DNA of 64,000 bases from Microbacterium sp. SY138 (GTDB lineage Bacteria > Actinomycetota > Actinomycetes > Actinomycetales > Microbacteriaceae). The first letter of the stretch is position 1. The number at the start of each line of letters is the position of its first letter. The stretch is from NCBI RefSeq assembly GCF_039729145.1, contig NZ_CP155793.1:1922001-1986000 (forward strand). The letters are read 5' to 3'. The notes below the pieces were generated by a model. That model was not told the DNA's origin and made no database searches. It saw only the letters and a program-made list of their open reading frames with translations. The position numbers and the translations under genes were made by a program. Below are positions 1-64,000 of the stretch, piece by piece.

Positions 1-335
1 CCCGCATCATCGAGGATCGGCTCGTCGAGGACGGTACCCCGCTGGTTGGTCTGGCCCATCCGCCCGTTCGCCGAGGCGATGGTCGGGTCGACGAGGATCT
101 CGCCCGCGAAATCCCACGCCCCGTACAGACCGAGGTGCACGCGGAGCCACAGATCGCCTTCCGTCTCGAGGAACATCTGCTTGCCGACGGCCTGCACGCT
201 CACCGCCGCGCGCCCGTCGAGGACAGCGGCACCTTCGGCGAACCGGCCCTGCGGGCTGGAGGCGCTCAGCGTCTTGCCGACGAAGTTGCGGTCGAACTGA
301 CGAGCGATCCGGTGGACGGAATGACCCTCGGGCAT
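1..335 (-). CDS. Fpg/Nei-family DNA glycosylase, N-terminal part (cut by window edge)
   Basis: Base-excision-repair glycosylase/AP lyase that removes oxidised bases. About 111 N-terminal residues are visible. The protein begins MPEGHSVHRIAR, the family signature in which Pro2, exposed after Met removal, is the nucleophile and Glu3 assists. A glycine-rich beta-sandwich segment follows (NFVGKTLSASSPQGRF). The H2TH and zinc-finger parts lie beyond the left edge. Its ATG begins one base after the rpiB stop, so the two are probably co-transcribed. Nei-type (endonuclease VIII-like) is more likely than Fpg because of the EGHSVHR start, but the missing C-terminus prevents a firm choice. Confidence 0.85.
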   Translation of the reverse strand, partial: MPEGHSVHRIARQFDRNFVGKTLSASSPQGRFAEGAAVLDGRAAVSVQAVGKQMFLETEGDLWLRVHLGLYGAWDFAGEILVDPTIASANGRMGQTNQRGTVLDEPILDDA

Positions 336-336
336 C

Positions 337-822
337 TCAGGCCCGCGGGTCCGGGAGCAGGGAGCCGTCGCGTTCGAAGTCCGCGATCTGGCCGATGCGC
401 CGCACGTGACGCTCGTCTCCGGAGAACGGCGTCTCGATGAAACGGTCGATGAACGAGGTGACCTCGTCGTAGGTGTGCTGTCGTGCGCCGATGGAGATCA
501 CGTTGGCGTCGTTGTGCTCGCGGGCCAGTTCTGCCGTCGAGAGGTTCCACACGAGTGCGGCACGGACGCCTTCCACCTTGTTCGCAGCGATCTGCTCGCC
601 GTTTCCGGAACCTCCGAAGACCACACCCAGAGCTTCGACGCCCGCCCGCTGATCGGCGATGACCGCCTGAGCCGCGCGGATGCAGAACGCGGGGTAGTCG
701 TCGACCGCGTCGTACTCGATCGGACCGTGATCGACGACCTCGTGTCCGGCTGCGCGCAGATGTCCCTGCAGCTGGGTGGAGAAGTCGAGGCCCGCGTGGT
801 CGGTGGCGATGTGGATGCGCAT
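337..822 (-). CDS. rpiB: Ribose-5-phosphate isomerase B
   Basis: Interconverts ribose-5-phosphate and ribulose-5-phosphate in the non-oxidative pentose phosphate pathway. The 161-residue length is normal for RpiB. Visible motifs are TDHAG at 7-11, the phosphate-binding loop GSGNGE at 71-76 with Glu76 in the place where mycobacterial-type RpiB uses a glutamate base, and REHNDANV at 101-108. An ATG nine bases upstream is possible, but the hexamer TAGGAT at 830-835 ends exactly 7 bases before the ATG at 822, which fits leaderless transcription from the shorter start. It lies 38 bases downstream of the ferrochelatase and abuts the glycosylase gene. Confidence 0.93.
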   Translation of the reverse strand: MRIHIATDHAGLDFSTQLQGHLRAAGHEVVDHGPIEYDAVDDYPAFCIRAAQAVIADQRAGVEALGVVFGGSGNGEQIAANKVEGVRAALVWNLSTAELAREHNDANVISIGARQHTYDEVTSFIDRFIETPFSGDERHVRRIGQIADFERDGSLLPDPRA

Positions 823-860
823 GACTCCCATCCTAGAAGTGCGCGTGCATCACCGAGAGG

Positions 861-2045
861 TCACGGGGCGACACCGGCCGCGGCCGGCTTGAAGCCCGCG
901 CGGATGTTCTCGCAGCACCCGGGACGGCACACGTCGAAACCGCCAGGAAGAGAGGTGACATGCGCGCGCTCCTCGTTGGGACGGCCCTGGAGACGTTCCT
1001 CGATCAGGTCGACGATGCCCGTCACGAACGCGGGCGACACGCCCGGGGTGGGAGTGCGCGTGAAGGAGAGACCTGCTTCCTCCGCCGCCTCCGCCGCCTC
1101 GGTGTCGAGATCCCACAGGACCTCCATGTGATCGCTCATGAAGCCCACTGGTACGACGGCGACGGCCTTGCGACCGCGCTCGGGCAGCTCGCCGATCACG
1201 TCGCACACATCGGGCTCGAGCCACGGCTGCGAGGCGGGGCCGGAACGGGACTGGTAGACGAGTTCCCAGGACACATCGGCGGATGCCGGAACGGTCTGCC
1301 GCACGCGGTCCATCACCCAGGCGGCGACGGCGAGATGCTGTGCGGCGTACGCACCGCCTTCGCCCCAGTCGATGTCCCGTGCACCGGAGCGCTCGGCATC
1401 GGCCGTCGGGATGCTGTGCGTCGAGAAGAGGATCTGGATGTCGGCTGCGGCGACACCCTCGGCGAGGAAGCCTTCGACAGCCTCCCGCACGCCGGTCTCG
1501 AACGCTTCGACGAACCCCGGGTGATCGTAGAAGGGACGGATCTTGTCGATCGTCACGGTCTCGCCCAGGCCCGTCTCCTCGAGGATGCGGGCGAAGTCCT
1601 CGCGATACTGACGGCAACTGGAGAACGAGCTGTATGCACTGGTGGCGAAAGCCAGGAGGGTGTTGTGACCGTTGCCCGACGCCTCGGTGACGACCTCTTC
1701 CAGGTACGGGGCCCAGTTGCGGTTCCCCCAGTAGACAGGGAGCGTGATGCCTCGCTCGACCAGGGCGTTCTCGAGCGCCTGCTTGAGCACACGGTTCTGC
1801 CCGTTGATCGGGCTCACTCCGCCGAAGTGACGATAGTGGTGTGCAACCTCTTCGAGTCGTTCGTCGGGGATGCCGCGCCCGCGCGTCACATTCCGGAGGA
1901 ACGGGATCACGTCTTCCTGACCCTCCGGCCCGCCGAATCCGGCGAGAAGGATCGCGTCGTAGGCGACCGGCGTGGTCACGAAGGGCGCACCGCCGGAGGC
2001 AGCAGGCGAAGCAAAGGGAACGACATTCGGCTCGATCGCAGTCAC
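861..2045 (-). CDS. hemH: Ferrochelatase, probably coproporphyrin ferrochelatase (CpfC type)
   Basis: Inserts ferrous iron into a porphyrin in haem synthesis; actinobacteria normally use coproporphyrin III as the substrate. The protein has 394 residues from a GTG preceded by two purine-rich ribosome binding sites. Motifs include ILLAGFGGPEG at the N-terminus, HFGGVSPINGQNR around 73-85 and FSTHSIP carrying the iron-site histidine. Cys144 (SSCRQYRED) and the C-terminal Cys373, Cys377 and Cys378 (CRPGCC) match the positions where actinobacterial ferrochelatases hold a [2Fe-2S] cluster. Divergent from pepN. Upstream in-frame ATGs exist but lack conservation-like sequence. Confidence 0.93.
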   Translation of the reverse strand: MTAIEPNVVPFASPAASGGAPFVTTPVAYDAILLAGFGGPEGQEDVIPFLRNVTRGRGIPDERLEEVAHHYRHFGGVSPINGQNRVLKQALENALVERGITLPVYWGNRNWAPYLEEVVTEASGNGHNTLLAFATSAYSSFSSCRQYREDFARILEETGLGETVTIDKIRPFYDHPGFVEAFETGVREAVEGFLAEGVAAADIQILFSTHSIPTADAERSGARDIDWGEGGAYAAQHLAVAAWVMDRVRQTVPASADVSWELVYQSRSGPASQPWLEPDVCDVIGELPERGRKAVAVVPVGFMSDHMEVLWDLDTEAAEAAEEAGLSFTRTPTPGVSPAFVTGIVDLIEERLQGRPNEERAHVTSLPGGFDVCRPGCCENIRAGFKPAAAGVAP

Positions 2046-2224
2046 CCCTCCATCCTCCCACCTCGGCGGAGTGCGGGAGTGCGCGCATTCACCGTTTCTA
2101 TCCGTTTCCGTTCCTGCGCCGCTGCGAGAGGGCATCCGTCGCACTGGCGTAGGCTGTCAGGGTTGCCGTCGGCGCCAACTGCGCCCAGCCCCGGTGACAT
2201 CCCCTCACCCCTGGGAGTACAGCT

Positions 2225-4777
2225 GTGCCTGGAGAGAACCTCACCCGCATCGAAGCGCAGGAGCGCCGCGACGTCGTCGACACTCAGTCCTATGAAGTCG
2301 CCCTCGATCTGACCAAGGGCGCCGAAGTGTTCGGCTCCCGCAGCGTGGTGCGCTTCACCGCGACACCGGAGGGCTTCACCTTCATCGACCTCATCGCCCG
2401 CGAGGTGCGCGAGATCTCGCTCAACGGCGAGCAGTTGGACCCGAACGAGGTCTTCGCCGACTCGCGCATCGCGCTCACCGGGCTGCAGGCCGAGAACGTC
2501 CTCGTCGTGGACGCCGACTGCGAATACACCAACACGGGAGAAGGACTGCACCGCTTCGTCGACCCCGTCGACGGGGAGGTCTACCTCTACTCCCAGTTCG
2601 AGGTGCCCGACACGCGCCGCGTGTTCGCGGTCTTCGAGCAGCCCGACCTCAAGGCGACGTTCCAGTTCACCGTGACGGCACCGGCCGCGTGGAAGGTCGT
2701 CTCCAACTCCCCCACGCCCGAGCCCATCGTGCACGACGACGACGTCACCGCCACCTGGGGCTTCGAGCCGACCCCGCGCATCTCGTCGTACATCACCGCA
2801 CTCGTCGCCGGACCGTATGAATCGACCTTCTCGGAGCTGACGAGCGCCTCCGGCCGTGTCATCCCGCTGGGCGTGTACGGCCGCAAGAGCCTGTGGCAGC
2901 ACCTCGACGCCGACTACATCTTCGACAAGACGCGCGAGGGCTTCGCCTACTTCGAGTCGAAGTTCGGCGTGCCGTACCCGTTCGCCAAGTACGACCAGCT
3001 CTTCGTGCCGGAGTTCAACGCCGGCGCCATGGAGAACGCGGGAGCGGTCACCTTCACCGAGACCTACGTCTTCCGCAGCAAGGTGACGGATGCTGTCAAG
3101 GAGCGCCGCGTCGTCACGATCCTGCACGAGCTCGCCCACATGTGGTTCGGTGACCTCGTCACCATGAAGTGGTGGAACGACCTCTGGCTGAACGAGTCGT
3201 TCGCTGAGTGGGCGTCGACCATCGCCACCGCCGAGGCCACCGAGTGGACCGAGGCGTGGACCACGTTCAACGCCATGGAGAAGACCTGGGCCTACCGCCA
3301 GGACCAGCTCCCATCCACTCACCCGATCGTCGCCGAGATCAACGACCTCGAAGACGTGCAGGTGAACTTCGACGGCATCACATACGCCAAGGGCGGTTCC
3401 GTCCTGAAGCAGCTCGCCGCCTGGGTCGGCATCGAGGCGTTCTTCGCGGGCGTGTCGCAGTACTTCCAGAAGCACTCCTGGGGCAACACCGAGCTGAGCG
3501 ACCTGCTCTCCGAGCTGGAAGCCACCAGCGGCCGTGACCTCGGTTCCTGGTCGAAGAAGTGGCTGGAGACCGCCGGCGTGAACACGCTCGAGCCGGTCAT
3601 CGCAGAGGACCACGATGGAAAGATCTCGCGCTTCGCGATCACGCAGACCGCGCCGGCGGACTACCCGACGATTCGTCCGCACCGGCTCGGAATCGGCTTC
3701 TACACGCTGACCGACGGTTCGCTCACGCGCACGCACTACCTCGAGGTCGACGTCGACGGCGACCGCACCGAGGTGCCCGAGCTGCAGGGTCTCGCCCGGC
3801 CCGACCTCGTGCTGCTCAACGACAACGATCTCGCCTACGCGAAGATCCGCCTCGACGAGAAGTCGCTCGCCACCGCGATCGCGCACCTCGCCGACATCCA
3901 CGACCCGCTCGCCCGCTCGCTCGTCTGGGGTGCCGCGTGGGATCAGACCCGCGACGCCGAGACCGGCGCCTCGGAGTACCTCGACCTCGTGCTGGGGAAC
4001 ATCGGTCGCGAGACCGAGTCGACGACGGTGCGCACCACGCTCGCCCAGCTGCGCACTGCGGCGACGCTGTACGTCACGCCGGCCGACCGCGAGGCGGCGC
4101 GGCTGAAGATCGCCGACGGCCTGTGGAGTCTCGCGGAGTCCGCCGAGCCGGGCAGCGACAGCCAGCTGCAGTTCGTCACCGCCTTCGCCAACGCGCTGGT
4201 CACCCCGGAGCATGCCGGCATCATCGGGCGTCTGCGCTCCGGCGAGGACACTCTGCCCGGGCTCGAGATCGATGCCGACCTGAACTGGCAGCTCCTCGTG
4301 GGCCTCGCCACGATCGGCGCGACGGATGCCGCGACCATCGATGCCGCTCTCGCCGCGGACAACACCGCCAAGGGCGGGGAGTTCGCGGCACAGGCCCGCG
4401 CCTCTCTCCCGGACTCGGCGTCGAAGAAGGCCGCATGGGCGTCGCTCATCGAGCGCGATGACGCCCCGAACACGATCGTCCGCTCGGCGGCACTCGGCTT
4501 CACGCACCCGTCCGGAGCAGCGGTGCTGAGCGAGTTCGTCCCCGCGTACTTCGACATGCTGCTCCCCGTCTGGGAGTCGCGCACCTATCAGATCGCGCAG
4601 TACCTGATCGTCGGGCTCTTCCCGACGGCTCTGGCCGACATCGCCCTCCGCGACGCGACCCGCGGCTGGCTGGCCGCCCACCAGGACGCTGCACCGGCAC
4701 TGCGCCGACTCGTGCTCGAGAATCTGGCCGATGTCGAACGGGCGCTCGCTGCGCAGGCGCGCGACGCCGAGGACTGA
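2225..4777 (+). CDS. pepN: Aminopeptidase N (M1 family metallopeptidase)
   Basis: Cytoplasmic zinc aminopeptidase that removes N-terminal residues from peptides. The 850-residue length is typical of the actinobacterial PepN. GAMEN, the exopeptidase substrate-binding motif, is at 267-271. HELAH at 301-305 with Glu324 forms HExxH-x18-E, giving all three zinc ligands and the catalytic glutamate. A long helical ERAP1-like C-terminal domain follows. The start is GTG with GGGAG seven bases upstream. A possible -10 (TAGGCT, 2150-2155) lies about 70 bases before the start, so this gene has a leader, unlike many neighbours. A strong hairpin follows at 4794-4869. Confidence 0.96.
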   Translation: MPGENLTRIEAQERRDVVDTQSYEVALDLTKGAEVFGSRSVVRFTATPEGFTFIDLIAREVREISLNGEQLDPNEVFADSRIALTGLQAENVLVVDADCEYTNTGEGLHRFVDPVDGEVYLYSQFEVPDTRRVFAVFEQPDLKATFQFTVTAPAAWKVVSNSPTPEPIVHDDDVTATWGFEPTPRISSYITALVAGPYESTFSELTSASGRVIPLGVYGRKSLWQHLDADYIFDKTREGFAYFESKFGVPYPFAKYDQLFVPEFNAGAMENAGAVTFTETYVFRSKVTDAVKERRVVTILHELAHMWFGDLVTMKWWNDLWLNESFAEWASTIATAEATEWTEAWTTFNAMEKTWAYRQDQLPSTHPIVAEINDLEDVQVNFDGITYAKGGSVLKQLAAWVGIEAFFAGVSQYFQKHSWGNTELSDLLSELEATSGRDLGSWSKKWLETAGVNTLEPVIAEDHDGKISRFAITQTAPADYPTIRPHRLGIGFYTLTDGSLTRTHYLEVDVDGDRTEVPELQGLARPDLVLLNDNDLAYAKIRLDEKSLATAIAHLADIHDPLARSLVWGAAWDQTRDAETGASEYLDLVLGNIGRETESTTVRTTLAQLRTAATLYVTPADREAARLKIADGLWSLAESAEPGSDSQLQFVTAFANALVTPEHAGIIGRLRSGEDTLPGLEIDADLNWQLLVGLATIGATDAATIDAALAADNTAKGGEFAAQARASLPDSASKKAAWASLIERDDAPNTIVRSAALGFTHPSGAAVLSEFVPAYFDMLLPVWESRTYQIAQYLIVGLFPTALADIALRDATRGWLAAHQDAAPALRRLVLENLADVERALAAQARDAED

Positions 4778-4793
4778 TACCGGAGTACATCCG

Positions 4794-4869
4794 AAACGGA
4801 GACCATCTGTCTCGCCCTGGGAGTGTCCACACCACGACACGCCCCGGCTGAGGCAGATGGTCTCCGTTT
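4794..4869. terminator. Long inverted repeat between pepN and mscS
   Basis: Perfect 16-base arms (4794-4809 and 4854-4869) surround a 44-base spacer. Allowing one mismatch and one bulge, the pairing extends to about 23 bases. The right arm runs straight into TTTTCG, so it can act as a terminator for pepN, but the spacer is much longer than in the compact hairpins elsewhere in the window. It may instead be a dispersed palindromic repeat. Confidence 0.6.
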
Positions 4870-4928
4870 TCGCGTGCGGCATCCACCACCCAGCCCGCAC
4901 AGAGGCCCGATCGCTAGGATCGGTGGTG

Positions 4929-6002
4929 ATGATGATCCCCTCCACGACAGACACTCCCCCCGACCCCGTGCCGCTTCCCGACTGGGTGACGGCGCTGCTC
5001 GGCTGGCTCGGAGCGGCCGGCATGAAGGTGCTCGCCGTCGCGATCATCATCGTGTCGTGCGTGGTGATCGGCCTCGTGCTTCGCGTCGTCATCCGGCGCG
5101 TGGTGCACCGCATCGTCGACAGCGCCAAGAACAAGGCGTCCGTCGACGACACACAGGCGCTCGAGCGCTCGCCACTTGCCGACATGCGACTGGTGCAGCG
5201 CACCCGCACCCTCGGTACGATCCTGCAGAACATCGTCAACGTGATGCTGGTCGTGATCGCGATCGTGCTCATCGTGAACGCCATCGACAACAGCCTGCTC
5301 GGTTCGCTCACCCTCCTCACCGCCGCCGTCGGTGCCGGCCTCGGTTTCGGCGCCCAGAACATCGTCAAGGATGTGCTCAACGGGATCTTCATCGTCGCGG
5401 AGGACCAGATCGGTATCGGCGATGTGGTCGACCTCGGTCTCGCGAGCGGTGTGGTCGAGTACGTCAGCGTGCGCATCACGCAGGTGCGCGACGTCAACGG
5501 AACCCTCTGGTACGTGCGCAACGGCGAGGTCACCCGCATCGGCAACATGTCACAGGGATGGGCACGCTCCATCATCGACATCGGGGTGCCGGCGGACTCG
5601 GACCTCGAACAGGTCGAGCACATCATGCTCGAGACCGCGCAAGGGCTGTCGAAAGATCCGAAGTGGCGCACCCGCATCATCGAGAAACCGGAGCTGTGGG
5701 GGCTCGAATCCATCGACGGCGATGCGCTCGTCGTCCGCATCGTCATCAAGGCCCGTGCGAACGCGAAGGACGACGTGGCCCAAGAGCTGCGTCGTCGCTT
5801 GCGTGCCGCGCTCCTCGAGAAGGAGATCGGCGTGCCCCGGATGGTCGATGTGGTGCCGACGGGGCTCGACGGCGCCCGTCGGGTACGAGGAGCGAACCCA
5901 CCCAGGACCCGTCCGAACGCGGTCACGGGCGTGCCGATCATCCCCGATCGTGGGATCTGGCGCCGCAAGAAGCCGAATGATGACGGGAGCCCTCAGAAGT
6001 GA
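4929..6002 (+). CDS. Small-conductance mechanosensitive channel, MscS family
   Basis: Inner-membrane channel that opens on membrane tension and protects against hypo-osmotic shock. The protein has 357 residues. Transmembrane helices lie near 20-50 and 95-125. The pore-lining TM3 stretch is glycine/alanine rich and leads into [16 protein letters not shown], then the beta domain with [13 protein letters not shown], a close match to the MscS signature. The C-terminal 35 residues are basic and cytoplasmic. Start choice: tandem GTG and ATG codons run from 4923 to 4934. AGGA at 4916-4919 suits ATG 4929, but TAGGAT at 4915-4920 could also drive leaderless use of GTG 4926. Overlaps glbO by GTGA. Confidence 0.92.
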
Positions 6003-6448
6003 CGTTCTACGACGAGATCGGCGGGCATGAGACCTTTCGGAAGATCGTCTCGGTGTTCTACCGCGAGGTCGCGCTCGACCCCGTGATGAAGCCGATGTAC
6101 CCCGAGGAGGATCTCGGACCGGCGGAGGATCGGCTCCGGATGTTCCTCGAGCAGTACTGGGGAGGGCCGACGACCTATGGCGAGACGCGAGGGCACCCGC
6201 GACTCCGCATGCGACACATGCCCTTCCACATCGACGCCGATGCCCGCGATCGTTGGCTTCGTCACATGAGGACCGCGGTGGACGAGGCGCAGTTGTCTCC
6301 TCTGCACGAAACGACGCTGTGGGACTACCTGGAGCGCGCCGCCTATGCCATGGTGAACACACTCGAGCCTTCCGGCATCGGCGCCGGTCCCGGCGGCCGT
6401 CCCACGCTCGAGACCCGCTCACGTCAGGAATCAACGGAGAACTCATGA
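5999..6448 (+). CDS. glbO: Truncated haemoglobin, group II (GlbO-like)
   Basis: Single-domain 2-on-2 globin that binds haem and oxygen. The 149 residues begin [16 protein letters not shown], and the block [20 protein letters not shown] followed by RHMPF places the proximal histidine in the [11 protein letters not shown] segment. The tryptophan of WLRHM matches the conserved WG8 of group II proteins. The GTG start overlaps the mscS stop and the stop overlaps the next gene's ATG, so translation of the three genes is coupled. The last 20 or so residues are polar and probably disordered. Cytoplasmic; likely role in oxygen handling or nitric oxide and peroxide tolerance. Confidence 0.92.
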
Positions 6449-8109
6449 CGACAACGCCCCTGTCCACAGACGTCCTGGTGATCGGATGGGGGTTGGCCGG
6501 CCTGGTGGCCGCCGCAGAAGCGCTCGCGGGTGGGAGACGCGTGATCGTCGTCGACCAGGAGCCACGCACGAACCTCGGTGGACAGGCGTGGTGGTCCTTC
6601 GGCGGTCTGTTCTTCATCGACTCCCCCGAGCAGCGGCGCTTCGGCATCAAGGACTCCCTGGAACTCGCCACTCAGGACTGGTTCGGAAACGCCGGCTTCG
6701 ACCGGCCGGAGGACGAGTGGCCTCGCCGTTGGGCCGAGGCCTACCTGCAGTTCGCTGCCGGCGAGAAGCGCGCCTGGTTGCGAGAGCGCGGCGTCGGTTT
6801 CTTCCCGGTGGTGGGCTGGGCTGAGCGAGGAGGCTACGGCGCCATCGGTCCCGGCAACTCCGTCCCGCGGTTCCACATCACCTGGGGTACCGGTCCGGGG
6901 ATCGTGGCCCCTTTCGCGGCGGCTGTCGAACAGGGCGAGCGGGAGGGACGGCTCACGGTCCTCCCCCGACACCGCGTGACGGAACTGCTCGCGGTGGACG
7001 GGACCGTCACCGGAGCGCGAGGCGACGTCCTCGCGACGAGCGGATCCAGCCGCGGTGTGCCGTCCTCCCGCGACGTCATCGGCGAGTTCGAGATCACGGC
7101 GACGGCGACCATCGTCTCGTCGGGCGGCATCGGAGGAAACCACGACCTCGTCCGCGCAGCCTGGCCGGCGCGCCTCGGTACCGCGCCGGAGCACATGCTC
7201 ACCGGGGTACCGGCATACGTCGACGGATCGATGCACGGTGTGAGCGAAGCTGCCGGCGCCCGGCTGATCAACGGCGACCGGATGTGGCACTACGTCGAAG
7301 GCATCACGAACTGGGACCCGGTGTGGCCGTCACACGGCATCCGTATCCTCCCCGGCCCCTCCTCGCTCTGGCTCGACGCGACGGGTAAACGACTCCCTGT
7401 CCCCCTGTTTCCCGGATTCGACACCCTCGGAACGCTGGAGCACCTGCGCACGACCGGTCACGACCATTCCTGGTTCGTCACGTCACGCCAGATCGTCGAG
7501 AAGGAATTCGCACTTTCCGGCAGCGAGCAGAATCCCGATCTCACCGGCAAGGACGTCGGTCTCCTGGTGAGATCGCGCCTGGCCAAGGGACCGACCGGGC
7601 CTGTGCAGTCGTTTCTCGACGAGGGCGAGGACTTCATCGTGGAGAACGACCTGGAAACGCTGCTCGAACAGATGCAGCGGCATCCGGGCGGGGAGCTCCT
7701 CGACATCGACAACGTCCGGCGCGAGGTGCTCGCCCGCGACCGCGAGATGCAGAACGATTTCACGAAGGATGCGCAGATCGGGATGCTCCGATCGATGCGC
7801 AGCTACCGGGGCGACAAGCTGATCCGTACCGCTGCACCGCATCGTCTCCAGGATCCTGCGGCCGGACCGCTCGTCGCCGTGAAGCTGCACGTGCTCACGC
7901 GGAAGTCTCTGGGCGGAATCAACACCGACCTCGAGGGCCGCGCTCTGAACCCGGCCGGAGAGCCGATCCCGGGGCTCTATGCGGCAGGCGAGGCGAGCGG
8001 CTTCGGTGGCGGGGGCGTGCACGGCTACCGGGCCCTCGAAGGCACGTTCCTCGGCGGTTGCCTGTTCTCGGGACGGACGGCGGGGCGGGCAGCGGCACTC
8101 GCGGGCTGA
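6445..8109 (+). CDS. FAD-binding dehydrogenase (3-ketosteroid-dehydrogenase-like / fumarate reductase flavoprotein family)
   Basis: Predicted FAD-dependent oxidoreductase of 554 residues. The N-terminal dinucleotide fold is visible as [19 protein letters not shown] at 9-27, followed by VVDQEP at the end of beta-2. Near the C-terminus [20 protein letters not shown] and [15 protein letters not shown] close the FAD site. This matches the orphan FAD-binding dehydrogenase group related to KstD, whose substrate is usually unknown, so no steroid activity is claimed. The ATG overlaps the glbO stop (ATGA) with GGAG five bases upstream. Co-expression with a globin suggests a redox context. Confidence 0.88.
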
Positions 8110-8242
8110 GGCACGTTCCGAGAGCGCCGGTTCCAGCTTTCCGGATGATGCCGTTCCGGGGCTCCCTCCTGCCTGTTCGGGCTACCCCGAAGAAGTGTGT
8201 GCGTCACTCGAATCGCTCGATGTTCGTCCCTACTGTGGGCTC

Positions 8243-9715
8243 GTGCGCCTCCTCCCCGTTCTCGGTCTCCTGTCCGTTCTGATCCCGGGCACCGCGGTTC
8301 CCGCCGCCGCGACTTCCGCCCCACTCTCCTCCGACGCCACCGTGCAGGCCTACGTGGATGCGTTCGCGACACCGGGCATAGCTGCGGCGGTGGTCTCCGA
8401 CGGAGGCGTCGAGCTGATCGTGCGCGGTCGGGATGGGGACGGGCGCACGATCACCCCGCACACGCTGTTTCGGATCGCTTCGATGAGCAAGTCGATGACG
8501 GCCACGGCGGTCATGCTGCTCGTTCAGGACAGCAAGATCGCGCTCGACGACCGGGTGATCGACACACTGCCGGAGTTCACCATGGCCGACGAGCGCTATG
8601 AGGAGGTCACGATACGGCAGCTGCTGTCGCACACCTCCGGACTCTCGCTGCGAACCAACCCCGAGTTCGCGCTCCCCGCACCACGGACGACCGAGGCGGT
8701 CGTGGCCGAGCTCCGCGATCGGCGGCTGGTGGCCGAGCCCGGCGCCCGATTCGAGTATCACAACACCAATTACTCGATCGCGGCGCGCGTCGTCGAAGTC
8801 GTCTCCGGCCAGTCGCTGGACGACTTCCTCCGGCAGCGCCTCTTCGTCCCGCTCGGCATGCTCGACACACGGAGCGTCGTTGCCTGCGATCAGGCGGTCG
8901 ACCGACTCGCCCCCGGCTTCTCCGTCGTACTCGGACTCGCCTACGTCATGCCGGAGATGCCCGGACGCTGCGGGGGGAACGGAGGTGTGGTGTCTACGCT
9001 CGCCGACATGGTGCGGTGGCTTCGGTTCCAGCAGGGCGATGTCGGAGCGGGCGTCCTGGATCGCATACTGCTCGAGGAGCTCCATGCCTCTCAGCGGGGC
9101 GCGGAGTCCTACGCCCTCGGCTGGCAACGCGCCGCTCCGGGCGGAGGCGACGCCCCCGGCTTCGTCTCCCACGGCGGCACATTGGCCACGTTCACCGGTT
9201 CGATGGCATTCGCTCCCGAGACGGGCCGAGCGGCAGTGGTGCTGACGAACGGCGTCGGCTCCCCCGGCGAGCTGGTGCAGAACCTGATCGACGGTGCCGG
9301 CGGGGTGGCGACGAAGCCGTATGAGAATCCGCTGAACATCGTCAACGGGATCCTGTCGGCTCTCGCTGTGATCGCTCTGATCCTTCTCCTGGTGACCGCA
9401 CTTCGTGCTCCGCGGTGGGCGGCGCGGAGACGCGCAGCGCGAAGACCACGCGTCTGGCTTCGTCTGGTCCCGCTGACGCTCGTCATCGTGGTGGGCCTGT
9501 TCGTCCCGCTCGCACCGGCATTGCTCGGAGGATCGGTCGAATGGCAGTACTGGGTATTCGACCTCTGGCTGTTCCCGCTCCTCGACGTTCTCGGGATCGT
9601 GCTCGTGCTGGGGGGAATCAGTGCTCTGGTGAGCAGGATCGTCGCGCTCCGAGTCGTGCCGGTCGCGTTACGGGGACGCCTGCGCGCTTCGCGTCAGTCG
9701 AGCACGCCGGTCTGA
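8243..9715 (+). CDS. Serine hydrolase, beta-lactamase/class C family, with C-terminal membrane helices
   Basis: Exported penicillin-binding-protein-like hydrolase of 490 residues. A signal peptide covers about residues 1-25. The acylation motif SMSK is at 80-83 with Ser80 as nucleophile, YHN in EYHNTNYS is the second motif, and HGG (SHGGTLATFTG) takes the place of KTG. After about residue 355 come three hydrophobic segments, so the catalytic domain is tethered outside the membrane. The start is GTG: TACTGT at 8231-8236 ends exactly 6 bases before it and there is no ribosome binding site, which points to leaderless transcription. It overlaps the convergent gene's stop by 22 bases. Substrate unknown. 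Confidence 0.87.
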   Translation: MRLLPVLGLLSVLIPGTAVPAAATSAPLSSDATVQAYVDAFATPGIAAAVVSDGGVELIVRGRDGDGRTITPHTLFRIASMSKSMTATAVMLLVQDSKIALDDRVIDTLPEFTMADERYEEVTIRQLLSHTSGLSLRTNPEFALPAPRTTEAVVAELRDRRLVAEPGARFEYHNTNYSIAARVVEVVSGQSLDDFLRQRLFVPLGMLDTRSVVACDQAVDRLAPGFSVVLGLAYVMPEMPGRCGGNGGVVSTLADMVRWLRFQQGDVGAGVLDRILLEELHASQRGAESYALGWQRAAPGGGDAPGFVSHGGTLATFTGSMAFAPETGRAAVVLTNGVGSPGELVQNLIDGAGGVATKPYENPLNIVNGILSALAVIALILLLVTALRAPRWAARRRAARRPRVWLRLVPLTLVIVVGLFVPLAPALLGGSVEWQYWVFDLWLFPLLDVLGIVLVLGGISALVSRIVALRVVPVALRGRLRASRQSSTPV

Positions 9716-10359
9716 CGCACGCTCGTGAGGCCAGAGGCGACCGGTCCCCGAGAGAGCACATGCCCGCGCCGGAAGGCGAGTCGCGTCCATCGCCCGGATC
9801 GAGTCACCGGTACCTGCTCCTCGCCGGAGATGAAACCCATCGCGTCCGCGGCGAAGGCGACCCCTCTCGGCAGACCCTCGAGCTCCTCGTCCGGCTCACC
9901 CCAGATCGCGGCACGCAGCGCCCGCACGGCTTCTTCTCCGGCGCCCGGCGTCGCGCCTCGGGCGACGGCGGAAATGCCCCACTGTGCTCGTCGGGCCAGC
10001 GTCGAGGCGTCGAGGACGACTGACCGTTCCCATGCACCGCGAGGCGGAGCGATGCCGGCCCAGGCCGGAGAGAGGCCCGTATCCGGGAGGGTCAGGCGAT
10101 CGAGTCCGTCGGTCTGCGTGAGTTGGTCGACGACGACATCGCACTCGAGTTCGGGGTCGGCATGGACGATGCGCATCGCGAGGATCGTCGGCGTCTGATC
10201 GAACAGACCGTGTGGTGCCAGGGCCGCCGTCGTGAGCGCGAGGACTCCCCCCGTCGCCTGCAGTCGTACGCCCTCGTCGCTGATTCTGGCGGCTCGCCCC
10301 ACGAATGTCAGAACGTCTTTCGCCGTGTCGGCGTCGGCGAGGAGAAGGTGATGCGGCAC
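9694..10359 (-). CDS. Conserved-looking hypothetical protein, function unknown
   Basis: A 221-residue soluble protein I do not recognise. It has no signal peptide or membrane segment. The start is HHLLLADADTAKDVLTFVGRA and the rest is mixed alpha/beta with repeated short hydrophobic strands (GVLALTTAALAPHGL, ILAMRIVHADPELECDVVVD), suggesting a compact enzyme-like fold. Codon use and GC match neighbours, and no better open frame covers the region. GTG start chosen because TAGTTT at 10367-10372 ends 7 bases before it. It is divergent from tesB, sharing the same -10 sequence, and its 3' end overlaps the serine hydrolase gene by 22 bases. Confidence 0.75.
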   Translation of the reverse strand: MPHHLLLADADTAKDVLTFVGRAARISDEGVRLQATGGVLALTTAALAPHGLFDQTPTILAMRIVHADPELECDVVVDQLTQTDGLDRLTLPDTGLSPAWAGIAPPRGAWERSVVLDASTLARRAQWGISAVARGATPGAGEEAVRALRAAIWGEPDEELEGLPRGVAFAADAMGFISGEEQVPVTRSGRWTRLAFRRGHVLSRGPVASGLTSVRQTGVLD

Positions 10360-10365
10360 GCGTTC

Positions 10366-10372
10366 TAAACTA
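10366..10372. promoter_or_regulatory. Symmetrical -10 element serving two divergent genes
   Basis: The seven bases TAAACTA contain TAAACT on the plus strand and TAGTTT on the minus strand. The minus copy ends 7 bases before the GTG of the gene at 9694-10359 (leaderless geometry). The plus copy would start transcription near 10378, leaving a leader of about 32 bases with a GGAGAGG ribosome binding site for tesB. The promoter assignment is inferred from sequence only. Confidence 0.55.
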
Positions 10373-10409
10373 CCAACGGAGCGGCGTCCCGGGGCGCGGA
10401 GAGGAATCC

Positions 10410-11300
10410 ATGAGCGCGGAAGAACACGCCATCCAGACCGTCGAGCGACTGCTCGAGGTCCTCGATCTCGATTCGACCCAGGCACGGACCACCGAGGACA
10501 TCTTTACCGGTTCGTCGCACCCGATGCCCAGCGGGCGGATCTACGGTGGACAGGTTCTCGCCCAGGCGCTCCTCGCTGCGGAACGCACTCTTCCCGAAGA
10601 TCGGGCGGTGCACTCGATGCATGGATACTTCCTGCGCCCCGGCGATGCGAGTCAGGGCATCACGATCTCGGTCGACCGTATTCATGACGGGCGCTCATTC
10701 TCGACACGCCGTGCCCAGGCATACCAGAACGGCGTACCCATCTTCTCGATGATCGCCTCGTTCCAGGATGCGGATCCCGGCGTCGAGCATGCGTCGTCGA
10801 TGCCCGAGGGCATCCCCGAGCCTGAGGCCCTCCAGCCGGACGAGGACCGTGTACAGGGACTCCCCGGCGGCACGGCGCGGATGCTGAGCGACCGAGCGGC
10901 TGATGTCCGCCATGTCGACTCGCCGATGTATCTGCCGAGCGACGATGCCCGCACACCGCAGCAGGCCGTGTGGATGCGCCTTCGCGCGCCGCTTCCGGAC
11001 GACCAGCGTCTGCACCGCGCAGCGCTCGCCTACCTCAGCGACATGACGATCCAGGAGTCGATTCTTCGCGCCCACGGGGTCTATTGGGCGCTCCCCGGCC
11101 TCAAGGTCGCGAGTCTCGATCACGCGATGTGGTGGCACCGCCCTGCTCGCGTGGATGAGTGGCTGCTCTACGTACAGGAGTCCCCCAACGCCCGCGGAGG
11201 CCGCGGACTCGCCACCGGACGGATCTTCACACGCGACGGCACCCTGGTGGCGAGTGTCGCCCAGGAGATCATGATCAGGGTTCCCGACGGCCAGGACTGA
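10410..11300 (+). CDS. tesB: Acyl-CoA thioesterase II
   Basis: Hydrolyses acyl-CoA to free fatty acid and CoA. The 296-residue protein has the double-hotdog layout of TesB. The N-terminal half contains GRIYGGQVLAQAL and HSMHGYFLRPGD followed by RDGRSFSTRR-like sequence. The C-terminal half contains LHRAALAYLSDM, SLDHAMWWHRP and WLLYVQESPNARGGRGLATG, where the Asp/Thr/Gln active-site set of the family lies. The ATG is preceded by GGAGAGG at five bases spacing. The neighbouring convergent gene is a second, smaller hotdog thioesterase, so fatty-acyl turnover enzymes are grouped here. Confidence 0.94.
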   Translation: MSAEEHAIQTVERLLEVLDLDSTQARTTEDIFTGSSHPMPSGRIYGGQVLAQALLAAERTLPEDRAVHSMHGYFLRPGDASQGITISVDRIHDGRSFSTRRAQAYQNGVPIFSMIASFQDADPGVEHASSMPEGIPEPEALQPDEDRVQGLPGGTARMLSDRAADVRHVDSPMYLPSDDARTPQQAVWMRLRAPLPDDQRLHRAALAYLSDMTIQESILRAHGVYWALPGLKVASLDHAMWWHRPARVDEWLLYVQESPNARGGRGLATGRIFTRDGTLVASVAQEIMIRVPDGQD

Positions 11301-11381
11301 TTTATCCGCTCAGACGCTCGTCGTGCTGCGGGTCTGCCCGGGGGGCCGTGCTCTGGTGCACGCCGGCGGTACGTGTGGCGG

Positions 11382-11867
11382 TCAGCGGTGGCTGTACTCG
11401 ATCGATTCGCCGACGTACGGATCCCACGCGTCGCGCATCTCCTGGGTGAGACGGGTGGGACGTCCGGTCTTCGCATCGACGAGCACGATGATCGCCGTGG
11501 AGCGGGCGTAGATCTGACGCGGCGCCGCCGTGGGATCGTTGTGCACCTCGTAGCAGACCTCGACGCTGGATCCGCCGAGCTTGCCGAACCACATCTGCAC
11601 TTCGAGCGGTCGCCGCTGGTAGGGCACCGGCGCGAGGTACTCGATCTCCTGTCGCGCGATGAGGGTGAGGATCCCCTCATCGATACCCGAGTCGAGCACC
11701 GCGGTGGATGGTGCCTCTTCGCCGGGGCCTGCACGCCAGAACGCTCGCACACGAGCTTCCTCGAGCAGCTTCAGCATCGAGGTGTTGTTGACGTGGTTGA
11801 ACGCATCCAGATCGCCCCAGCGGAGCTGGATCGGGATGTGCAGGCGGGGCCCCGGCGTCGCAGTCAC
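11382..11867 (-). CDS. 4-hydroxybenzoyl-CoA-type (hotdog) acyl-CoA thioesterase
   Basis: Single-hotdog protein of 161 residues. RWGDLDAFNHVNNTSMLKLLEEAR near the N-terminus is the 4HBT/FadM/YbgC signature with the catalytic aspartate in GDLDAFNHVNN. The strand QEIEYLAPVPYQRRPLEV and SVEVCYEVHND follow as expected. The GTG start lies seven bases after the ettA stop, so it is the distal gene of an ettA operon. Substrate not predictable; similar proteins act on short or medium acyl-CoA. The tesB gene converges from the other side across an 81-base gap with no clear terminator. Confidence 0.88.
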   Translation of the reverse strand: MTATPGPRLHIPIQLRWGDLDAFNHVNNTSMLKLLEEARVRAFWRAGPGEEAPSTAVLDSGIDEGILTLIARQEIEYLAPVPYQRRPLEVQMWFGKLGGSSVEVCYEVHNDPTAAPRQIYARSTAIIVLVDAKTGRPTRLTQEMRDAWDPYVGESIEYSHR

Positions 11868-11874
11868 GAGGTGC

Positions 11875-13554
11875 TCAGTCGCGCGTCAGCTTGCGGTGCG
11901 TCGAACGGTGCGGCTTTGCCGCATCGGCTCCGAGGCGTTCGATCTTGTTCTCCTCGTACGCCTCGAAGTTGCCCTCGAACCAGTACCACTGGTCCGGCTT
12001 CTCGTCGGTGCCCTCGTAGGCGAGGATGTGCGTGGCGATGCGGTCGAGGAACCACCGGTCGTGGGTGATGACCACGGCGCATCCGGGGAATTCGAGCAGA
12101 GCGTTCTCGAGCGAGCTGAGGGTCTCGACATCCAGGTCGTTCGTCGGCTCGTCGAGGAGCAGCAGGTTACCGCCCTCCTTGAGCGTCAGCGCGAGGTTCA
12201 GGCGGTTGCGTTCTCCACCGGAGAGCACCCCGGCCTTCTTCTGCTGGTCCGGCCCCTTGAAGCCGAACTTCGAGACGTACGCCCTGGACGGGATCTCGGT
12301 CTTGCCGACGGTGATGTAGTCGAGGCCGTCGGAGACGACTTCCCACAGCGTCTTGTTCGGGTCGATGTTGGAGCGCGACTGGTCGACGTAGCTGATCTTG
12401 ACCGTCTCACCGATCTTCAGATCTCCGCCGTCCAGAGGCTCGAGGCCCACGATGGTCTTGAACAACGTCGTCTTTCCCACGCCGTTCGGACCGATGACGC
12501 CGACGATACCGTTCGGCGGCAGGCTGAAGCTCAGGCCGTCGATGAGCGAGCGCCCGTCGAAGCCCTTCTTCAGGTTCTTGGCCTCGATGACGACGCTTCC
12601 GAGTCGAGGACCGGCGGGAATCTGGATCTCCTCGAAATCCAGCTTCCTGGTGCGCTCGGCCTCGGATGCCATCTCCTCGTAGCGGGCGAGACGTGCCTTC
12701 GACTTCGTCTGGCGACCCTTCGCGCTGGAGCGCACCCACTCCAGCTCCTCCTTGAGGCGCTTGGCGAGCTTGGCGTCCTTCTTGCCCTGGATCTCGAGGC
12801 GCTCGCCCTTCTTCTCCAGGTACGTCGAGTAGTTGCCCTCGTAGCCGATCAGGCGACCGCGGTCGACCTCGGCGATCCACTCGGCCACGTGGTCGAGGAA
12901 GTACCGGTCGTGGGTGATCGCGATGACGGCACCCTTGTACGCCTGCAGGTGCTGCTCGAGCCACAGCACGCTCTCGGCGTCGAGGTGGTTGGTCGGCTCG
13001 TCGAGAAGCAGGAGATCGGGCTTCTGCAGGAGCAGCTTCGCCAGCGCCACTCGACGCTTCTCGCCACCGGAGAGAGGCGCGATCGCGGCGTCTCCCGGCG
13101 GGGTGCGGAGCGCATCCATGGCCTGGTCGAGCTGCGAGTCGAGGTCCCAGCCGTCGGCCGCGTCGATCTCTTCCTGGAGCGAACCCATCTCGGCGAGGAG
13201 TGCGTCGAAGTCGGCATCGGGATCGGCCATCAGCGCCGAGATCTCGTTGAAACGGTCGAGCTTCGCCTTGATCGCGATGCCGTCCTGGATGTTCTCGAGC
13301 ACGGTCTTCGTCTCGTCGAGCTCCGGCTCCTGCATCAGGATGCCGACAGTGAACCCCGGGGAGAGCTTCGCCTCACCGTTCGACGGAGTGTCGAGACCCG
13401 CCATGATCTTGAGGATCGTCGACTTGCCCGCGCCGTTGGGACCGACCATGCCGATCTTGGCCCCGGGGAGGAACGCCATGGTCACGTCGTCGAGGATGAG
13501 CTTCTCGCCCACTGCCTTGCGCGCACGAACCATCGAGTAGATGTACTCAGCCAC
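11875..13554 (-). CDS. ettA: Energy-dependent translational throttle protein EttA (ABC-F ATPase)
   Basis: Soluble twin-ATPase that binds the ribosomal E site and gates the first elongation step according to ATP/ADP. The protein has 559 residues. Walker A motifs are GPNGAGKS at 38-45 and GPNGVGKT in the second half. ABC signatures are LSGGEKRRVALAKLL and LSGGERNRLNLALTL, with LLLLDEPTNHLD and LLLLDEPTNDLD as Walker B. The inter-domain linker is rich in K and R (KKGERLEIQGKK), as in EttA. It has no membrane domain. GTG start with AAGGAG nine bases upstream. Co-oriented with the small thioesterase. Confidence 0.95.
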   Translation of the reverse strand: MAEYIYSMVRARKAVGEKLILDDVTMAFLPGAKIGMVGPNGAGKSTILKIMAGLDTPSNGEAKLSPGFTVGILMQEPELDETKTVLENIQDGIAIKAKLDRFNEISALMADPDADFDALLAEMGSLQEEIDAADGWDLDSQLDQAMDALRTPPGDAAIAPLSGGEKRRVALAKLLLQKPDLLLLDEPTNHLDAESVLWLEQHLQAYKGAVIAITHDRYFLDHVAEWIAEVDRGRLIGYEGNYSTYLEKKGERLEIQGKKDAKLAKRLKEELEWVRSSAKGRQTKSKARLARYEEMASEAERTRKLDFEEIQIPAGPRLGSVVIEAKNLKKGFDGRSLIDGLSFSLPPNGIVGVIGPNGVGKTTLFKTIVGLEPLDGGDLKIGETVKISYVDQSRSNIDPNKTLWEVVSDGLDYITVGKTEIPSRAYVSKFGFKGPDQQKKAGVLSGGERNRLNLALTLKEGGNLLLLDEPTNDLDVETLSSLENALLEFPGCAVVITHDRWFLDRIATHILAYEGTDEKPDQWYWFEGNFEAYEENKIERLGADAAKPHRSTHRKLTRD

Positions 13555-13617
13555 CGAAAACCGCTCCTTCTGTTGGCGTCGAAGATCGACACTCCAGCCT
13601 ACCGGCCCCCTGGCGTG

Positions 13618-14115
13618 TCACCAGTCGATCGGACGTGTGGTGCCGACCAGGCATCGCCCTTCGGCGAGTTGCGGGAGGACCGCGGTGACGACCTGCCCGG
13701 TGGACGGGCCGACCTGGCCGACCAAGCACTCGTCTTGACCCCACCGCACCGAGAACTGCAGGCTCTCCGCCGGGTTGCCGACGGTGGTCTGATCCTGGGT
13801 CACCTGCATCGACTCGCGATCGAACCCTGCGCCGATCAGCGCGTCGATGTAGGCACGGCCGGAACCGCGCTGATCTGTCGCCCAGATGCCCTCCGCAGTC
13901 GCGGTGAACACCGGCAGGTTGTCCTCTGCGCTGCCGTCGGGAACGAGCACGGGAGCAGACGGCGCCGTCGAGTCCGCATCGGGAGTTGCCGAACTCGACG
14001 GAGACGCCGTCGGTGCAGGTTCCGGAACGCAGCCCGAGAGCAGAAGAGCAGAGACGGCCGTGACCGCCAGAACGCCGGCTGCACGCGCCGGTGAGGAGAC
14101 CGATCGACGAAGCAC
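13618..14115 (-). CDS. Small secreted lipoprotein of unknown function
   Basis: A 165-residue lipoprotein. The signal peptide ends in the lipobox LLSGC (Cys about 29), followed by a 30-residue Pro/Ser/Thr/Ala spacer typical of surface-tethered actinobacterial proteins, then a compact domain of about 100 residues with two cysteines (DECLVGQ and EGRCLVG) that may form a disulfide. GTG start: TAGACT at 14122-14127 ends 6 bases before it, so the transcript is probably leaderless. It resembles lipoproteins common in Microbacteriaceae, but I cannot name the family with certainty. Separated from ettA by about 63 bases. Confidence 0.82.
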   Translation of the reverse strand: MLRRSVSSPARAAGVLAVTAVSALLLSGCVPEPAPTASPSSSATPDADSTAPSAPVLVPDGSAEDNLPVFTATAEGIWATDQRGSGRAYIDALIGAGFDRESMQVTQDQTTVGNPAESLQFSVRWGQDECLVGQVGPSTGQVVTAVLPQLAEGRCLVGTTRPIDW

Positions 14116-14199
14116 GTGCCGAGTCTACGTCGCCTTCCTCCCGCCTCAGCGTGAACCGGCCGACGGCCGACACCCGACGCTCTCGGAATCCGGTGCGCG

Positions 14200-14706
14200 T
14201 CAGTCGCTCGCCGCTATCCTCGACGCCGGATCCGCCCACGAGAGGTCGAATGCCGCAGACTCCGACTCTGCGGCGTGTACAGGGGCTCCTTCCTCTGCAG
14301 AGTGAGCGCTCGGCGCGTCGGAGCTTGCCTCCGCGATCCCGGTCTGCGGCCGCGGCTGCGGTCGATACGCCGTGGTCCCCCACCGCAGATCGTGACCGAT
14401 CGCCTCTGCTTCGACATCGACACTTGTGCCATGTTTGCCGTTGCTCTCCCAATTCCGGATCTTCAGCCGACCTGTCACGATCACCGCGTCACCCGTCCGC
14501 AGGGACGCCTTGGCGTTCTCGCCGAGCTGCCGGAACGCCGCCACCGAGTACCAGTTGGTCCCCGAGTCTGTCCAAGCCTGGGCGGCGGGGTCGAATCGTC
14601 GGTGGGTGCTGGCGAGACGGAAGTTGGTGACCGCCACACCTCCTGCGGTCTGCACCTGTGTCGGGTCGGTGGCGACTCTTCCCACGATGGTCAGCGTGTC
14701 GATCAT
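14200..14706 (-). CDS. ssb: Single-stranded DNA-binding protein paralogue (SSB)
   Basis: OB-fold protein of 168 residues that binds single-stranded DNA. MIDTLTIVGRVATDP, FRLAST, WYSVAAFRQLGENAKASLRTGDAVIVTG and RLKIRNWE follow the SSB core closely over residues 1-105. The C-terminus ends in SWADPASRIAASD and lacks the acidic DDIPF-type tip that recruits partner proteins. It is therefore probably a second SSB rather than the replicative one, which usually sits beside rpsF. Gene symbol used for the family. The start is the ATG at 14706 behind GAGAGG. Divergent from the small gene at 14912. Confidence 0.87.
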   Translation of the reverse strand: MIDTLTIVGRVATDPTQVQTAGGVAVTNFRLASTHRRFDPAAQAWTDSGTNWYSVAAFRQLGENAKASLRTGDAVIVTGRLKIRNWESNGKHGTSVDVEAEAIGHDLRWGTTAYRPQPRPQTGIAEASSDAPSAHSAEEGAPVHAAESESAAFDLSWADPASRIAASD

Positions 14707-14911
14707 GTTGCTCGTCCTCTCGTCTCCGGATCCCTTCCGGTCTTTCCAGCGTGCGCGGCCACGACGGAGGCGGGGAGCCCGAAACGCGAAGTCGGTGGAG
14801 AGACCGAGGCAATTGACCTCTGTGGAGAGAAACCCCCGATGAGGACGAGAGGACTGCGCGCGAGGGAATGTCGGTGGTCGGTCATATCTTCGAATCACGA
14901 AAGGAGCACCG

Positions 14912-15181
14912 ATGTCCGACAGCATGATCACCTCTCTTCCCGAAGTCCCCTTCGCCACGCCTCGACTCTCGTCTCCGCGAGAGCATCTCGTCCGCGCAGC
15001 CGATCATCTCTGGAGGGTCCAGGACCAGAGAGAGCATGTCCTCGGACATCTGCGCATCGTCCCGGACCCGCTCGGTGTCCGGTACCGGGCGGAGAGGCTG
15101 CATCTCGCAACCGGCGTGTTCCGTGTGGTCGGCGAGTTCTGGCGTGTCGATGACGCTGTCGCGGTGCTGCGCTATTCCTGA
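14912..15181 (+). CDS. Small hypothetical protein (89 aa)
   Basis: I do not recognise this protein. It has 89 residues and is basic and histidine/arginine rich (REHLVRAADHLWRVQDQREHVLGHL), with no signal peptide or membrane helix. A strong AAAGGAG lies five bases before the ATG, and the frame has normal third-position G/C bias, which supports real coding. The HLWRVQD...GHLRIV...GVRYRAERLH pattern suggests a small alpha/beta fold. It lies between the divergent SSB paralogue and the convergent tRNA-Arg. A DNA-related role is only a guess from the neighbour. Confidence 0.65.
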   Translation: MSDSMITSLPEVPFATPRLSSPREHLVRAADHLWRVQDQREHVLGHLRIVPDPLGVRYRAERLHLATGVFRVVGEFWRVDDAVAVLRYS

Positions 15182-15304
15182 CGGTGGTCGCCGCCGCGAC
15201 GCATGGCGTCGATCCGGGAGAGGTCGCGCTCCGCACATGAGATCGTCTCTCGTCGGATCGATCATCCGTCGGAGCGAACATTCTCGAACGCCGACACCGT
15301 GAAG

Positions 15305-15377
15305 TGCCCCCGGCAGGATTCGAACCTGCGACCAAGAGATTAGAAGGCTCCTGCTCTATCCCCTGAGCTACGGAGGC
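15305..15377 (-). tRNA. tRNA-Arg (anticodon TCT)
   Basis: Full 73-base cloverleaf. The 7-bp acceptor pairs GCCTCCG with CGGGGGC (one G-U). The D arm is GCTC/GAGC, the anticodon loop CTTCTAA contains TCT at 34-36, and the T arm is GCAGG-TTCGAAT-CCTGC. CCA is not encoded. The anticodon stem is weak: C31-U39 does not pair and G27-U43 is a wobble. Reads AGA/AGG, rare codons in this GC-rich genome. GATACT about 15-20 bases upstream is a possible -10. Confidence 0.95.
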
Positions 15378-15464
15378 GCACGACTCTAGAGTATCGCGGT
15401 CGCGCAGACGATTCACGAGTCACACTCCGGCCGGTGATGTCGGGGGCGTCGATAGTATGGCGAG

Positions 15465-16091
15465 ATGGTATCTGCGTCCGAGAATGATCGTCTCGTATGG
15501 ATCGACTGCGAGATGACGGGACTCGATCTCGCGGTCGACGAACTCGTCGAGATCGCCGTCGTCATCACCGACTTCGAGCTCAACCCGATCGACCCCGGAT
15601 TCCAGGTGGTGATACGCCCCACCGAAGCCGCGCTCGCGCACATGAACGATTTCGTCACGAAGATGCATGAGACATCGGGCCTGATCGAGGAGATCCCCGG
15701 TGGCGTGTCGCTGGAGGAGGCGGAGTCCCAGACACTGGCGTACATCAAGCGCTTCGTGCCCCTCGAGCGCAAGGCTCCATTGGCCGGTAACACGATCGGG
15801 ACGGACCGCATGTTCCTGGCCAAATACATGCCGCAGGTGGATCAGTGGCTGCATTACCGCAATGTCGACGTCTCCAGCATCAAGGAACTGTCGCGACGCT
15901 GGTACCCGCGGGTCTTCTTCCAGGCTCCGCCCAAGGACGGAGGGCACCGCGCCCTCGCCGACATCCTGGAGTCGATCCGAGAGCTCCGGTACTACCGCGA
16001 GGCGGTGTTCGTCGATGAGCCGGGACCGTCCAGCGACGAAGCTCGCGAGATCGCTGCACGTACGGTGTCCGAGTTCACTCCGAACATGTAA
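15465..16091 (+). CDS. orn: Oligoribonuclease
   Basis: 3'-to-5' exonuclease that degrades RNA fragments of two to five nucleotides, finishing mRNA turnover. The 208-residue protein belongs to the DEDDh superfamily. Exo I is WIDCEMTGLDL with Asp14 and Glu16. TEAALAHMN and GNTIGTDRMFLAKYMPQ give the middle acid, and GGHRALADI carries the catalytic histidine and last aspartate. TAGTAT at 15453-15458 ends exactly 6 bases before the ATG, so the mRNA is probably leaderless. Its stop TAA is followed directly by the -10 of tRNA-His. Confidence 0.96.
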   Translation: MVSASENDRLVWIDCEMTGLDLAVDELVEIAVVITDFELNPIDPGFQVVIRPTEAALAHMNDFVTKMHETSGLIEEIPGGVSLEEAESQTLAYIKRFVPLERKAPLAGNTIGTDRMFLAKYMPQVDQWLHYRNVDVSSIKELSRRWYPRVFFQAPPKDGGHRALADILESIRELRYYREAVFVDEPGPSSDEAREIAARTVSEFTPNM

Positions 16092-16097
16092 TAGACT
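16092..16097 (+). promoter_or_regulatory. -10 element for tRNA-His
   Basis: TAGACT begins one base after the orn stop codon and lies 29 bases upstream of the mature tRNA-His 5' end, giving a short 5' trailer to be removed by RNase P. The motif is identical to the commonest -10 seen before leaderless genes in this window. Confidence 0.55.
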
Positions 16098-16126
16098 CGT
16101 ATGGTTGCCTGCTCCGGCAGGCACAT

Positions 16127-16203
16127 GGTGGGTATAGCTCAGCTGGTAGAGCGCTGGCTTGTGGTGCCGGATGTCGCGGGTTCGAGTCCCGTTACTCACC
16201 CCA
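16127..16203 (+). tRNA. tRNA-His (anticodon GTG), CCA encoded
   Basis: Acceptor GTGGGTA pairs with TACTCAC, and an extra G at 16127 faces the discriminator C at 16200. This is the G-1:C73 pair unique to tRNA-His. The D arm is GCTC/GAGC, the anticodon loop TTGTGGT contains GTG, and the T arm is GCGGG/CCCGT. CCA is encoded at 16201-16203, unlike the tRNA-Arg in this window. A strong hairpin follows three bases later. Confidence 0.96.
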
Positions 16204-16205
16204 CT

Positions 16206-16241
16206 GAAGAAGGCCCGAATCGCGAGATTCGGGCCTTCTTC
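16206..16241 (+). terminator. Rho-independent-type terminator after tRNA-His
   Basis: Perfect 16-bp stem (16206-16221 with 16226-16241) closed by a GCGA tetraloop of the stable GNRA class. The run TTCTTC at the end of the stem is the only U-rich part. It separates tRNA-His from lysE. Confidence 0.85.
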
Positions 16242-16290
16242 GCGTCTACGCGCGGCTGGTACCCCTCCCCCGACGCCCTAGACTGACGAC

Positions 16291-16920
16291 GTGTCACTCG
16301 CGGTCTGGTTCTCGTTGCTGACCGCGTCCGTCGTGATCAGCTTCACGCCTGGGGCTGGGGCGATCAACACGATGTCGAATGCGATGAACCAGGGCTGGCG
16401 GCGCTCGATCTGGGGCATCATCGGCCAGCAGATCGCGTTGATCGTCCACGTCGCGATCGTGGCTGCCGGTGTCGGGCTCCTGGTGTCGCGTTCGGAAGTG
16501 CTGTTCAACGGCATCCGCTATGCCGGGGCCGCCTACCTGGTGTTCCTCGGGATCCGCCTCATCCTCGCGAAGCCCGCGGTCGTGGTCGACGACGATCCCC
16601 TGCCGGTAGACAGCCGCGAGAGCCACTGGTCGATGATCCGCCGCGGTTTCTGGGTCAATCTCCTGAACCCGAAGGCGATCGTGTTCTTCCTCGCGTTCAT
16701 TCCGCAGTTCGTCAGGTTGGACGAGCCTCCGCTCCCCCAATACCTCACGCTCATCGTCACCGTGATCGTCGTCGACGTGATCGTGATGTGGGGATTCTTC
16801 GCTGCAGCCGCACGTCCGTTCCGTCGACTCACGCGAACCGCACGTGGACAGCGCATCCTCAACACCGTGTTCGGCGCCCTGTTCATCGCGGTGGCCGCGA
16901 TCCTCGTTCTCCTGCACTGA
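16291..16920 (+). CDS. LysE-family amino acid exporter
   Basis: Membrane transporter of 209 residues of the LysE/RhtB family, which export amino acids such as lysine, threonine or homoserine lactone. Six hydrophobic helices can be traced. The N-terminal block SFTPGAGAINTMSNAMNQGWRRS is the family signature around the first loop, and GFWVNLLNPKAIVFFLAFIPQF is the conserved central NPK segment. Substrate not predictable. TAGACT at 16279-16284 ends 6 bases before the GTG, indicating leaderless transcription just after the tRNA-His terminator. Confidence 0.93.
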   Translation: MSLAVWFSLLTASVVISFTPGAGAINTMSNAMNQGWRRSIWGIIGQQIALIVHVAIVAAGVGLLVSRSEVLFNGIRYAGAAYLVFLGIRLILAKPAVVVDDDPLPVDSRESHWSMIRRGFWVNLLNPKAIVFFLAFIPQFVRLDEPPLPQYLTLIVTVIVVDVIVMWGFFAAAARPFRRLTRTARGQRILNTVFGALFIAVAAILVLLH

Positions 16921-16947
16921 CCTCCCTCGGGCCCTAGGCTGAGGGGG

Positions 16948-17295
16948 ATGGACATGGATGCCGCCGCCTTCGAAGAGCTCGTGATCGATGAGCTCGACCA
17001 GTTGCCCGACGACATGGTCGAAGGGTTGGAGAACGTCGTGTTCGTGGTGGAGGATCGGCCGGAGGACGGCAGCCTCGATCTGCTCGGCCTCTACGACGGG
17101 CTGGCGCTGACCGATCGGACCCAGTACGGGATGGGCGAGTTGCCCGATCGCATCGTGGTCTATCGCGAGCCGCACCTGGCCCAATGCGAGAACGAGCAAG
17201 AGCTCCGCGACGAGATCCACACCACGTTGGTGCATGAGATCGCGCATTTCTATGGCATCGACGACGAGCAGCTGCATGAGATGGGTTGGGCATGA
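16948..17295 (+). CDS. Metallopeptidase-family (zincin-like) protein
   Basis: A small acidic protein of 115 residues with the zinc-protease motif HEIAHFYGID. HExxH is followed by a downstream glutamate and histidine (DDEQLHEMGW), matching the minimal zincin family once called DUF1025. The N-terminal half is acidic (EELVIDELDQLPDDM). TAGGCT at 16935-16940 ends 7 bases before the ATG. Its stop overlaps the clpS ATG (ATGA), so it is translated together with the N-end-rule adaptor, which suggests a link to regulated proteolysis. Substrates are unknown. Confidence 0.88.
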   Translation: MDMDAAAFEELVIDELDQLPDDMVEGLENVVFVVEDRPEDGSLDLLGLYDGLALTDRTQYGMGELPDRIVVYREPHLAQCENEQELRDEIHTTLVHEIAHFYGIDDEQLHEMGWA

Positions 17296-17588
17296 CGATC
17301 CCCGCCGCAGTTCCCGATCTCGATGAGGCGACCGATCTGAGCGCCGCTCCCCTGGAGCCGTGGCAGGTGGTCGTCTGGAACGACCCCGTCAATCTGATGA
17401 GCTACGTGGTCCGCGTCTTCCGCACGTATTTCGGATACTCGCTCGACCACGCGACGACGCTGATGCTCGCCGTGCACCACGACGGACACGCCATCGTGGC
17501 GACGGGGCCGCGCGAGACCATGGAGGTCCACGCGCAGGCCATGCACGACTACGGCCTGTGGGCCACGGTCAGGAAGGCCTCACAGTGA
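17292..17588 (+). CDS. clpS: ATP-dependent Clp protease adaptor ClpS
   Basis: Adaptor that delivers N-degron proteins to ClpAP/ClpCP. The 98 residues include WQVVVWNDPVNLMSYVVRVF, the conserved VxWNDPxNxxxYV motif whose Asn-Asp and following residues form the N-degron pocket. FGYSLDHATTLMLAVHHDGHA is the ClpS helix contacting the Clp N-domain, and GPRETMEVHAQAMHDYGLWAT closes the fold. Start ATG at 17292 overlaps the stop of the zincin gene. Its stop overlaps the GTG of the DUF2017 gene, so all three are in one coupled operon. Confidence 0.96.
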   Translation: MTIPAAVPDLDEATDLSAAPLEPWQVVVWNDPVNLMSYVVRVFRTYFGYSLDHATTLMLAVHHDGHAIVATGPRETMEVHAQAMHDYGLWATVRKASQ

Positions 17589-18082
17589 CCAGGGACGCCG
17601 TCATCGTCACGATCACCGGGATCGAGGAGCTCCACCTCGCGAAGCTCGTGGACGATTTCATCGAGCTCCTCGCGACTTCGCGGGAGGTCGGGGACCCCGC
17701 CATCGACCGATTGACGCCGACTCCCTACCCCGACGATGCGGACTCCGCCGCCGAGTTCGCCGAAAGCACGAGGGATGATCTCCTCGATCGACGGCTCGCC
17801 GATGCGCGCCGGACACGTGGGTCTCTCGGAGACGTCACCGGTGACGACCTCGCCGAGGCAGAAGCGCTGCGGACGCGGGAGATGACCGTGCCCGTGGAGG
17901 ACGTCGACGCCTGGCTCCGAACGCTCACGGCTATTCGCCTCGTCATAGCCACGCGGCTCGGGATCACGACCGACGAACAGACCGCCACGGATGGGCGTCA
18001 CGATGTGTACGACTGGCTCGGATACCGTTTGGAACTTCTCATCCAGGCTGCAGACGAAGCGGATGAGGGCCGGAAGGTCTAA
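17585..18082 (+). CDS. DUF2017 family protein
   Basis: A soluble 165-residue protein of the actinobacterial family regularly found behind clpS; its function is unknown. It is predicted mainly helical and acidic, with VTITGIEELHLAKLVDDFIELL near the N-terminus and a C-terminal helix DVYDWLGYRLELLIQAADE. The GTG overlaps the clpS stop. Conserved placement suggests it modulates the ClpS/N-end-rule step, but that is inference. It ends four bases into the convergent kinase gene. Confidence 0.86.
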   Translation: MTRDAVIVTITGIEELHLAKLVDDFIELLATSREVGDPAIDRLTPTPYPDDADSAAEFAESTRDDLLDRRLADARRTRGSLGDVTGDDLAEAEALRTREMTVPVEDVDAWLRTLTAIRLVIATRLGITTDEQTATDGRHDVYDWLGYRLELLIQAADEADEGRKV

Positions 18083-18660
18083 GGAACCTCGACGATTCTC
18101 GTAGCGAGGGATCGAGGGTCGTCCCGCTCGATGTGTCGGCGTTCCTGTGCCGCCCAACGGTCCCAGTGCGGCCGATAGGCGTCCCCATCGCGTGCCAGGG
18201 CACGCGCCTTCCTCGATGCCTCCGCCGACTCCACCCATACCCTGACATCGGCGAGGGCGGCGGTCGAGGGGCGGAGGATCCCGCTGCCCTCGATGATGAC
18301 TCCGAGGGCCGGGTCGACGGCGTGGCTCTCCGCCTCGGTGCGGTCCTCCCAGTCCCATCGCCGCCAGGTGCCGAGATACCCGCGGCCGTGCGGACGGAGG
18401 ATCCAGTCGAGGGCGCGCTCAGCGCCTTCATCGAGTCCGTCCCAGCCCGGGTAGATGGAATCCAACGCGATGAGCTGTACGTGACCGACCACGGGCCAGC
18501 GACGCACCAACAGGGAGGCGAGGGACGACTTTCCCGCACCGCTGCCGCCATCGATGAGCACGACGGGGTTCGCGGCGGCGACGGCACGGACATCCCGCTC
18601 GATCAGCGTCGCGGCCAGCTCCAGCGCGGCAGCGACCGGATCGTCACTTCTTGAGGGCAC
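18079..18660 (-). CDS. P-loop kinase-like ATP-binding protein (uridine-kinase-like)
   Basis: Predicted nucleoside-type kinase of 193 residues. The Walker A motif is VVLIDGGSGAGKSSLASLL near residue 30. LIALDSIYPGWDGLDEGAERALDW resembles the substrate-binding loop of uridine or pantothenate kinases, and VIIEGSGIL is the strand-4 motif. The C-terminal half contains RDGDAYRPHWDRWAAQER, a lid-like arginine-rich stretch. The start is uncertain: GTG 18660 is the only in-frame candidate before the P-loop and overlaps the preceding gene's end by 17 bases without an obvious ribosome binding site. True substrate unknown. Confidence 0.78.
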   Translation of the reverse strand: MPSRSDDPVAAALELAATLIERDVRAVAAANPVVLIDGGSGAGKSSLASLLVRRWPVVGHVQLIALDSIYPGWDGLDEGAERALDWILRPHGRGYLGTWRRWDWEDRTEAESHAVDPALGVIIEGSGILRPSTAALADVRVWVESAEASRKARALARDGDAYRPHWDRWAAQERRHIERDDPRSLATRIVEVP

Positions 18661-18961
18661 GGATGATGCGAGTGAGCGCCCGTCCGGCGACCCAGACGAA
18701 CGGCACGGCGACGACGAGCAACGTGACGATGTTCGGCTCGAAGCGCAGACCTTCCTCGCGACGCACGTAGACCCCGACCGGGACGGAGACACCGCCACCG
18801 CCACCACCCTCGCCACCGTCTCCGCTGCCTCCGCCGAAGCCCGAGTAGGTGAATGCCACCGGAGTGATGCTCACACCGTCGACATCCTGCGGCTCCCCGT
18901 ACGCGCTCTTCACGCCGAAGGACGCAGCTTGCTTTCCGAGTTCCAGTGCAATGTTCGGCAT
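18644..18961 (-). CDS. GerW/YtfJ-family protein
   Basis: A small protein of 105 residues. GEPQDVDGVSITPVAFTYSGFGGGSG is the YtfJ/GerW signature (a predicted metal- or ligand-binding fold with a glycine-rich loop), followed by a run of glycines, then SVPVGVYVRREEG. A C-terminal hydrophobic helix (NIVTLLVVAVPFVWVAGRAL) probably anchors it in the membrane, with a basic tail. Although GerW is named for spore germination, the family occurs in non-sporulating actinobacteria with unknown role. TAGCGT at 18968-18973 ends 6 bases before the ATG (leaderless geometry). Same operon as the kinase gene. Confidence 0.8.
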   Translation of the reverse strand: MPNIALELGKQAASFGVKSAYGEPQDVDGVSITPVAFTYSGFGGGSGDGGEGGGGGGVSVPVGVYVRREEGLRFEPNIVTLLVVAVPFVWVAGRALTRIIRALKK

Positions 18962-18998
18962 ACCCCCACGCTAGTCGAGGAACCGCGCGCGCGTGCGA

Positions 18999-20255
18999 TC
19001 AATCCAGGCCGTGGGCCTTCGGATGTTGGGCGGCACCGCGGCCGTCCCCGCGGCCGATGTGTCGCGCGCGGCTGATCGTCGCTGTTCCGAACCTGGCCAC
19101 GGCCTCGTCGACTGCCCCCTCGACTCTGCGCCAGTCCTCGTCGTCGTCCCACAGCCCGAGACCGCCGCCGCCGGCCGGACGCAGGTTCTCGGCTCTGACG
19201 CCGACGAGACGCACGGGATCGCGTCGGTCGATCTGCTCGAACAGAGCCTGCGCAGCCTCGCCGATGCGCTGCCCGACCGCGGTGGGCTCGCTCAGCGTCT
19301 GAGAGCGACTCAGGGTGCGGAAGTCGTCGAAACGGATCTTGATGGCGACGGTCGACGTCTCCCACTCGGCGCGGCGGAGACGTGCGGCGACACGGTCAGC
19401 GAGCCGCAGGAGCTCCGCGCGGAGGAACGGACGATCGAGGATGTCCGTATCGAAGGTCTCCTCATGACCGATGCTCTTCTCCACGCGCACCGTGTCGACG
19501 GCGCGCGCATCCTCACCCATCGCGAGCTGAGCGAGGCGCGCGCCCAGGGCGGGGCCGACCGCACGCTCGATCATCTCGCGCGGAGCCTCGCGCACATCTC
19601 TGACGGTACGGATACCGCGTGCCTCCAGCGCCTCGGCAGCCTTCGGCCCGACGCCCCACATCGCGCGGACCGGACGTGGCGCGAGGAACTCGAGCGTGTC
19701 CTTCGCGGCGACGACGAGCATGCCGTCGGGCTTGGAGATCGTCGATGCCATCTTGGCGACGTGCTTGGTGGCCGCGACTCCGACGCTGCAGGTGATGCCG
19801 ACCTCATTGAGCACACGCCCCCGGATGAGCTCTGCGATGTGCGCAGGGCTGCCCCAGAGCCGTCGCACGCCCTGCACATCGAGGAACGCCTCGTCGACCG
19901 ACAACGGCTCGACGAGCGGGGTGAACGATTCGAAGATCGCCATCACCTGCCGGGAGACCTCCTGATATCGATGGAAGTGCGGCGGCACGATGCGCGCGGA
20001 GGGACACAGGCGCAGCGCCTGCGATACCGGCATCGCTGCGCGTACGCCGTATCGGCGGGCCTCGTAAGACGCACTCGAGACGACCGAGCGGCCGTCCGGT
20101 GCGCCGATGATCAGCGGAAGCCCCCGGAGCGTGGGATCGTCGAGGACCTCGACAGCCGCGTAGAACGCGTCCATGTCGACATGGAGGATGCGCGTCCCGG
20201 TGTCGTCGGCGTCGGAGGCGGAGACGATCCGTCCCGTGCCGTCACCGTGTCCCAT
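18999..20255 (-). CDS. dinB: DNA polymerase IV (DinB, Y family)
   Basis: Translesion polymerase that extends mismatched or damaged termini without proofreading. The 418 residues begin with a short tail and then HVDMDAFYAAVE, with the first catalytic Asp and the aromatic steric gate. SVDEAFLDV holds the other catalytic Asp and Glu. SVGVAATKHVAKMAS and the HhH segment MWGVGPKAAEALEARGIRTV follow. GLGLWDDD near residue 375 resembles a weak beta-clamp-binding motif. The hexamer GAGAAT at 20262-20267 ends 6 bases before the ATG. Divergent genes are absent; the gatB terminator sits just upstream. Confidence 0.95.
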   Translation of the reverse strand: MGHGDGTGRIVSASDADDTGTRILHVDMDAFYAAVEVLDDPTLRGLPLIIGAPDGRSVVSSASYEARRYGVRAAMPVSQALRLCPSARIVPPHFHRYQEVSRQVMAIFESFTPLVEPLSVDEAFLDVQGVRRLWGSPAHIAELIRGRVLNEVGITCSVGVAATKHVAKMASTISKPDGMLVVAAKDTLEFLAPRPVRAMWGVGPKAAEALEARGIRTVRDVREAPREMIERAVGPALGARLAQLAMGEDARAVDTVRVEKSIGHEETFDTDILDRPFLRAELLRLADRVAARLRRAEWETSTVAIKIRFDDFRTLSRSQTLSEPTAVGQRIGEAAQALFEQIDRRDPVRLVGVRAENLRPAGGGGLGLWDDDEDWRRVEGAVDEAVARFGTATISRARHIGRGDGRGAAQHPKAHGLD

Positions 20256-20267
20256 ACGACCATTCTC

Positions 20268-20295
20268 CCCCGGGCCTCCGACAGGAGGCCCGGGG
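20268..20295 (-). terminator. Terminator after gatCAB
   Basis: Perfect 12-bp GC-rich stem (20268-20279 with 20284-20295) with a GACA loop, seven bases after the gatB stop. No U-run follows. The stem abuts the dinB -10 at 20262-20267, so termination of gatB and initiation of dinB are packed side by side. Confidence 0.7.
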
Positions 20296-20302
20296 CCACG
20301 CG

Positions 20303-21817
20303 CTACTGGGCAGCGCGCTCGAGGATGAGTTCACGGACGCGCGCCGCGTCCGCCTGGCCCTTCATGGCCTTCATGACGGCGCCGATGACAGCGCCGGCGG
20401 CCTGGACCTTGCCGTCCTTGATCTTCGCCATCACATCCGGCTGGGCCGCGAGAGCCTCGTCGATCGCAGCGATCAGCGCGCCGTCGTCCGACACCACGGC
20501 GAGGCCACGGGCGTCGACGACCTCCTGCGGAGTGCCTTCCCCCGCGATGACGCCTTCGAGCACCTGGCGGGCGAGCTTGTCGGTGAGCGTGCCCGCGTCG
20601 ACCAGCTGCTGCAGTGCGGCGACGTTCTCCGGGCTGATCAGCTCGGTGGCTTCCTTCTCCTGCGCGTTCGCGAGACGGGAGATCTCCCCCGTCCACCACT
20701 TGCGGGCGGTCGCAGGTGCCGCACCGGCGGCGATGGTCGCCTCGACCACTTCGAGCAGGCCTCCGTTGCGCACGTCCTGGAACTCCAGGTCGGTGAAGCC
20801 CCACTCCGTCATCAGGCGACGACGGCGGGCGACAGGCTGCTCGGGAAGAGCCGCGCGCAGCTCCTCGATCAGCTCGGCGGCCGGCTCCACGGGCAGCAGG
20901 TCGGGCTCCGGGAAGTAGCGGTAGTCGTCGGCGTCCGACTTCGGACGACCCGGCGATGTCGTACCGGTGTCCTCGTGCCAGTGCCGCGTCTCCTGCGTGA
21001 TCGTGCCGCCATCGGCGAGGATCTGCGCCTGGCGCTGGATCTCGTACTTCACGGCCCGCTCGACCGAACGCATGGAGTTGACGTTCTTCGTCTCGGTGCG
21101 GGTGCCGAGCTTGTCGGTGCCACGCGGACGCAGAGAGACGTTGGCGTCGCAGCGCAGGTTTCCGCGTTCCAACCGGGCCTCGGAGATTCCGAGACCACGG
21201 ACGATGTCACGGATCGCCTGCACGTAGGCCTTGGCGACCTCCGGTGCGCGGTGCTCGGTGCCGTAGATGATGTTCGTCACGATCTCCACCAGTGGCACGC
21301 CCGCACGGTTGTAGTCGACGAGCGAGTACTCGGCACCCTGGATGCGTCCGGTCGCCCCACCCATGTGGGTGAGCTTTCCGGCGTCCTCCTCCATGTGAGC
21401 GCGCTCGATCGGGATCGTGATGAGTGTCCCGTCCTCGAGCTCGACCTCGACCGAACCGTCATAGGCGATCGGCTCGTCGTACTGCGAGATCTGGTAGTTC
21501 TTGCCGAGATCCGGGTAGAAATAGTTCTTCCGCGCGAACCGGCTCGATTCCGCGATCGAGCAACCGAGAGCGAGACCCAGGCTGATCGACGAACGGATCG
21601 CCGTCTCGTTCACGACCGGAAGTGACCCCGGCAGACCGAGGTCGACGGGCGCGATCAGCGTGTTCGGCTCAGCGGCGTGGAAGGCCTCGTTGGCCGGGTT
21701 CGGCGCATCGGAGAACATCTTCGTGTTGGTGTTGAGCTCGACGTGCACCTCGAATCCGAGGACCGGCTCGAACAGCTCGAGCGCCTTGTCGAAGTCCATG
21801 AGCTTGGCGGCGGCCAT
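20303..21817 (-). CDS. gatB: Aspartyl/glutamyl-tRNA amidotransferase subunit B
   Basis: Subunit of GatCAB that converts Glu-tRNA-Gln and Asp-tRNA-Asn to the amidated forms. The 504-residue protein has the GatB kinase-like cradle, with [19 protein letters not shown] at 22-40 and [24 protein letters not shown], then the helical and YqeY tail domains ([30 protein letters not shown]). The ATG shares one base with the gatA stop (TGATG), giving tight translational coupling. A GC-rich hairpin ends the operon. Confidence 0.97.
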
Positions 21818-23334
21818 CAGCGCTTCCCTCCTGCGAGCTGCGGTGCGCGGGTGAGCAGCGGCGCACCCCAGGAGTCGACGAGCAGCGTCTCGAGCGCGGC
21901 GCCGACCTTGTAGAGACGTGCATCCTCCCGTGCCGGGGCGATGAACTGGATGCCGACGGGGAGTCCGTCGTCATCGGCCAGACCGCTGGGGACGGAGATG
22001 CCGGGAACGCCGGCGAGGTTCACCGGAATCGTGGTGATGTCGTTGAGATACATCTGCAGCGGGTCGTCGATCTTCTCGCCGAGCTTGAAGGCGGTGGTGG
22101 GGGCCGACGGCGTCGCGATGACGTCGACCTCGGCGAACGCATTGGCGAAGTCCTGCTGGATGAGTGTGCGGACCTTCTGCGCGCTGCCATAGTAGGCGTC
22201 GTAGTAACCGGCCGACAGTGCGTACGTGCCGAGGATGATGCGGCGCTTGACCTCGTCACCGAAGCCGGCGTCACGGGTTGCGGACATGACGTCCTCGACC
22301 GTCGGGTTTCCGTCGGGCGTCACCCGCAGACCGAAGCGCACCGAGTCGAACTTCGCGAGGTTGCTCGAGGCCTCCGCGGGGAGGATCAGGTAGTACGCAG
22401 CCACGCCGTACTCGAAATGCGGAGCACCGATCTCGACGATCTCCGCGCCCTGAGCCTCCATGAGCGCGAGAGCATTGCGGAAGGATGCGGCGACGCCGGG
22501 CTGGAAGCCGCTGTCCGGCAGTTCGCGGATCACGCCGACCTTGAGACCCTTGAGCACGTCTCCGCGCGCACCCTCGCGAGCCGCCTCGGCGAACGAGGGC
22601 CACGCGTCGCGCAACGACGTCGAGTCCTTCGGGTCGTGGCCGCCGATCGCGTCATGCAGCAGCCCCGAGTCGAGGACCGTCCGCGAGACGGGGCCGACCT
22701 GGTCGAGGCTGGAGGCCAGGGCGATCGCGCCGTAGCGGCTCACGCCGCCATACGTCGGCTTGACGCCGACCGTGCCGGTCACGTGCGCGGGCTGACGGAT
22801 CGAGCCGCCCGTGTCGGAGCCGAGAGCGAGCGGTGCCTCGAATGCGGCGACAGCGGCAGCCGAACCGCCACCGGAACCGCCGGGGATGCGGTCGAGGTCC
22901 CAGGGGTTGTGCGTGGGGCCGTATGCGGAGTGCTCGGTGGAGGACCCCATGGCGAACTCGTCCATGTTGGTCTTGCCGAGCGGGACGAGTCCCGCGGCGC
23001 GTGAACGCGCGACGACCGTGGCGTCGTAGGGAGAGCGATAGCCCTCGAGGATGCGCGAGCCGCTGGTGGTCGGCTGGTCGGTCGTGACGAGGACGTCCTT
23101 GATCGCGAGAGGAACGCCGGCGAGCGGTCCGAGGGCCTCGCCGGCGGCGCGACGGGCGTCGATGGCCGCGGCGGCCTCGAGCGCTCCATCGTTGATGTGG
23201 AGGAAGGCGTGGACGTCGCCGTCCACGGCGGCGATGCGATCGAGGTGCGCCTGGGTCGCCTCGACGCTGGAGACCTCGCGAGAGGCCAGCTTCGCTGCCA
23301 GATCCGCCGCATCGAGTCGGATGATGTCGCTCAC
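21817..23334 (-). CDS. gatA: Aspartyl/glutamyl-tRNA amidotransferase subunit A
   Basis: Glutaminase subunit of GatCAB, which releases ammonia for tRNA-bound amidation. The 505 residues carry the amidase Ser-cisSer-Lys triad: Lys79 (AIKDVL), Ser154 (PGGSGGGS) and Ser178 (DTGGSIRQP), at the spacing of characterised GatA proteins. The GTG start overlaps the gatC stop (GTGA), and the gene is followed at once by gatB. Located in the cytoplasm as part of the heterotrimer. Confidence 0.97.
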
Positions 23335-23630
23335 TGCTCTTCTCCCAGGATCGCGGTCACGCGGAAGCGGCCGTCGGCGGCATCCGGGGCGTTCTGGAGC
23401 ACCTGCTCGTGCGTGAGCGTCTGGCCGACCACATCGGGACGGAACACATTGCTCAGTGGGATCGGGTGGCTCGTCGCCACGACGTCGGCGGTCGCGACCT
23501 CCGACATCTTCGCGATGTTGTCGACGATGGCGTCGAGCTGGCCCGTGAGCCGCGACACCTCGTCGTCGTTCAGCTGGATGCGTGCGAGCACACCGAGATG
23601 GCGCACGAGTTCAGGGGTGATTTCAGACAC
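23331..23630 (-). CDS. gatC: Aspartyl/glutamyl-tRNA amidotransferase subunit C
   Basis: Small belt subunit (99 aa) that stabilises the GatA-GatB interface. Typical features are the two N-terminal helices [25 protein letters not shown] and the extended C-terminal stretch with [18 protein letters not shown], then [17 protein letters not shown]. First gene of the operon. TAGACT at 23637-23642 ends exactly 6 bases before the GTG; the intervening GGGGGA could be mistaken for a ribosome binding site but is too close, so leaderless initiation is preferred. Confidence 0.95.
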
Positions 23631-23697
23631 TCCCCCAGTCTAGTTGGCGCGCTCCCCGGTCCCATGCCCCACGAGCAGCTCGACATATGCTGGGCGG

Positions 23698-25398
23698 GTG
23701 AGCACGTTCCAGCCCCCTCGCCCGTGGGTCGCCAGCTACGCCGCAGGCGTCCCGGAAGACCTCGCCCCGGTCGACGGATCACTCGTCGACATCGTCGCCG
23801 CGTCGGCGCGGGACTACCCCGATGCCCCCGCGCTGCAGTTCTTCGGGCGTGAGACGACATACGCACAGCTGCAATCAGCGATCGACCGCGCGGCGACGGG
23901 GCTGCGGGATCTCGGCGTCCGCGCCGGCGACCCTGTGGCCATCGTGCTGCCGAACTGCCCGCAGCACATCGTGGCCTTCTACGCGGTGCTGCGACTCGGC
24001 GCCGTCGTCGTCGAGCACAACCCGCTCTACACGCCTCGTGAGCTGCGCAAGCAGTTCGAGGACCATGGAGCGAAACACGCGATCGTGTGGAACAAGGTCG
24101 TCTCCACGGTGCAGGAGTTCCCGGCGGACCTCGCAGTGACGAACCTCATCTCCGTCGACGTGACGCGCGCCATGCCGTTCCTCACGCGCTTCGCCCTGCG
24201 TCTCCCCGTCGCGAAGGCTCGCGACTCCCGCGCGGCCCTCACGGCCAAGGTGCGCGGCACGGTCGTCTGGGACTCGCTGGTCGCTTCCGACCCTCTGCCG
24301 GAGACGCACCCGAAGCCGGGAACCGACGATCTGGCGATCATCCAATACACCTCCGGAACGACCGGAACGCCGAAGGGGGCGGCGCTCACACACCGCAACC
24401 TGCTGGCGAACGCTGCCCAGTCGCAGGCCTGGGTGCCGTCGATCCGACGCGGCAACGGTTGCGTCGTGTACGCGGTCCTTCCCATGTTCCACGCATACGG
24501 ACTCACGCTCTGTCTGACGTTCGCGATGTCGATGGGGGCTCGACTCGTGCTCTTCCCCAAGTTCGATCCGGACCTCGTGCTCGATGTCGTCAAAAAGCAC
24601 CCCGCCACGTTCCTGCCGCTGGTACCGCCCATAGCCGACCGCCTTCTCGCCGCGGCCGAGGCGAAGGGCGTGTCGCTCGAGGGCATCGAGGTCGCGATCT
24701 CCGGCGCGATGGCGCTGCCACATGAACTGGTCGTCCCCTTCGAGGAGGCCACCCACGGATATCTCGTCGAAGGCTACGGGCTGAGCGAGTGCTCCCCTGT
24801 CCTGATGGCGAACCCGGTGGCGGACAACCGCGTTCCCGGAACCGTCGGGCTTCCCCTGCCCGGAACCGAATGCCGCGTGGTGGATCCGGAGAACCCTGGT
24901 GAGGATATGCCGTCGGGCTCTGCCGGGGAGCTCGTCGTGCGCGGGCCGCAGGTGTTCTCGGGGTACTACGGCAAGCCGGAGGAGACGGAGGCGGTCTTCG
25001 TCGACGGCTGGTACCGTACCGGCGACATCGTCACGATCGACGAGGCCGGCTTCGTTCGCATCGTCGATCGCATCAAGGAGCTCATCATCACGGGCGGCTT
25101 CAACGTCGCACCCACCGAAGTGGAGAACGCCCTGCGCCAGCACCCGCAGGTCGCGGATGCCGCGGTCATCGGTCTGCCGAGCGAGCACTCCGGTGAAGAG
25201 GTCGTCGCCGCGATCGTCATCGATCAGGGAACCGACGTGGACGTCGAGGCCGTTCGTGAGTTCGCGCGCAGCATCCTCACCCCCTACAAGGTCCCCCGCC
25301 GCATCTTCGTGGTGGACGAACTCCCGAAGTCGCTGATCGGTAAGGTGCTCCGGCGCCAGGTCAAGGAGAAGCTCGTGGCGCTGAACACCGGTGCCTGA
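23698..25398 (+). CDS. Long-chain fatty acid--CoA ligase (AMP-binding, FadD-like)
   Basis: Acyl-adenylate-forming enzyme of 566 residues that activates fatty acids to acyl-CoA with ATP. The phosphate loop YTSGTTGTPKGAALTHRN is at about 219-236, A5 is GYGLSECSP, A7 is GWYRTGDIV, A8 is RIKELIITGGFNVAPTEVE, and the C-terminal domain ends with KSLIGKVLRR containing the catalytic lysine. TATGCT at 23686-23691 ends 6 bases before the GTG start. Exact chain length is not predictable; 4-coumarate-type substrates remain possible. Divergent from gatC. Confidence 0.92.
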   Translation: MSTFQPPRPWVASYAAGVPEDLAPVDGSLVDIVAASARDYPDAPALQFFGRETTYAQLQSAIDRAATGLRDLGVRAGDPVAIVLPNCPQHIVAFYAVLRLGAVVVEHNPLYTPRELRKQFEDHGAKHAIVWNKVVSTVQEFPADLAVTNLISVDVTRAMPFLTRFALRLPVAKARDSRAALTAKVRGTVVWDSLVASDPLPETHPKPGTDDLAIIQYTSGTTGTPKGAALTHRNLLANAAQSQAWVPSIRRGNGCVVYAVLPMFHAYGLTLCLTFAMSMGARLVLFPKFDPDLVLDVVKKHPATFLPLVPPIADRLLAAAEAKGVSLEGIEVAISGAMALPHELVVPFEEATHGYLVEGYGLSECSPVLMANPVADNRVPGTVGLPLPGTECRVVDPENPGEDMPSGSAGELVVRGPQVFSGYYGKPEETEAVFVDGWYRTGDIVTIDEAGFVRIVDRIKELIITGGFNVAPTEVENALRQHPQVADAAVIGLPSEHSGEEVVAAIVIDQGTDVDVEAVREFARSILTPYKVPRRIFVVDELPKSLIGKVLRRQVKEKLVALNTGA

Positions 25399-25445
25399 GG
25401 ACGCCCTCACAGGCGGCGGACGCCGCAGCGCGCTACCCTTGGGAA

Positions 25446-27284
25446 GTGACCCCTGAAGATGCAGTGCTGACCGACGCCCCCGACGAATCTCCCGCGACCC
25501 CTGGATTCGAGGAGCTCGGCATCACCGGGCCCGTCCTCAAAGCCATCAAAGACCTCGGCTATGAGACGCCGTCGCCCATCCAGGCGGCCACCATCCCGAC
25601 GCTCCTGGCTGGGCGCGATGTCGTCGGCATGGCGCAGACCGGTACCGGGAAGACCGCGGCCTTCGCCCTCCCCGTGCTCGAGCGCCTCGATGTCTCCCAG
25701 AAGACCCCGCAAGCTCTCGTGCTCGCACCCACCCGTGAGCTCGCGCTCCAGGTCTGCGAGGCGTTCGAGTCGTACGCCTCCAAGATGAAGGGCGTGCACG
25801 TGCTCCCCGTCTACGGCGGGCAGGGCTACGGCGTGCAGCTGTCGGCCCTGCGCCGCGGCGTCCACGTGATCGTCGGCACGCCGGGCCGCATCATGGACCA
25901 CCTCGCCAAGGGCACGCTCGACCTGTCTCAGCTGCAGTACCTCGTGCTCGACGAGGCCGACGAGATGCTGAAGATGGGCTTCGCCGAAGACGTGGAGCAG
26001 ATCCTCGCGCAGACACCCGAGGAGAAGCAGGTCGCGCTGTTCTCCGCGACGATGCCGCCGCAGATCCGCCGTCTCGCCCAGAAGTACCTGCGAGACCCCG
26101 AAGAGATCAGCATCAAGTCCAAGACCGCGACCGGCACCAACATCACGCAGCGCTACCTCGTCGTGTCGTACGCGCAGAAGGTCGATGCGCTCACCCGGAT
26201 CCTCGAGGTCGAGAACTTCGACGGAATGATCGTCTTCGTCCGTACGAAGAACGAGACCGAGACCCTGGCGGAGAAGCTGCGCGCCCGTGGCTACTCGGCC
26301 GCAGCCATCAACGGCGACGTGCCTCAGGTGCAGCGTGAGCGCAGCGTGAACCAGCTCAAGGACGGCAAGCTCGACATCCTGGTCGCGACCGATGTGGCCG
26401 CGCGAGGACTCGACGTCGAGCGCATCAGCCACGTCGTCAACTTCGACATCCCCACCGACACCGAGTCCTATGTGCACCGCATCGGTCGCACGGGCCGCGC
26501 CGGACGATCGGGCGACGCGATCAGCTTCATCACCCCGCGCGAGCGCTACCTCCTGAAGCACATCGAGAAAGCGACGCGTCAGCAGCCGGCCCAGATGCAG
26601 CTCCCGAGCACGGAAGATGTGAACACCACGCGTCTGAACCGCTTCGACGATGCGATCACCACGGCGCTGTCGGAGACCGGGCGCATCGAGGCGTTCCGCG
26701 ACATCGTGGCGCACTACGTGCGTCACCATGATGTCCCTGAGGGTGACGTGGCCGCCGCTCTGGCTGTCGTGGCGCAGGGTGACAAGCCGCTGCTGCTCGA
26801 CCCCGCCAACGATCCGCTCACCAAGGCGGTAGAAGCAGACAACCGTCCCCCGCGCGAGCGCACGGGACGCGATGCTCGTGAGCCGCGTACGGAACGACGC
26901 GGGCGTGGCGACTACACCGCCTACCGCATCGAGGTCGGACGACGTCACCGTGTCGAACCCCGCCAGATCGTCGGGGCCCTCGCCAACGAGGGCGGTCTGG
27001 GACGCGACGACTTCGGTGCGATCAACATCCGTCCGGACTTCTCGACGGTCGAGCTGCCATCGAACCTGGATCCGTCTGTCCTCGAGAAGCTGCGCGACAC
27101 GCGCATCTCGGGACGCCTGATCGAGATCAAGCCCGACCGCGGTCCCGGGGGCGCACGCCGCACCGGCGGCCCTCGGGAGGCCGGCGGCCGGGGTGACCGT
27201 TTCGAGCGTCGGGACCGCGATGATCGGCCGGCGCGCGACACGCGTGACGAGAAGCCGTACCGCAAGCCGCGCCACAAGAGCTGA
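25446..27284 (+). CDS. DEAD-box RNA helicase (DeaD/CsdA-like)
   Basis: ATP-dependent RNA helicase of 612 residues. Q motif FEELGI...SPIQ, motif I AQTGTGKT, Ia PTRELALQ, Ib GTPGRIMDH, II DEADEML, III SATMPP, V ATDVAARGLDV and VI HRIGRTGRAG are all visible. After about residue 480 comes a DbpA-type RNA-binding domain (YRIEVGRRHRVEPRQIVGAL). The C-terminal 60 residues are Arg/Gly/Asp rich (RGG-like), suited to rRNA or structured mRNA. TACCCT at 25434-25439 ends 6 bases before GTG. Probable roles are ribosome assembly, cold adaptation and RNA turnover. Confidence 0.94.
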   Translation: MTPEDAVLTDAPDESPATPGFEELGITGPVLKAIKDLGYETPSPIQAATIPTLLAGRDVVGMAQTGTGKTAAFALPVLERLDVSQKTPQALVLAPTRELALQVCEAFESYASKMKGVHVLPVYGGQGYGVQLSALRRGVHVIVGTPGRIMDHLAKGTLDLSQLQYLVLDEADEMLKMGFAEDVEQILAQTPEEKQVALFSATMPPQIRRLAQKYLRDPEEISIKSKTATGTNITQRYLVVSYAQKVDALTRILEVENFDGMIVFVRTKNETETLAEKLRARGYSAAAINGDVPQVQRERSVNQLKDGKLDILVATDVAARGLDVERISHVVNFDIPTDTESYVHRIGRTGRAGRSGDAISFITPRERYLLKHIEKATRQQPAQMQLPSTEDVNTTRLNRFDDAITTALSETGRIEAFRDIVAHYVRHHDVPEGDVAAALAVVAQGDKPLLLDPANDPLTKAVEADNRPPRERTGRDAREPRTERRGRGDYTAYRIEVGRRHRVEPRQIVGALANEGGLGRDDFGAINIRPDFSTVELPSNLDPSVLEKLRDTRISGRLIEIKPDRGPGGARRTGGPREAGGRGDRFERRDRDDRPARDTRDEKPYRKPRHKS

Positions 27285-27306
27285 CCACCCTCGCGCGCGG
27301 AACGGA

Positions 27307-30113
<2,807 letters not shown>

Positions 30114-30142
30114 CTACGAGCGGGTACCGACACCGGAAACGT

Positions 30143-31240
30143 CTACGCGCCGACGGGAACCGCCGAGACCGTCGTATCGATCGTGAACTGTCCGAGCACG
30201 CGCGTTCCGACGTAGAGCACAGCGGTCTGCCCCGGTGCGACGCCGTCGAGGGGAACCTCCGGTGTGACGCGTACACCCCCGTCGGAGACCTCGGCGTGTG
30301 CGGCCACGGGCTCGGAATGCGCACGGATCTGCACATGGCAGGAGAAGGACGATTCGGTCGGTGCAGCGCCCGCCCAGCTGAACCGCTCCCCCGCGATCTC
30401 GGCGATGGCGAGGGCCTCCTTCGGGCCGACGACGACGGTGTTGGAGACCGGGCGCACTTCGAGGACGAACCTCGGCTTGCCGTCGGCGGCGGGCACACCG
30501 AGCTTGAGACCGCGGCGCTGCCCGACGGTGAAGGCGTGAGCACCCTCGTGGGATCCGACGACCTCTCCGCTGCGGTCGACGATCTCGCCGGTCGCCGTGC
30601 CGACCTTCTCGGCGAGCCAACCGCGGGTGTCACCATCGGGGATGAAGCAGATGTCGTGGCTGTCCGGTTTCTGCGCGACGCTCAGACCGCGTGCCTCGGC
30701 TTCTGCACGCACGATCGCCTTCGAGGGCGTGGTGCCGAGCGGGAAGTAGGTGTGCGCGAGCTGCTCGGCGTTGAGGACGCCCAGGACGTACGACTGGTCT
30801 TTGGCGTTGTCGGAGGCGCGGTGCAGCTCGAGACCCCCGTCGCCGTGGATCAACGTCGCGTAGTGCCCCGTGCACACGGCGTCGAACCCGAGCTCGATCG
30901 CTCGCTCCAGCAGTGCGGCGAACTTGATCTTCTCGTTGCATCGCATGCAGGGATTGGGGGTGCGACCGGCCTGGTACTCGGAGATGAAATCTGCGATCAC
31001 GTCGTCGCGGAACCGCTCCGAGAAGTCCCAGACGTAGAACGGGATGCCGAGCACGTCGGCGGCGCGACGGGCGTCGAGGGCATCCTCGATCGTGCAGCAG
31101 CCGCGGCTGCCGGTGCGCAGGGTGCCGCCGGCACGGGACAGTGCCAGATGCACGCCGACCACGTCGTGCCCCGCCTCCACGGCCCTGGCGGCCGCGACGG
31201 CGGAGTCGACACCACCGCTCATAGCCGCAAGGATCCGCAT
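30143..31240 (-). CDS. mnmA: tRNA-specific 2-thiouridylase MnmA
   Basis: Thiolates U34 of Glu, Gln and Lys tRNAs. The 365 residues contain the PP-loop SGGVDS at 8-13. The catalytic cysteine is in NPCMRCN (Cys98), and Cys198 in SHDICFIP is the partner that forms the persulfide/disulfide. The C-terminal beta-barrel matches the family. TAGACT at 31247-31252 ends 6 bases before the ATG. The gene upstream is a cysteine desulfurase nine bases away, presumably the sulfur donor, so the two form a tRNA-thiolation unit. Confidence 0.97.
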
Positions 31241-31249
31241 GAGACCAGT

Positions 31250-32425
31250 CTACGAGCGCGCGGCTGTGCCGGCGCCGGATGCGCGGGCATACGCGTCAGC
31301 GATCGTGGCGAGCACCGCATCGACGTCGGTATCGGTCGAGGTTCGACCGAGCGAGAACCGCAGCACGCTGCGCGCATCCCGTTCGCTGCGCCCCATCGCC
31401 ATCACGACGTGCGACGGCTCGGCGACGCCCGCCTGGCAGGCGGATCCCGTCGAGGCGGCGACGCCGGCGACATCGAGGAGGAAAAGCAGGCTCTCCCCCA
31501 CCGCGCCGGGGAACAGCACGTGCGCGTTCCCCGGGAGGCGCACGGTCGGATCCCCCAGCAGTTCTGCTCTCGGCACGGCCGCCCTGATGCCGGACACGAG
31601 ACGGTCACGCAGCGCGCTGAGTCGTGCGGTCTCGTCCGATCGTTCGCGCTCTGCGAGCTCTAGCGCCGTCGCGAAAGCGGCAGCTCCGGGGACATCTTGC
31701 GTGCCCGCGCGCAACCCGCGCTGCTGCGCTCCGCCACGCAGCAGCGCAGTGAGGCGGGCCGTACGCGCCGTGACGAGGACTCCCACGCCGACCGGCGCGC
31801 CGATCTTGTGGCCGGCGAAGCTCATGGCGACCAGGCCGACCCCACCGTCGGCATCACCTCGCAGGGTGCGGAACGACAGGGGCACGTGCCCGAGAGCCGC
31901 GACGGCGTCGATGTGCAGGGGAACTCCCGCTCCCGCCGCCACGGCTGCGAGGGAGCGGGTGTCGTTGATGGTTCCGGCCTCGTTGTTCGCCGCGAGCGCC
32001 GTCGCCAGAGCGGCACCGGGAAGCTCGGCGGCGAACTGCTCGGGATCGATCCGCGCGTCGGGCGCGACGGGCACTCGTCGCAGTGCTGCCCCTTCATCCA
32101 CGAGCGCGGCGACCGTGTCCATGGTCGCGTGATGCTCGGCGTCGGGCATCACGATCGCCGACGTTCCGCCCGCGCGGCCGTGCCACAACCCCTGAAGAGC
32201 GAGGTTGATGGACTCCGTGCCCCCGGAGGTGAACACGATCTCGATCGGGTCGGCCTCCAGCACCGCGGCGACCCGTTCGCGCGACTCCTCGAGCAGCCGA
32301 CGCGCATCCTGACCCGCCCCGTGCGTCGACGACGCATTGCCGACCATCTGGGAAGCGGCGAGCCAGGCCTCCCGTGCTTCGGGGCGCAGTGGCGTGGTCG
32401 CCGCGTGGTCCAGATAGTGCCGCAT
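31250..32425 (-). CDS. Cysteine desulfurase (IscS/NifS-like)
   Basis: PLP enzyme that takes sulfur from cysteine as a protein persulfide. The 391-residue protein has HAATTPLRPEA at the N-terminus, FTSGGTESINLAL as the PLP phosphate loop, EHHA stacking on the cofactor, the Schiff-base lysine Lys207 (SFAGHKIGAP) and the catalytic Cys330 in TGSACQAG. The loop around Cys330 is long (class I, IscS-like). GAGAAT at 32432-32437 ends 6 bases before the ATG. Next to mnmA, so tRNA thiolation is the likely main use; a role in Fe-S assembly is possible. Confidence 0.94.
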   Translation of the reverse strand: MRHYLDHAATTPLRPEAREAWLAASQMVGNASSTHGAGQDARRLLEESRERVAAVLEADPIEIVFTSGGTESINLALQGLWHGRAGGTSAIVMPDAEHHATMDTVAALVDEGAALRRVPVAPDARIDPEQFAAELPGAALATALAANNEAGTINDTRSLAAVAAGAGVPLHIDAVAALGHVPLSFRTLRGDADGGVGLVAMSFAGHKIGAPVGVGVLVTARTARLTALLRGGAQQRGLRAGTQDVPGAAAFATALELAERERSDETARLSALRDRLVSGIRAAVPRAELLGDPTVRLPGNAHVLFPGAVGESLLFLLDVAGVAASTGSACQAGVAEPSHVVMAMGRSERDARSVLRFSLGRTSTDTDVDAVLATIADAYARASGAGTAARS

Positions 32426-32525
32426 CCTTCGATTCTCTCCCGAAACGAGGGCGGAAGGGTGCTGCCTCCAGGTACCGGGTGCGCGCTGACATGAGACGGC
32501 AACACATCGCGCCTAGTGTGTACTC

Positions 32526-34598
32526 ATGCCCGAGTCCCGAGACCTCACCGTGCCCGGCGGACCTGCCCTCGACAACCTCGGCGTTCGTCTGCACGACGGC
32601 GTCGGTACCCTGCGCGTCTGGTCGCAGAACGCCTCCTCCATCGAGTTGGTCGTCTTCGACGCCACCGACCTCGACTGGGCGACGGACGAAGTGCCGCTCG
32701 AGCGACTCGCCGGGGGCGTCTGGGAGGTCACCACCGAACTGCTCCAACCCGGTGTGCGGTATGCCATCCGTGTCGGGGGTCCGCACGGCCCCGGGAACAC
32801 GTTCAACCCGGAGACGCTGCTCCTCGACCCCTACGCCCGCGGCCTCGCGCAGGGAGACGGGTACGAGGAATGGCGCTCCGTGGTGATCGTCGACGGCTTC
32901 GATTGGGGCGAGTCGCAGAAGCCTCGGGTGCCGTTGGACCGCACGGTCATCTACGAGGGGCATCTCAAGGGCCTCACCAAGCGTCATCCCGATGTTCCTC
33001 CCGCACTGCACGGTACCTACGCCGGGCTCGCCCACCCCGCGATGATCGCGTACTTCCACTCCCTGGGGATCACCTCGATCGAGCTGCTCCCGGTTCATGC
33101 CTTCGTGCCGGAACCTCGCCTCCTCGAGCGCGGTCTCACCAACTACTGGGGCTACAACACGCTGAACTTCTTCACCCCGCACACCGCCTACGCCACCGAG
33201 GAGGCCCGCAAGGAGGGGCCGGAGGCAGTGCTGGCCGAGTTCAAGGGCATGGTGCGGCTGCTGCACGAGGCAGGACTCGAGGTCATCCTCGACGTCGTGT
33301 ACAACCACACGTCCGAAGAGGGCATCGGCGGTCCGCGCTCGAGCCTGCGCGGCATCGACAACGCGAACTACTACCGGCAGGATGAGTCCGGCGTCTACGT
33401 CGACACCACCGGGTGCGGCAACACCCTGAACACGGCGACCGATGCCGGTGCCCGACTCGTTCTGGACTCCCTGCGCTACTGGGCGCAGGAGATGCAGATC
33501 GACGGCTTCCGCTTCGACCTCGCCACGGCCATCGCCCGCGACGCCGCCCACACCTACACCCCGGAGCATCCGCTTCTCACCGCCATCGCGGACGATCCGA
33601 TCCTCGCCGACACCAAGCTCATCGCCGAGCCATGGGACGTCGGTCTCGGCGGCTGGCAGACGGGCAACTTCCCGGCCGGCTGGCATGAGTGGAACGACCG
33701 CTATCGCGATCGGGTGCGCAACTTCTGGCTGAGCGACATCGACTACGCCCGGCGAGCATCTGCCCCGGTGGGCATCGGTGGATTCGCGACCCGTCTCGCC
33801 GGATCGTCGAACACCTTCAGCGAGGACCGCGGTCCGCTCGCCAGCGTGAACTTCGTCACGGCGCACGACGGCTTCACCCTGCACGACCTCGTCTCCTACG
33901 ACGTCAAGCACAATGAGGCCAACGGCGAACAGAATCGCGACGGTGCGGACATGAACCGCGCGTTCAACCACGGAGTCGAGGGTCCGACAGACGACCCGAC
34001 CATCCTCGCCTCGCGGCGCAAAGCCATGCGCAACCTGCTCGGAACGCTCCTGCTGTCCGCGGGCATTCCCATGCTCACCGCCGGCGACGAGGTCGGTCGC
34101 ACCCAGCGAGGCAACAACAACGCCTATGCCCAGGACTCCGTCCTGACCTGGCTCGGTTGGGAGTTCGAGCCCTGGCAGGACGATCTGCGCGCCCACGTCT
34201 CCCGGCTCATCCGGCTGCGCCAGGAGAACCCCGCCTTGCGACCGAGCCGCTACGCGCGACTCGGCGAGCACATCCCCAACGCCTCGGTGATGGACTGGTA
34301 CGACCAGAACGGGGAGACGATGGAGCAGGACCAATGGGCCGACCCAGGGAACCGGACGCTGCAGTACGTCGCCGCCTCCACTCCCGACACCGAGGCCTAC
34401 AACCGCATCCTCCTGATCGTGCACGGTACCGAGTCGCCCATCGATGTACGCCTGCCGGTCGAGATCGAAGACGCGACCCGCTTCGTCTCGCTGTGGTCGA
34501 GTGCTCAGGAGCGCCCTTCCGATGACGAAGAGGTCTTCGCGCCTGGCGATGTGCTGCCGGTCTCGGGCACGTCGATGAGGCTGTTCCGCATCGAATGA
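32526..34598 (+). CDS. glgX: Glycogen debranching enzyme GlgX
   Basis: GH13 isoamylase-type enzyme that cleaves alpha-1,6 branches of glycogen or limit dextrin. The 690 residues have an N-terminal CBM48 (LGVRLHDGVGTLRVWSQNA) and then the barrel: YEGHLKGLT, LDVVYNHTSE, the nucleophile Asp331 in GFRFDLAT, the acid Glu368 in LIAEPWD, and TAHDGFTLHDL with the third acid. TAGTGT at 32514-32519 ends 6 bases before the ATG. It leads a glycogen cluster with glgE and glgB, 65 bases upstream of glgE. Confidence 0.95.
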   Translation: MPESRDLTVPGGPALDNLGVRLHDGVGTLRVWSQNASSIELVVFDATDLDWATDEVPLERLAGGVWEVTTELLQPGVRYAIRVGGPHGPGNTFNPETLLLDPYARGLAQGDGYEEWRSVVIVDGFDWGESQKPRVPLDRTVIYEGHLKGLTKRHPDVPPALHGTYAGLAHPAMIAYFHSLGITSIELLPVHAFVPEPRLLERGLTNYWGYNTLNFFTPHTAYATEEARKEGPEAVLAEFKGMVRLLHEAGLEVILDVVYNHTSEEGIGGPRSSLRGIDNANYYRQDESGVYVDTTGCGNTLNTATDAGARLVLDSLRYWAQEMQIDGFRFDLATAIARDAAHTYTPEHPLLTAIADDPILADTKLIAEPWDVGLGGWQTGNFPAGWHEWNDRYRDRVRNFWLSDIDYARRASAPVGIGGFATRLAGSSNTFSEDRGPLASVNFVTAHDGFTLHDLVSYDVKHNEANGEQNRDGADMNRAFNHGVEGPTDDPTILASRRKAMRNLLGTLLLSAGIPMLTAGDEVGRTQRGNNNAYAQDSVLTWLGWEFEPWQDDLRAHVSRLIRLRQENPALRPSRYARLGEHIPNASVMDWYDQNGETMEQDQWADPGNRTLQYVAASTPDTEAYNRILLIVHGTESPIDVRLPVEIEDATRFVSLWSSAQERPSDDEEVFAPGDVLPVSGTSMRLFRIE

Positions 34599-34663
34599 AG
34601 CCGGCCGACGACGCACCCTCCGGCGCGCTACCCGTGGCCACGTCCGCGCGGTACATTCGGGAG

Positions 34664-36736
34664 GTGGCTGCACGTGCTGGTACTCGGTCCTCGGCTCTTC
34701 GGAGCCCCGCTCAGATCCCGACGCGCGCCCTGGGCGTTGCGGATTCTCCCGGTGCACTGCGGACGACCCGCATCCCGCTGCTCGACCCGTCGCCATCGGT
34801 ACCCGGTGGCTTCAGGCCGAAGGCCTTCGTCGGCGAAGTGGTGCCCTTCAGCGTGGTCGCGTTCCGCGAGGGCCACGACGTCATCGGCGTGCACGTCCGG
34901 CTCACGTCCCCTTCCGGAGAAGAGACCCTGCATCGCCTCTCTCCCCGCGACGACGGCACCGACACCTGGTCGACGCCGATCGCGCTCGACGAACAGGGCG
35001 AATGGCTCTTCCGGTTCGAGGCCTTCTCCGATGACTTCGCGACCTGGGCGCACGCCGCGGAGCTGAAGGTCGCCGCCGGGGTCGACGTCCCGGTGATGGC
35101 AGCGCTGGGGGCAGATCTGCTGGCGCGGGCCGCCGCGGAGAAGGACCGCCCGGCACCGCAGCGGAAACGGCTCGGCGCAGACGCGGTATCCCTGCAGGAC
35201 GGCGATGCCGCGACAACCATGGCGCTGGCGACGGATGCGGGATTGGTTCAGATCTTCCGCGACCGTCCCGTGACGACTCTGCGCTCCGCGACGCCGACAC
35301 ACACGCTGCATGCCGACCGGCGCGCGGCAGGTGTCGGCGCCTGGTACGAGTTCTTCCCCCGCTCCGAAGGCGCGCGGCGTCTGAAGGACGGAACTGTCAA
35401 GAGCGGCACGTTCCGCACCGCGACGCGTCGTCTGCCCGACGTCGCGGCGATGGGTTTCGACGTGGTGTATCTGGTGCCGATCCATCCGATCGGTTCCACC
35501 AATCGCAAGGGACGCAACAACACCCTCACCGCCGAGGCCGGAGACCCGGGTTCGCCGTACGCGATCGGCGCCACGGAAGGCGGGCACGATGCGATCCATC
35601 CCGAACTGGGCACCTCGCAGGATTTCCGGGCGTTCGTGCGCGCGGCACGGAGGGAAGGGCTCGAGGTCGCGCTCGACCTCGCACTCCAGGCCTCGCCCGA
35701 CCATCCATGGGTGCGCGAGCATCCGGAGTGGTTCACGACCCTCCCGGACGGCACGATCGCCTACGCCGAGAACCCGCCGAAGAAGTACCAGGACATCTAC
35801 CCTCTGAACTTCGACAACGATCCGGACGGCATCTACGCGGAGATGCTGCGGGTCGTGCAGCACTGGGTGGCGCAGGGCGTGAAGATCTTCCGCGTCGACA
35901 ACCCGCACACGAAACCGCTCCAGTTCTGGGAATGGCTCATCGCAGAGGTGAACGCCGTCGACCCCGACGTGATCTTCCTCGCGGAGGCGTTCACCCGACC
36001 GGCCGTCATGCGCGCGCTCGCCGCGGTCGGTTTCCAGCAGAGCTACAGCTACTTCACCTGGCGCAACACGAAGGCCGAGCTCGAGGAGTTCCTCGGCTCG
36101 GTATCCCACGAGACCTCCGACTACATGAGGCCCAACCTCTTCGTGAACACCCACGACATCCTCACCGAGTACCTGCAGTTCGGTGGCAGAGCGGCCTATA
36201 GGATCCGCGCCTGCATCGCCGCGACGGCAGGTCCCGTATGGGGCGTTTACGCGGGCTACGAACTCTTCGAGAACGTCGCCCGTCCCGGGTCCGAAGAGAA
36301 CATCGACAACGAGAAGTACGAGTACAAGTTCCGAGACTGGGTCGGCGCCGAGGCCCGCGGCGAATCGCTCGCTCCCCTGCTGCGCCGACTCAACGAGATC
36401 CGGGGCGCTCATCCCGCGCTGCAGCAGCTCCGCAACTTCCGCGCGCACTGGAGCGACGACGACGCGGTGCTCGTCTACAGCAAGCATCTGGCGGCGCCGT
36501 TCACCGGCACCGGTCGCGGAGACACCGTCATCGTCGTCGCCAACGTCGACCCGCACTCGGTGCGGGAGACCACCGTGCACCTCGACACGACCCAGTGGGG
36601 CATCCCCCGGGGCGAGGCCTTCGAGGTGGAGGACCTCCTCACGGGGGCCGTCTGGACCTGGACCGATCACAACTACGTGCGGCTCGACGCCTTCGCCGAG
36701 CCGGTGCACATCCTGAAGGTGAGGGAGCGATCATGA
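34664..36736 (+). CDS. glgE: Maltosyltransferase GlgE (alpha-1,4-glucan:maltose-1-phosphate maltosyltransferase)
   Basis: Extends linear alpha-glucans with maltose-1-phosphate, the last step of the trehalose-to-glucan route. The 690-residue protein has an N-terminal beta domain with [14 protein letters not shown] and [20 protein letters not shown]. The GH13_3 barrel has [15 protein letters not shown], the nucleophile Asp412 in RVDNPHTKP and acid Glu441 in FLAEAFTRP, 29 residues apart as in characterised GlgE. TACATT at 34652-34657 ends 6 bases before GTG 34664; a farther upstream in-frame ATG would add a tail overlapping the promoter. ATGA overlap with glgB. Confidence 0.95.
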
Positions 36737-38937
36737 GCTACACGGAAGACGTCGCCGCATCCACCGAATGGGAGGCGGTCTCATCAGCCACGTACCACGA
36801 TCCTCACTCCGTTCTCGGCGCGCATGCCCACAAGGATGCGGCCGATCGCACCGTCACCGTGATCCGTGCCAGACGCCCGCTCGCAGAAGCAGTCGCAGCC
36901 GTCTTCGACGACGGCAGCAGGCAGGAGCTCGCCCACGTCGCCCACGGCATCTGGGAGGGCCAGCACAGCGGTCCCCCGGTCCCTTACCGCATCGCCACGA
37001 GGTACGCAGATCACGATGAGACAGTGTCGGGCGACCCGTATCGGCATCCGCCGACGCTCGGCGACCTCGACCTGCACCTGATCGCCGAGGGGCGTCACGA
37101 ACGCCTCTGGGAGGCGTTGGGTGCTCATGTGCGCACGTTCGACGGAGAGATCGGCGTCTCGTTCGCGGTCTGGGCGCCCAACGCCACTGCCGTGCGGGTG
37201 GTCGGCGACCACAACGACTGGAACGGCGAGCCCCACGCCATGCGCTCGATGGGCGTCAGCGGCGTCTGGGAGCTCTTCGTTCCAGGGCTGCCGATCGGCA
37301 CCAGATACAAGTACCAGATCCGCACCCGCGAGGGGGCGTGGATCCTCAAGGCCGACCCGATGGCGCTCGCTGCCGAGGTTCCGCCCGACACGGCATCGAT
37401 CGTGACGGCATCGACGCACAGCTGGTCGGATGGCGCGTGGATGACGCGCCGGGCGGCCACCCACGCCGTGGCGCAGCCGTTGTCGATCTACGAGGTCCAC
37501 GTCGGCTCATGGCGGGCGGGCCTCGGATACCGCGAGATCGCCGACCCGCTGATCCAGCATGTGACGGAATCGGGCTTCTCCCACGTCGAGTTCATGCCGC
37601 TGGCGGAGCATCCGTTCGGTGGATCGTGGGGCTATCAGGTCAGCGGATACTACGCCCCCACGAGCAGGTTCGGCACGCCCGACGACTTGCGCTACCTCAT
37701 CGACCGTCTCCACCAGGCCGGCATCGGCGTGATCATGGACTGGGTTCCGGGCCACTTCCCCAAGGATGCCTTCGCACTCGCACGCTTCGACGGTCAGCCT
37801 CTCTACGAGCACCCGGACCCACGACGCGGAGAGCATCAGGACTGGGGAACACTCATCTTCGATTACGGCCGCCCGGAGGTCCGCGGATTCCTGGTCGCCA
37901 ACGCCCTGTACTGGCTCCAGGAGTTCCATGTCGATGGGCTCCGTGTCGACGCCGTCGCCTCGATGCTCTACCTCGACTACTCCCGTCAACCGGGCGAATG
38001 GGAGCCGAACATCCATGGCGGGCGCGAGAACCTCGAGGCGATCCGTTTCCTGCAGGAGGTGAATGCCACCGCCTACCGGCTGCACCCGGGGATCCTGATG
38101 ATCGCGGAGGAGTCCACCAGCTTCCCCGGCGTCACCGCTCCCACCGACCACGCAGGCCTGGGTTTCGGGTTCAAGTGGAACATGGGCTGGATGAACGACT
38201 CCCTGCAGTACATCTCACGCGACCCGATGTACCGCGGGCATCACGAGGGCGAGATGACCTTCTCCTTCGTCTACGCCTTCGGTGAGAACTATCTGCTTCC
38301 CATCAGCCACGACGAAGTCGTCCACGGCAAGGGCAGCCTGGTCGCAAAGATGCCGGGAGACCATTGGCACAAGCTGGCGAACGTGCGTGCGTACCTCGCC
38401 TACATGTGGGGGCACCCCGGCAAGAAGCTGCTGTTCATGGGGCAGGAGTTCGGCCAGCTCGCGGAGTGGTCGGAAGGGCGCGAGCTGGATTGGTGGCTCC
38501 TCGAGCAGCCCTCGCACGCCCAACTGCAGGACTTCATCGGCGAGATGAACCGTACTTACCGGGCGCAGTCCCCTCTCTGGGAACGCGACAACGACGGTTC
38601 GTCGTTCAGCCGCCTCGGTGCACCGAGTTGGGAATCTACGGTGATCGCGTTCGAGCGGCGTGACGCGCACGGCGGACGCCTGGTCGTCGTGAGCAACTTC
38701 GCCGGGGTGGAACGCACCGGGTATCAGCTCACCCTTCCTCGAGAAGGAGTGTGGCAGGAGGTGCTCAACACGGACGCGGCGGACTACGGGGGTCGAGGAT
38801 CGGGCAACCTCGGGTTGGTCTATGCGAAGCCCTCTGAAGGAGGAGCACCGCTCGCGACCCTGACGTTGCCCGCGCTCTCGACGCTGTGGCTGCGCTACCA
38901 GTCCGACCCTCACGTGCCGACGGTCAACCACGGCTGA
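36733..38937 (+). CDS. glgB: 1,4-alpha-glucan branching enzyme
   Basis: Introduces alpha-1,6 branches into the chains made by GlgE. The 734 residues contain an N-terminal branching-specific beta domain, a CBM48 segment ([24 protein letters not shown]) and the catalytic barrel with [11 protein letters not shown], nucleophile Asp406 in [17 protein letters not shown], acid Glu459 in MIAEESTS and [14 protein letters not shown]. The ATG overlaps the glgE stop and GAGGGAG sits six bases upstream. It is the final gene of the cluster. Confidence 0.97.
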
Positions 38938-38938
38938 G

Positions 38939-38958
38939 CGCGCCGGGGACTCGGCGCG
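38939..38958. terminator. Weak hairpin between convergent glgB and the thioredoxin gene
   Basis: Seven-base stem (38939-38945 with 38952-38958) and a six-base loop in the short gap between the two convergent stops. It is GC-rich but lacks a U-run; its terminator role is plausible but not strong. Confidence 0.35.
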
Positions 38959-38965
38959 TGCCTCC

Positions 38966-39889
38966 CTAGAACAGCAGCGACGAAAGCCGATTGCGCGCCG
39001 ACACGACCCGCGGATCCTCCGCACCGATGAGCCCGAAGAGCTCGACCAGACGCTCTCGAACGGGCGTGCGCTGGTCGGACGGGAGCTGCGCGAACAGATC
39101 GAGCAGGCGACCGAAGGCGTCATCGACATGCCCGCCGGCGAGGTCGAGGTCGGCCACATCGAACTGCGCCTGGACGTCGAGCGGGCCGTCGGCCGCTGCG
39201 GCCCGTGCCGCCTGCAGATCGAGGCCCTGAACGCGGTCGAGCAGCCGCACCTGGCCGAGACCCGCGAGCGCGTCCGCGTCCCGCGGGTTCTCCGCGAGCG
39301 CCTTCTCGTACGCCGTGATCGCTGCCGCGTAGTCGCCGACCTCGATCGCCGCGAACGCCTCAGCGTGCAGCGGGGGGAGCTCCGGCTCCACGGGAGGTTC
39401 CGGGTCCGCGCCCTCCTCGCCGACCGAGAGCGATCCGGTGACACCGTTCTGCGCCGCCACCTGCAGCAGCTGCGCGAAGACGTCGCGAACCTGCTGCTCC
39501 GGCACGGCCCCGGTGAACATCGGCACCGGCTGACCGGCGATCAGGGCCACCACCATCGGGATGGACTGGGCACGGAAGCTCTGCGCGAGCTGCGGATTCG
39601 CATCCACATCGACCTTGGCGAGCAGCACGCGTCCGCCGAGCTCGCGCGTCACCTTCTCGATGATCGGGCTCAGTTGCTTGCAGGGCCCGCACCACTCCGC
39701 CCAGAGGTCGACGACGACGGGAACGGTGCGCGAGAGCTCGAGGATCTGCCCGAACGTCTCGTCGGTCGCATCCACGACGACATCGGGCAGTCCCGGGGCG
39801 GGGGCGCCCTCTGCGGGAGATGCGGGCCGGTTGCGGAGACTCGACAGGTCGACGGCACCGCGCAGGGCGGCAGGAGAGATCTCACTCAT
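38966..39889 (-). CDS. Thioredoxin-TPR protein (CnoX/YbbN-like co-chaperone)
   Basis: Cytoplasmic protein of 307 residues with a thioredoxin domain at about 40-140 and a helical TPR region after it. The active site is WCGPCK with Cys67 and Cys70, so the redox centre is complete, unlike E. coli YbbN. TPR repeats are recognisable around AFAAIEVGDYAAAITAYEKALAENPRDADALAGLG and ADLDLAGGHVDDAFGRLLDLF. The ATG overlaps the stop of the membrane-protein gene (ATGA). Likely role: redox-linked chaperone protecting proteins from oxidation. Confidence 0.92.
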   Translation of the reverse strand: MSEISPAALRGAVDLSSLRNRPASPAEGAPAPGLPDVVVDATDETFGQILELSRTVPVVVDLWAEWCGPCKQLSPIIEKVTRELGGRVLLAKVDVDANPQLAQSFRAQSIPMVVALIAGQPVPMFTGAVPEQQVRDVFAQLLQVAAQNGVTGSLSVGEEGADPEPPVEPELPPLHAEAFAAIEVGDYAAAITAYEKALAENPRDADALAGLGQVRLLDRVQGLDLQAARAAAADGPLDVQAQFDVADLDLAGGHVDDAFGRLLDLFAQLPSDQRTPVRERLVELFGLIGAEDPRVVSARNRLSSLLF

Positions 39890-41832
39890 TTGATCACCTT
39901 CACGGACAGGAGGTCCTGGTGGGCTGCCAGGAGCCGGATCTGCTCCGTCGAGCCCTTTGCCGGGACCGAGAAGAACAGCTGGAACTCGTAGGTCGTCTCG
40001 ACGCCCTTCGCGGACTCGGTCGCGTCGGTGAGGGCCTTTGCTTGTGCATTGTCGCCGAAACGGATGGAGACGTCGTCTCCCGTCGGCGTCACCGTCTCGG
40101 TGTCGGTGAGGGTGACGGCGACGATCGCGCCGCTGTCCAGAGTCGTCATCGAGATGGGGGCATCCGTCGTCGGAGCCATGTCGAAGGCGGCCTTCGACGT
40201 GTCGGCGGCGCCCTTGTCGGCGAGAGCCTGGATCACGGCCTGACGGCTGTCGGTGATCGACTTGGCGTAGGTCAGCGCCAGATCGTCGAACATGTCGTAG
40301 AACTCGCTCTGCTCCCCCTGGTCCACCACATCGGCGAAGGTCGAGGCGAGGTTCGCCGGTGGGATCGTCAGGAACGCGGAATCGGACGGAACGAGCGAGG
40401 TCCCGAGCCAGGATGCGGCGACCTCGGGAAAGACCGCGTCAGCAGACATCTCGGCGATGTTCGAGACCTTGTAGTTCGACCAGGGGTCGGCCTGCGTCAT
40501 CGTGAGGACCACCGGCGGCACCGTGTCATCCCCTGTCTTCGACAGCATCAGTACTGTGCGCGGCCACTGATCTGTCGCTTCCGGCAGCACGACCTCGACC
40601 TGATCGGTCGGGATCGCCGCGGGCGGAACGGTGTCCGGGAGCTTCGAGCGCAGAGCATACTCAGTGGTCCGCGCTGCGAGAGCGGGCCCCTCGAAGCGGG
40701 TAGCGAGCAGGTCGAGGTCGAGTGCCGCGTCGGCTTCGCTCACCGTGCCGGCGAGCGTCTTCAAGATGCGCTTGGCCTGCGCTTCGGTCACCGCAGGGGG
40801 CTTCTGGTTCTCCGGCGCGATCACCGTCGGACTCGGAGACGGAGTCGGCGAGGCGTCGCCCAGCTGCGGCCACGAGTCCGACGAGCACCCGGCGGCAAGA
40901 AGCGCCGTGAGCCCGAGAGCCGGAAGCGCGAGCATGCGACGACGGCGAGGCCGCGTCGCTGCGCGCATGGAGGTCTTCGCGTCGGGGTCCTTGCTCTCGT
41001 CCACGATCTCCGCCTCCTCGACGTCTCCGTCGGTCGGCGCCGCCGTTCCTGCGGAGGGTTCGCTGCGCGGAGTGCCGGACTCCTCGATCGCCGCGCGCTC
41101 AGACGGCGGAAGAACCGCGACGTCGATCGGTTCGGTCGCCGGGAGCGGACCCGGGCCCTTGCGCCGGGGGCCGCGACCGCGGCGCTGATGGCGGATCGCG
41201 AGCACGTAGAGGATGAGGCCGAGCAGCAGCACGATTCCCCCGGCGACCATGAGAGGTCCCGCCCACGGCGTCGAGTTGTCCAGCGGCCAGGAGACCACGA
41301 TGTCATCCGGCGCATCGGCTGTGCCGTCGTAGGCGACGAGCATGCTCGTGCCCTCGGGCAACTGCATGTTCTCGGCCGTGAGACGGTTGTCCTTGACGAA
41401 CGAGTCGAGCCAGAGATCGGATCCCCGCGGATCACGCCCCGCGGACTCCGCGTCGGCGGAGTCGCCCTCAGCGCCGTCGCTCGGAGCATCGGTCTCGCCG
41501 TCAGCGGAGGGCGCCGTGACGTGCTCGACCGCCAGATCGCCGTTCTTCTTCAGCGTGACCTGGTTGTAGTCGGAGTCGGCGAGCCAGGCCTCCATGTCGG
41601 CGGTGCGACCATAGCTGCCGAAGATCTCGCCCTCCCCCCGGACGATCAGCGTCTGCGCGCCTGGATTCGCCCGAAGCACGTCGCCGTCGATGAGGACGAA
41701 GGGTGCCGGTTCATCGATCTCGACCTGGGTCTGCTGAGTGTCCGGCCCCATGAAGATGGTGCGCTGAGCAATCCCCGCGCCGATCAGCACGGCAGCCAGC
41801 ACGAAGGCCACCACGGCCCATACGAAACGCAC
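39886..41832 (-). CDS. Large membrane protein with internal lipobox-like segment, function unknown
   Basis: A 648-residue protein I cannot assign. Predicted layout: helix 1 at about 2-23, an extracytoplasmic domain to about 190, helix 2 at 192-213, a charged cytoplasmic stretch of about 80 residues, then RPRRRR followed by a short hydrophobic run ending in LLAAGC (Cys316), which looks exactly like a lipoprotein signal, and an extracytoplasmic C-terminal domain to the end. An internal ATG at 40968 has no ribosome binding site. The start GTG 41832 is chosen because AGGAG lies seven bases upstream; GTG 41847 is the alternative. Coupled by ATGA to the thioredoxin gene. Confidence 0.82.
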   Translation of the reverse strand: MRFVWAVVAFVLAAVLIGAGIAQRTIFMGPDTQQTQVEIDEPAPFVLIDGDVLRANPGAQTLIVRGEGEIFGSYGRTADMEAWLADSDYNQVTLKKNGDLAVEHVTAPSADGETDAPSDGAEGDSADAESAGRDPRGSDLWLDSFVKDNRLTAENMQLPEGTSMLVAYDGTADAPDDIVVSWPLDNSTPWAGPLMVAGGIVLLLGLILYVLAIRHQRRGRGPRRKGPGPLPATEPIDVAVLPPSERAAIEESGTPRSEPSAGTAAPTDGDVEEAEIVDESKDPDAKTSMRAATRPRRRRMLALPALGLTALLAAGCSSDSWPQLGDASPTPSPSPTVIAPENQKPPAVTEAQAKRILKTLAGTVSEADAALDLDLLATRFEGPALAARTTEYALRSKLPDTVPPAAIPTDQVEVVLPEATDQWPRTVLMLSKTGDDTVPPVVLTMTQADPWSNYKVSNIAEMSADAVFPEVAASWLGTSLVPSDSAFLTIPPANLASTFADVVDQGEQSEFYDMFDDLALTYAKSITDSRQAVIQALADKGAADTSKAAFDMAPTTDAPISMTTLDSGAIVAVTLTDTETVTPTGDDVSIRFGDNAQAKALTDATESAKGVETTYEFQLFFSVPAKGSTEQIRLLAAHQDLLSVKVIK

Positions 41833-41887
41833 GAATAGTCTCCTCACGCATCGCCGGCACTTGCCAGCGACGCAACACTCGACATTT

Positions 41888-41894
41888 CAGACTA
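41888..41894. promoter_or_regulatory. Symmetrical -10 element between divergent membrane-protein genes
   Basis: CAGACTA reads CAGACT on the plus strand and TAGTCT on the minus strand. The minus start would be near 41882, giving a leader of about 50 bases ahead of GTG 41832. The plus start would leave about 114 bases before the AI-2E permease gene. Same arrangement as at 10366-10372. Promoter role inferred. Confidence 0.5.
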
Positions 41895-42013
41895 GCGAAA
41901 TCAGCTGTGTGTTGCCCACGAGCAGGTTCAGTGCGGGCCGGACCGGCACGTCGTCGGTGCCGAGCCGGACGCTCTGGATAGCCTTGCTGCATCCGTCCTC
42001 GAGGAGCCTCCGA

Positions 42014-43075
42014 ATGAAGATCCACAATCCCTTCCGCACCGCCCTGGTGGCGACGCTCGGCGTGGGATTGGGCATCCTGCTGATCAACAGCGTGCAGAAC
42101 CTCTCCACGGTTCTGCTCTATCTCGGCACGGCTCTCTTCCTCAGTCTCGGACTCGATCCGCTCGTCTCGTTCCTGGAGCGCCGGCGTCTCCCCCGATGGC
42201 TCGCTGTCATCGTCACGATCCTCGCGGTGCTCGGCATCTTCGTCGGCATCGTGCTCATCGTCCTTCCCGTGCTGGTCGACCAGATCTCCCAGCTGATCGC
42301 CCAGATCACGGCGATCGTGCAACGCGGTACCGCGATCGACGACCTCAAGCAGTGGATGACGGACGCGTTCCCCAACCTGAGGGTCGATGATGTCTTCACC
42401 TACGTCGAGGACTGGCTCACCACGAACCTGACCGAGATCGGCGGCTCCATCGGCCAAGGGTTCCTCGTGGCGAGTGGCGCCGTGCTCAGCGGCCTGTTCG
42501 GTGCGTTCATCGTCCTCATCCTGACGATCTATCTCACGGCTTCCACGCCGTCCCTCAAACGGGCGGTCTACCAGTTGGCTCCGGCGTCGAAACGAGACAG
42601 GTTCATCGACCTGTCCGAACAGATCACGGATTCGGTCGGCTATTACGTCATGGGGCAGGTGACGCAGGGTGTGATCAACGGCGTGCTCAGCGCGATCTTC
42701 CTGTCGATCATCCAAGCGCCGTTCCCCGCCGTCCTCGCGGTGATCGCGTTCTTCTTCTCCCTGATCCCGCTCGTCGGCACCCTGACCGGCTCCACGATCA
42801 TCGTGCTGGTGTGTCTCATCCCCGGACTGGGCTCTCCGGCGACCGCGATCGCCGCTGCGATCTACTACCTGATCTACATGCAGATCGAGGCCTACATCAT
42901 CTCGCCGCGCATCATGAGTCGTGCGGTCTCGGTACCGGGGGCGGTCGTCGTGGTCGCGGCACTCGCCGGAGGAAGCCTTCTCGGTCTGCTGGGCGCGCTG
43001 ATCGCCATCCCGGTCGCCGCGAGCATCCTGATCATCTACCGGCAGGTGCTCATCCCGCGGATGAACGAGCTCTGA
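42014..43075 (+). CDS. AI-2E family transporter (UPF0118 permease)
   Basis: Polytopic membrane protein of 353 residues with about eight helices. An N-terminal pair is followed by a large soluble region (about 95-150) and a cluster of C-terminal helices with PLVGTLTGSTIIVL and the end GLLGALIAIPVAASILIIYRQVL, typical of the family. Known members export autoinducer-2 or act as Na+/H+ antiporters; which applies here is unknown. The ATG has GAGGAG at about eight bases. An upstream extension is open but lacks hydrophobic or conserved sequence. Confidence 0.9.
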   Translation: MKIHNPFRTALVATLGVGLGILLINSVQNLSTVLLYLGTALFLSLGLDPLVSFLERRRLPRWLAVIVTILAVLGIFVGIVLIVLPVLVDQISQLIAQITAIVQRGTAIDDLKQWMTDAFPNLRVDDVFTYVEDWLTTNLTEIGGSIGQGFLVASGAVLSGLFGAFIVLILTIYLTASTPSLKRAVYQLAPASKRDRFIDLSEQITDSVGYYVMGQVTQGVINGVLSAIFLSIIQAPFPAVLAVIAFFFSLIPLVGTLTGSTIIVLVCLIPGLGSPATAIAAAIYYLIYMQIEAYIISPRIMSRAVSVPGAVVVVAALAGGSLLGLLGALIAIPVAASILIIYRQVLIPRMNEL

Positions 43076-43087
43076 ACCCGCTGCGCG

Positions 43088-43810
43088 TCAGTCGTCGGTC
43101 GGCCAGTGCGTGGCGAGAGGCAGTGCCGCAGGATTGACCGCGGCCACGATCTCCGTCAGCACGCGTCGCGTCTGGGTCTCGCCCACCCAGAGGTGCTTAC
43201 CCCCGTCCACCGCGATCAGTTGTGCGTGCGGGATCGCAGCGAACCTCTCGCGGGCCTCGGCGGGGCGCAGGTAGTCATCCAGCTCCGGTACCAGGACGAC
43301 CACGCGTCGGTCGATCGTCGCCCACGCGGCGACCTCTTCCGGTGTCGCGCGGTGCAAGGGCGGCGAAAGGAGGATGATCCCCTCGATGTCGTGCTGCCGA
43401 CCGTACTTCAACGCGAGTTCCGTGCCGAAGGACCATCCCAGCAGCCAGGGTCGAGGCAGAGCGCGTTCACGCACGAAGTCCATCGCCGCGGCGACGTCGA
43501 ACTGTTCGGACGCCCCGCCGTCGAAAGATCCGTCACTGGTCCCACGAGGTGATGCGGTCCCCCTCGTGTTGAATCGCAGCACGGCCAGATCCGCCAGAGC
43601 GGGCAGACGTGCAGCCGCTTTGCGGATGATGTGCGAATCCATGAACCCGCCGGCCGTAGGCAGGGGATGAAGCGTCACGAGAGTCGCGACAGGAGTCGTG
43701 GTCTCCGGCACGGCGAGCTCTCCGACCAACGTGAGACCGTCGGCGGTCTTCAGCTCGATGTCTTCGCGTCGCGCCGGAAGCTCCAGTGGTCCTCGGATCT
43801 CGATGCTCAT
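43088..43810 (-). CDS. Alpha/beta hydrolase
   Basis: A 240-residue soluble hydrolase. LVTLHPLPTAGGFMDS supplies the oxyanion-hole strand (HPLP in place of HGxG), the nucleophile elbow is LGWSFGTEL with Ser at the centre, LVPELDDYLRP holds the acid and DGGKHLWVGE the catalytic histidine. The pattern matches the dienelactone-hydrolase/KANL3-Tex30-like group acting on unknown esters. The ATG overlaps the stop of the zinc-ribbon gene (ATGA) and TTGGAGG lies five bases upstream. Convergent with the AI-2E permease gene. Confidence 0.87.
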   Translation of the reverse strand: MSIEIRGPLELPARREDIELKTADGLTLVGELAVPETTTPVATLVTLHPLPTAGGFMDSHIIRKAAARLPALADLAVLRFNTRGTASPRGTSDGSFDGGASEQFDVAAAMDFVRERALPRPWLLGWSFGTELALKYGRQHDIEGIILLSPPLHRATPEEVAAWATIDRRVVVLVPELDDYLRPAEARERFAAIPHAQLIAVDGGKHLWVGETQTRRVLTEIVAAVNPAALPLATHWPTDD

Positions 43811-44094
43811 GCAAGCCTCCAACAGTGTGTGTGCCAGTGTCGCCGTGCGGCGAGGTCAGCCGCGTCGCCGAGCACGCCGTCCGCGCGCCAGGCGACGAGA
43901 TGAGCGGTTCCGGCGACGATCGATCGACCGCAGCCCGGGCAGAGATAGTCCTTCTGCGCCTGCGCCCCGGAAACCGGTTGCACGGTCCACTCACCGCCGC
44001 GGCGGGTCTCGGTACGCTTCCAGCCCGCGAGGAGGCGATCGAAGGAGTCCTCGGGGTCAGGGCGCTCCGAAGGACGTCTGCGAGAGCGGGGCAT
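43807..44094 (-). CDS. Small zinc-ribbon-like protein
   Basis: A 95-residue basic protein. LCPGCGRSI and a C-terminal RRHWHTHCW give a CxxC plus H/C set that should bind one zinc ion, in an HNH-like or zinc-ribbon arrangement. Databases usually label such proteins ATP/GTP-binding without evidence, and I see no P-loop. N-terminal 35 residues are arginine rich and may bind nucleic acid. Coupled by ATGA to the downstream hydrolase and nine bases after the transglycosylase-like gene. Confidence 0.78.
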   Translation of the reverse strand: MPRSRRRPSERPDPEDSFDRLLAGWKRTETRRGGEWTVQPVSGAQAQKDYLCPGCGRSIVAGTAHLVAWRADGVLGDAADLAARRHWHTHCWRLA

Positions 44095-44103
44095 ACTGCC
44101 TGC

Positions 44104-44778
44104 TCACCACCAGTGGTTGTTGACCCAGAAGTTGTACGCACCGGCCCAGCTGCCGTAGCGGCCGGTGGCGTATCCGGTCGCCCAGCGAAGGTTGTCGACC
44201 GGGTTGTAGCCGTTGCCGGGCACCTTGCTGCATGGCAGCGCCTGCACCAGACCGCAGGCACCGGAGGACTTGTTCGTGGCGTTCGGGTTCCAACCGCTCT
44301 CGCGGGACACGACGTAGTCGACGTACTGCCAGTCGCTCTGCGCGATGCCGGCTGCCGCCATCCACTCTGCAGGAGCACCGCCTCCCGTGTACGGAGGAAG
44401 GCTACCTCCGGAAGACTTTCCGGAGGATCCCCCACGGGGTGCTGCAGCCACGGTCGGGACCGGAGCCGGCTTCGGCTTCACATAGACCTCGAATCCTCCG
44501 CGCACGACGGGTGCGATCTCGGCACCTTCGACGGTGACGGTGAGGTTCTGAGTGTCCGCGAGCGCAAGCGAATAGGCGGAGTCCGGCGACTCCTCAGGGG
44601 CGGGTGCGGCCAATGCCACCCCGGTCGGTGCGACCAATGCACCGGCGAAACCCACGACGGCGAGGGCACTGAAGACCCCGACGACACCACGGCTGCGAGA
44701 CCAGCGTCGTGTGCCCGTGCGCGCCAAACGAGCCTTCACCGCGGGCACCGGCGAGAGGTCGTTTCTTTCGAGATTCAT
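44104..44778 (-). CDS. Secreted lytic-transglycosylase-like protein
   Basis: A 225-residue wall-acting protein. A basic N-terminus is followed by a signal helix (GVVGVFSALAVVGFAGALVAP) with an Ala-rich cleavage region, a stretch with G5-like strands (LTVTVEGAEIAPVVRG), a Gly/Ser/Pro linker, and a C-terminal SLT/Rpf-like domain containing SRESGWNPNATN (catalytic Glu) and ending NFWVNNHWW. Probable substrate is peptidoglycan glycan chains. Start uncertain: an in-frame GTG 18 bases upstream is an alternative, and TAGACT lies about 28 bases before ATG 44778, so a short leader is likely. Confidence 0.85.
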   Translation of the reverse strand: MNLERNDLSPVPAVKARLARTGTRRWSRSRGVVGVFSALAVVGFAGALVAPTGVALAAPAPEESPDSAYSLALADTQNLTVTVEGAEIAPVVRGGFEVYVKPKPAPVPTVAAAPRGGSSGKSSGGSLPPYTGGGAPAEWMAAAGIAQSDWQYVDYVVSRESGWNPNATNKSSGACGLVQALPCSKVPGNGYNPVDNLRWATGYATGRYGSWAGAYNFWVNNHWW

Positions 44779-44844
44779 GTCGTTTCGGGAGTTCACGATG
44801 AGGGACAGTCTACGCAAGAGTGCCTGGATCGACCATCAGGAACC

Positions 44845-45423
44845 TCAGCGAACGGCGAGAATCACGTCGATCGTGGCGTCCAGAAGGGCATCCACCTGCT
44901 CCTCGCGGTATCCCCCACGCTGCATCCGAAACGCCGCCGAGCGCAACTGCTCGGCAGTCAGCGCATCGCCGTCACGGAGATACCGCACGATACGCGTCGA
45001 CACATGATCGACCTCATCGAGACGGTACCCGAAGGTGAGCACCCCGGTACGGGCGAAGCGGTGGCGCCGTGGTCGCGCCAGGTGATCCAGGATCACCTGC
45101 GCGTCTGCTCTGGCCTGCTCCACCCAGGCACCTGCTCCCGCGGATCGCACCGCGCGTTCGCGTTCTCGAGCGGCGAAGGCGTCTTCGACACGGCCGAGCG
45201 CCGCGTCGACATCCGCGACGACGTATCCGTTCTTCACCAGCGGGAAGGAGGCCGTCCGCACATCGTCCGCGCTGAGTTCATCGCGGCCCGCCTCGAACGC
45301 GCGGCGGGCAGATGCGAGGAACGTGTCGACGGCTGCCCGGTGATAGCCACGCACCCGACCTGAGGTGAGTGCGAATGCCGGCGGCGTCGATTCCGCCTGT
45401 TCGTCGAGCTGATCTTCGTTCAT
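44845..45423 (-). CDS. DivIVA-domain-like protein
   Basis: A soluble 192-residue protein with the DivIVA-type short motif repeated three times: RVRGYHRAAVDTFLASA, KNGYVVADVDAALGRVEDAF and RGGYREEQVDALLDATID. This is the GY..xxVD.hL pattern of the DivIVA N-terminal helix pair, without a long coiled coil. It may sense membrane curvature or serve as a scaffold at poles or septa, but no function is established. The ATG shares one base with the cdsA stop (TGATG), linking it to phospholipid synthesis. Confidence 0.78.
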   Translation of the reverse strand: MNEDQLDEQAESTPPAFALTSGRVRGYHRAAVDTFLASARRAFEAGRDELSADDVRTASFPLVKNGYVVADVDAALGRVEDAFAARERERAVRSAGAGAWVEQARADAQVILDHLARPRRHRFARTGVLTFGYRLDEVDHVSTRIVRYLRDGDALTAEQLRSAAFRMQRGGYREEQVDALLDATIDVILAVR

Positions 45424-46568
45424 CACAGAACCACCCAAGGAGAGAAGAGGAAATACAGGCAGAGCGCCGGGATCGTCGAGGGCAGAATGCTGTCGAGTCG
45501 ATCGAGCAGCCCTCCGTGCCCGGGGAGCCAGGAGCTCATGTCCTTGATGCCGAGGTCGCGCTTGAGCATCGATTCACCAAGGTCCCCCAGTGTCGCGGAG
45601 AGCAGGATCGACGCGCCGAAGATCACGCCGCACCACCACGGCAGCTCCAGGAGGAAGATCGCGAGCAGCACCCCCGCAGCGAGCGAGGCGATGACGGCGC
45701 CGCCGAAACCCTCCCAGGTCTTCTTCGGGCTGATCTTCGGAGCCATCGGGTGACGGCCGAAGGCGAGACCGGCGGCGTACGCGCCCGTGTCGGCCGCTAC
45801 GGCGATCGCGATGAAGCTGAGGACCCACCATTGACCGCCCTCCTGCTTGAGGAGGATGAGCGCGATCCCCGCGAGGAAGGGGACGTAGACCTGCACGAAC
45901 CCGCTCGTGACGGCGTCGGCGAGGACGTCCCCGTAGGTGCGGCCGTCCTTCTCCACCATCTGCGCGATGAGCCGCCACACGATGACGAACGCGACGGACA
46001 CGAAGAGCATCACCCAGCACAACCACGGCTCGGCGAAGTACGCCGAGAGCACGAGGAACGCGGCGGCGATCAGCTGGGGGACCACGTCGACGCGACGACC
46101 CGAGCTCCGCAGAGCTCGGGAGAGCTCGTAGACCCCGAGCAAGGCGGCCGCGAGAGCGAACGGGACGAAGAGCACCTTGAGGAAGAGCAGCGATCCCAGG
46201 AGCGCGGCGCCGAAGGCGAGACCGATCAGGATGGCGAGGACGAGATCGCGACCCGTGCGCTCTTTGATACGTTCGTTCGCCTGGTCGAGCTGGTCGCGTG
46301 CATGGGAGACATGGCTGCCGAGTTCATCCCGTGCCGCGCGCCACTGTTCCCGGATAGCGTTGTGATCCGCCGTGTCCAGCGGACCGACGCCGCCCGAGGG
46401 CGCGCCCTCCGAAGCTGCGGGAAGCGGTGGGCGCGGAGGGACGGCAGCCGCGTCGAAAGACGGGAACGCGGCGTCAACGAGCGGGACGCCGTCGGATGGG
46501 GTCTTCCCGTTCCCGCCGTGACGCGTGAACGGCCCATCGTCGTCGGCATCTCGCGTTTCGTCAGACAT
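45423..46568 (-). CDS. cdsA: Phosphatidate cytidylyltransferase
   Basis: Makes CDP-diacylglycerol from phosphatidate and CTP. At 381 residues it is longer than the usual 270-300 because of a hydrophilic N-terminal extension of about 110 residues (Pro/Ala-rich, then HVSHARDQLDQANERIKE). About eight membrane helices follow. PKKTWEGFGGAV and SMLKRDLGIKDMSSWLPGHG with LLDRLDSIL form the CDP-alcohol signature. The upstream frr stop is five bases away, and the downstream DivIVA-like gene overlaps by one base. Part of the pyrH-frr-cdsA order usual in bacteria. Confidence 0.95.
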   Translation of the reverse strand: MSDETRDADDDGPFTRHGGNGKTPSDGVPLVDAAFPSFDAAAVPPRPPLPAASEGAPSGGVGPLDTADHNAIREQWRAARDELGSHVSHARDQLDQANERIKERTGRDLVLAILIGLAFGAALLGSLLFLKVLFVPFALAAALLGVYELSRALRSSGRRVDVVPQLIAAAFLVLSAYFAEPWLCWVMLFVSVAFVIVWRLIAQMVEKDGRTYGDVLADAVTSGFVQVYVPFLAGIALILLKQEGGQWWVLSFIAIAVAADTGAYAAGLAFGRHPMAPKISPKKTWEGFGGAVIASLAAGVLLAIFLLELPWWCGVIFGASILLSATLGDLGESMLKRDLGIKDMSSWLPGHGGLLDRLDSILPSTIPALCLYFLFSPWVVL

Positions 46569-46573
46569 CCCGA

Positions 46574-47128
46574 CTACACCTCGAGGAGTTCTGCCTCTTT
46601 GCGCTTCAGCGCGTCATCGATGAGCTCGACGTGCTGACGTGTCAGGACGTCGAGCTCCTTCTCTCCGCGCGCGATCTCGTCCTCACCGAGCTCGCTCTTG
46701 AGGGCATCAAGCTCGTCCTTGGCCTTGCGACGGATACCACGGACGTGGACCTTCGCGTCCTCGGCCTTGGTCTTGACGAGCTTGACGTACTCCTTGCGGC
46801 GCTCGGCCGTGAGCTCCGGCATCGTCACGCGAACGAGGTTGCCGTCGTTCGTCGGGTTGGCTCCGAGGTTGGGCATGTCACGGATCGCCTGTTCGATCGC
46901 CTTCAGCGCCGACTTGTCGTACGGCGTGATGATGAGCGTGCGAGCTTCCTGGTTCGCCAGGGAGGCGAGCTGGGCGATCGGCGTGGGAGTGCCGTAGTAG
47001 TCCACGAGGACCTTCTGGAACATCTGCGGGTTCGCACGACCGGTGCGCACCGTGGAGAAGTCCTCCTTGGCAGCTTCGACCGCCCGGTTCATGCGAGTGG
47101 TGGTTTCAGCGAGGACGTCCGCGATCAC
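46574..47128 (-). CDS. frr: Ribosome recycling factor
   Basis: Splits post-termination ribosomes together with EF-G. The 184-residue protein is standard length. It has [33 protein letters not shown]-like sequence, [20 protein letters not shown] and the long C-terminal helices ([31 protein letters not shown]). The start is GTG with AGGAG five bases upstream; the more upstream ATG is not preceded by a site. TAGAAT at 47159-47164 gives a leader of about 24 bases, so frr can be expressed separately from pyrH. Confidence 0.97.
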
Positions 47129-47158
47129 GGTGACTCCTATCGTCGGGGTGTTCTGCAA

Positions 47159-47164
47159 ATTCTA
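47159..47164 (-). promoter_or_regulatory. -10 element upstream of frr
   Basis: TAGAAT on the minus strand between pyrH and frr, a close match to the vegetative -10, about 30 bases before the frr GTG. No convincing -35 is visible. Confidence 0.5.
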
Positions 47165-47196
47165 TCGGGCGAAGTCGTCTCCGCCGTGTCACACGC

Positions 47197-47913
47197 TCAG
47201 GCGGTGACGAGGGTTCCGATCGGCTCGCCGAGGAGCGCACGGGTCACGTTCCCGGCGGGCTCCATGCCGAACACGCGCATGTCCATGCTGTTGTCCATGC
47301 ACAGGCTGAAGGCGGTCGAGTCGACGACCTTGAGACCACGCTGGAGCGCATCGCGATAGGTGACGCGCTCGATGCGCTCCGCGTCGGCATGCTTGTTGGG
47401 GTCGGCGGTGTAGATGGCGTCGACGCCGTTCTTGGCGACGAGGACCTCGTCCGCGCCGATCTCGAGCGCACGCTGTGCCGCGACGGTGTCAGTGGAGAAG
47501 TACGGGAGGCCGGCCCCGGCACCGAAGATGACGACCCGCCCCTTCTCGAGATGACGCTCAGCCCGACGCGGAATGTACGGCTCGGCGACCTGGGTCATCG
47601 AGATGGCGGACTGCACACGGGTGGCGGCCCCGGCCTGCTCGAGGAAATCCTGCAGGGCGAGCGCGTTCATGACCGTGCCGAGCATGCCCATGTAGTCGGC
47701 GCGACCGCGGTCCATGCCTCGCTGGCTCAGTTCTGCGCCGCGGAAGAAGTTGCCCCCGCCGACGACGATCGCGACCTCGACACGGTCCACCGCAGCAGCG
47801 ATGTCACGGGCGATCTGCGAGACCACGTCGGGGCTGACACCCAGCTGTCCCGCTCCGAATGCCTCTCCGGAGAGCTTGAGAAGGACGCGTCGGCGTCCGG
47901 TGCGTTCAGTCAT
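47197..47913 (-). CDS. pyrH: UMP kinase
   Basis: Phosphorylates UMP to UDP in pyrimidine synthesis as a hexamer. The 238 residues contain [11 protein letters not shown] at the N-terminus, [34 protein letters not shown] and [30 protein letters not shown], all typical of bacterial PyrH. The ATG has GAGAGGA about nine bases upstream. It is separated from tsf by a strong terminator, so it probably has its own promoter, and is followed by frr and cdsA. Confidence 0.97.
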
Positions 47914-47963
47914 GGGTGGGTGTCCTCTCGTCCCGATTCAAGATAGTGCCTCGTGGGCATGAA

Positions 47964-47998
47964 GAAGGGGTTCGGATCTTGGCGATCCGAACCCCTTC
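47964..47998 (-). terminator. Terminator of the rpsB-tsf operon
   Basis: Perfect 15-bp stem (47964-47978 with 47984-47998), five-base loop, seven bases beyond the tsf stop and followed by TTCTTC on the minus strand. Confidence 0.88.
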
Positions 47999-48005
47999 GA
48001 CGGTG

Positions 48006-48833
48006 CTACGCGCCGACCTTGAAGCGCGCGAAGTCCGTCACGGTGATACCGGCGTCCTTCGCCACCTGGGCGACCGACAGCTTGTTGTCCTTGGCATAGT
48101 CCTGCTCGAGCAGGGCGACCTGCTTGATGAACGCAGAGACGCGGCCTTCGACGATCTTCGGGAGAGCCGCTTCCGGCTTGCCCTCGTTGCGGGAGATCTC
48201 AGTGACGATCTCGCGCTCCTTCTCGACCGCGTCAGCCGGCACGTCTTCACGCGACAGGTAGGACGGGTTGGCGAACGAGATGTGCTGCGCAATGCTGCGC
48301 GCGGTCTCGGCATCGTCACCCGAGTAGGCGACGACGACGCCGATCTGCGGCGGAAGGTCCTTGCTCGTGCGGTGCAGGTAGACCTCGACCTTGTCGCCGG
48401 TGATCGTGCGCACGCGGCGCAGCTCGACCTTCTCGCCGATGATCGCGGCTTCTTCGGAGATGACCTGCTCGACGCTCTTGTCGCCGGCAGAGGCGGCGAG
48501 GGCGGCGTCGACCGAGTCAGCCTTGACCGCTGCTGCAGCGTCGGCGACCTTGTCGGCCAGCGCGATGAAGCGCTCGTTCTTCGCGACGAAGTCGGTCTCG
48601 CAGGCGAGCTCGATGAGCGTCACGGCGCCGTCCTGTTCGCGAGCGACGATCAGTCCCTCGCTCGTGGAACGGTCAGCGCGCTTCGCGTTGCCCTTCGCAC
48701 CCTTGAGACGCAGGATCTCGGTGGCCTTCGCGACGTCTCCGTCAGCCTCCTCGAGCGCCTTCTTGGTGTCGACCATTCCGGTGCCGAGCTGCTCACGCAG
48801 CGCCTTGAGGTCAGCGATGGTGAAGTTGGCCAT
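48006..48833 (-). CDS. tsf: Elongation factor Ts
   Basis: Nucleotide exchange factor for EF-Tu. The 275-residue length is usual for actinobacteria. The N-terminal UBA-like domain has LREQLGTGMVDTKKALEEADGD, the core has IELACETDFVAKNERFIALAD with the TDFV motif that contacts EF-Tu, and the C-terminal part ends SVAQVAKDAGITVTDFARFKVG. The ATG follows AAGGAG. Co-transcribed with rpsB 41 bases upstream. Confidence 0.98.
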   Translation of the reverse strand: MANFTIADLKALREQLGTGMVDTKKALEEADGDVAKATEILRLKGAKGNAKRADRSTSEGLIVAREQDGAVTLIELACETDFVAKNERFIALADKVADAAAAVKADSVDAALAASAGDKSVEQVISEEAAIIGEKVELRRVRTITGDKVEVYLHRTSKDLPPQIGVVVAYSGDDAETARSIAQHISFANPSYLSREDVPADAVEKEREIVTEISRNEGKPEAALPKIVEGRVSAFIKQVALLEQDYAKDNKLSVAQVAKDAGITVTDFARFKVGA

Positions 48834-48874
48834 GTGTGGTGGCTCCTTGCTTCGTTAGGTGTGTGTACGAGGGA

Positions 48875-49825
48875 TTACTTGGCGTCAGCAGCCTCGGCGG
48901 CGGCGACCTCAGCGGTCTCCTCACCGGAAGCGGCGGCGATCGCCTCGTCGTGCGCCTCAGCACCGGCCTCGTCGGCAGCGGTCTCGTCGGCGGCGGGCGT
49001 CTCGACGACGGCAGCGGCGTCGTCTGCCGTGACGACCTCGGCGGCGTCAGCGGACTCCTGAACCTCCTGTGCGGGAGTCTCGAGGAGCTCCTTCTCCCAG
49101 TCGGCCAGCGGCTCGGCGTCGCCGGTCTCCGGGTTGTGCTTCTGCTGCAGGCCCTCGGCCGCGGCGTCGGCGATGATGCGCGTCAGCAGCGAGACGGAGC
49201 GGATCGCGTCGTCGTTGCCGGGGATCGGGTACTGGAAGTCATCCGGGTCGGCGTTCGTGTCGAGGATGCCGATCACGGGGATGCCGAGCTTCTTGGCCTC
49301 ATCGATCGCGAGGTGCTCACGCTTGGCGTCGACGACCCAGATGGCCGAGGGCGTCTTGGTGAGGTTGCGGATACCGCCCAGCGACTTGTGCAGCTTGTCG
49401 AGCTCGCGCTTCTTGAGCAGGAGCTCCTTCTTGGTGAAGCCGCTGTTCGCGGGGACCTCGTAGTCGAGCTCCTCGAGCTCCTTCATACGAGCGAGACGCT
49501 TGGAGATCGTCTGGAAGTTGGTGAGGAGTCCACCGAGCCAGCGCTGGTTGACGAAGGGCTGACCCACACGGGTCGCCTGCTCGGCGAGGATCTCCTGCGC
49601 CTGCTTCTTGGTGCCGACGAAGAGGATCGTGCCACCGTGGGCGACGGTCTCCTTGACGAAGTCGTAGGCCTTGTCGATGTAACCCAGCGACTGCTGCAGG
49701 TCGATGATGTGGATACCGCTGCGCTCGGTGAGGATGAAGCGCTTGACCTTCGGGTTCCACCGACGGGTCTGGTGTCCGAAGTGCACGCCGCTGTCGAGCA
49801 GCTGGCGGATGGTGACCACAGCCAT
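48875..49825 (-). CDS. rpsB: 30S ribosomal protein S2
   Basis: Small-subunit protein needed for S1-dependent and general initiation. The 316 residues begin [25 protein letters not shown] and include [13 protein letters not shown] and [25 protein letters not shown], all canonical. After about residue 250 comes an acidic tail of about 65 residues made of Ala, Glu, Asp, Thr and Val, not present in most bacteria. AGGAG lies six bases before the ATG. A leader of about 175 bases precedes it. Confidence 0.98.
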
Positions 49826-50011
49826 GGTCGTCTCCTGGTTCTGGCGCGGTTCTGCGCCGTTGAGGTTGCAAGCCGATCGGATGATCGGACTTCCTGGTGC
49901 CCGGCTCACGCCCGCCTTATCGAGGAGAAGGACCTGTGGGAGTGGATGCCGCGAAGTGAATCGCTTTGGGCACGCGTAGTCACCTCGATTTCGAGGTGCT
50001 CCCCCAGCATA
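49826..50011 (-). promoter_or_regulatory. rpsB: rpsB promoter and leader with 5'-terminal hairpin
   Basis: This is the minus-strand side of the 304-base gap between rpsB and the M23 gene. TATGCT at 50006-50011 is a good -10, with no clear -35. Transcription from near 49999 would place a perfect 8-bp hairpin (49981-49998, two-base loop) at the extreme 5' end of a leader of about 175 bases. S2 mRNA leaders are autoregulated in other bacteria; whether this one is has not been shown. The rest of the gap, 50012-50117, shows nothing I can name. Confidence 0.5.
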
Positions 50012-50129
50012 CAGGATCGCGCGGGCACTCACCCTGCACCTCACGCCGCACGCCGGTCTTGTTCCGGTGTCCCGCGGCGGCCGACCATTCCGGTGCCCGC
50101 GACGGAGTGCACCCGACCAGACTCGCACC

Positions 50130-50654
50130 ATGCGCACAGTCCCCCGAGCCCTTTCCCTTCTCGTCGTCGCTCTGCTGCTCGCTCTCACCGCGCCGGCTCC
50201 CGTGGCGGCGGCGGAAGCTCCCTCGACAACCGAATGGCCTCGCTGGAGCTGGCCGGTGGCCGGGCCTCGCGCTGTCGCGGCTCCGTTTCGCGCGCCCGCG
50301 CACGAGTACGGTGCCGGCCATCGCGGCGTCGATCTGGCCGCAGTGGTGGGAGCAGAGGTGTCCGCCCCCGCGGACGGTGTGGTCGCCTTCCGCGGCACCG
50401 TGGTGGATCGGCCGCTCCTCACCATCGAGCACACCGGCGGCCTCGTGACGACTCTCGAACCCGTTCGGTCGACGCTCGTCGCGGGTGATGTCGTCACGGC
50501 CGGGCAGGCGCTCGGAGTCTTGGATATCGGCGGGCACACCGCCGCGGGTTCCCTCCACCTCGGCGTGCGGCTGGACGGCGACTACATCAATCCCCTGCTG
50601 CTCTTCGACGGCGTTCCGAGAGCCGTCCTGCTCCCCTGCTGCGAAGCACGCTGA
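50130..50654 (+). CDS. Secreted M23/LytM-domain protein, probably degenerate
   Basis: A 174-residue exported protein. The signal peptide covers about 1-28 and ends PVAAAEA. The LytM fold is recognisable: [27 protein letters not shown] and [24 protein letters not shown]. The first zinc motif is intact (His64, Asp68 in GHRGVDL), but the second, normally HxH, reads SLHLGVRL with Gly145 where a zinc ligand should be. It is probably a regulator or a weak enzyme rather than an active endopeptidase. CAGACT at 50118-50123 ends 6 bases before the ATG. Convergent with xerC. Confidence 0.87.
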
Positions 50655-50676
50655 GCGACGGGGGCTTAGCGAGAGA

Positions 50677-51579
50677 TCATGCGCGCGGATGGGCCAGTCG
50701 ATAGGTCGCCGTCAGACGCTCGGTGGAGACGTGGGTGTATATCTGCGTCGTACCGAGGCTGGCGTGTCCGAGGATCTCCTGGACCGCCCTCAGATCGGCT
50801 CCCCCGTCGAGCAGATGAGTGGCCGCGGTGTGCCGCAGAGCGTGAGGACCGATCGTCTCGGCACCCACGATCGGCGCGAGAACCCGCGCGACGAGTTCGT
50901 ACACGGTCCGCGGCCCTACCCTGCCACCGCGGCTGCCCAGGATCACGGCAGGGGTGAAGGTTCGGGCGCGCGCGACGAGTACCGGCCTACCGCGCCTCAG
51001 GTACGCCGACAATGCGTCGCGCGCCGGAGTGCCGTAGGGCACGATGCGTTCCTTCGCGCCCTTGCCGAGCACTCGCGCCGTACCGCGGTCGAGATCGAGA
51101 TCGTCGATGTCCAGTCCGCAGAGCTCGGAGACACGGATACCGGAGCCGTACAGCAGCTCGAGGATGGCGTGGTCTCTCAACGCGATCGGGTCGCCCTCTT
51201 CGGCGGCGTCGCGGTGAGAATCCAGAAGTGTCGACATCGCGTCCCGCGAGGCGACCGTCGGCAACGTCCTTCCCCTCTTCGGGGCGACCAGGCGCAGGCT
51301 CGGATCATGCGTGATGAGCGCCTGCTCCTGAGCCCAATTGAAGAATGAGCGGGCCGTGGCGGCGCGGCGCGCGAGGGTCGATCTGGCGTCGCCACGCTGA
51401 GTGGCGCGCCACAGCCAGTCCCGAAGCACCTCGAGGTCGACGGACTCGAGGGGAACACCACCCGCCGCGGCGTCGAGGTCTCGCAGGTCTGAGCGATAGG
51501 CCTTGACGGTCGCGGCGGACAGCCGGCGCACCTTCTCCAGGTGTTCGGCGAACGCCTCCGTCGCGGCAGCGAGATCCAT
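50677..51579 (-). CDS. xerC: Tyrosine recombinase XerC
   Basis: Chromosome dimer resolution recombinase acting at dif with XerD. The 300-residue length is standard. The N-terminal SAM-like domain has AEHLEKVRRLSAATVKAYRSDL. Catalytic residues are all present: Arg149 (SGIRVSEL), Lys174, His246 and Arg249 (HALRHTAATHLL), His272 (LGHASLGTT) and Tyr281 (IYTHV). CAAGCT at 51586-51591 ends 6 bases before ATG 51579, so upstream in-frame starts are rejected. It follows dprA as in many actinobacteria. Confidence 0.96.
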   Translation of the reverse strand: MDLAAATEAFAEHLEKVRRLSAATVKAYRSDLRDLDAAAGGVPLESVDLEVLRDWLWRATQRGDARSTLARRAATARSFFNWAQEQALITHDPSLRLVAPKRGRTLPTVASRDAMSTLLDSHRDAAEEGDPIALRDHAILELLYGSGIRVSELCGLDIDDLDLDRGTARVLGKGAKERIVPYGTPARDALSAYLRRGRPVLVARARTFTPAVILGSRGGRVGPRTVYELVARVLAPIVGAETIGPHALRHTAATHLLDGGADLRAVQEILGHASLGTTQIYTHVSTERLTATYRLAHPRA

Positions 51580-51626
51580 GAGTCCAGCTTGCCCCGCGCA
51601 TGCCCTGTCCGCGGCAGCCTCGCCGT

Positions 51627-52838
51627 TCATCGTGCACGGGAAGCCGATGCTCTCGCGGGGCGCTGACGATGCCACCCTCCGTCGTCATGCGCGACGTCGC
51701 CCTCGAGATGAAGGAGCCCGAGTACGGCCCGAACCCGATCAGGAGACAGGCCGGAGCGACGCGCCACCTCTTCTATGGACAGACGCGTCCGGGTACCCAA
51801 CGCATCGAGCACGCGGCTGTGGCTCGAGTCCCGCTCTGACCCGTCTTCCTCGACTCTTTCGTCGATCGCGCCGTACAACTCCCTCACCTCCTGCGCGGAG
51901 GTCACACAGTGTGCGTCGTACTCGCGGAGCAGACGATGACACCCCGCCGACGACGCAGACGTCACTGCACCGGGCACGGCGCCGAGTGGCCGACCGAGCG
52001 AGGCCGCGTGGCCCGCGGTGTTCAGCGATCCACTTCTCCACCCCGCCTCGACGACGACCGTCGCATGGCCGAGCGCCGCGATCAAACGGTTTCGAGCGAG
52101 GAATCGCCACTTGGTGGGCGCCGCCCCACACGGCGGCTCACTCACGAGAGCCCCTCGTTCCGCGATCTGACGCAGGAGACTCTGATGGCCGGCAGGATAT
52201 GCGCGGTCCACGCCGCCGGCGAGGATCGCGATCGTGGCGCCCTGAACGCCGAGTGCGGCACGATGCGCGGCCCCATCGATCCCGTACGCACCACCGGAGA
52301 CGATCACGGCGCCGGTGGCCGCGAGATCACCCGCCAGTTCGGTCGCCACGTGCTCGCCGTACCCGCTGCAGGCTCGAGCCCCGACGATCGAGACTCGGGG
52401 CTCGCGGCCGAGCAACTCCACGCGGCCGCGCACCCACAGCGCGCTCGGGGCGTGTGGGCCGAGATCCGTGAGACCGCGGGGCCATGCGGCGTCTCCCGGG
52501 ATCACGAGCTGCGCTCGCACGGCGACACCTCCGCGCAGCGCGGCCATGACCGCCCGAGGATCGGCGCGGGGGCGCCAGCGGGCTCGACCGTCGACCAGTG
52601 CGCGCGTTGCCGTAGCGCTGGCACCGCCCGGAGGGAGAAGCGACGACGAATCTCCCACAGCGAGAGAAAGCGCATCCGCTGCACCGAGCGATTCGATCAA
52701 CGATCCGGCCACTGCATCGCCGGGCTCGGCGATCACAGACCAGGCGACACGCGCGACGCAATCGGCCAGCTCATCACCGGGATGGAGGGTGCGGGCGAGG
52801 GCGAGGATCTCGGAATCAGCGAGGAGGACATCCATCAT
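51627..52838 (-). CDS. dprA: DNA-processing protein DprA
   Basis: Loads RecA on incoming single-stranded DNA during transformation. The 403 residues have an N-terminal SAM-like region, a Rossmann core with VSIVGARACSGYGEHVATELAGDL, VSGGAYGIDGAAHRAAL and ARNRLIAALGHATVVVEAGWRSGSLNTAG, and a C-terminal winged helix (RLSIEEVARRSGLSPDRVRAVLGLL). The ATG overlaps the comM stop (ATGA). It belongs to the yraN-comM-dprA-xerC run. Whether this organism takes up DNA cannot be judged here. Confidence 0.96.
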   Translation of the reverse strand: MMDVLLADSEILALARTLHPGDELADCVARVAWSVIAEPGDAVAGSLIESLGAADALSLAVGDSSSLLPPGGASATATRALVDGRARWRPRADPRAVMAALRGGVAVRAQLVIPGDAAWPRGLTDLGPHAPSALWVRGRVELLGREPRVSIVGARACSGYGEHVATELAGDLAATGAVIVSGGAYGIDGAAHRAALGVQGATIAILAGGVDRAYPAGHQSLLRQIAERGALVSEPPCGAAPTKWRFLARNRLIAALGHATVVVEAGWRSGSLNTAGHAASLGRPLGAVPGAVTSASSAGCHRLLREYDAHCVTSAQEVRELYGAIDERVEEDGSERDSSHSRVLDALGTRTRLSIEEVARRSGLSPDRVRAVLGLLHLEGDVAHDDGGWHRQRPARASASRAR

Positions 52839-54364
52839 CGCGGGAGCCCCCTTCGGAGATGCAGCGCCCGTCCGACCTCATCGATCCCGGGACGATCGAG
52901 CTCCGCCAGATCTGCCATCGTCCAAGCCACACGCAGAACGCGATCGTACCCACGGAGCGTGAGGGCGCCGCGCTCGAGGGCTCGATCGAGTGGAGCGCGC
53001 ACCGCAGGAGCCAGTCGGAGTGCCCCCTGACGCAGACTGGTCCCCGGCGCTTCTGCATTGCGTCGCCACCGCATACTCATCCACCGATGGGCAGCTCGCT
53101 CTCGGGCCGCAGCGACGCGTTCTCGAGCCTGCGCCGTCGTCATCGATGGAGAATGATCGCCCATCGCTCGCGATGCCGCGACACGACTCACCTGCAGATC
53201 GATGTCGAGACGGTCGCGAAGCGGTCCGGACAAGCGCGTGGAGTATCGCCTGATCGACATGGGTGGGCAGACGCACTCCGCGCCGCGGACACCGTGGTTC
53301 CCGCACGGACAGGGATTCATCGCGAGCAGCAGCTGGAATCTCGCGGGAAACGTGGCGGTGAATCCCGCCCGATGCACCTCGATCGCCCCGGATTCGAGCG
53401 GCTGTCGGAGCGCATCGAGTGCGACCCGGGAGAACTCGGCAGCCTCGTCCAGGAACAGCACACCGCGGTGGGCACGTGCGATCGCTCCCGGTCGCGCCGT
53501 GCGCGAGCCCCCTCCGACCAGCGATGCGACAGACGCGCTGTGATGCGGCGCCTCGATCGGCGGGAGCACATCGAGCGCTGCGACGGGCTCTCCGCTGAGT
53601 GATCGCACCGACGCGACCTCTAGTGCCTCCTGCTCCGTGAGGGACGGCATGATGCCCGGAAGCCTGCGCGCGAGCATCGTCTTACCCGCGCCTGGAGGTC
53701 CGCTCAACAGCAGATGATGACCGCCGGCAGCGGCGACGACCAACGCTTCCACGGCATCCTCCTGACCGACGACATCGGCGAGGTCGAGCGTGTCACGTGG
53801 TCCGCTCTGAGTCGATGCCAGCACGACCGCCTCCACATCGGGCACTTCGACATCGGCACCGTGCCAGACCGCGACCTCTGCGAGTGAAGCGGCTGCGCGC
53901 ACATCGACACCCGGTACCAGACGTGCCTCGGCTTCGTTTCCCCGTGGCACGATCACCGATTCGAATCCGGCGCGTGCCGCTGCGAACACCGCCGGCAGAA
54001 CCCCGAGCACCGGCCGGATCCTGCCGTCGAGACCCAGCTCGCCGATGTGGACCGTCGCCGAGATCGACCGCGGTGAGATGACACCGCCTGCAGCGAGGCA
54101 GGCCATGGCAATCCCCAGGTCGAACCCGGCGCCGTGCTTGGGGAGGCTCGCCGGCGACAGATTCACCGTGAGCCGTCGCCGTGGAAGATCCAGCCCGGCG
54201 TTCTTGCAGGCGTTGTGCACGCGCTGGACGGCTTCGCCGAGGGACTTGTCGGGGAGCCCGATGATCCGGAACTCCGGTGTCTGGTTCGACATGTCGGCTT
54301 CGACCTCGACGAGATGCCCATCGACGCCGGTGAGCGCGACCGCCCAGGTGCGCGAGGTCGTCAC
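52835..54364 (-). CDS. comM: ComM/YifB-family Mg-chelatase-like AAA+ helicase
   Basis: Hexameric branch-migration helicase used in natural transformation. The 509-residue protein begins TWAVALTGVDGHLVEVEADM and has NACKNAGLDLPRRRLTVNLSPA (Lon-like N-domain). The AAA+ core contains LSGPPGAGKTMLARR, the chelatase-type HRGVLFLDEAAEF and a zinc-binding NPCPCGNHG...CVCPP insertion. The GTG overlaps the yraN stop (GTGA) and the stop overlaps dprA. A longer upstream frame exists but reads through yraN in another frame and is not supported. Confidence 0.95.
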   Translation of the reverse strand: MTTSRTWAVALTGVDGHLVEVEADMSNQTPEFRIIGLPDKSLGEAVQRVHNACKNAGLDLPRRRLTVNLSPASLPKHGAGFDLGIAMACLAAGGVISPRSISATVHIGELGLDGRIRPVLGVLPAVFAAARAGFESVIVPRGNEAEARLVPGVDVRAAASLAEVAVWHGADVEVPDVEAVVLASTQSGPRDTLDLADVVGQEDAVEALVVAAAGGHHLLLSGPPGAGKTMLARRLPGIMPSLTEQEALEVASVRSLSGEPVAALDVLPPIEAPHHSASVASLVGGGSRTARPGAIARAHRGVLFLDEAAEFSRVALDALRQPLESGAIEVHRAGFTATFPARFQLLLAMNPCPCGNHGVRGAECVCPPMSIRRYSTRLSGPLRDRLDIDLQVSRVAASRAMGDHSPSMTTAQARERVAAARERAAHRWMSMRWRRNAEAPGTSLRQGALRLAPAVRAPLDRALERGALTLRGYDRVLRVAWTMADLAELDRPGIDEVGRALHLRRGLPR

Positions 54365-54723
54365 GCGATGTCCACGAGGTGCTCGAGCGAGCCGGAGGCC
54401 GGATCGGACCCGATGATGCCGATCGCTTCGAGCCGGAGGACGCGCCCTCGCGCCTCCTCCGGATTCTCCGTCGCCCATGCCTGAGCGAGCTGCCAGAGCC
54501 GACGTCGCTTGCGAGCGTCGATGGCCTCGAACGGGTGCCCGTAAACGGCGGTCCGTCTCGTCTTGACCTCAACCACCGCGAGGTGGTGGTCGCGCACGGC
54601 GACGATATCGATCTCTCCCTGCGCGCACCGCCAGTTCCTGGCGAGCACGGTGTACCCGCGACGCCTCAGATGCTGAGCGGCCCGCTCTTCCCCTGCTCTT
54701 CCGAGCTCGTCCTTCGCTGCCAT
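54361..54723 (-). CDS. YraN family endonuclease-like protein
   Basis: A 120-residue UPF0102 protein of predicted PD-(D/E)xK nuclease fold. ARNWRCAQGEIDIVAVRDHHLAVVEVKTR carries the motif with E-I-D and E-V-K. The N-terminal helix GRAGEERAAQHLRRRGYTVL is typical. GAAGCT at 54730-54735 ends 6 bases before the ATG, so it is probably leaderless and heads the yraN-comM-dprA run. Biological role is not firmly known; association with comM and dprA suggests DNA uptake or recombination. Confidence 0.92.
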   Translation of the reverse strand: MAAKDELGRAGEERAAQHLRRRGYTVLARNWRCAQGEIDIVAVRDHHLAVVEVKTRRTAVYGHPFEAIDARKRRRLWQLAQAWATENPEEARGRVLRLEAIGIIGSDPASGSLEHLVDIA

Positions 54724-54880
54724 ACGGCCAGCTTCACGCGCATGCGGATCGCACGTGGCCGGCGCCGGCGCACAACCCCGGTGGTCGGGGAGAACTCGAA
54801 CTCGCAGCGCGGGGTGCAGGAACACCGAGATCCGCAACGCGCCGAGAGAGCTCCCCGAGATGCTTCGTCGAGAGGCGCCG

Positions 54881-55207
54881 TCACTCGCCGTCGAGCGAGA
54901 GCTCCTGGGGGAGCTCGAACTCCCGACGCTGCAGTTCCTCGACGTTGACGTCCTTGAACGTCAGCACGCGCACGGCCTTCACGAAGCGGTCGGCTCGGTA
55001 GATGTCCCACACCCAGACGTCGGTCATCGAGATCTCGAAATAGAAATCATGCTCGGTGTCACGACGGACGACGTTGACCTCGTTCGCCAGGTAGAACCGC
55101 CGCTCGGTCTCGACGACGTACTGGAACTGCGACACCACATCCCGGTACTCCCGGAACAGTGCCAGCTCGAGCTCGCGGTCGTAGTCGTCGAAGGCTTCCT
55201 CATCCAT
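54881..55207 (-). CDS. DUF2469 family protein
   Basis: A 108-residue acidic protein found next to rnhB and yraN throughout actinobacteria. MDEEAFDDYDRELELALFREYRDV is helical, followed by beta strands RFYLANEVNVVRRD, DFYFEISMTDVWVWDIYR and FVKAVRVLTFKDVNVEEL. No catalytic motif is evident and function is unknown. TAGGAT lies nine bases before the ATG, slightly farther than in the leaderless genes here. The 157 bases between it and yraN show no gene. Confidence 0.9.
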   Translation of the reverse strand: MDEEAFDDYDRELELALFREYRDVVSQFQYVVETERRFYLANEVNVVRRDTEHDFYFEISMTDVWVWDIYRADRFVKAVRVLTFKDVNVEELQRREFELPQELSLDGE

Positions 55208-55279
55208 GATGTGTCCATCCTAGAGTCGCGGACACCGGGGCGCGTCATCCAGCGGTCGGCCGTGCGCGCCGCGGTCGGC

Positions 55280-55939
55280 TCAGAAAAGGGTGGGAACGTC
55301 GGCGATCGCCCACGACGCGCGGTGGTAGCGGGAGAGCCCGATGGCGCGGATCGCGTCGCGATGCTCGAGGCTGGCATAGCCCTTGTTGCGGTTCCACTGA
55401 TACGCGGGATACGTCTCGTGGAGCTCCGCCATGTGCTGGTCCCGCGCGACCTTCGCGATCACGGACGCCGCGGAGACGGAGGCGCAGTCTCGGTCGGCTT
55501 TGATCACCGGGCGCACGTGGAGCGGCACCGGGTGCGCCCTCGACACATAGTCATGGTTGCCGTCGAGCAGGACGAGAGCGTCGTCGAGCGCGACCCCCTG
55601 ATCCGCGACGGCCTGCACCGCACGCGACGCGGCAAGACCGAGCGCCCGCATGATGCCGACCTCGTCGACCTCCTCCGCACTCGCCCATCCGACGGCCGAC
55701 GCCTGCACCCATGCGGCGGCGCGTGCTGCGACTTCAGGTCTGCGCTTCTCCGTCACGAGCTTGGAGTCGCGGAGGCCTTCCGGCACGCGCCGACGCGCGC
55801 CTGCGGCATTCATCGCGGCCGCGCCCACGGCGACAGGACCCGCGAGTGCCCCTCGGCCGACCTCATCGAGCGAGATGATCACCTCGCACTCACCGAGGAG
55901 GCGCCTCTCGAGAGTGAGTTTCGGTGCGACGACGGTCAT
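55280..55939 (-). CDS. rnhB: Ribonuclease HII
   Basis: Cuts RNA in RNA-DNA hybrids and removes single ribonucleotides from DNA. The 219 residues contain the DEVGRGALAGPV motif (Asp25, Glu26), LLDGNHDYV with the third acid, and KADRDCASVSAASVIAKVARDQ with the fourth and the RNA-binding segment. The ATG overlaps the lepB stop (ATGA). An upstream ATG would add a tail reading antisense to lepB coding sequence and is not used. Confidence 0.96.
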   Translation of the reverse strand: MTVVAPKLTLERRLLGECEVIISLDEVGRGALAGPVAVGAAAMNAAGARRRVPEGLRDSKLVTEKRRPEVAARAAAWVQASAVGWASAEEVDEVGIMRALGLAASRAVQAVADQGVALDDALVLLDGNHDYVSRAHPVPLHVRPVIKADRDCASVSAASVIAKVARDQHMAELHETYPAYQWNRNKGYASLEHRDAIRAIGLSRYHRASWAIADVPTLF

Positions 55940-56661
55940 TCCGGATCCGGGACGCCGTTGAAGATCTCGTGGTGCCCGTCGATCGGTCCCAGCCTGTTCA
56001 ACGGCCACGTCGTGAGGAACGCCTTTCCCACGATGTTCTCCATCGGCACGAATCCGCCACTGGGGAGATCCTGGTGCGCACGGGCGTCACGCGAGCGATC
56101 GCGGTTGTCTCCGAGCAGCCAGACGGAATCCTCCGGGACCACGACATCGAAGGGCTCGTTGGACGCGGCCGTGTCCCCGGGAGGCAGATTGAGGTAGCTG
56201 AGCTCGTCGATGGGCGCGCCGTTGATCGTGATCTGGCCGAGCGCGTTGCAGCACACCACATGATCGCCCGGCAGACCGATCACGCGCTTGACGAGGTGGT
56301 CCTGCGAGTCCGTCGCGGAGATGCCCACGAAGTTCAGCACCCAGTCGACGGCCTCGACCAGCGGCGGCTGTGCAGGGGTCTGCGGCTGACCGTCGAGCCA
56401 CCCGCCCGGATCCTTGAAGACGACCACGTCACCTCGCTCGTAGTCGGTCCATCGCGGCGTGAGCTCATCGACCAGGATGCGGTCGTTGATCAACAGGGTA
56501 CGTTCCATCGATGCGGAGGGGATGTAGAACGAACGCACGACGAAGGTCTTCACCACGAACGAGACCAGCGCGGCGATCACGACGATCACGAGGACGTCGC
56601 GAAGGAATACGAGGAACCCGCGACGACGTCTGGACGTGGGCGCGGACGGGGATTCGGTCAT
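55936..56661 (-). CDS. lepB: Signal peptidase I
   Basis: Membrane protease that removes secretory signal peptides. The 241 residues have one N-terminal helix (about 19-40), box B FYIPSASMERTLL with the catalytic Ser51, and box D DHLVKRVIGLPGDHV with the general base Lys125. Box E GDNRDRSRDARAHQDLP, with its GDNR-S-D pattern, is clear. Start ATG with AAGGA upstream. Located downstream of rplS behind a strong terminator, then coupled to rnhB. Confidence 0.96.
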   Translation of the reverse strand: MTESPSAPTSRRRRGFLVFLRDVLVIVVIAALVSFVVKTFVVRSFYIPSASMERTLLINDRILVDELTPRWTDYERGDVVVFKDPGGWLDGQPQTPAQPPLVEAVDWVLNFVGISATDSQDHLVKRVIGLPGDHVVCCNALGQITINGAPIDELSYLNLPPGDTAASNEPFDVVVPEDSVWLLGDNRDRSRDARAHQDLPSGGFVPMENIVGKAFLTTWPLNRLGPIDGHHEIFNGVPDPE

Positions 56662-56728
56662 CAGGTTCCTTCACGATCATGCACCGTCGTGCGGCGACGG
56701 TATCTAGGTTCGCACACCGGTGGGAGAA

Positions 56729-56765
56729 CAAAGCACCCCGGGACATCGTGTCCCGGGGTGCTTTG
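56729..56765 (-). terminator. Terminator after rplS
   Basis: Perfect 17-bp stem (56729-56745 with 56749-56765) with a three-base loop, 13 bases beyond the rplS stop. It is one of the strongest hairpins in the window, though followed by no true U-run. Confidence 0.85.
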
Positions 56766-56778
56766 GAGATGCTGCGAC

Positions 56779-57126
56779 TCAGCGGTCGCGCTTCTCCTTG
56801 ATCTTCGCCTTCTTGCCGCGCAGCTGGCGGAGGTAGTAGAGCTTCGCGCGACGCACGTCACCGCGGGTGACGACCTCGATGTGGTCGATCACCGGGGAGT
56901 GCACCGGGAAGGTACGCTCGACGCCGACCTGGAAGCTGATCTTGCGGACCGTGAAGGTCTCGCGCACGCTGTCGCCCTGGCGACCGATGACGACGCCCTG
57001 GAAGACCTGGATACGAGAGCGGCTGCCCTCGGTGATGTTGACGTGCACCTTGACGGTGTCACCGGGGAAGAAGTCCGGGATGTCCGAACGGAGGGAAGCC
57101 GCGTCGACGGCGTCGAGGATCTGCAT
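56779..57126 (-). CDS. rplS: 50S ribosomal protein L19
   Basis: Large-subunit protein at the subunit interface. The 115 residues include [45 protein letters not shown] and [23 protein letters not shown], all diagnostic. The start ATG at 57126 has GAGAG six bases upstream; an ATG six codons upstream overlaps that site and is less likely. A leader of about 124 bases precedes it. It lies apart from rpsP-rimM-trmD here, separated by about 3 kb of unrelated genes. Confidence 0.97.
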
Positions 57127-57256
57127 GATCGTCTCTCTCTGCACCCGCCACAGGTCGCATGCATGTATTCAAAGGAACAAGAAAAGGAGTGAGCTGTACG
57201 GAGCAGACGCGTCCGCGGGCTCCCCTGTGGCAGAGCCGGTCACAGCACAAACATTC

Positions 57257-57285
57257 ATTCTGCCACGGATACGGCGCCCGGCCAA
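57257..57285 (-). promoter_or_regulatory. Vegetative promoter of rplS
   Basis: On the minus strand TTGGCC (57280-57285) is a -35 and CAGAAT (57257-57262) a -10, separated by exactly 17 bases. This is one of the few complete -35/-10 pairs in the window. Start near 57250 gives a leader of about 124 bases. In it, a 7-base segment at 57234-57240 is complementary to 57148-57154, just ahead of the ribosome binding site. Confidence 0.6.
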
Positions 57286-57295
57286 AACGACGACG

Positions 57296-57784
57296 TCAGT
57301 CGCGGGAATCGGTCTCCCGCACCACGATGACCTCGTGCGCGCGCGTCGGCGGTGCCGGCTCATCGACCGTCGGGATCGTGGACCACGTGATGGTCTCGCG
57401 CAGTCGGGTACCGCTTCCCTTCGCCTCGTTCCACAGCTGCCACAGCTGCAACCAGATCAGGGCGATCCCCGCCACGATCGCACCGGTGAGCAACCAGGGG
57501 AACGCCCCGTCGATGAAGAATCCGACGGCGATCGTGAGCCCGTTCCACACGGTGAACCCCGCCACATCCCACCAGGAGACGGCACGCTCGATGCGGACGG
57601 ACGGCCGTGAACGCGTGAGCAGCGTCAGCAGGAGCTGGCCCAGGAAGACGGACGGCATCGCAATGAGCAGCACCCAGAGGATCGACCAGCCGCCTTGGAA
57701 GACTCCCCACCCGATCAGCAGCCAGAGCGGCAGCAGGAACGCCGCCGGAAGGAGCCAGCGGAAGAAGGCCTGTCGCAACCACAT
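57296..57784 (-). CDS. Small membrane protein, function unknown
   Basis: A 162-residue protein with four predicted helices (about 8-30, 33-55, 75-95 and 97-117). The C-terminal 40 residues are cytoplasmic and charged, ending EVIVVRETDSRD. I do not recognise the family. TACGAT at 57791-57796 ends 6 bases before the ATG, which fits leaderless transcription and supports this start over a longer frame that would read antisense to map. Upstream of rplS but separated by the rplS promoter. Confidence 0.8.
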   Translation of the reverse strand: MWLRQAFFRWLLPAAFLLPLWLLIGWGVFQGGWSILWVLLIAMPSVFLGQLLLTLLTRSRPSVRIERAVSWWDVAGFTVWNGLTIAVGFFIDGAFPWLLTGAIVAGIALIWLQLWQLWNEAKGSGTRLRETITWSTIPTVDEPAPPTRAHEVIVVRETDSRD

Positions 57785-57893
57785 GCTCAGATCGTACGTC
57801 GCTGCGTCCCCGCGTGTCCCGGTGTTCGCTGAGAGCGGTCGGGGATCCGCCGGTGCGGGATCAGGGAGAATGGAGATGACGAGAGGACACCCG

Positions 57894-58676
57894 ATGATCG
57901 AACTGCGCACCCCCGCCGAGATCGATGAGATGCGCGCCGCAGGGCGCTTCGTGGCTGAGACCCTGGCGACGCTGCGCGACGAGACGAAGGTCGGGACCAA
58001 TCTCCTCTCGATCGATCGACGCGCACACGACCTGATCCGCAAAGCCGGAGCCGAGTCCTGCTACATCGACTACCACCCCTCGTTCGGTGCGAGCCCGTTC
58101 GGCAAGGTCATCTGCACCTCGGTCAACGACGCCGTCCTGCACGGGCTCCCCCACGACTACACGTTGCGCGACGGTGACCTCGTCACCCTCGACTTCGCCG
58201 TCTCCGTCGACGGATGGGTCGCGGACTCCGCAGTCTCGTTCGTCGTCGGGACCGCGCGCGAAGAAGACCTACGACTCATCGACACCACCGAGCGCGCCTT
58301 GGTGGCAGCGATCGACGCCGCGACGGTCGGTAACCGCATCGGCGACATCTCCTCAGCTGTCGCTGCCGTTGCCCACGGAGACGGCTACTCGATCAACACC
58401 GACTTCGGCGGACACGGCGTGGGGCGCACGATGCACGGGGATCCGCATGTCCCGAACGACGGCCGCGCCGGACGGGGCTTCCCCCTGCGTGCGGGCCTGG
58501 TACTCGCACTGGAGCCCTGGTTCCTTGCGACAACCGACGAACTGGTCACGGACCCGGATGGATGGACTCTGCGCAGCGTCGACGGCTCCCGCGGCGCGCA
58601 CTCGGAGCACACGATCGCCATCACCGAGGACGGACCCCTCATCCTCACGGACCGGTCGTTCCTCGGCGTCGACTGA
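57894..58676 (+). CDS. map: Type I methionine aminopeptidase
   Basis: Removes initiator methionine co-translationally with a two-metal site. The 260 residues have IDYHPSFGASPFGKVICTSVNDAVLHGLP with the substrate histidine, the metal ligands Asp in LDFAVSVDGWVADSA, His in GHGVGRTMHGDP, and Glu in LALEPWF and SEHTIA. The ATG has GAGAGG seven bases upstream; an in-frame ATG 24 bases earlier is an alternative. Divergent from the small membrane protein gene. Confidence 0.95.
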   Translation: MIELRTPAEIDEMRAAGRFVAETLATLRDETKVGTNLLSIDRRAHDLIRKAGAESCYIDYHPSFGASPFGKVICTSVNDAVLHGLPHDYTLRDGDLVTLDFAVSVDGWVADSAVSFVVGTAREEDLRLIDTTERALVAAIDAATVGNRIGDISSAVAAVAHGDGYSINTDFGGHGVGRTMHGDPHVPNDGRAGRGFPLRAGLVLALEPWFLATTDELVTDPDGWTLRSVDGSRGAHSEHTIAITEDGPLILTDRSFLGVD

Positions 58677-58694
58677 TCGAGTGCGGCCGGTCTC

Positions 58695-59432
58695 TCAGGC
58701 GCGGCGGTAGACGTAGACGTCCGTGACCTGCGGAAGGTCGAGCATCTCTCTTCCACGCGTGCCCGCTGAACTGTCGAGCACCGCCCCGATCTCCCCCAGC
58801 ATCCGCGCACGCGTCGACTCCTCGGCGACGAGCAGGCTGCTCACCGTCGCCCATCGACGAAGATAGTGGTCGCGCGAGATGCGCTCGGCCCAATGGATCT
58901 CCTCCCGGCGGACGAGTTCGAAATGGGGAAGCACCTCAGCCGCACCGTCGGTCGTCGCGTCGGCCTCGGACACCGCCGGATGAGCGATGCGGTGACAAGC
59001 CCGGTCCCAGGTGCACGTCGGATCGGAGCGATTCCAGAGCAGCCCGAGCGCCCCTCGGGGGACCAGCACGCGAGCGATCTCGTCGCAGGCCGCGTCACGA
59101 TCGAACCAGTGGAAGGCCTGGGCAACCGTGACGACGTCCACTGACGCATCCCCGAGCGGAATCCGCTCCGCTGCTCCGATCTGAGCTTCCACGTCGGGGA
59201 GTTTGACTCGCAGCATCTGCAGCATGCGCTCCGACGGCTCCACGGCCACCGTGCGCCGCGCACGATCGACGAGCAGTTCGGTGAACTTGCCGGTCCCGGC
59301 ACCCAGGTCCAGCCCGACGTCGACGGTTGTCGGAACGATCATGGCCGCCGCTGCCTCCGGGAATCCGGGGCGGTATCTGTCGTAGTCGTCACCGATGATC
59401 TCGAACGACCTTGCGAGCGCATGTTCAGGCAT
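58695..59432 (-). CDS. Class I SAM-dependent methyltransferase
   Basis: A 245-residue soluble methyltransferase. Motif I is VGLDLGAGTGKF at 39-50, followed by VAVEPSERML (motif II) and VDVVTVAQAFHWFD (motif IV), the pattern of the Methyltransf_11/UbiE-related group. The C-terminal half has RISRDHYLRRWATVSSLL, a lid-like helix. Substrate is not predictable. TAACGT at 59439-59444 ends 6 bases before the ATG. Convergent with map across an 18-base gap. Confidence 0.9.
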   Translation of the reverse strand: MPEHALARSFEIIGDDYDRYRPGFPEAAAAMIVPTTVDVGLDLGAGTGKFTELLVDRARRTVAVEPSERMLQMLRVKLPDVEAQIGAAERIPLGDASVDVVTVAQAFHWFDRDAACDEIARVLVPRGALGLLWNRSDPTCTWDRACHRIAHPAVSEADATTDGAAEVLPHFELVRREEIHWAERISRDHYLRRWATVSSLLVAEESTRARMLGEIGAVLDSSAGTRGREMLDLPQVTDVYVYRRA

Positions 59433-59503
59433 GACTCGACGTTACCAAGGCTCATCTCACACCCCGCGGGTCCGGGAACTGCGGCGTATGCCATTCTGAA
59501 TCC

Positions 59504-60097
59504 ATGATTCCGCAGGACCGTCATGTGCCGGAGCGTGTGCTCCTCGCTCGGCACGGGCAGACCGTGTGGAACGTCGAGCACCGACTCCAAGGCCAGCTCG
59601 ACTCTCCACTGACAGAGGCCGGTGTCGCCCACGCCCACGCGATCGCGGACAGACTCGTGGGCGCTCACGTGCTCACCGTGTGCACCAGCCCTCTCGGCAG
59701 AGCGATGCGGACGGCGATCATCATCGCCGATCGGATCGGAGCGGAACTGATCGAGGTGCCGGAGCTCGCAGAGCTCGACCACGGTGAGCTCGCCGGGATG
59801 ACATGGGAAGAGATCGACGAGGTCTACCCGACCGCCAGAGAGGAACGTGCCGCCAACCGCTATGGCTGGGCATTCCCGGGCGGGGAGAGCTACGCGCAGG
59901 CCAGGTCTCGGGCGCGGAAGGCGCTCAGCAACTGTGGGTGGGCGGCCGAGGGCGTCCCCCTGCTCGTGAGCCACGAGATGATCGGACGCATGCTGCGCGC
60001 GGAGTTGCGAGGACTGGACGCATCGAGTGCGCTCGGTCTGCGGCATCCGCACGGTGTGGTCTTCGATATCGAACGCCGGTCCGAGCGGATTCTCTGA
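59504..60097 (+). CDS. Histidine phosphatase family protein
   Basis: Phosphatase of 197 residues with the LARHGQTVWNVEHRLQG signature: Arg16, His17 (phospho-acceptor) and Gly18. SPLGRAMRTAIIIADRI carries the second Arg, ELAELDHGELAGMTWEEI the acid, and PLLVSHEMIGRMLR the second catalytic His. It fits the phosphoglycerate-mutase-like branch, which includes sugar-phosphate and nucleotide phosphatases. CATTCT at 59492-59497 ends 6 bases before the ATG, a weaker -10 but the same geometry. Divergent from the methyltransferase gene. Confidence 0.92.
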   Translation: MIPQDRHVPERVLLARHGQTVWNVEHRLQGQLDSPLTEAGVAHAHAIADRLVGAHVLTVCTSPLGRAMRTAIIIADRIGAELIEVPELAELDHGELAGMTWEEIDEVYPTAREERAANRYGWAFPGGESYAQARSRARKALSNCGWAAEGVPLLVSHEMIGRMLRAELRGLDASSALGLRHPHGVVFDIERRSERIL

Positions 60098-60144
60098 GGC
60101 GGACGTTGACGCCGGGCCCGACGGGATTCAGATCTGCCCGTCGA

Positions 60145-60864
60145 TCACGAGGACGCGGCTTCGCCCTCCGCAAGCAGGTCGGGTCGACGGGTTCGGGTCC
60201 GCACGAACTGCTGCTCGCGACGCCAGGCGGCGATCGCGGCATGATTGCCGCTGAGCAGAACGTCCGGCACGGCACGCTCACGCCATGACGCGGGCTTCGT
60301 GTAGGACGGATACTCCAGCAGTCCGTCCTCGTGCGACTCCTCGACGAGGCTCTCGGGGTTGCCGACGACACCGGGGATGAGTCGGCCGATCGCCTCGATC
60401 ATCGCCATGGTCGCGACCTCGCCCCCATTGAGGACGTAGTCGCCGAGGCTGATCAACCGGACCTCGCCGAGATCGGCGGCGAACTCGAACACGCGCTCGT
60501 CGATGCCCTCGTAACGACCACAGCCGAAGACGAGATGCTCACGGGTCGCCAACTCACGCGCGGTCTTCTGGGTGAAGACCTCCCCCGCCGGCGACGGGAA
60601 GATGATGGTCGGTCGCTGCCCGTCCTCGGTGTCGGAGGAACCGGCGATCTCGTCGAGCGCGAGCCCCCAGGGCTCCGGCTTCATGACCATGCCGGCGCCG
60701 CCGCCGTACGGCGTGTCGTCCACCGTCCGGTGACGGTCCGAGGTCCAGTCGCGCAGGTCTCGCACACGCAGGTCGATGAGACCCGTGCTCTGCGCCTTGC
60801 CGAGCAGGGACAGCGTCAGGCCGTCGAAGTAGGACGGGAAGATGGAGAGGACGTCGATGCGCAC
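60145..60864 (-). CDS. trmD: tRNA (guanine-N1)-methyltransferase TrmD
   Basis: Methylates G37 next to the anticodon to prevent +1 frameshifting. The 239 residues include [13 protein letters not shown] at the start, [18 protein letters not shown], and the trefoil-knot SAM site: [13 protein letters not shown] and [32 protein letters not shown], then [14 protein letters not shown] [24 protein letters not shown] at 60871-60876 ends 6 bases before GTG, so trmD may have its own leaderless transcript as well as readthrough from rpsP-KH-rimM, 20 bases upstream. Confidence 0.97.
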
Positions 60865-60883
60865 GGAGGAACCGTATCAGCGG

Positions 60884-61492
60884 TCACTCGGACGCGTCGG
60901 CGTCCGGGGCGACCTGCGGCTCGGCGTCCGCGATCTCTGCGATCTCTTCGATCTCTTCGAAGAGTCCCGGCGGCGGCGTCACGATGACGCGGCCCTCCTG
61001 CACATCGACGGTCGGGACGATGGCGGCGACGAACGGAACCATGACCTCGTCTTCGCCGGCCTTGACGATGAGGAGATCCTGTGCCGGGAAGTGCTCAACC
61101 CGTATGACCCGCCCGATGACCGTGTCGTCTCGGACGACATCGAGTCCGACGAGCTGATGGTCGAACCATGCGTCGTCCTCGACCTCGTCGGCGTCCTGGT
61201 CGATCCACAGGATCGCCCTGACGAGGCTGTCGGCGGCGTCACGGTCGTCGACGTCTTCGAAGAAGACGACGGGATTGCCGTTCATCACGCGGTACTCGCG
61301 CACCGTGATCTGCTTGCCGTGCCACGGAGATGCCTCGGGCACCTGCAAGGTGAATCCGGCACCGGGGGTGAAACGACCCTCGGGGTTGTCCGTGTACAGC
61401 TCGAGCTTGAGCCCACCCTTGAGTCCGTGCGCCTTGACGAGGCGTCCGACACGCAGCTGGTTCTTGCCCTGATTGCGGTCCTTCGGCACCAC
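60884..61492 (-). CDS. rimM: Ribosome maturation factor RimM
   Basis: Assists 30S head maturation and binds S19. The 202 residues contain QLRVGRLVKAHGLKGGLKLELYTDNPEGRF at the N-terminus and a PRC-barrel C-terminal half (HQLVGLDVVRDDTVIGRVIRVEHFPAQDLLIVKAGEDEVMVPFVAAIVPTVD split over strands). The last 25 residues are acidic. Start: GTG 61492 follows the KH stop by one base; an ATG at 61510 overlapping the KH gene is an alternative. Part of rpsP-KH-rimM-trmD. Confidence 0.95.
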   Translation of the reverse strand: MVPKDRNQGKNQLRVGRLVKAHGLKGGLKLELYTDNPEGRFTPGAGFTLQVPEASPWHGKQITVREYRVMNGNPVVFFEDVDDRDAADSLVRAILWIDQDADEVEDDAWFDHQLVGLDVVRDDTVIGRVIRVEHFPAQDLLIVKAGEDEVMVPFVAAIVPTVDVQEGRVIVTPPPGLFEEIEEIAEIADAEPQVAPDADASE

Positions 61493-61493
61493 G

Positions 61494-61724
61494 TCAGTCG
61501 TCCGCGACATCGACGCGGACCCGACGCCCGTCAGCGAGTGCGCTGACGAGGGTGCGAAGGGCCTTCGCAGTGCGGCCGCCGCGCCCGATCACGCGTCCAC
61601 GGTCATCGGGGTGCACGCGCACCTCGAGGAGGTCGCCTCGCGGCGACGTGGATTCGTTGATGCGAACATCCTCCGGGTGATCGACGATCCCCTTGACGAT
61701 GTGTTCGAGCGCGGCGGCGAGCAC
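61494..61724 (-). CDS. KH-domain RNA-binding protein (KhpA type)
   Basis: A 76-residue single KH domain. GRVIGRGGRTAKALRTLV holds the GxxG-type loop (GRGG) that contacts RNA. The N-terminal helix is AALEHIVKGIVDHPEDV. KhpA proteins are global RNA chaperones that pair with KhpB, and the gene normally lies between rpsP and rimM as here. GTG start six bases after the rpsP stop. Confidence 0.94.
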   Translation of the reverse strand: MLAAALEHIVKGIVDHPEDVRINESTSPRGDLLEVRVHPDDRGRVIGRGGRTAKALRTLVSALADGRRVRVDVADD

Positions 61725-61730
61725 GACGGA

Positions 61731-62165
61731 TTACTCTGCGTCTGCTGCGGGAGCCTCAGCGGCCTCCGCGTCGGCCGCGGCGGGAGCCTCCTCAGCGGGA
61801 GCCTCGGCCTTCTTCTCGACCTTGGGCTTGACGACGGACTTCTTGGACGCGTCGATCTCGAAGGGGACCTTCGGCTCGGCGACCTTGAGCGTGGACTTCG
61901 CGTCCTTGTCGCCCTTGAACTTGCCCCAGTCGCCCGTGATCTTGAGGATGGCGGCGACCTGCTCGGTCGGCTGCGCGCCGACGGAGAGCCAGTACTGCGC
62001 CCGCTCGGAGTCGACCTCGATGAACGAGGGCTCCTCGGTGGGGTGGTACTTGCCGATCTCCTCGATCACGCGACCATCGCGCTTGGTCTTCGAGTCGGCG
62101 ACGACGATGCGGTAGTACGGCGCACGGATCTTGCCCAGGCGCTTGAGACGAATCTTGACAGCCAC
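61731..62165 (-). CDS. rpsP: 30S ribosomal protein S16
   Basis: Early-assembly small-subunit protein. The 144 residues begin [31 protein letters not shown] and include GKYHPTEEP and [13 protein letters not shown], diagnostic of S16. The core ends near residue 90. A tail of about 50 residues follows, first basic ([12 protein letters not shown]), then Ala/Glu/Pro/Asp rich. GTG with AGGAG four bases upstream. First gene of the operon, behind a structured leader. Confidence 0.97.
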
Positions 62166-62297
62166 GATTCTCCTGAATTGTGTGGAAGGAAACGAACCGG
62201 TCGCCTGGAGAGTGGGGTGCACACCCGGCGGAAGCTCAAATGAGTGTGGACACCTGCTGGATAGAGGGTCGAGCAGGTGGTCCAGCCCTCTATTCTG
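62166..62297 (-). promoter_or_regulatory. rpsP: Structured leader and possible promoter of rpsP
   Basis: CAGAAT at 62292-62297 (minus) is a candidate -10 with no clear -35. The leader contains an 8-bp stem (62272-62279 with 62251-62258), extendable to 11 bp with one bulged base. A 7-base segment in its loop (62262-62268) is complementary to 62286-62292, so if transcription began farther upstream a pseudoknot or switch could form. Small hairpins near 62218 follow. Regulation of the operon is inferred. Confidence 0.45.
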
Positions 62298-62375
62298 CCA
62301 GATGCGCGCGCCAGGCGCGAAACGTGGCGAAACCGCCGTTGCCGTGTCGCATGCCTCGCGTGCCAGACTGTGCGG

Positions 62376-63527
62376 GTGAAGCTCGAGTTCGCCTCATCCG
62401 CCCGGTCCACCGTCGGCCTCGAATGGGAGATCATGCTCGCGGACCCCGCGAGCGGTGACCTCGTCGGTCGCGCCCCCGAACTTCTCGCCGCGCTCGAGGC
62501 CGAGAGCGCCGATGAGCGTCATACGGTCACCGGCGAACTGCTCACCAACACGATCGAGGTCACGAGCGGTATCGGCGATTCCGTGGCTCATGCGGTCGAC
62601 GACATCGCGAACGCCATCACCGCGGTGCGGGCCGCGACCGATCCCGCGGGTGTCGAGCTGCTCTCGGCCGGAAGCCACCCCTTCGCGCAGTGGTACGACC
62701 AACAGGTGACGGACAAGTCGCGCTACCACACCCTGATCGAGCGCACCCAGTGGTGGGGACGCAACATGATGATCTGGGGAATCCACGTGCACATCGGCGT
62801 CGAGGACCAGCGCAAGGTCTTCCCCATCATCAACGCTCTCGCCGGGTTCCTCCCGCACCTGCAGTCGCTGGCGGCGTCGAGCCCGTTCTGGGCGGGAGAA
62901 CGCACCGGATATGCCTCCAACCGCGCACTCGTGTTCCAGCAGCTTCCCACCGCCGGCCTGCCGTGGCCGCTGCACGACTGGTGGCAGTACGAGTCCTACC
63001 TCGATGACATGGTGCGCACGGGTGTCATGGCCGACGCGACCGAGGTGCGCTGGGATATCCGTCCCGCTCCACGCTGGGGCACCATCGAGGTCCGCGCGTG
63101 CGACGGGCTCTCCACCCTGCCGGAACTTGCATCGGTCGCGGCGCTCGTCCAGGTGCTCGTCGAGGACTTCTCACGACAGCTCGACGAGGGGAAGGCACTT
63201 CCGGAGCTTCCCGCCTGGTTCCACCGCGAGAACAAGTGGCGCGCCGCGCGCTACGGGCTGGAGGCCCGCGTGATCGTCGACGCCGACGGCACGCAGCGCC
63301 CGGTGCGCGAGCATCTGACGGAGACGCTCGAAGCCCTCACCCCGACAGCCGTCGAGCTCGGCTGCGGTCGCGAGTTCGGCGGCATCGCCACGATCCTGGA
63401 GGGAGGCGCAAGCTACGCGCGACAACTCGCGGTGGCGGATGCCGCGGGGGGCGACCTCTCAGCGGTGGTGCACCACCTGATCCGCGAGTTCCGCTCCGGG
63501 CCGGAGTCCTCCACCGACGAGCCCTAG
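62376..63527 (+). CDS. Carboxylate-amine ligase, glutamate--cysteine ligase type 2 (YbdK/GCS2) family
   Basis: ATP-dependent ligase of 383 residues that would join glutamate to an amine such as cysteine. [18 protein letters not shown] at the N-terminus carries the metal- and ATP-binding glutamates. [21 protein letters not shown] and [19 protein letters not shown] are GCS2 signatures. Actinobacteria normally use mycothiol, so a gamma-glutamylcysteine role cannot be assumed; ergothioneine-type or other ligations are possible. CAGACT at 62364-62369 ends 6 bases before GTG. Divergent from rpsP. Confidence 0.9.
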
Positions 63528-63545
63528 CGGTCGAGGGCAGCGAGC

Positions 63546-64000
63546 TCAGTCCTCGACGAGGCGCCTCGCGAGCCCTTCGTCCAGGACGACATCCGTGATC
63601 AGGCCAGCGGCCAGGGCCGCGCGGAGACTCACCAGCTTCGGGATTCCCGAGACGACACACACGCGACGCGGGACGCGACGCAGACGGTCGAGGCCGGGAC
63701 CCGTGGCTCTGGCATTCACACGGATGTCGCGCCAGGACCCGTCGGAACGGAAGAACACCGTCGCGACGTCGCCGATGGCGTGGTCCTCCCGAAGGCTGCG
63801 ATAGTCATCGCGTCCGAGATAGCCCCCGACGTAGACCCGACTCGGAACCTCGGCGGCGGGCGAGCCGAGGCTGAACACGGCGACGTCCATCTTCGCCTGC
63901 AGATCGAGCACACGACGAGTGCTGCGCTCACGCCACATGGCCTCGCGGGTGGCAGGGTCATCGAAGAACGCGGGAACGGGGAACTGCTGTACCTGTGCAC
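63546..64000 (-). CDS. SorC/DeoR-type sugar-binding transcriptional regulator, C-terminal part (cut by window edge)
   Basis: About 150 C-terminal residues of a ligand-binding domain. LQAKMDVAVFSLGSPAAEVPSRVYVGGYL, HAIGDVATVFFRSDG and the ending KLVSLRAALAAGLITDVVLDEGLARRLVE match the sugar-phosphate isomerase-like effector domain of SorC-family regulators. The N-terminal helix-turn-helix lies past the right edge. The frame stays open to the end of the window upstream of the internal ATG at 63938, so that ATG is not the true start. The target operon is not visible. Convergent with the ligase gene. Confidence 0.85.
   Translation of the reverse strand, partial: AQVQQFPVPAFFDDPATREAMWRERSTRRVLDLQAKMDVAVFSLGSPAAEVPSRVYVGGYLGRDDYRSLREDHAIGDVATVFFRSDGSWRDIRVNARATGPGLDRLRRVPRRVCVVSGIPKLVSLRAALAAGLITDVVLDEGLARRLVED

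Follow-up and report, generated by a model that had tools for sequence, protein, structure and literature searches.

Conserved -10-like hexamers 6-7 nt before start codons suggest leaderless transcription in Microbacterium sp. SY138, with a PafBC-type element above dinB and ligA

Genes on both strands of a 64,000-nt stretch of Microbacterium sp. SY138 (NZ_CP155793.1, positions 1,922,001 to 1,986,000; the window) carry a hexamer of the form nANNNT 6 or 7 nt before the start codon, which raises the question whether their mRNAs begin at that codon. The initial annotation had listed 25 such hexamers and proposed leaderless transcription. All 25 are present, 22 of them 6 nt and three 7 nt before the named start; 18 are TANNNT and seven begin with C or G. 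The geometry, the absence from operon-internal genes, the scarcity of Shine-Dalgarno sequences, the conservation within the genus and the distance to the PafBC element described below support the proposal well. Very probably the hexamer would be the -10 box of housekeeping (sigma-A type) promoters with +1 on the start codon; we infer where the mRNA really begins, how it is translated and which sigma factor is used from the sequence.

Start positions are the output of our own gene caller; a version trained on high-GC3 genes alone missed the genes at about 51.6-54.9 kb, and the final version was retrained with looser settings. The ortholog comparison covered 18 of the 25 genes. Of the other seven, those on the forward strand encode a serine hydrolase resembling AmpH and class C beta-lactamases (8231-8245; TACTGT, 6 nt, GTG at 8243), for which the family matches seen fall below curated cut-offs, the oligoribonuclease Orn (15453-15467; TAGTAT, 6 nt, ATG at 15465), a LysE/RhtB-type exporter (lysE, 16279-16293; TAGACT, 6 nt, GTG at 16291) and a zincin-like peptidase (16935-16950; TAGGCT, 7 nt, ATG at 16948). 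On the minus strand they are rpiB, of the RpiB family (820-835; putative -10 TAGGAT, 7 nt, ATG at 822), a gene whose protein has no Pfam match (10357-10372; TAGTTT, 7 nt, GTG at 10359) and the gene of a DUF6993 protein (14113-14127; TAGACT, 6 nt, GTG at 14115). At a place without translation, a further hexamer, TACTCT, precedes the mature tRNA-Arg end (15377, minus strand) by 10 nt.

Most of the sites compared with orthologs, all at a distance of 6 nt, are kept at the same spacing in related genomes, whereas those of control genes are not. On the minus strand, the hexamer is kept before the gene called GerW-like in the initial annotation (18959-18973; TAGCGT, ATG at 18961; TANNNT in 57/57 orthologs), for which no Pfam match was found at E 1e-4, and before gatC (23628-23642; TAGACT, GTG at 23630; 69/69), ligA (30102-30116; TAGACT, GTG at 30104; 79/80), mnmA (31238-31252; TAGACT, ATG at 31240; 78/78), the gene of a 162-residue protein without Pfam match (57782-57796; TACGAT, ATG at 57784; 16/16) and a methyltransferase gene (59430-59444; TAACGT, ATG at 59432; 8/8, own genome included). 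The forward-strand sites belong to an AMP-binding ligase (23686-23700; TATGCT, GTG at 23698; 74/74), a DEAD-box helicase with DeaD/DbpA domains (25434-25448; TACCCT, GTG at 25446; 42/50), glgX (32514-32528; TAGTGT, ATG at 32526; 72/72) and glgE (34652-34666; TACATT; 66/67), where the hexamer fits the GTG at 34664 and not the upstream ATG at 34595. Before trmD (60862-60876, minus strand; TACGGT, GTG at 60864) nANNNT occurs in just 15/29 genomes, its own included. In the same comparison the control genes gatA, gatB and glgB have the hexamer in 0/68, 0/67 and 1/69 orthologs, respectively.

The sites with C or G in first place required further evidence, because their count alone is not significant: such hexamers stand at spacing 6 or 7 in 11 genes of the window, against a mean of 6.0 and a maximum of 10 elsewhere. 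Conservation of nANNNT is complete for dinB (20253-20267, minus strand; GAGAAT, ATG at 20255; 66/66), xerC (51577-51591, minus strand; CAAGCT, ATG at 51579; 29/29, own genome included), yraN (54721-54735, minus strand; GAAGCT, ATG at 54723; 16/16), a member of the glutamate-cysteine ligase family (62364-62378, forward strand; CAGACT, GTG at 62376; 15/15) and a histidine phosphatase (59492-59506, forward strand; CATTCT, ATG at 59504; 7/7, own genome included), the last with a TGC before the hexamer (extended -10); in xerC, yraN and the ligase it is never TANNNT. The class-V aminotransferase (desulfurase) gene (32423-32437, minus strand; -10-like GAGAAT, ATG at 32425) shows weak conservation (45/64 at the same start), and for the M23-type peptidase (50118-50132, forward strand; -10-like CAGACT, ATG at 50130) conservation is not clear (14/24 at the aligned start, own genome included). 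Since the operon-internal control gene at 39889 reaches 20/47 under the same loose rule, these two are not clearly supported, and their hexamers may be chance matches.

The spacing itself was analysed in 464 kb of the same 3.9-Mb genome with 409 independently called starts. As proposed from the window, TANNNT peaks sharply, with 46 occurrences at 6 nt and 11 at 7 nt against 0-2 at every other spacing, and the profile before 6856 in-frame internal starts is flat. Counted before any candidate start of the called genes, TANNNT at spacing 6 or 7 is found for 18 of the 65 genes of the window, while other spacing pairs from 9 to 30 average 1.4 (maximum 5). Over the whole genome TANNNT-N6-ATG occurs 440 times and TANNNT-N10-ATG 62 times. 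A -35 box was ruled out as a general feature: among the words tested, none shows enrichment at 15-19 nt upstream of the hexamer (TTG 0.03 against 0.00-0.07 in controls), and the information content of that region is near zero.

Operon position separates the genes clearly. By the criterion of the initial annotation, an equal frequency before operon-internal genes would refute leaderless transcription; a weight matrix scored at 5 bits detects the signal in 0/122 close same-strand followers and in 41/132 divergent genes (Fisher p 6e-14), with 19/53 and 8/102 in the other classes, the latter figure being that of genes at a large distance behind a neighbour on the same strand. Counted without the matrix, TANNNT stands at spacing 6 before 1/122 operon-internal starts, and after start correction the signal shares are 0.008 for operon-internal and 0.394 for divergent genes. 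Shine-Dalgarno sequences accompany 4/68 signal-bearing genes versus 106/341 others. The statement that none of the 25 genes has a ribosome binding site is nevertheless too strong, because the starts of rpiB and dinB are Shine-Dalgarno-like at the threshold used, the duplex energy that 5% of control starts attain. For dinB, where GGGGGAG lies about 9 nt before the ATG and its energy barely passes the threshold, the Shine-Dalgarno reading is considered less likely than a -10, since orthologs conserve both the hexamer's A and T and the TGTC element upstream of it.

These data bear on three other explanations of the hexamer. It could serve translation and not transcription, as an AT-rich element for ribosome entry within a leader, which its locking to the start codon might suggest; its absence from all 122 operon-internal genes, which are translated too, the spacing of 10 nt from the PafBC promoter element that a subset keeps as published, and the TACTCT above the untranslated tRNA-Arg make this very improbable. 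It is scarcely more credible that the promoters are real and translation begins at later in-frame codons, giving short leaders. Other in-frame starts are indeed close by in several genes, but the start picked by coding potential alone carries the hexamer in 57 cases, compared with at most three at any other codon offset (-30 to +20), and many orthologs keep a start codon at the aligned place (18961, 57/57; gatC, 69/69; mnmA, 78/78; 23698, 65/74; ligA, 54/80; glgX, 40/72; glgE, 38/67). Chance hits of the permissive nAnnnT pattern, selected visually from numerous possible starts, would agree with the modest excess of C- or G-first hexamers and with the behaviour of gene 39889; against the 18 TANNNT genes where 1.4 are expected from other spacings, and the full conservation of the C- or G-first sites of xerC, yraN, the 62376 ligase and dinB, we regard chance as a most implausible account of the set.

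Genes with the signal make up about 21% of those in the 464-kb sample, in line with the around 20% of TA-led (leaderless) genes predicted over many actinobacterial genomes by Zheng et al. 2011 (PMC3160421). The further claim of an unusual density did not hold: that share is ordinary for actinobacteria, and among 148 genomes of the actinomycete class the excess of TANNNT-N6-ATG over N10, 96.5 per Mb, ranks 6th (median 31.4). Three of the five genomes above it, 1.2-1.4 Mb in size and high in background, are of a single family (f23); the other two are of the genus Microbacterium. By ratio the genome is 24th. The density is in the upper range of the class, not exceptional or unique.

The arrangement resembles known systems. 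With the genes of Zheng et al. it shares a high GC content and a TAnnnT placed some 10 bp ahead of the start codon; Microbacterium is not named in the abstract or section 7 of that paper (PMC3160421). Transcription start mapping in Mycobacterium tuberculosis describes TANNNT centred 7-12 bp above start sites, likewise without a conserved -35, and 26% of genes with a primary start site as leaderless; those starts were mapped experimentally, unlike the Microbacterium ones, which are known from sequence (PMC3898074). The Microbacterium set is supported as a predicted case of the leaderless genes known from other actinobacteria.

A new feature is the DNA-damage element of PafBC, as judged from motif and spacing, that dinB and ligA carry exactly 10 nt upstream of the hexamer (TGTCGG at 20278-20283 and 30127-30132, respectively, both minus strand). 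The mycobacterial motif is TGTCGG-10xN-TA-3xN-T (PMC8151990), which ligA matches in full, dinB having GAGAAT as its candidate -10. In mycobacteria PafBC (RecA-NDp) promoters, at which PafBC adapts the sigma-A holoenzyme at a -26 motif, serve DNA-repair genes, and TGTCGG-N10-TANNNT together with such genes is common to both groups (PMC8151990, PMC11804915, PMC8223512, PMC6789036). Unlike in the mycobacterial description, the +1 predicted from the -10 coincides with the start codon at many Microbacterium sites; the term 'leaderless' has 0 occurrences in those four papers. Genome-wide there are 50 strict TGTCSG-type sites versus 10 for the reversed motif, and ATG or GTG follows exactly 6 nt on in 26 of the 50 versus none. 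Thirty sites were viewed in context and 26 precede a called gene; in 19 of these a potential start follows after 6-7 nt, a count that uses the nearest candidate start and is biased to short distances, and in the remaining seven the start is 9-56 nt on. With independently called starts only, 14/26 are leaderless in layout, versus 41/132 divergent genes (p 0.041) or 34/132 with bare TANNNT (p 0.009). The genes behind the sites include uvrA, uvrB, ruvC and ligD-type genes; judged from Pfam matches, 13/30 first loci are DNA-repair targets, some of them (Metallophos, DEAD, SMC_N, RNase_T) by broad families.

PafBC control in Microbacterium is predicted from these features. That the subset is the regulon of another regulator using the same element seems unlikely, though less remote than the alternatives above: the genome has six WYL-domain matches, but the motif is identical to the published one, many downstream genes function in DNA repair, and one pair of neighbouring WYL genes, of which the first is called PafB by position alone and the second carries the HTH_PafC helix-turn-helix domain, precedes tatA and tatC. 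The cassette TGTCSG-N10-TANNNT-N6/7-RTG occurs in 140/148 actinomycete genomes surveyed. Sums were made for six of 33 families. Among excess TGTCSG-N10-TANNNT sites, those followed by RTG after exactly 6 nt make up a share of 0.49 in the family of the window (7 genomes), compared with 0.33, 0.33, 0.25 and 0.14 in four others, each represented by 13 genomes; in the 13 genomes of f23 the sites fall below control, which makes the share meaningless. Because of this difference, a preferential association is proposed for Microbacteriaceae only. That their PafBC regulon is preferentially leaderless, element, -10 and start codon forming one rigid cassette and DNA damage eliciting a wave of leaderless repair mRNAs, strikes us as evenly poised between right and wrong, the figures from independently called starts having made it slightly less probable.

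In the proposed mechanism, RNA polymerase would recognise a -10 of the form (T/C/G)-A-n-n-n-T in coding-strand sense, mostly TAgnCT-G, and start 6-7 nt past its last T, on the A or G of ATG or GTG, so that the mRNA would have no leader; the ribosome would begin at this 5'-terminal codon, needing no Shine-Dalgarno sequence. The layout would be used by genes that open a transcription unit and not by operon-internal ones. For a subset, comprising ligA and dinB within the window and 26 strict sites genome-wide, a PafBC element would stand 10 nt above the leaderless -10, and DNA damage should therefore turn on leaderless repair mRNAs. A conserved set of leaderless Microbacterium starts can correct annotations, for example that of glgE at 34664. 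The cassette also hints at a coupling between a stress regulon and a mode of translation; should the majority of PafBC targets be leaderless, the cell might rely on leaderless initiation for its repair proteins when DNA is damaged.

All 25 genes for which the initial annotation reported an nANNNT hexamer 6 or 7 nt before the start codon do carry it at that spacing from their stated starts. Read as a -10 box, such a hexamer would place the RNA start on the A or G of the ATG or GTG codon. To avoid choosing starts by eye, genes and starts were called from coding potential alone, with a gene caller trained on the window (1922001-1986000 of a genome of 3.92 Mb in one contig) and on 20 further stretches of 20 kb each, spaced evenly over that genome; of 429 called genes 409 were used, 20 being dropped as open at the 5' side or less than 120 nt from a stretch edge. 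When the 409 starts of this 464-kb sample are aligned, the proposed -10 peak is present: the stricter form TANNNT occurs 46 times at spacing 6 and 11 times at spacing 7, and 0-2 times at every other spacing from 0 to 39. Among 6856 in-frame internal start codons it was found twice at spacing 6 and four times at 7, with a mean of 3.8 over spacings 15-39. Within the window, TANNNT stands 6 or 7 nt before a candidate start in 18 of 65 genes (mean 1.4 for other spacing pairs), and hexamers beginning with C or G do so in 11 (6.0 for other pairs).

The consensus of the 76 genes with the signal is T-A-g-n-c-T followed by G-G; TAGACT (14 genes) and TAGGCT (10 genes) are the commonest hexamers, and the start codons are ATG in 52 and GTG in 24. 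No -35 box was seen above the hexamer in the sampled genes; promoters mapped in M. tuberculosis likewise lack a conserved one (PMC3898074). ARAGORN finds two tRNA genes in the window, and TACTCT (15388-15393, minus strand), 10 nt above the mature 5' end of tRNA-Arg, is a possible -10 without a start codon.

The signal depends on gene context. Spacing and context controls were scored with one and the same weight matrix (threshold 5 bits). Because it was derived from the 76 genes of this sample and three of its positions were fixed manually, its thresholds are mildly circular. With this matrix, the signal at 6/7 is present in 0/122 genes lying at most 20 nt behind a same-strand gene, 19/53 with a same-strand gap of 21-60 nt, 8/102 with a larger gap and 41/132 divergent genes (0/122 vs 41/132, Fisher p = 6e-14); bare TANNNT at spacing 6 occurs in 1/122 of the closely following genes. 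The hexamer is thus rarer before operon-internal genes; equal frequency there had been named beforehand as the outcome that would speak against leaderless transcription. If nearby starts are allowed, the signal is present in 22.2% of the genes and at control offsets in 1.5%, which leaves an excess of 20.7%; the rate is 39.4% among divergent genes and 0.8% among those that follow a gene within 20 nt. Shine-Dalgarno sequences were scored by pairing with the matched 16S 3' end, using a threshold that 5% of control starts pass (set on 600 of 2214). They precede 4/68 signal genes vs 106/341 others; two of the 25 named starts pass, and the claim that none has a ribosome binding site was too strict.

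Conservation in relatives was scored as TANNNT 6 or 7 nt before a candidate start within 15 codons, using only orthologs with a start codon found, after removal of those whose alignment began too deep in the protein or too close to the locus edge. A LigA search gave 80 loci, with titles almost all Microbacterium; by best segment M. maritypicum MF109 came closest (100%), and M. oxydans was not far behind. The names ligA, mnmA, gatA, gatB, glgX, glgB, trmD, dprA, comM, rimM, rplS and DUF2469 are provisional, being taken from the first reading or from the order of the genes and not from matches to protein families. The hexamer is conserved in all orthologs of the 18961 gene (57/57), gatC (69/69), the 23698 ligase (74/74), mnmA (78/78) and glgX (72/72), in 79/80 for ligA, 66/67 for glgE and 42/50 for the DEAD helicase, counts that do not equal as many separate events since the relatives are not independent, and that leave out rpiB, 8243, 10359, 14115, orn, lysE and the zincin gene. 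Operon-internal and other comparison genes gave 0/68 (gatA), 0/67 (gatB), 1/69 (glgB), 0/20 (27774) and 0/58 (39889). With any first base allowed, the same genes gave 0/68, 8/67, 10/69, 0/20 and 27/58, or 0/65, 1/63, 0/40, 0/20 and 20/47 at the aligned start only; this loose rule, under which dinB scores 66/66 and the desulfurase 45/64 at the same start, is therefore less specific. Among 29 genomes of the genus, the window's own counted, the nANNNT hexamer is present for xerC (29/29), the methyltransferase (8/8), the phosphatase (7/7), in part for trmD (15/29) and, at the aligned start, for M23 (14/24), with rpsB at 0/19, rimM at 0/24 and dprA at 0/25 (2/25 at any candidate). In 16 syntenic stretches from the same genomes, the own genome left out, the counts are 16/16 for yraN and for the 57784 gene, 15/15 for the 62376 ligase, and 0/16 each for comM and rplS.

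The form TANNNT itself is absent from all orthologs examined of xerC (51579, 0/29) and the phosphatase (59504, 0/7), own genome counted in both, and of yraN (54723, 0/16), the ligase (62376, 0/15) and dinB (20255, 0/66), which would fit selection for a weak -10 in these genes. In the phosphatase, TGC (an extended -10) precedes the hexamer. Between the glgX -10 and ATG lies GTACTC (32520-32525, plus strand), unusually conserved for a leaderless gene in 40 same-start orthologs and perhaps a candidate operator. The gene at 54881-55207 (minus strand, start 55207), at the presumed DUF2469 position, has TAGGAT 9 nt before ATG rather than 6-7, likewise in six displayed orthologs of 16; this would give a leader of 2-3 nt. 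The gene at 57894-58676 (plus strand) has an nAGAATGG box about 22 nt upstream of ATG, with GAGAAT in four of six displayed orthologs of 15, and a GAGAGGA-like Shine-Dalgarno stretch, that is, a box as in dinB but with a leader.

Above ligA and dinB the conserved columns read TGTCnG, 10 nt above the -10. Judged by sequence, this is the motif TGTCGG-10xN-TA-3xN-T published for PafBC, the DNA-damage activator of mycobacteria (PMC8151990), which enables the sigma-A holoenzyme at such promoters via a -26 motif (PMC11804915). In the whole genome TGTCNG-N11-ANNNT-N6-RTG has 51 matches vs 2 for the reversed pattern. Without requiring a start codon, TGTCSG-N10-TANNNT has 50 sites vs 10 reversed, and RTG follows exactly 6 nt on in 26 of the 50 and in none of the reversed. 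Among the first 30 of these sites in map order, a called gene has a candidate start 6 or 7 nt further on at 19 (14 at the coding-potential start, 5 at another candidate from 5 codons upstream to 10 downstream of that start) and 9-56 nt on at 7; 3 lack a called gene and 1 lies within a gene. One of the three, TGTCGG-N10-TATCTT (14869-14890, plus strand), stands 21 nt before a small ORF at 14912 with AAGGAG between, and would count as leadered given that ORF. At called starts 14/26 PafBC-type sites have the leaderless layout, as compared to 41/132 divergent genes (p 0.041) or 34/132 with bare TANNNT (p 0.009), and by nearest start 19/26 vs 52/132 start-corrected divergent genes (p 0.002), so that a preference of PafBC-type sites for leaderless starts is likely but not strongly shown. 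At orn (15438-15458, plus strand), TGTCGG is 9 nt rather than 10 above the -10 TAGTAT, a possible PafBC-like variant.

Pfam matches were scored for the first 30 loci of the TGTCNG-N11-ANNNT-N6-RTG set. They include RecF/SMC_N (site TGTCAG), methyladenine glycosylase, Metallophos (SbcD-like by its sequence start), SprT-like, LigD primase-polymerase, DEAD helicase, UvrB, UvrA, RuvC, MgsA, the 5'-3' exonuclease domains of PolA (site TGTCTG), RNase_T exonuclease and DinB; by their site sequences the RecF-like and PolA-like loci fall outside the 50 TGTCSG sites. Further loci carry a transporter, acetyltransferases, an arginase-family gene, a glyoxalase-family gene or an AAA ATPase, or lack a Pfam match. 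Some of them, for example the one inside the window's helicase gene, look like chance matches. Two neighbouring WYL genes, of which the second has a PafC helix-turn-helix domain, precede TatA and TatC.

TANNNT-N6-ATG outnumbers TANNNT-N10-ATG in all 148 genomes of the class. The window's genome (440 vs 62) ranks 6th with an excess of 96.5 per Mb (median 31.4); the density that the initial annotation considered unusual is in the upper range but not exceptional. TGTCNG-N10-TANNNT-N6-RTG occurs at least once in 148/148 genomes and its TGTCSG form in 140/148; the few matches in small-genome families such as f23 may be due to chance. In the window's own family, a larger share of the PafBC-type sites has a start 6 nt on than in any of the other four families for which this share can be computed. 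Around 20% of actinobacterial genes are reported to be leaderless (PMC3160421), and in M. tuberculosis 26% of those that have a primary TSS (PMC3898074). The predicted leaderless genes described here are of this known kind, mapped in M. tuberculosis (PMC3898074) and read from sequence in the present case. Among the titles and abstracts listed, a scope outside which most subscription papers fall, there is no report of leaderless mRNAs in Microbacteriaceae or in the PafBC regulon, which is weak evidence of novelty. The feature is real and general, and its reading as leaderless transcription is well supported, with full ortholog support for many genes. This layout is an ordinary actinobacterial property; what deserves further attention is the rigid cassette of PafBC element, -10 and start codon.
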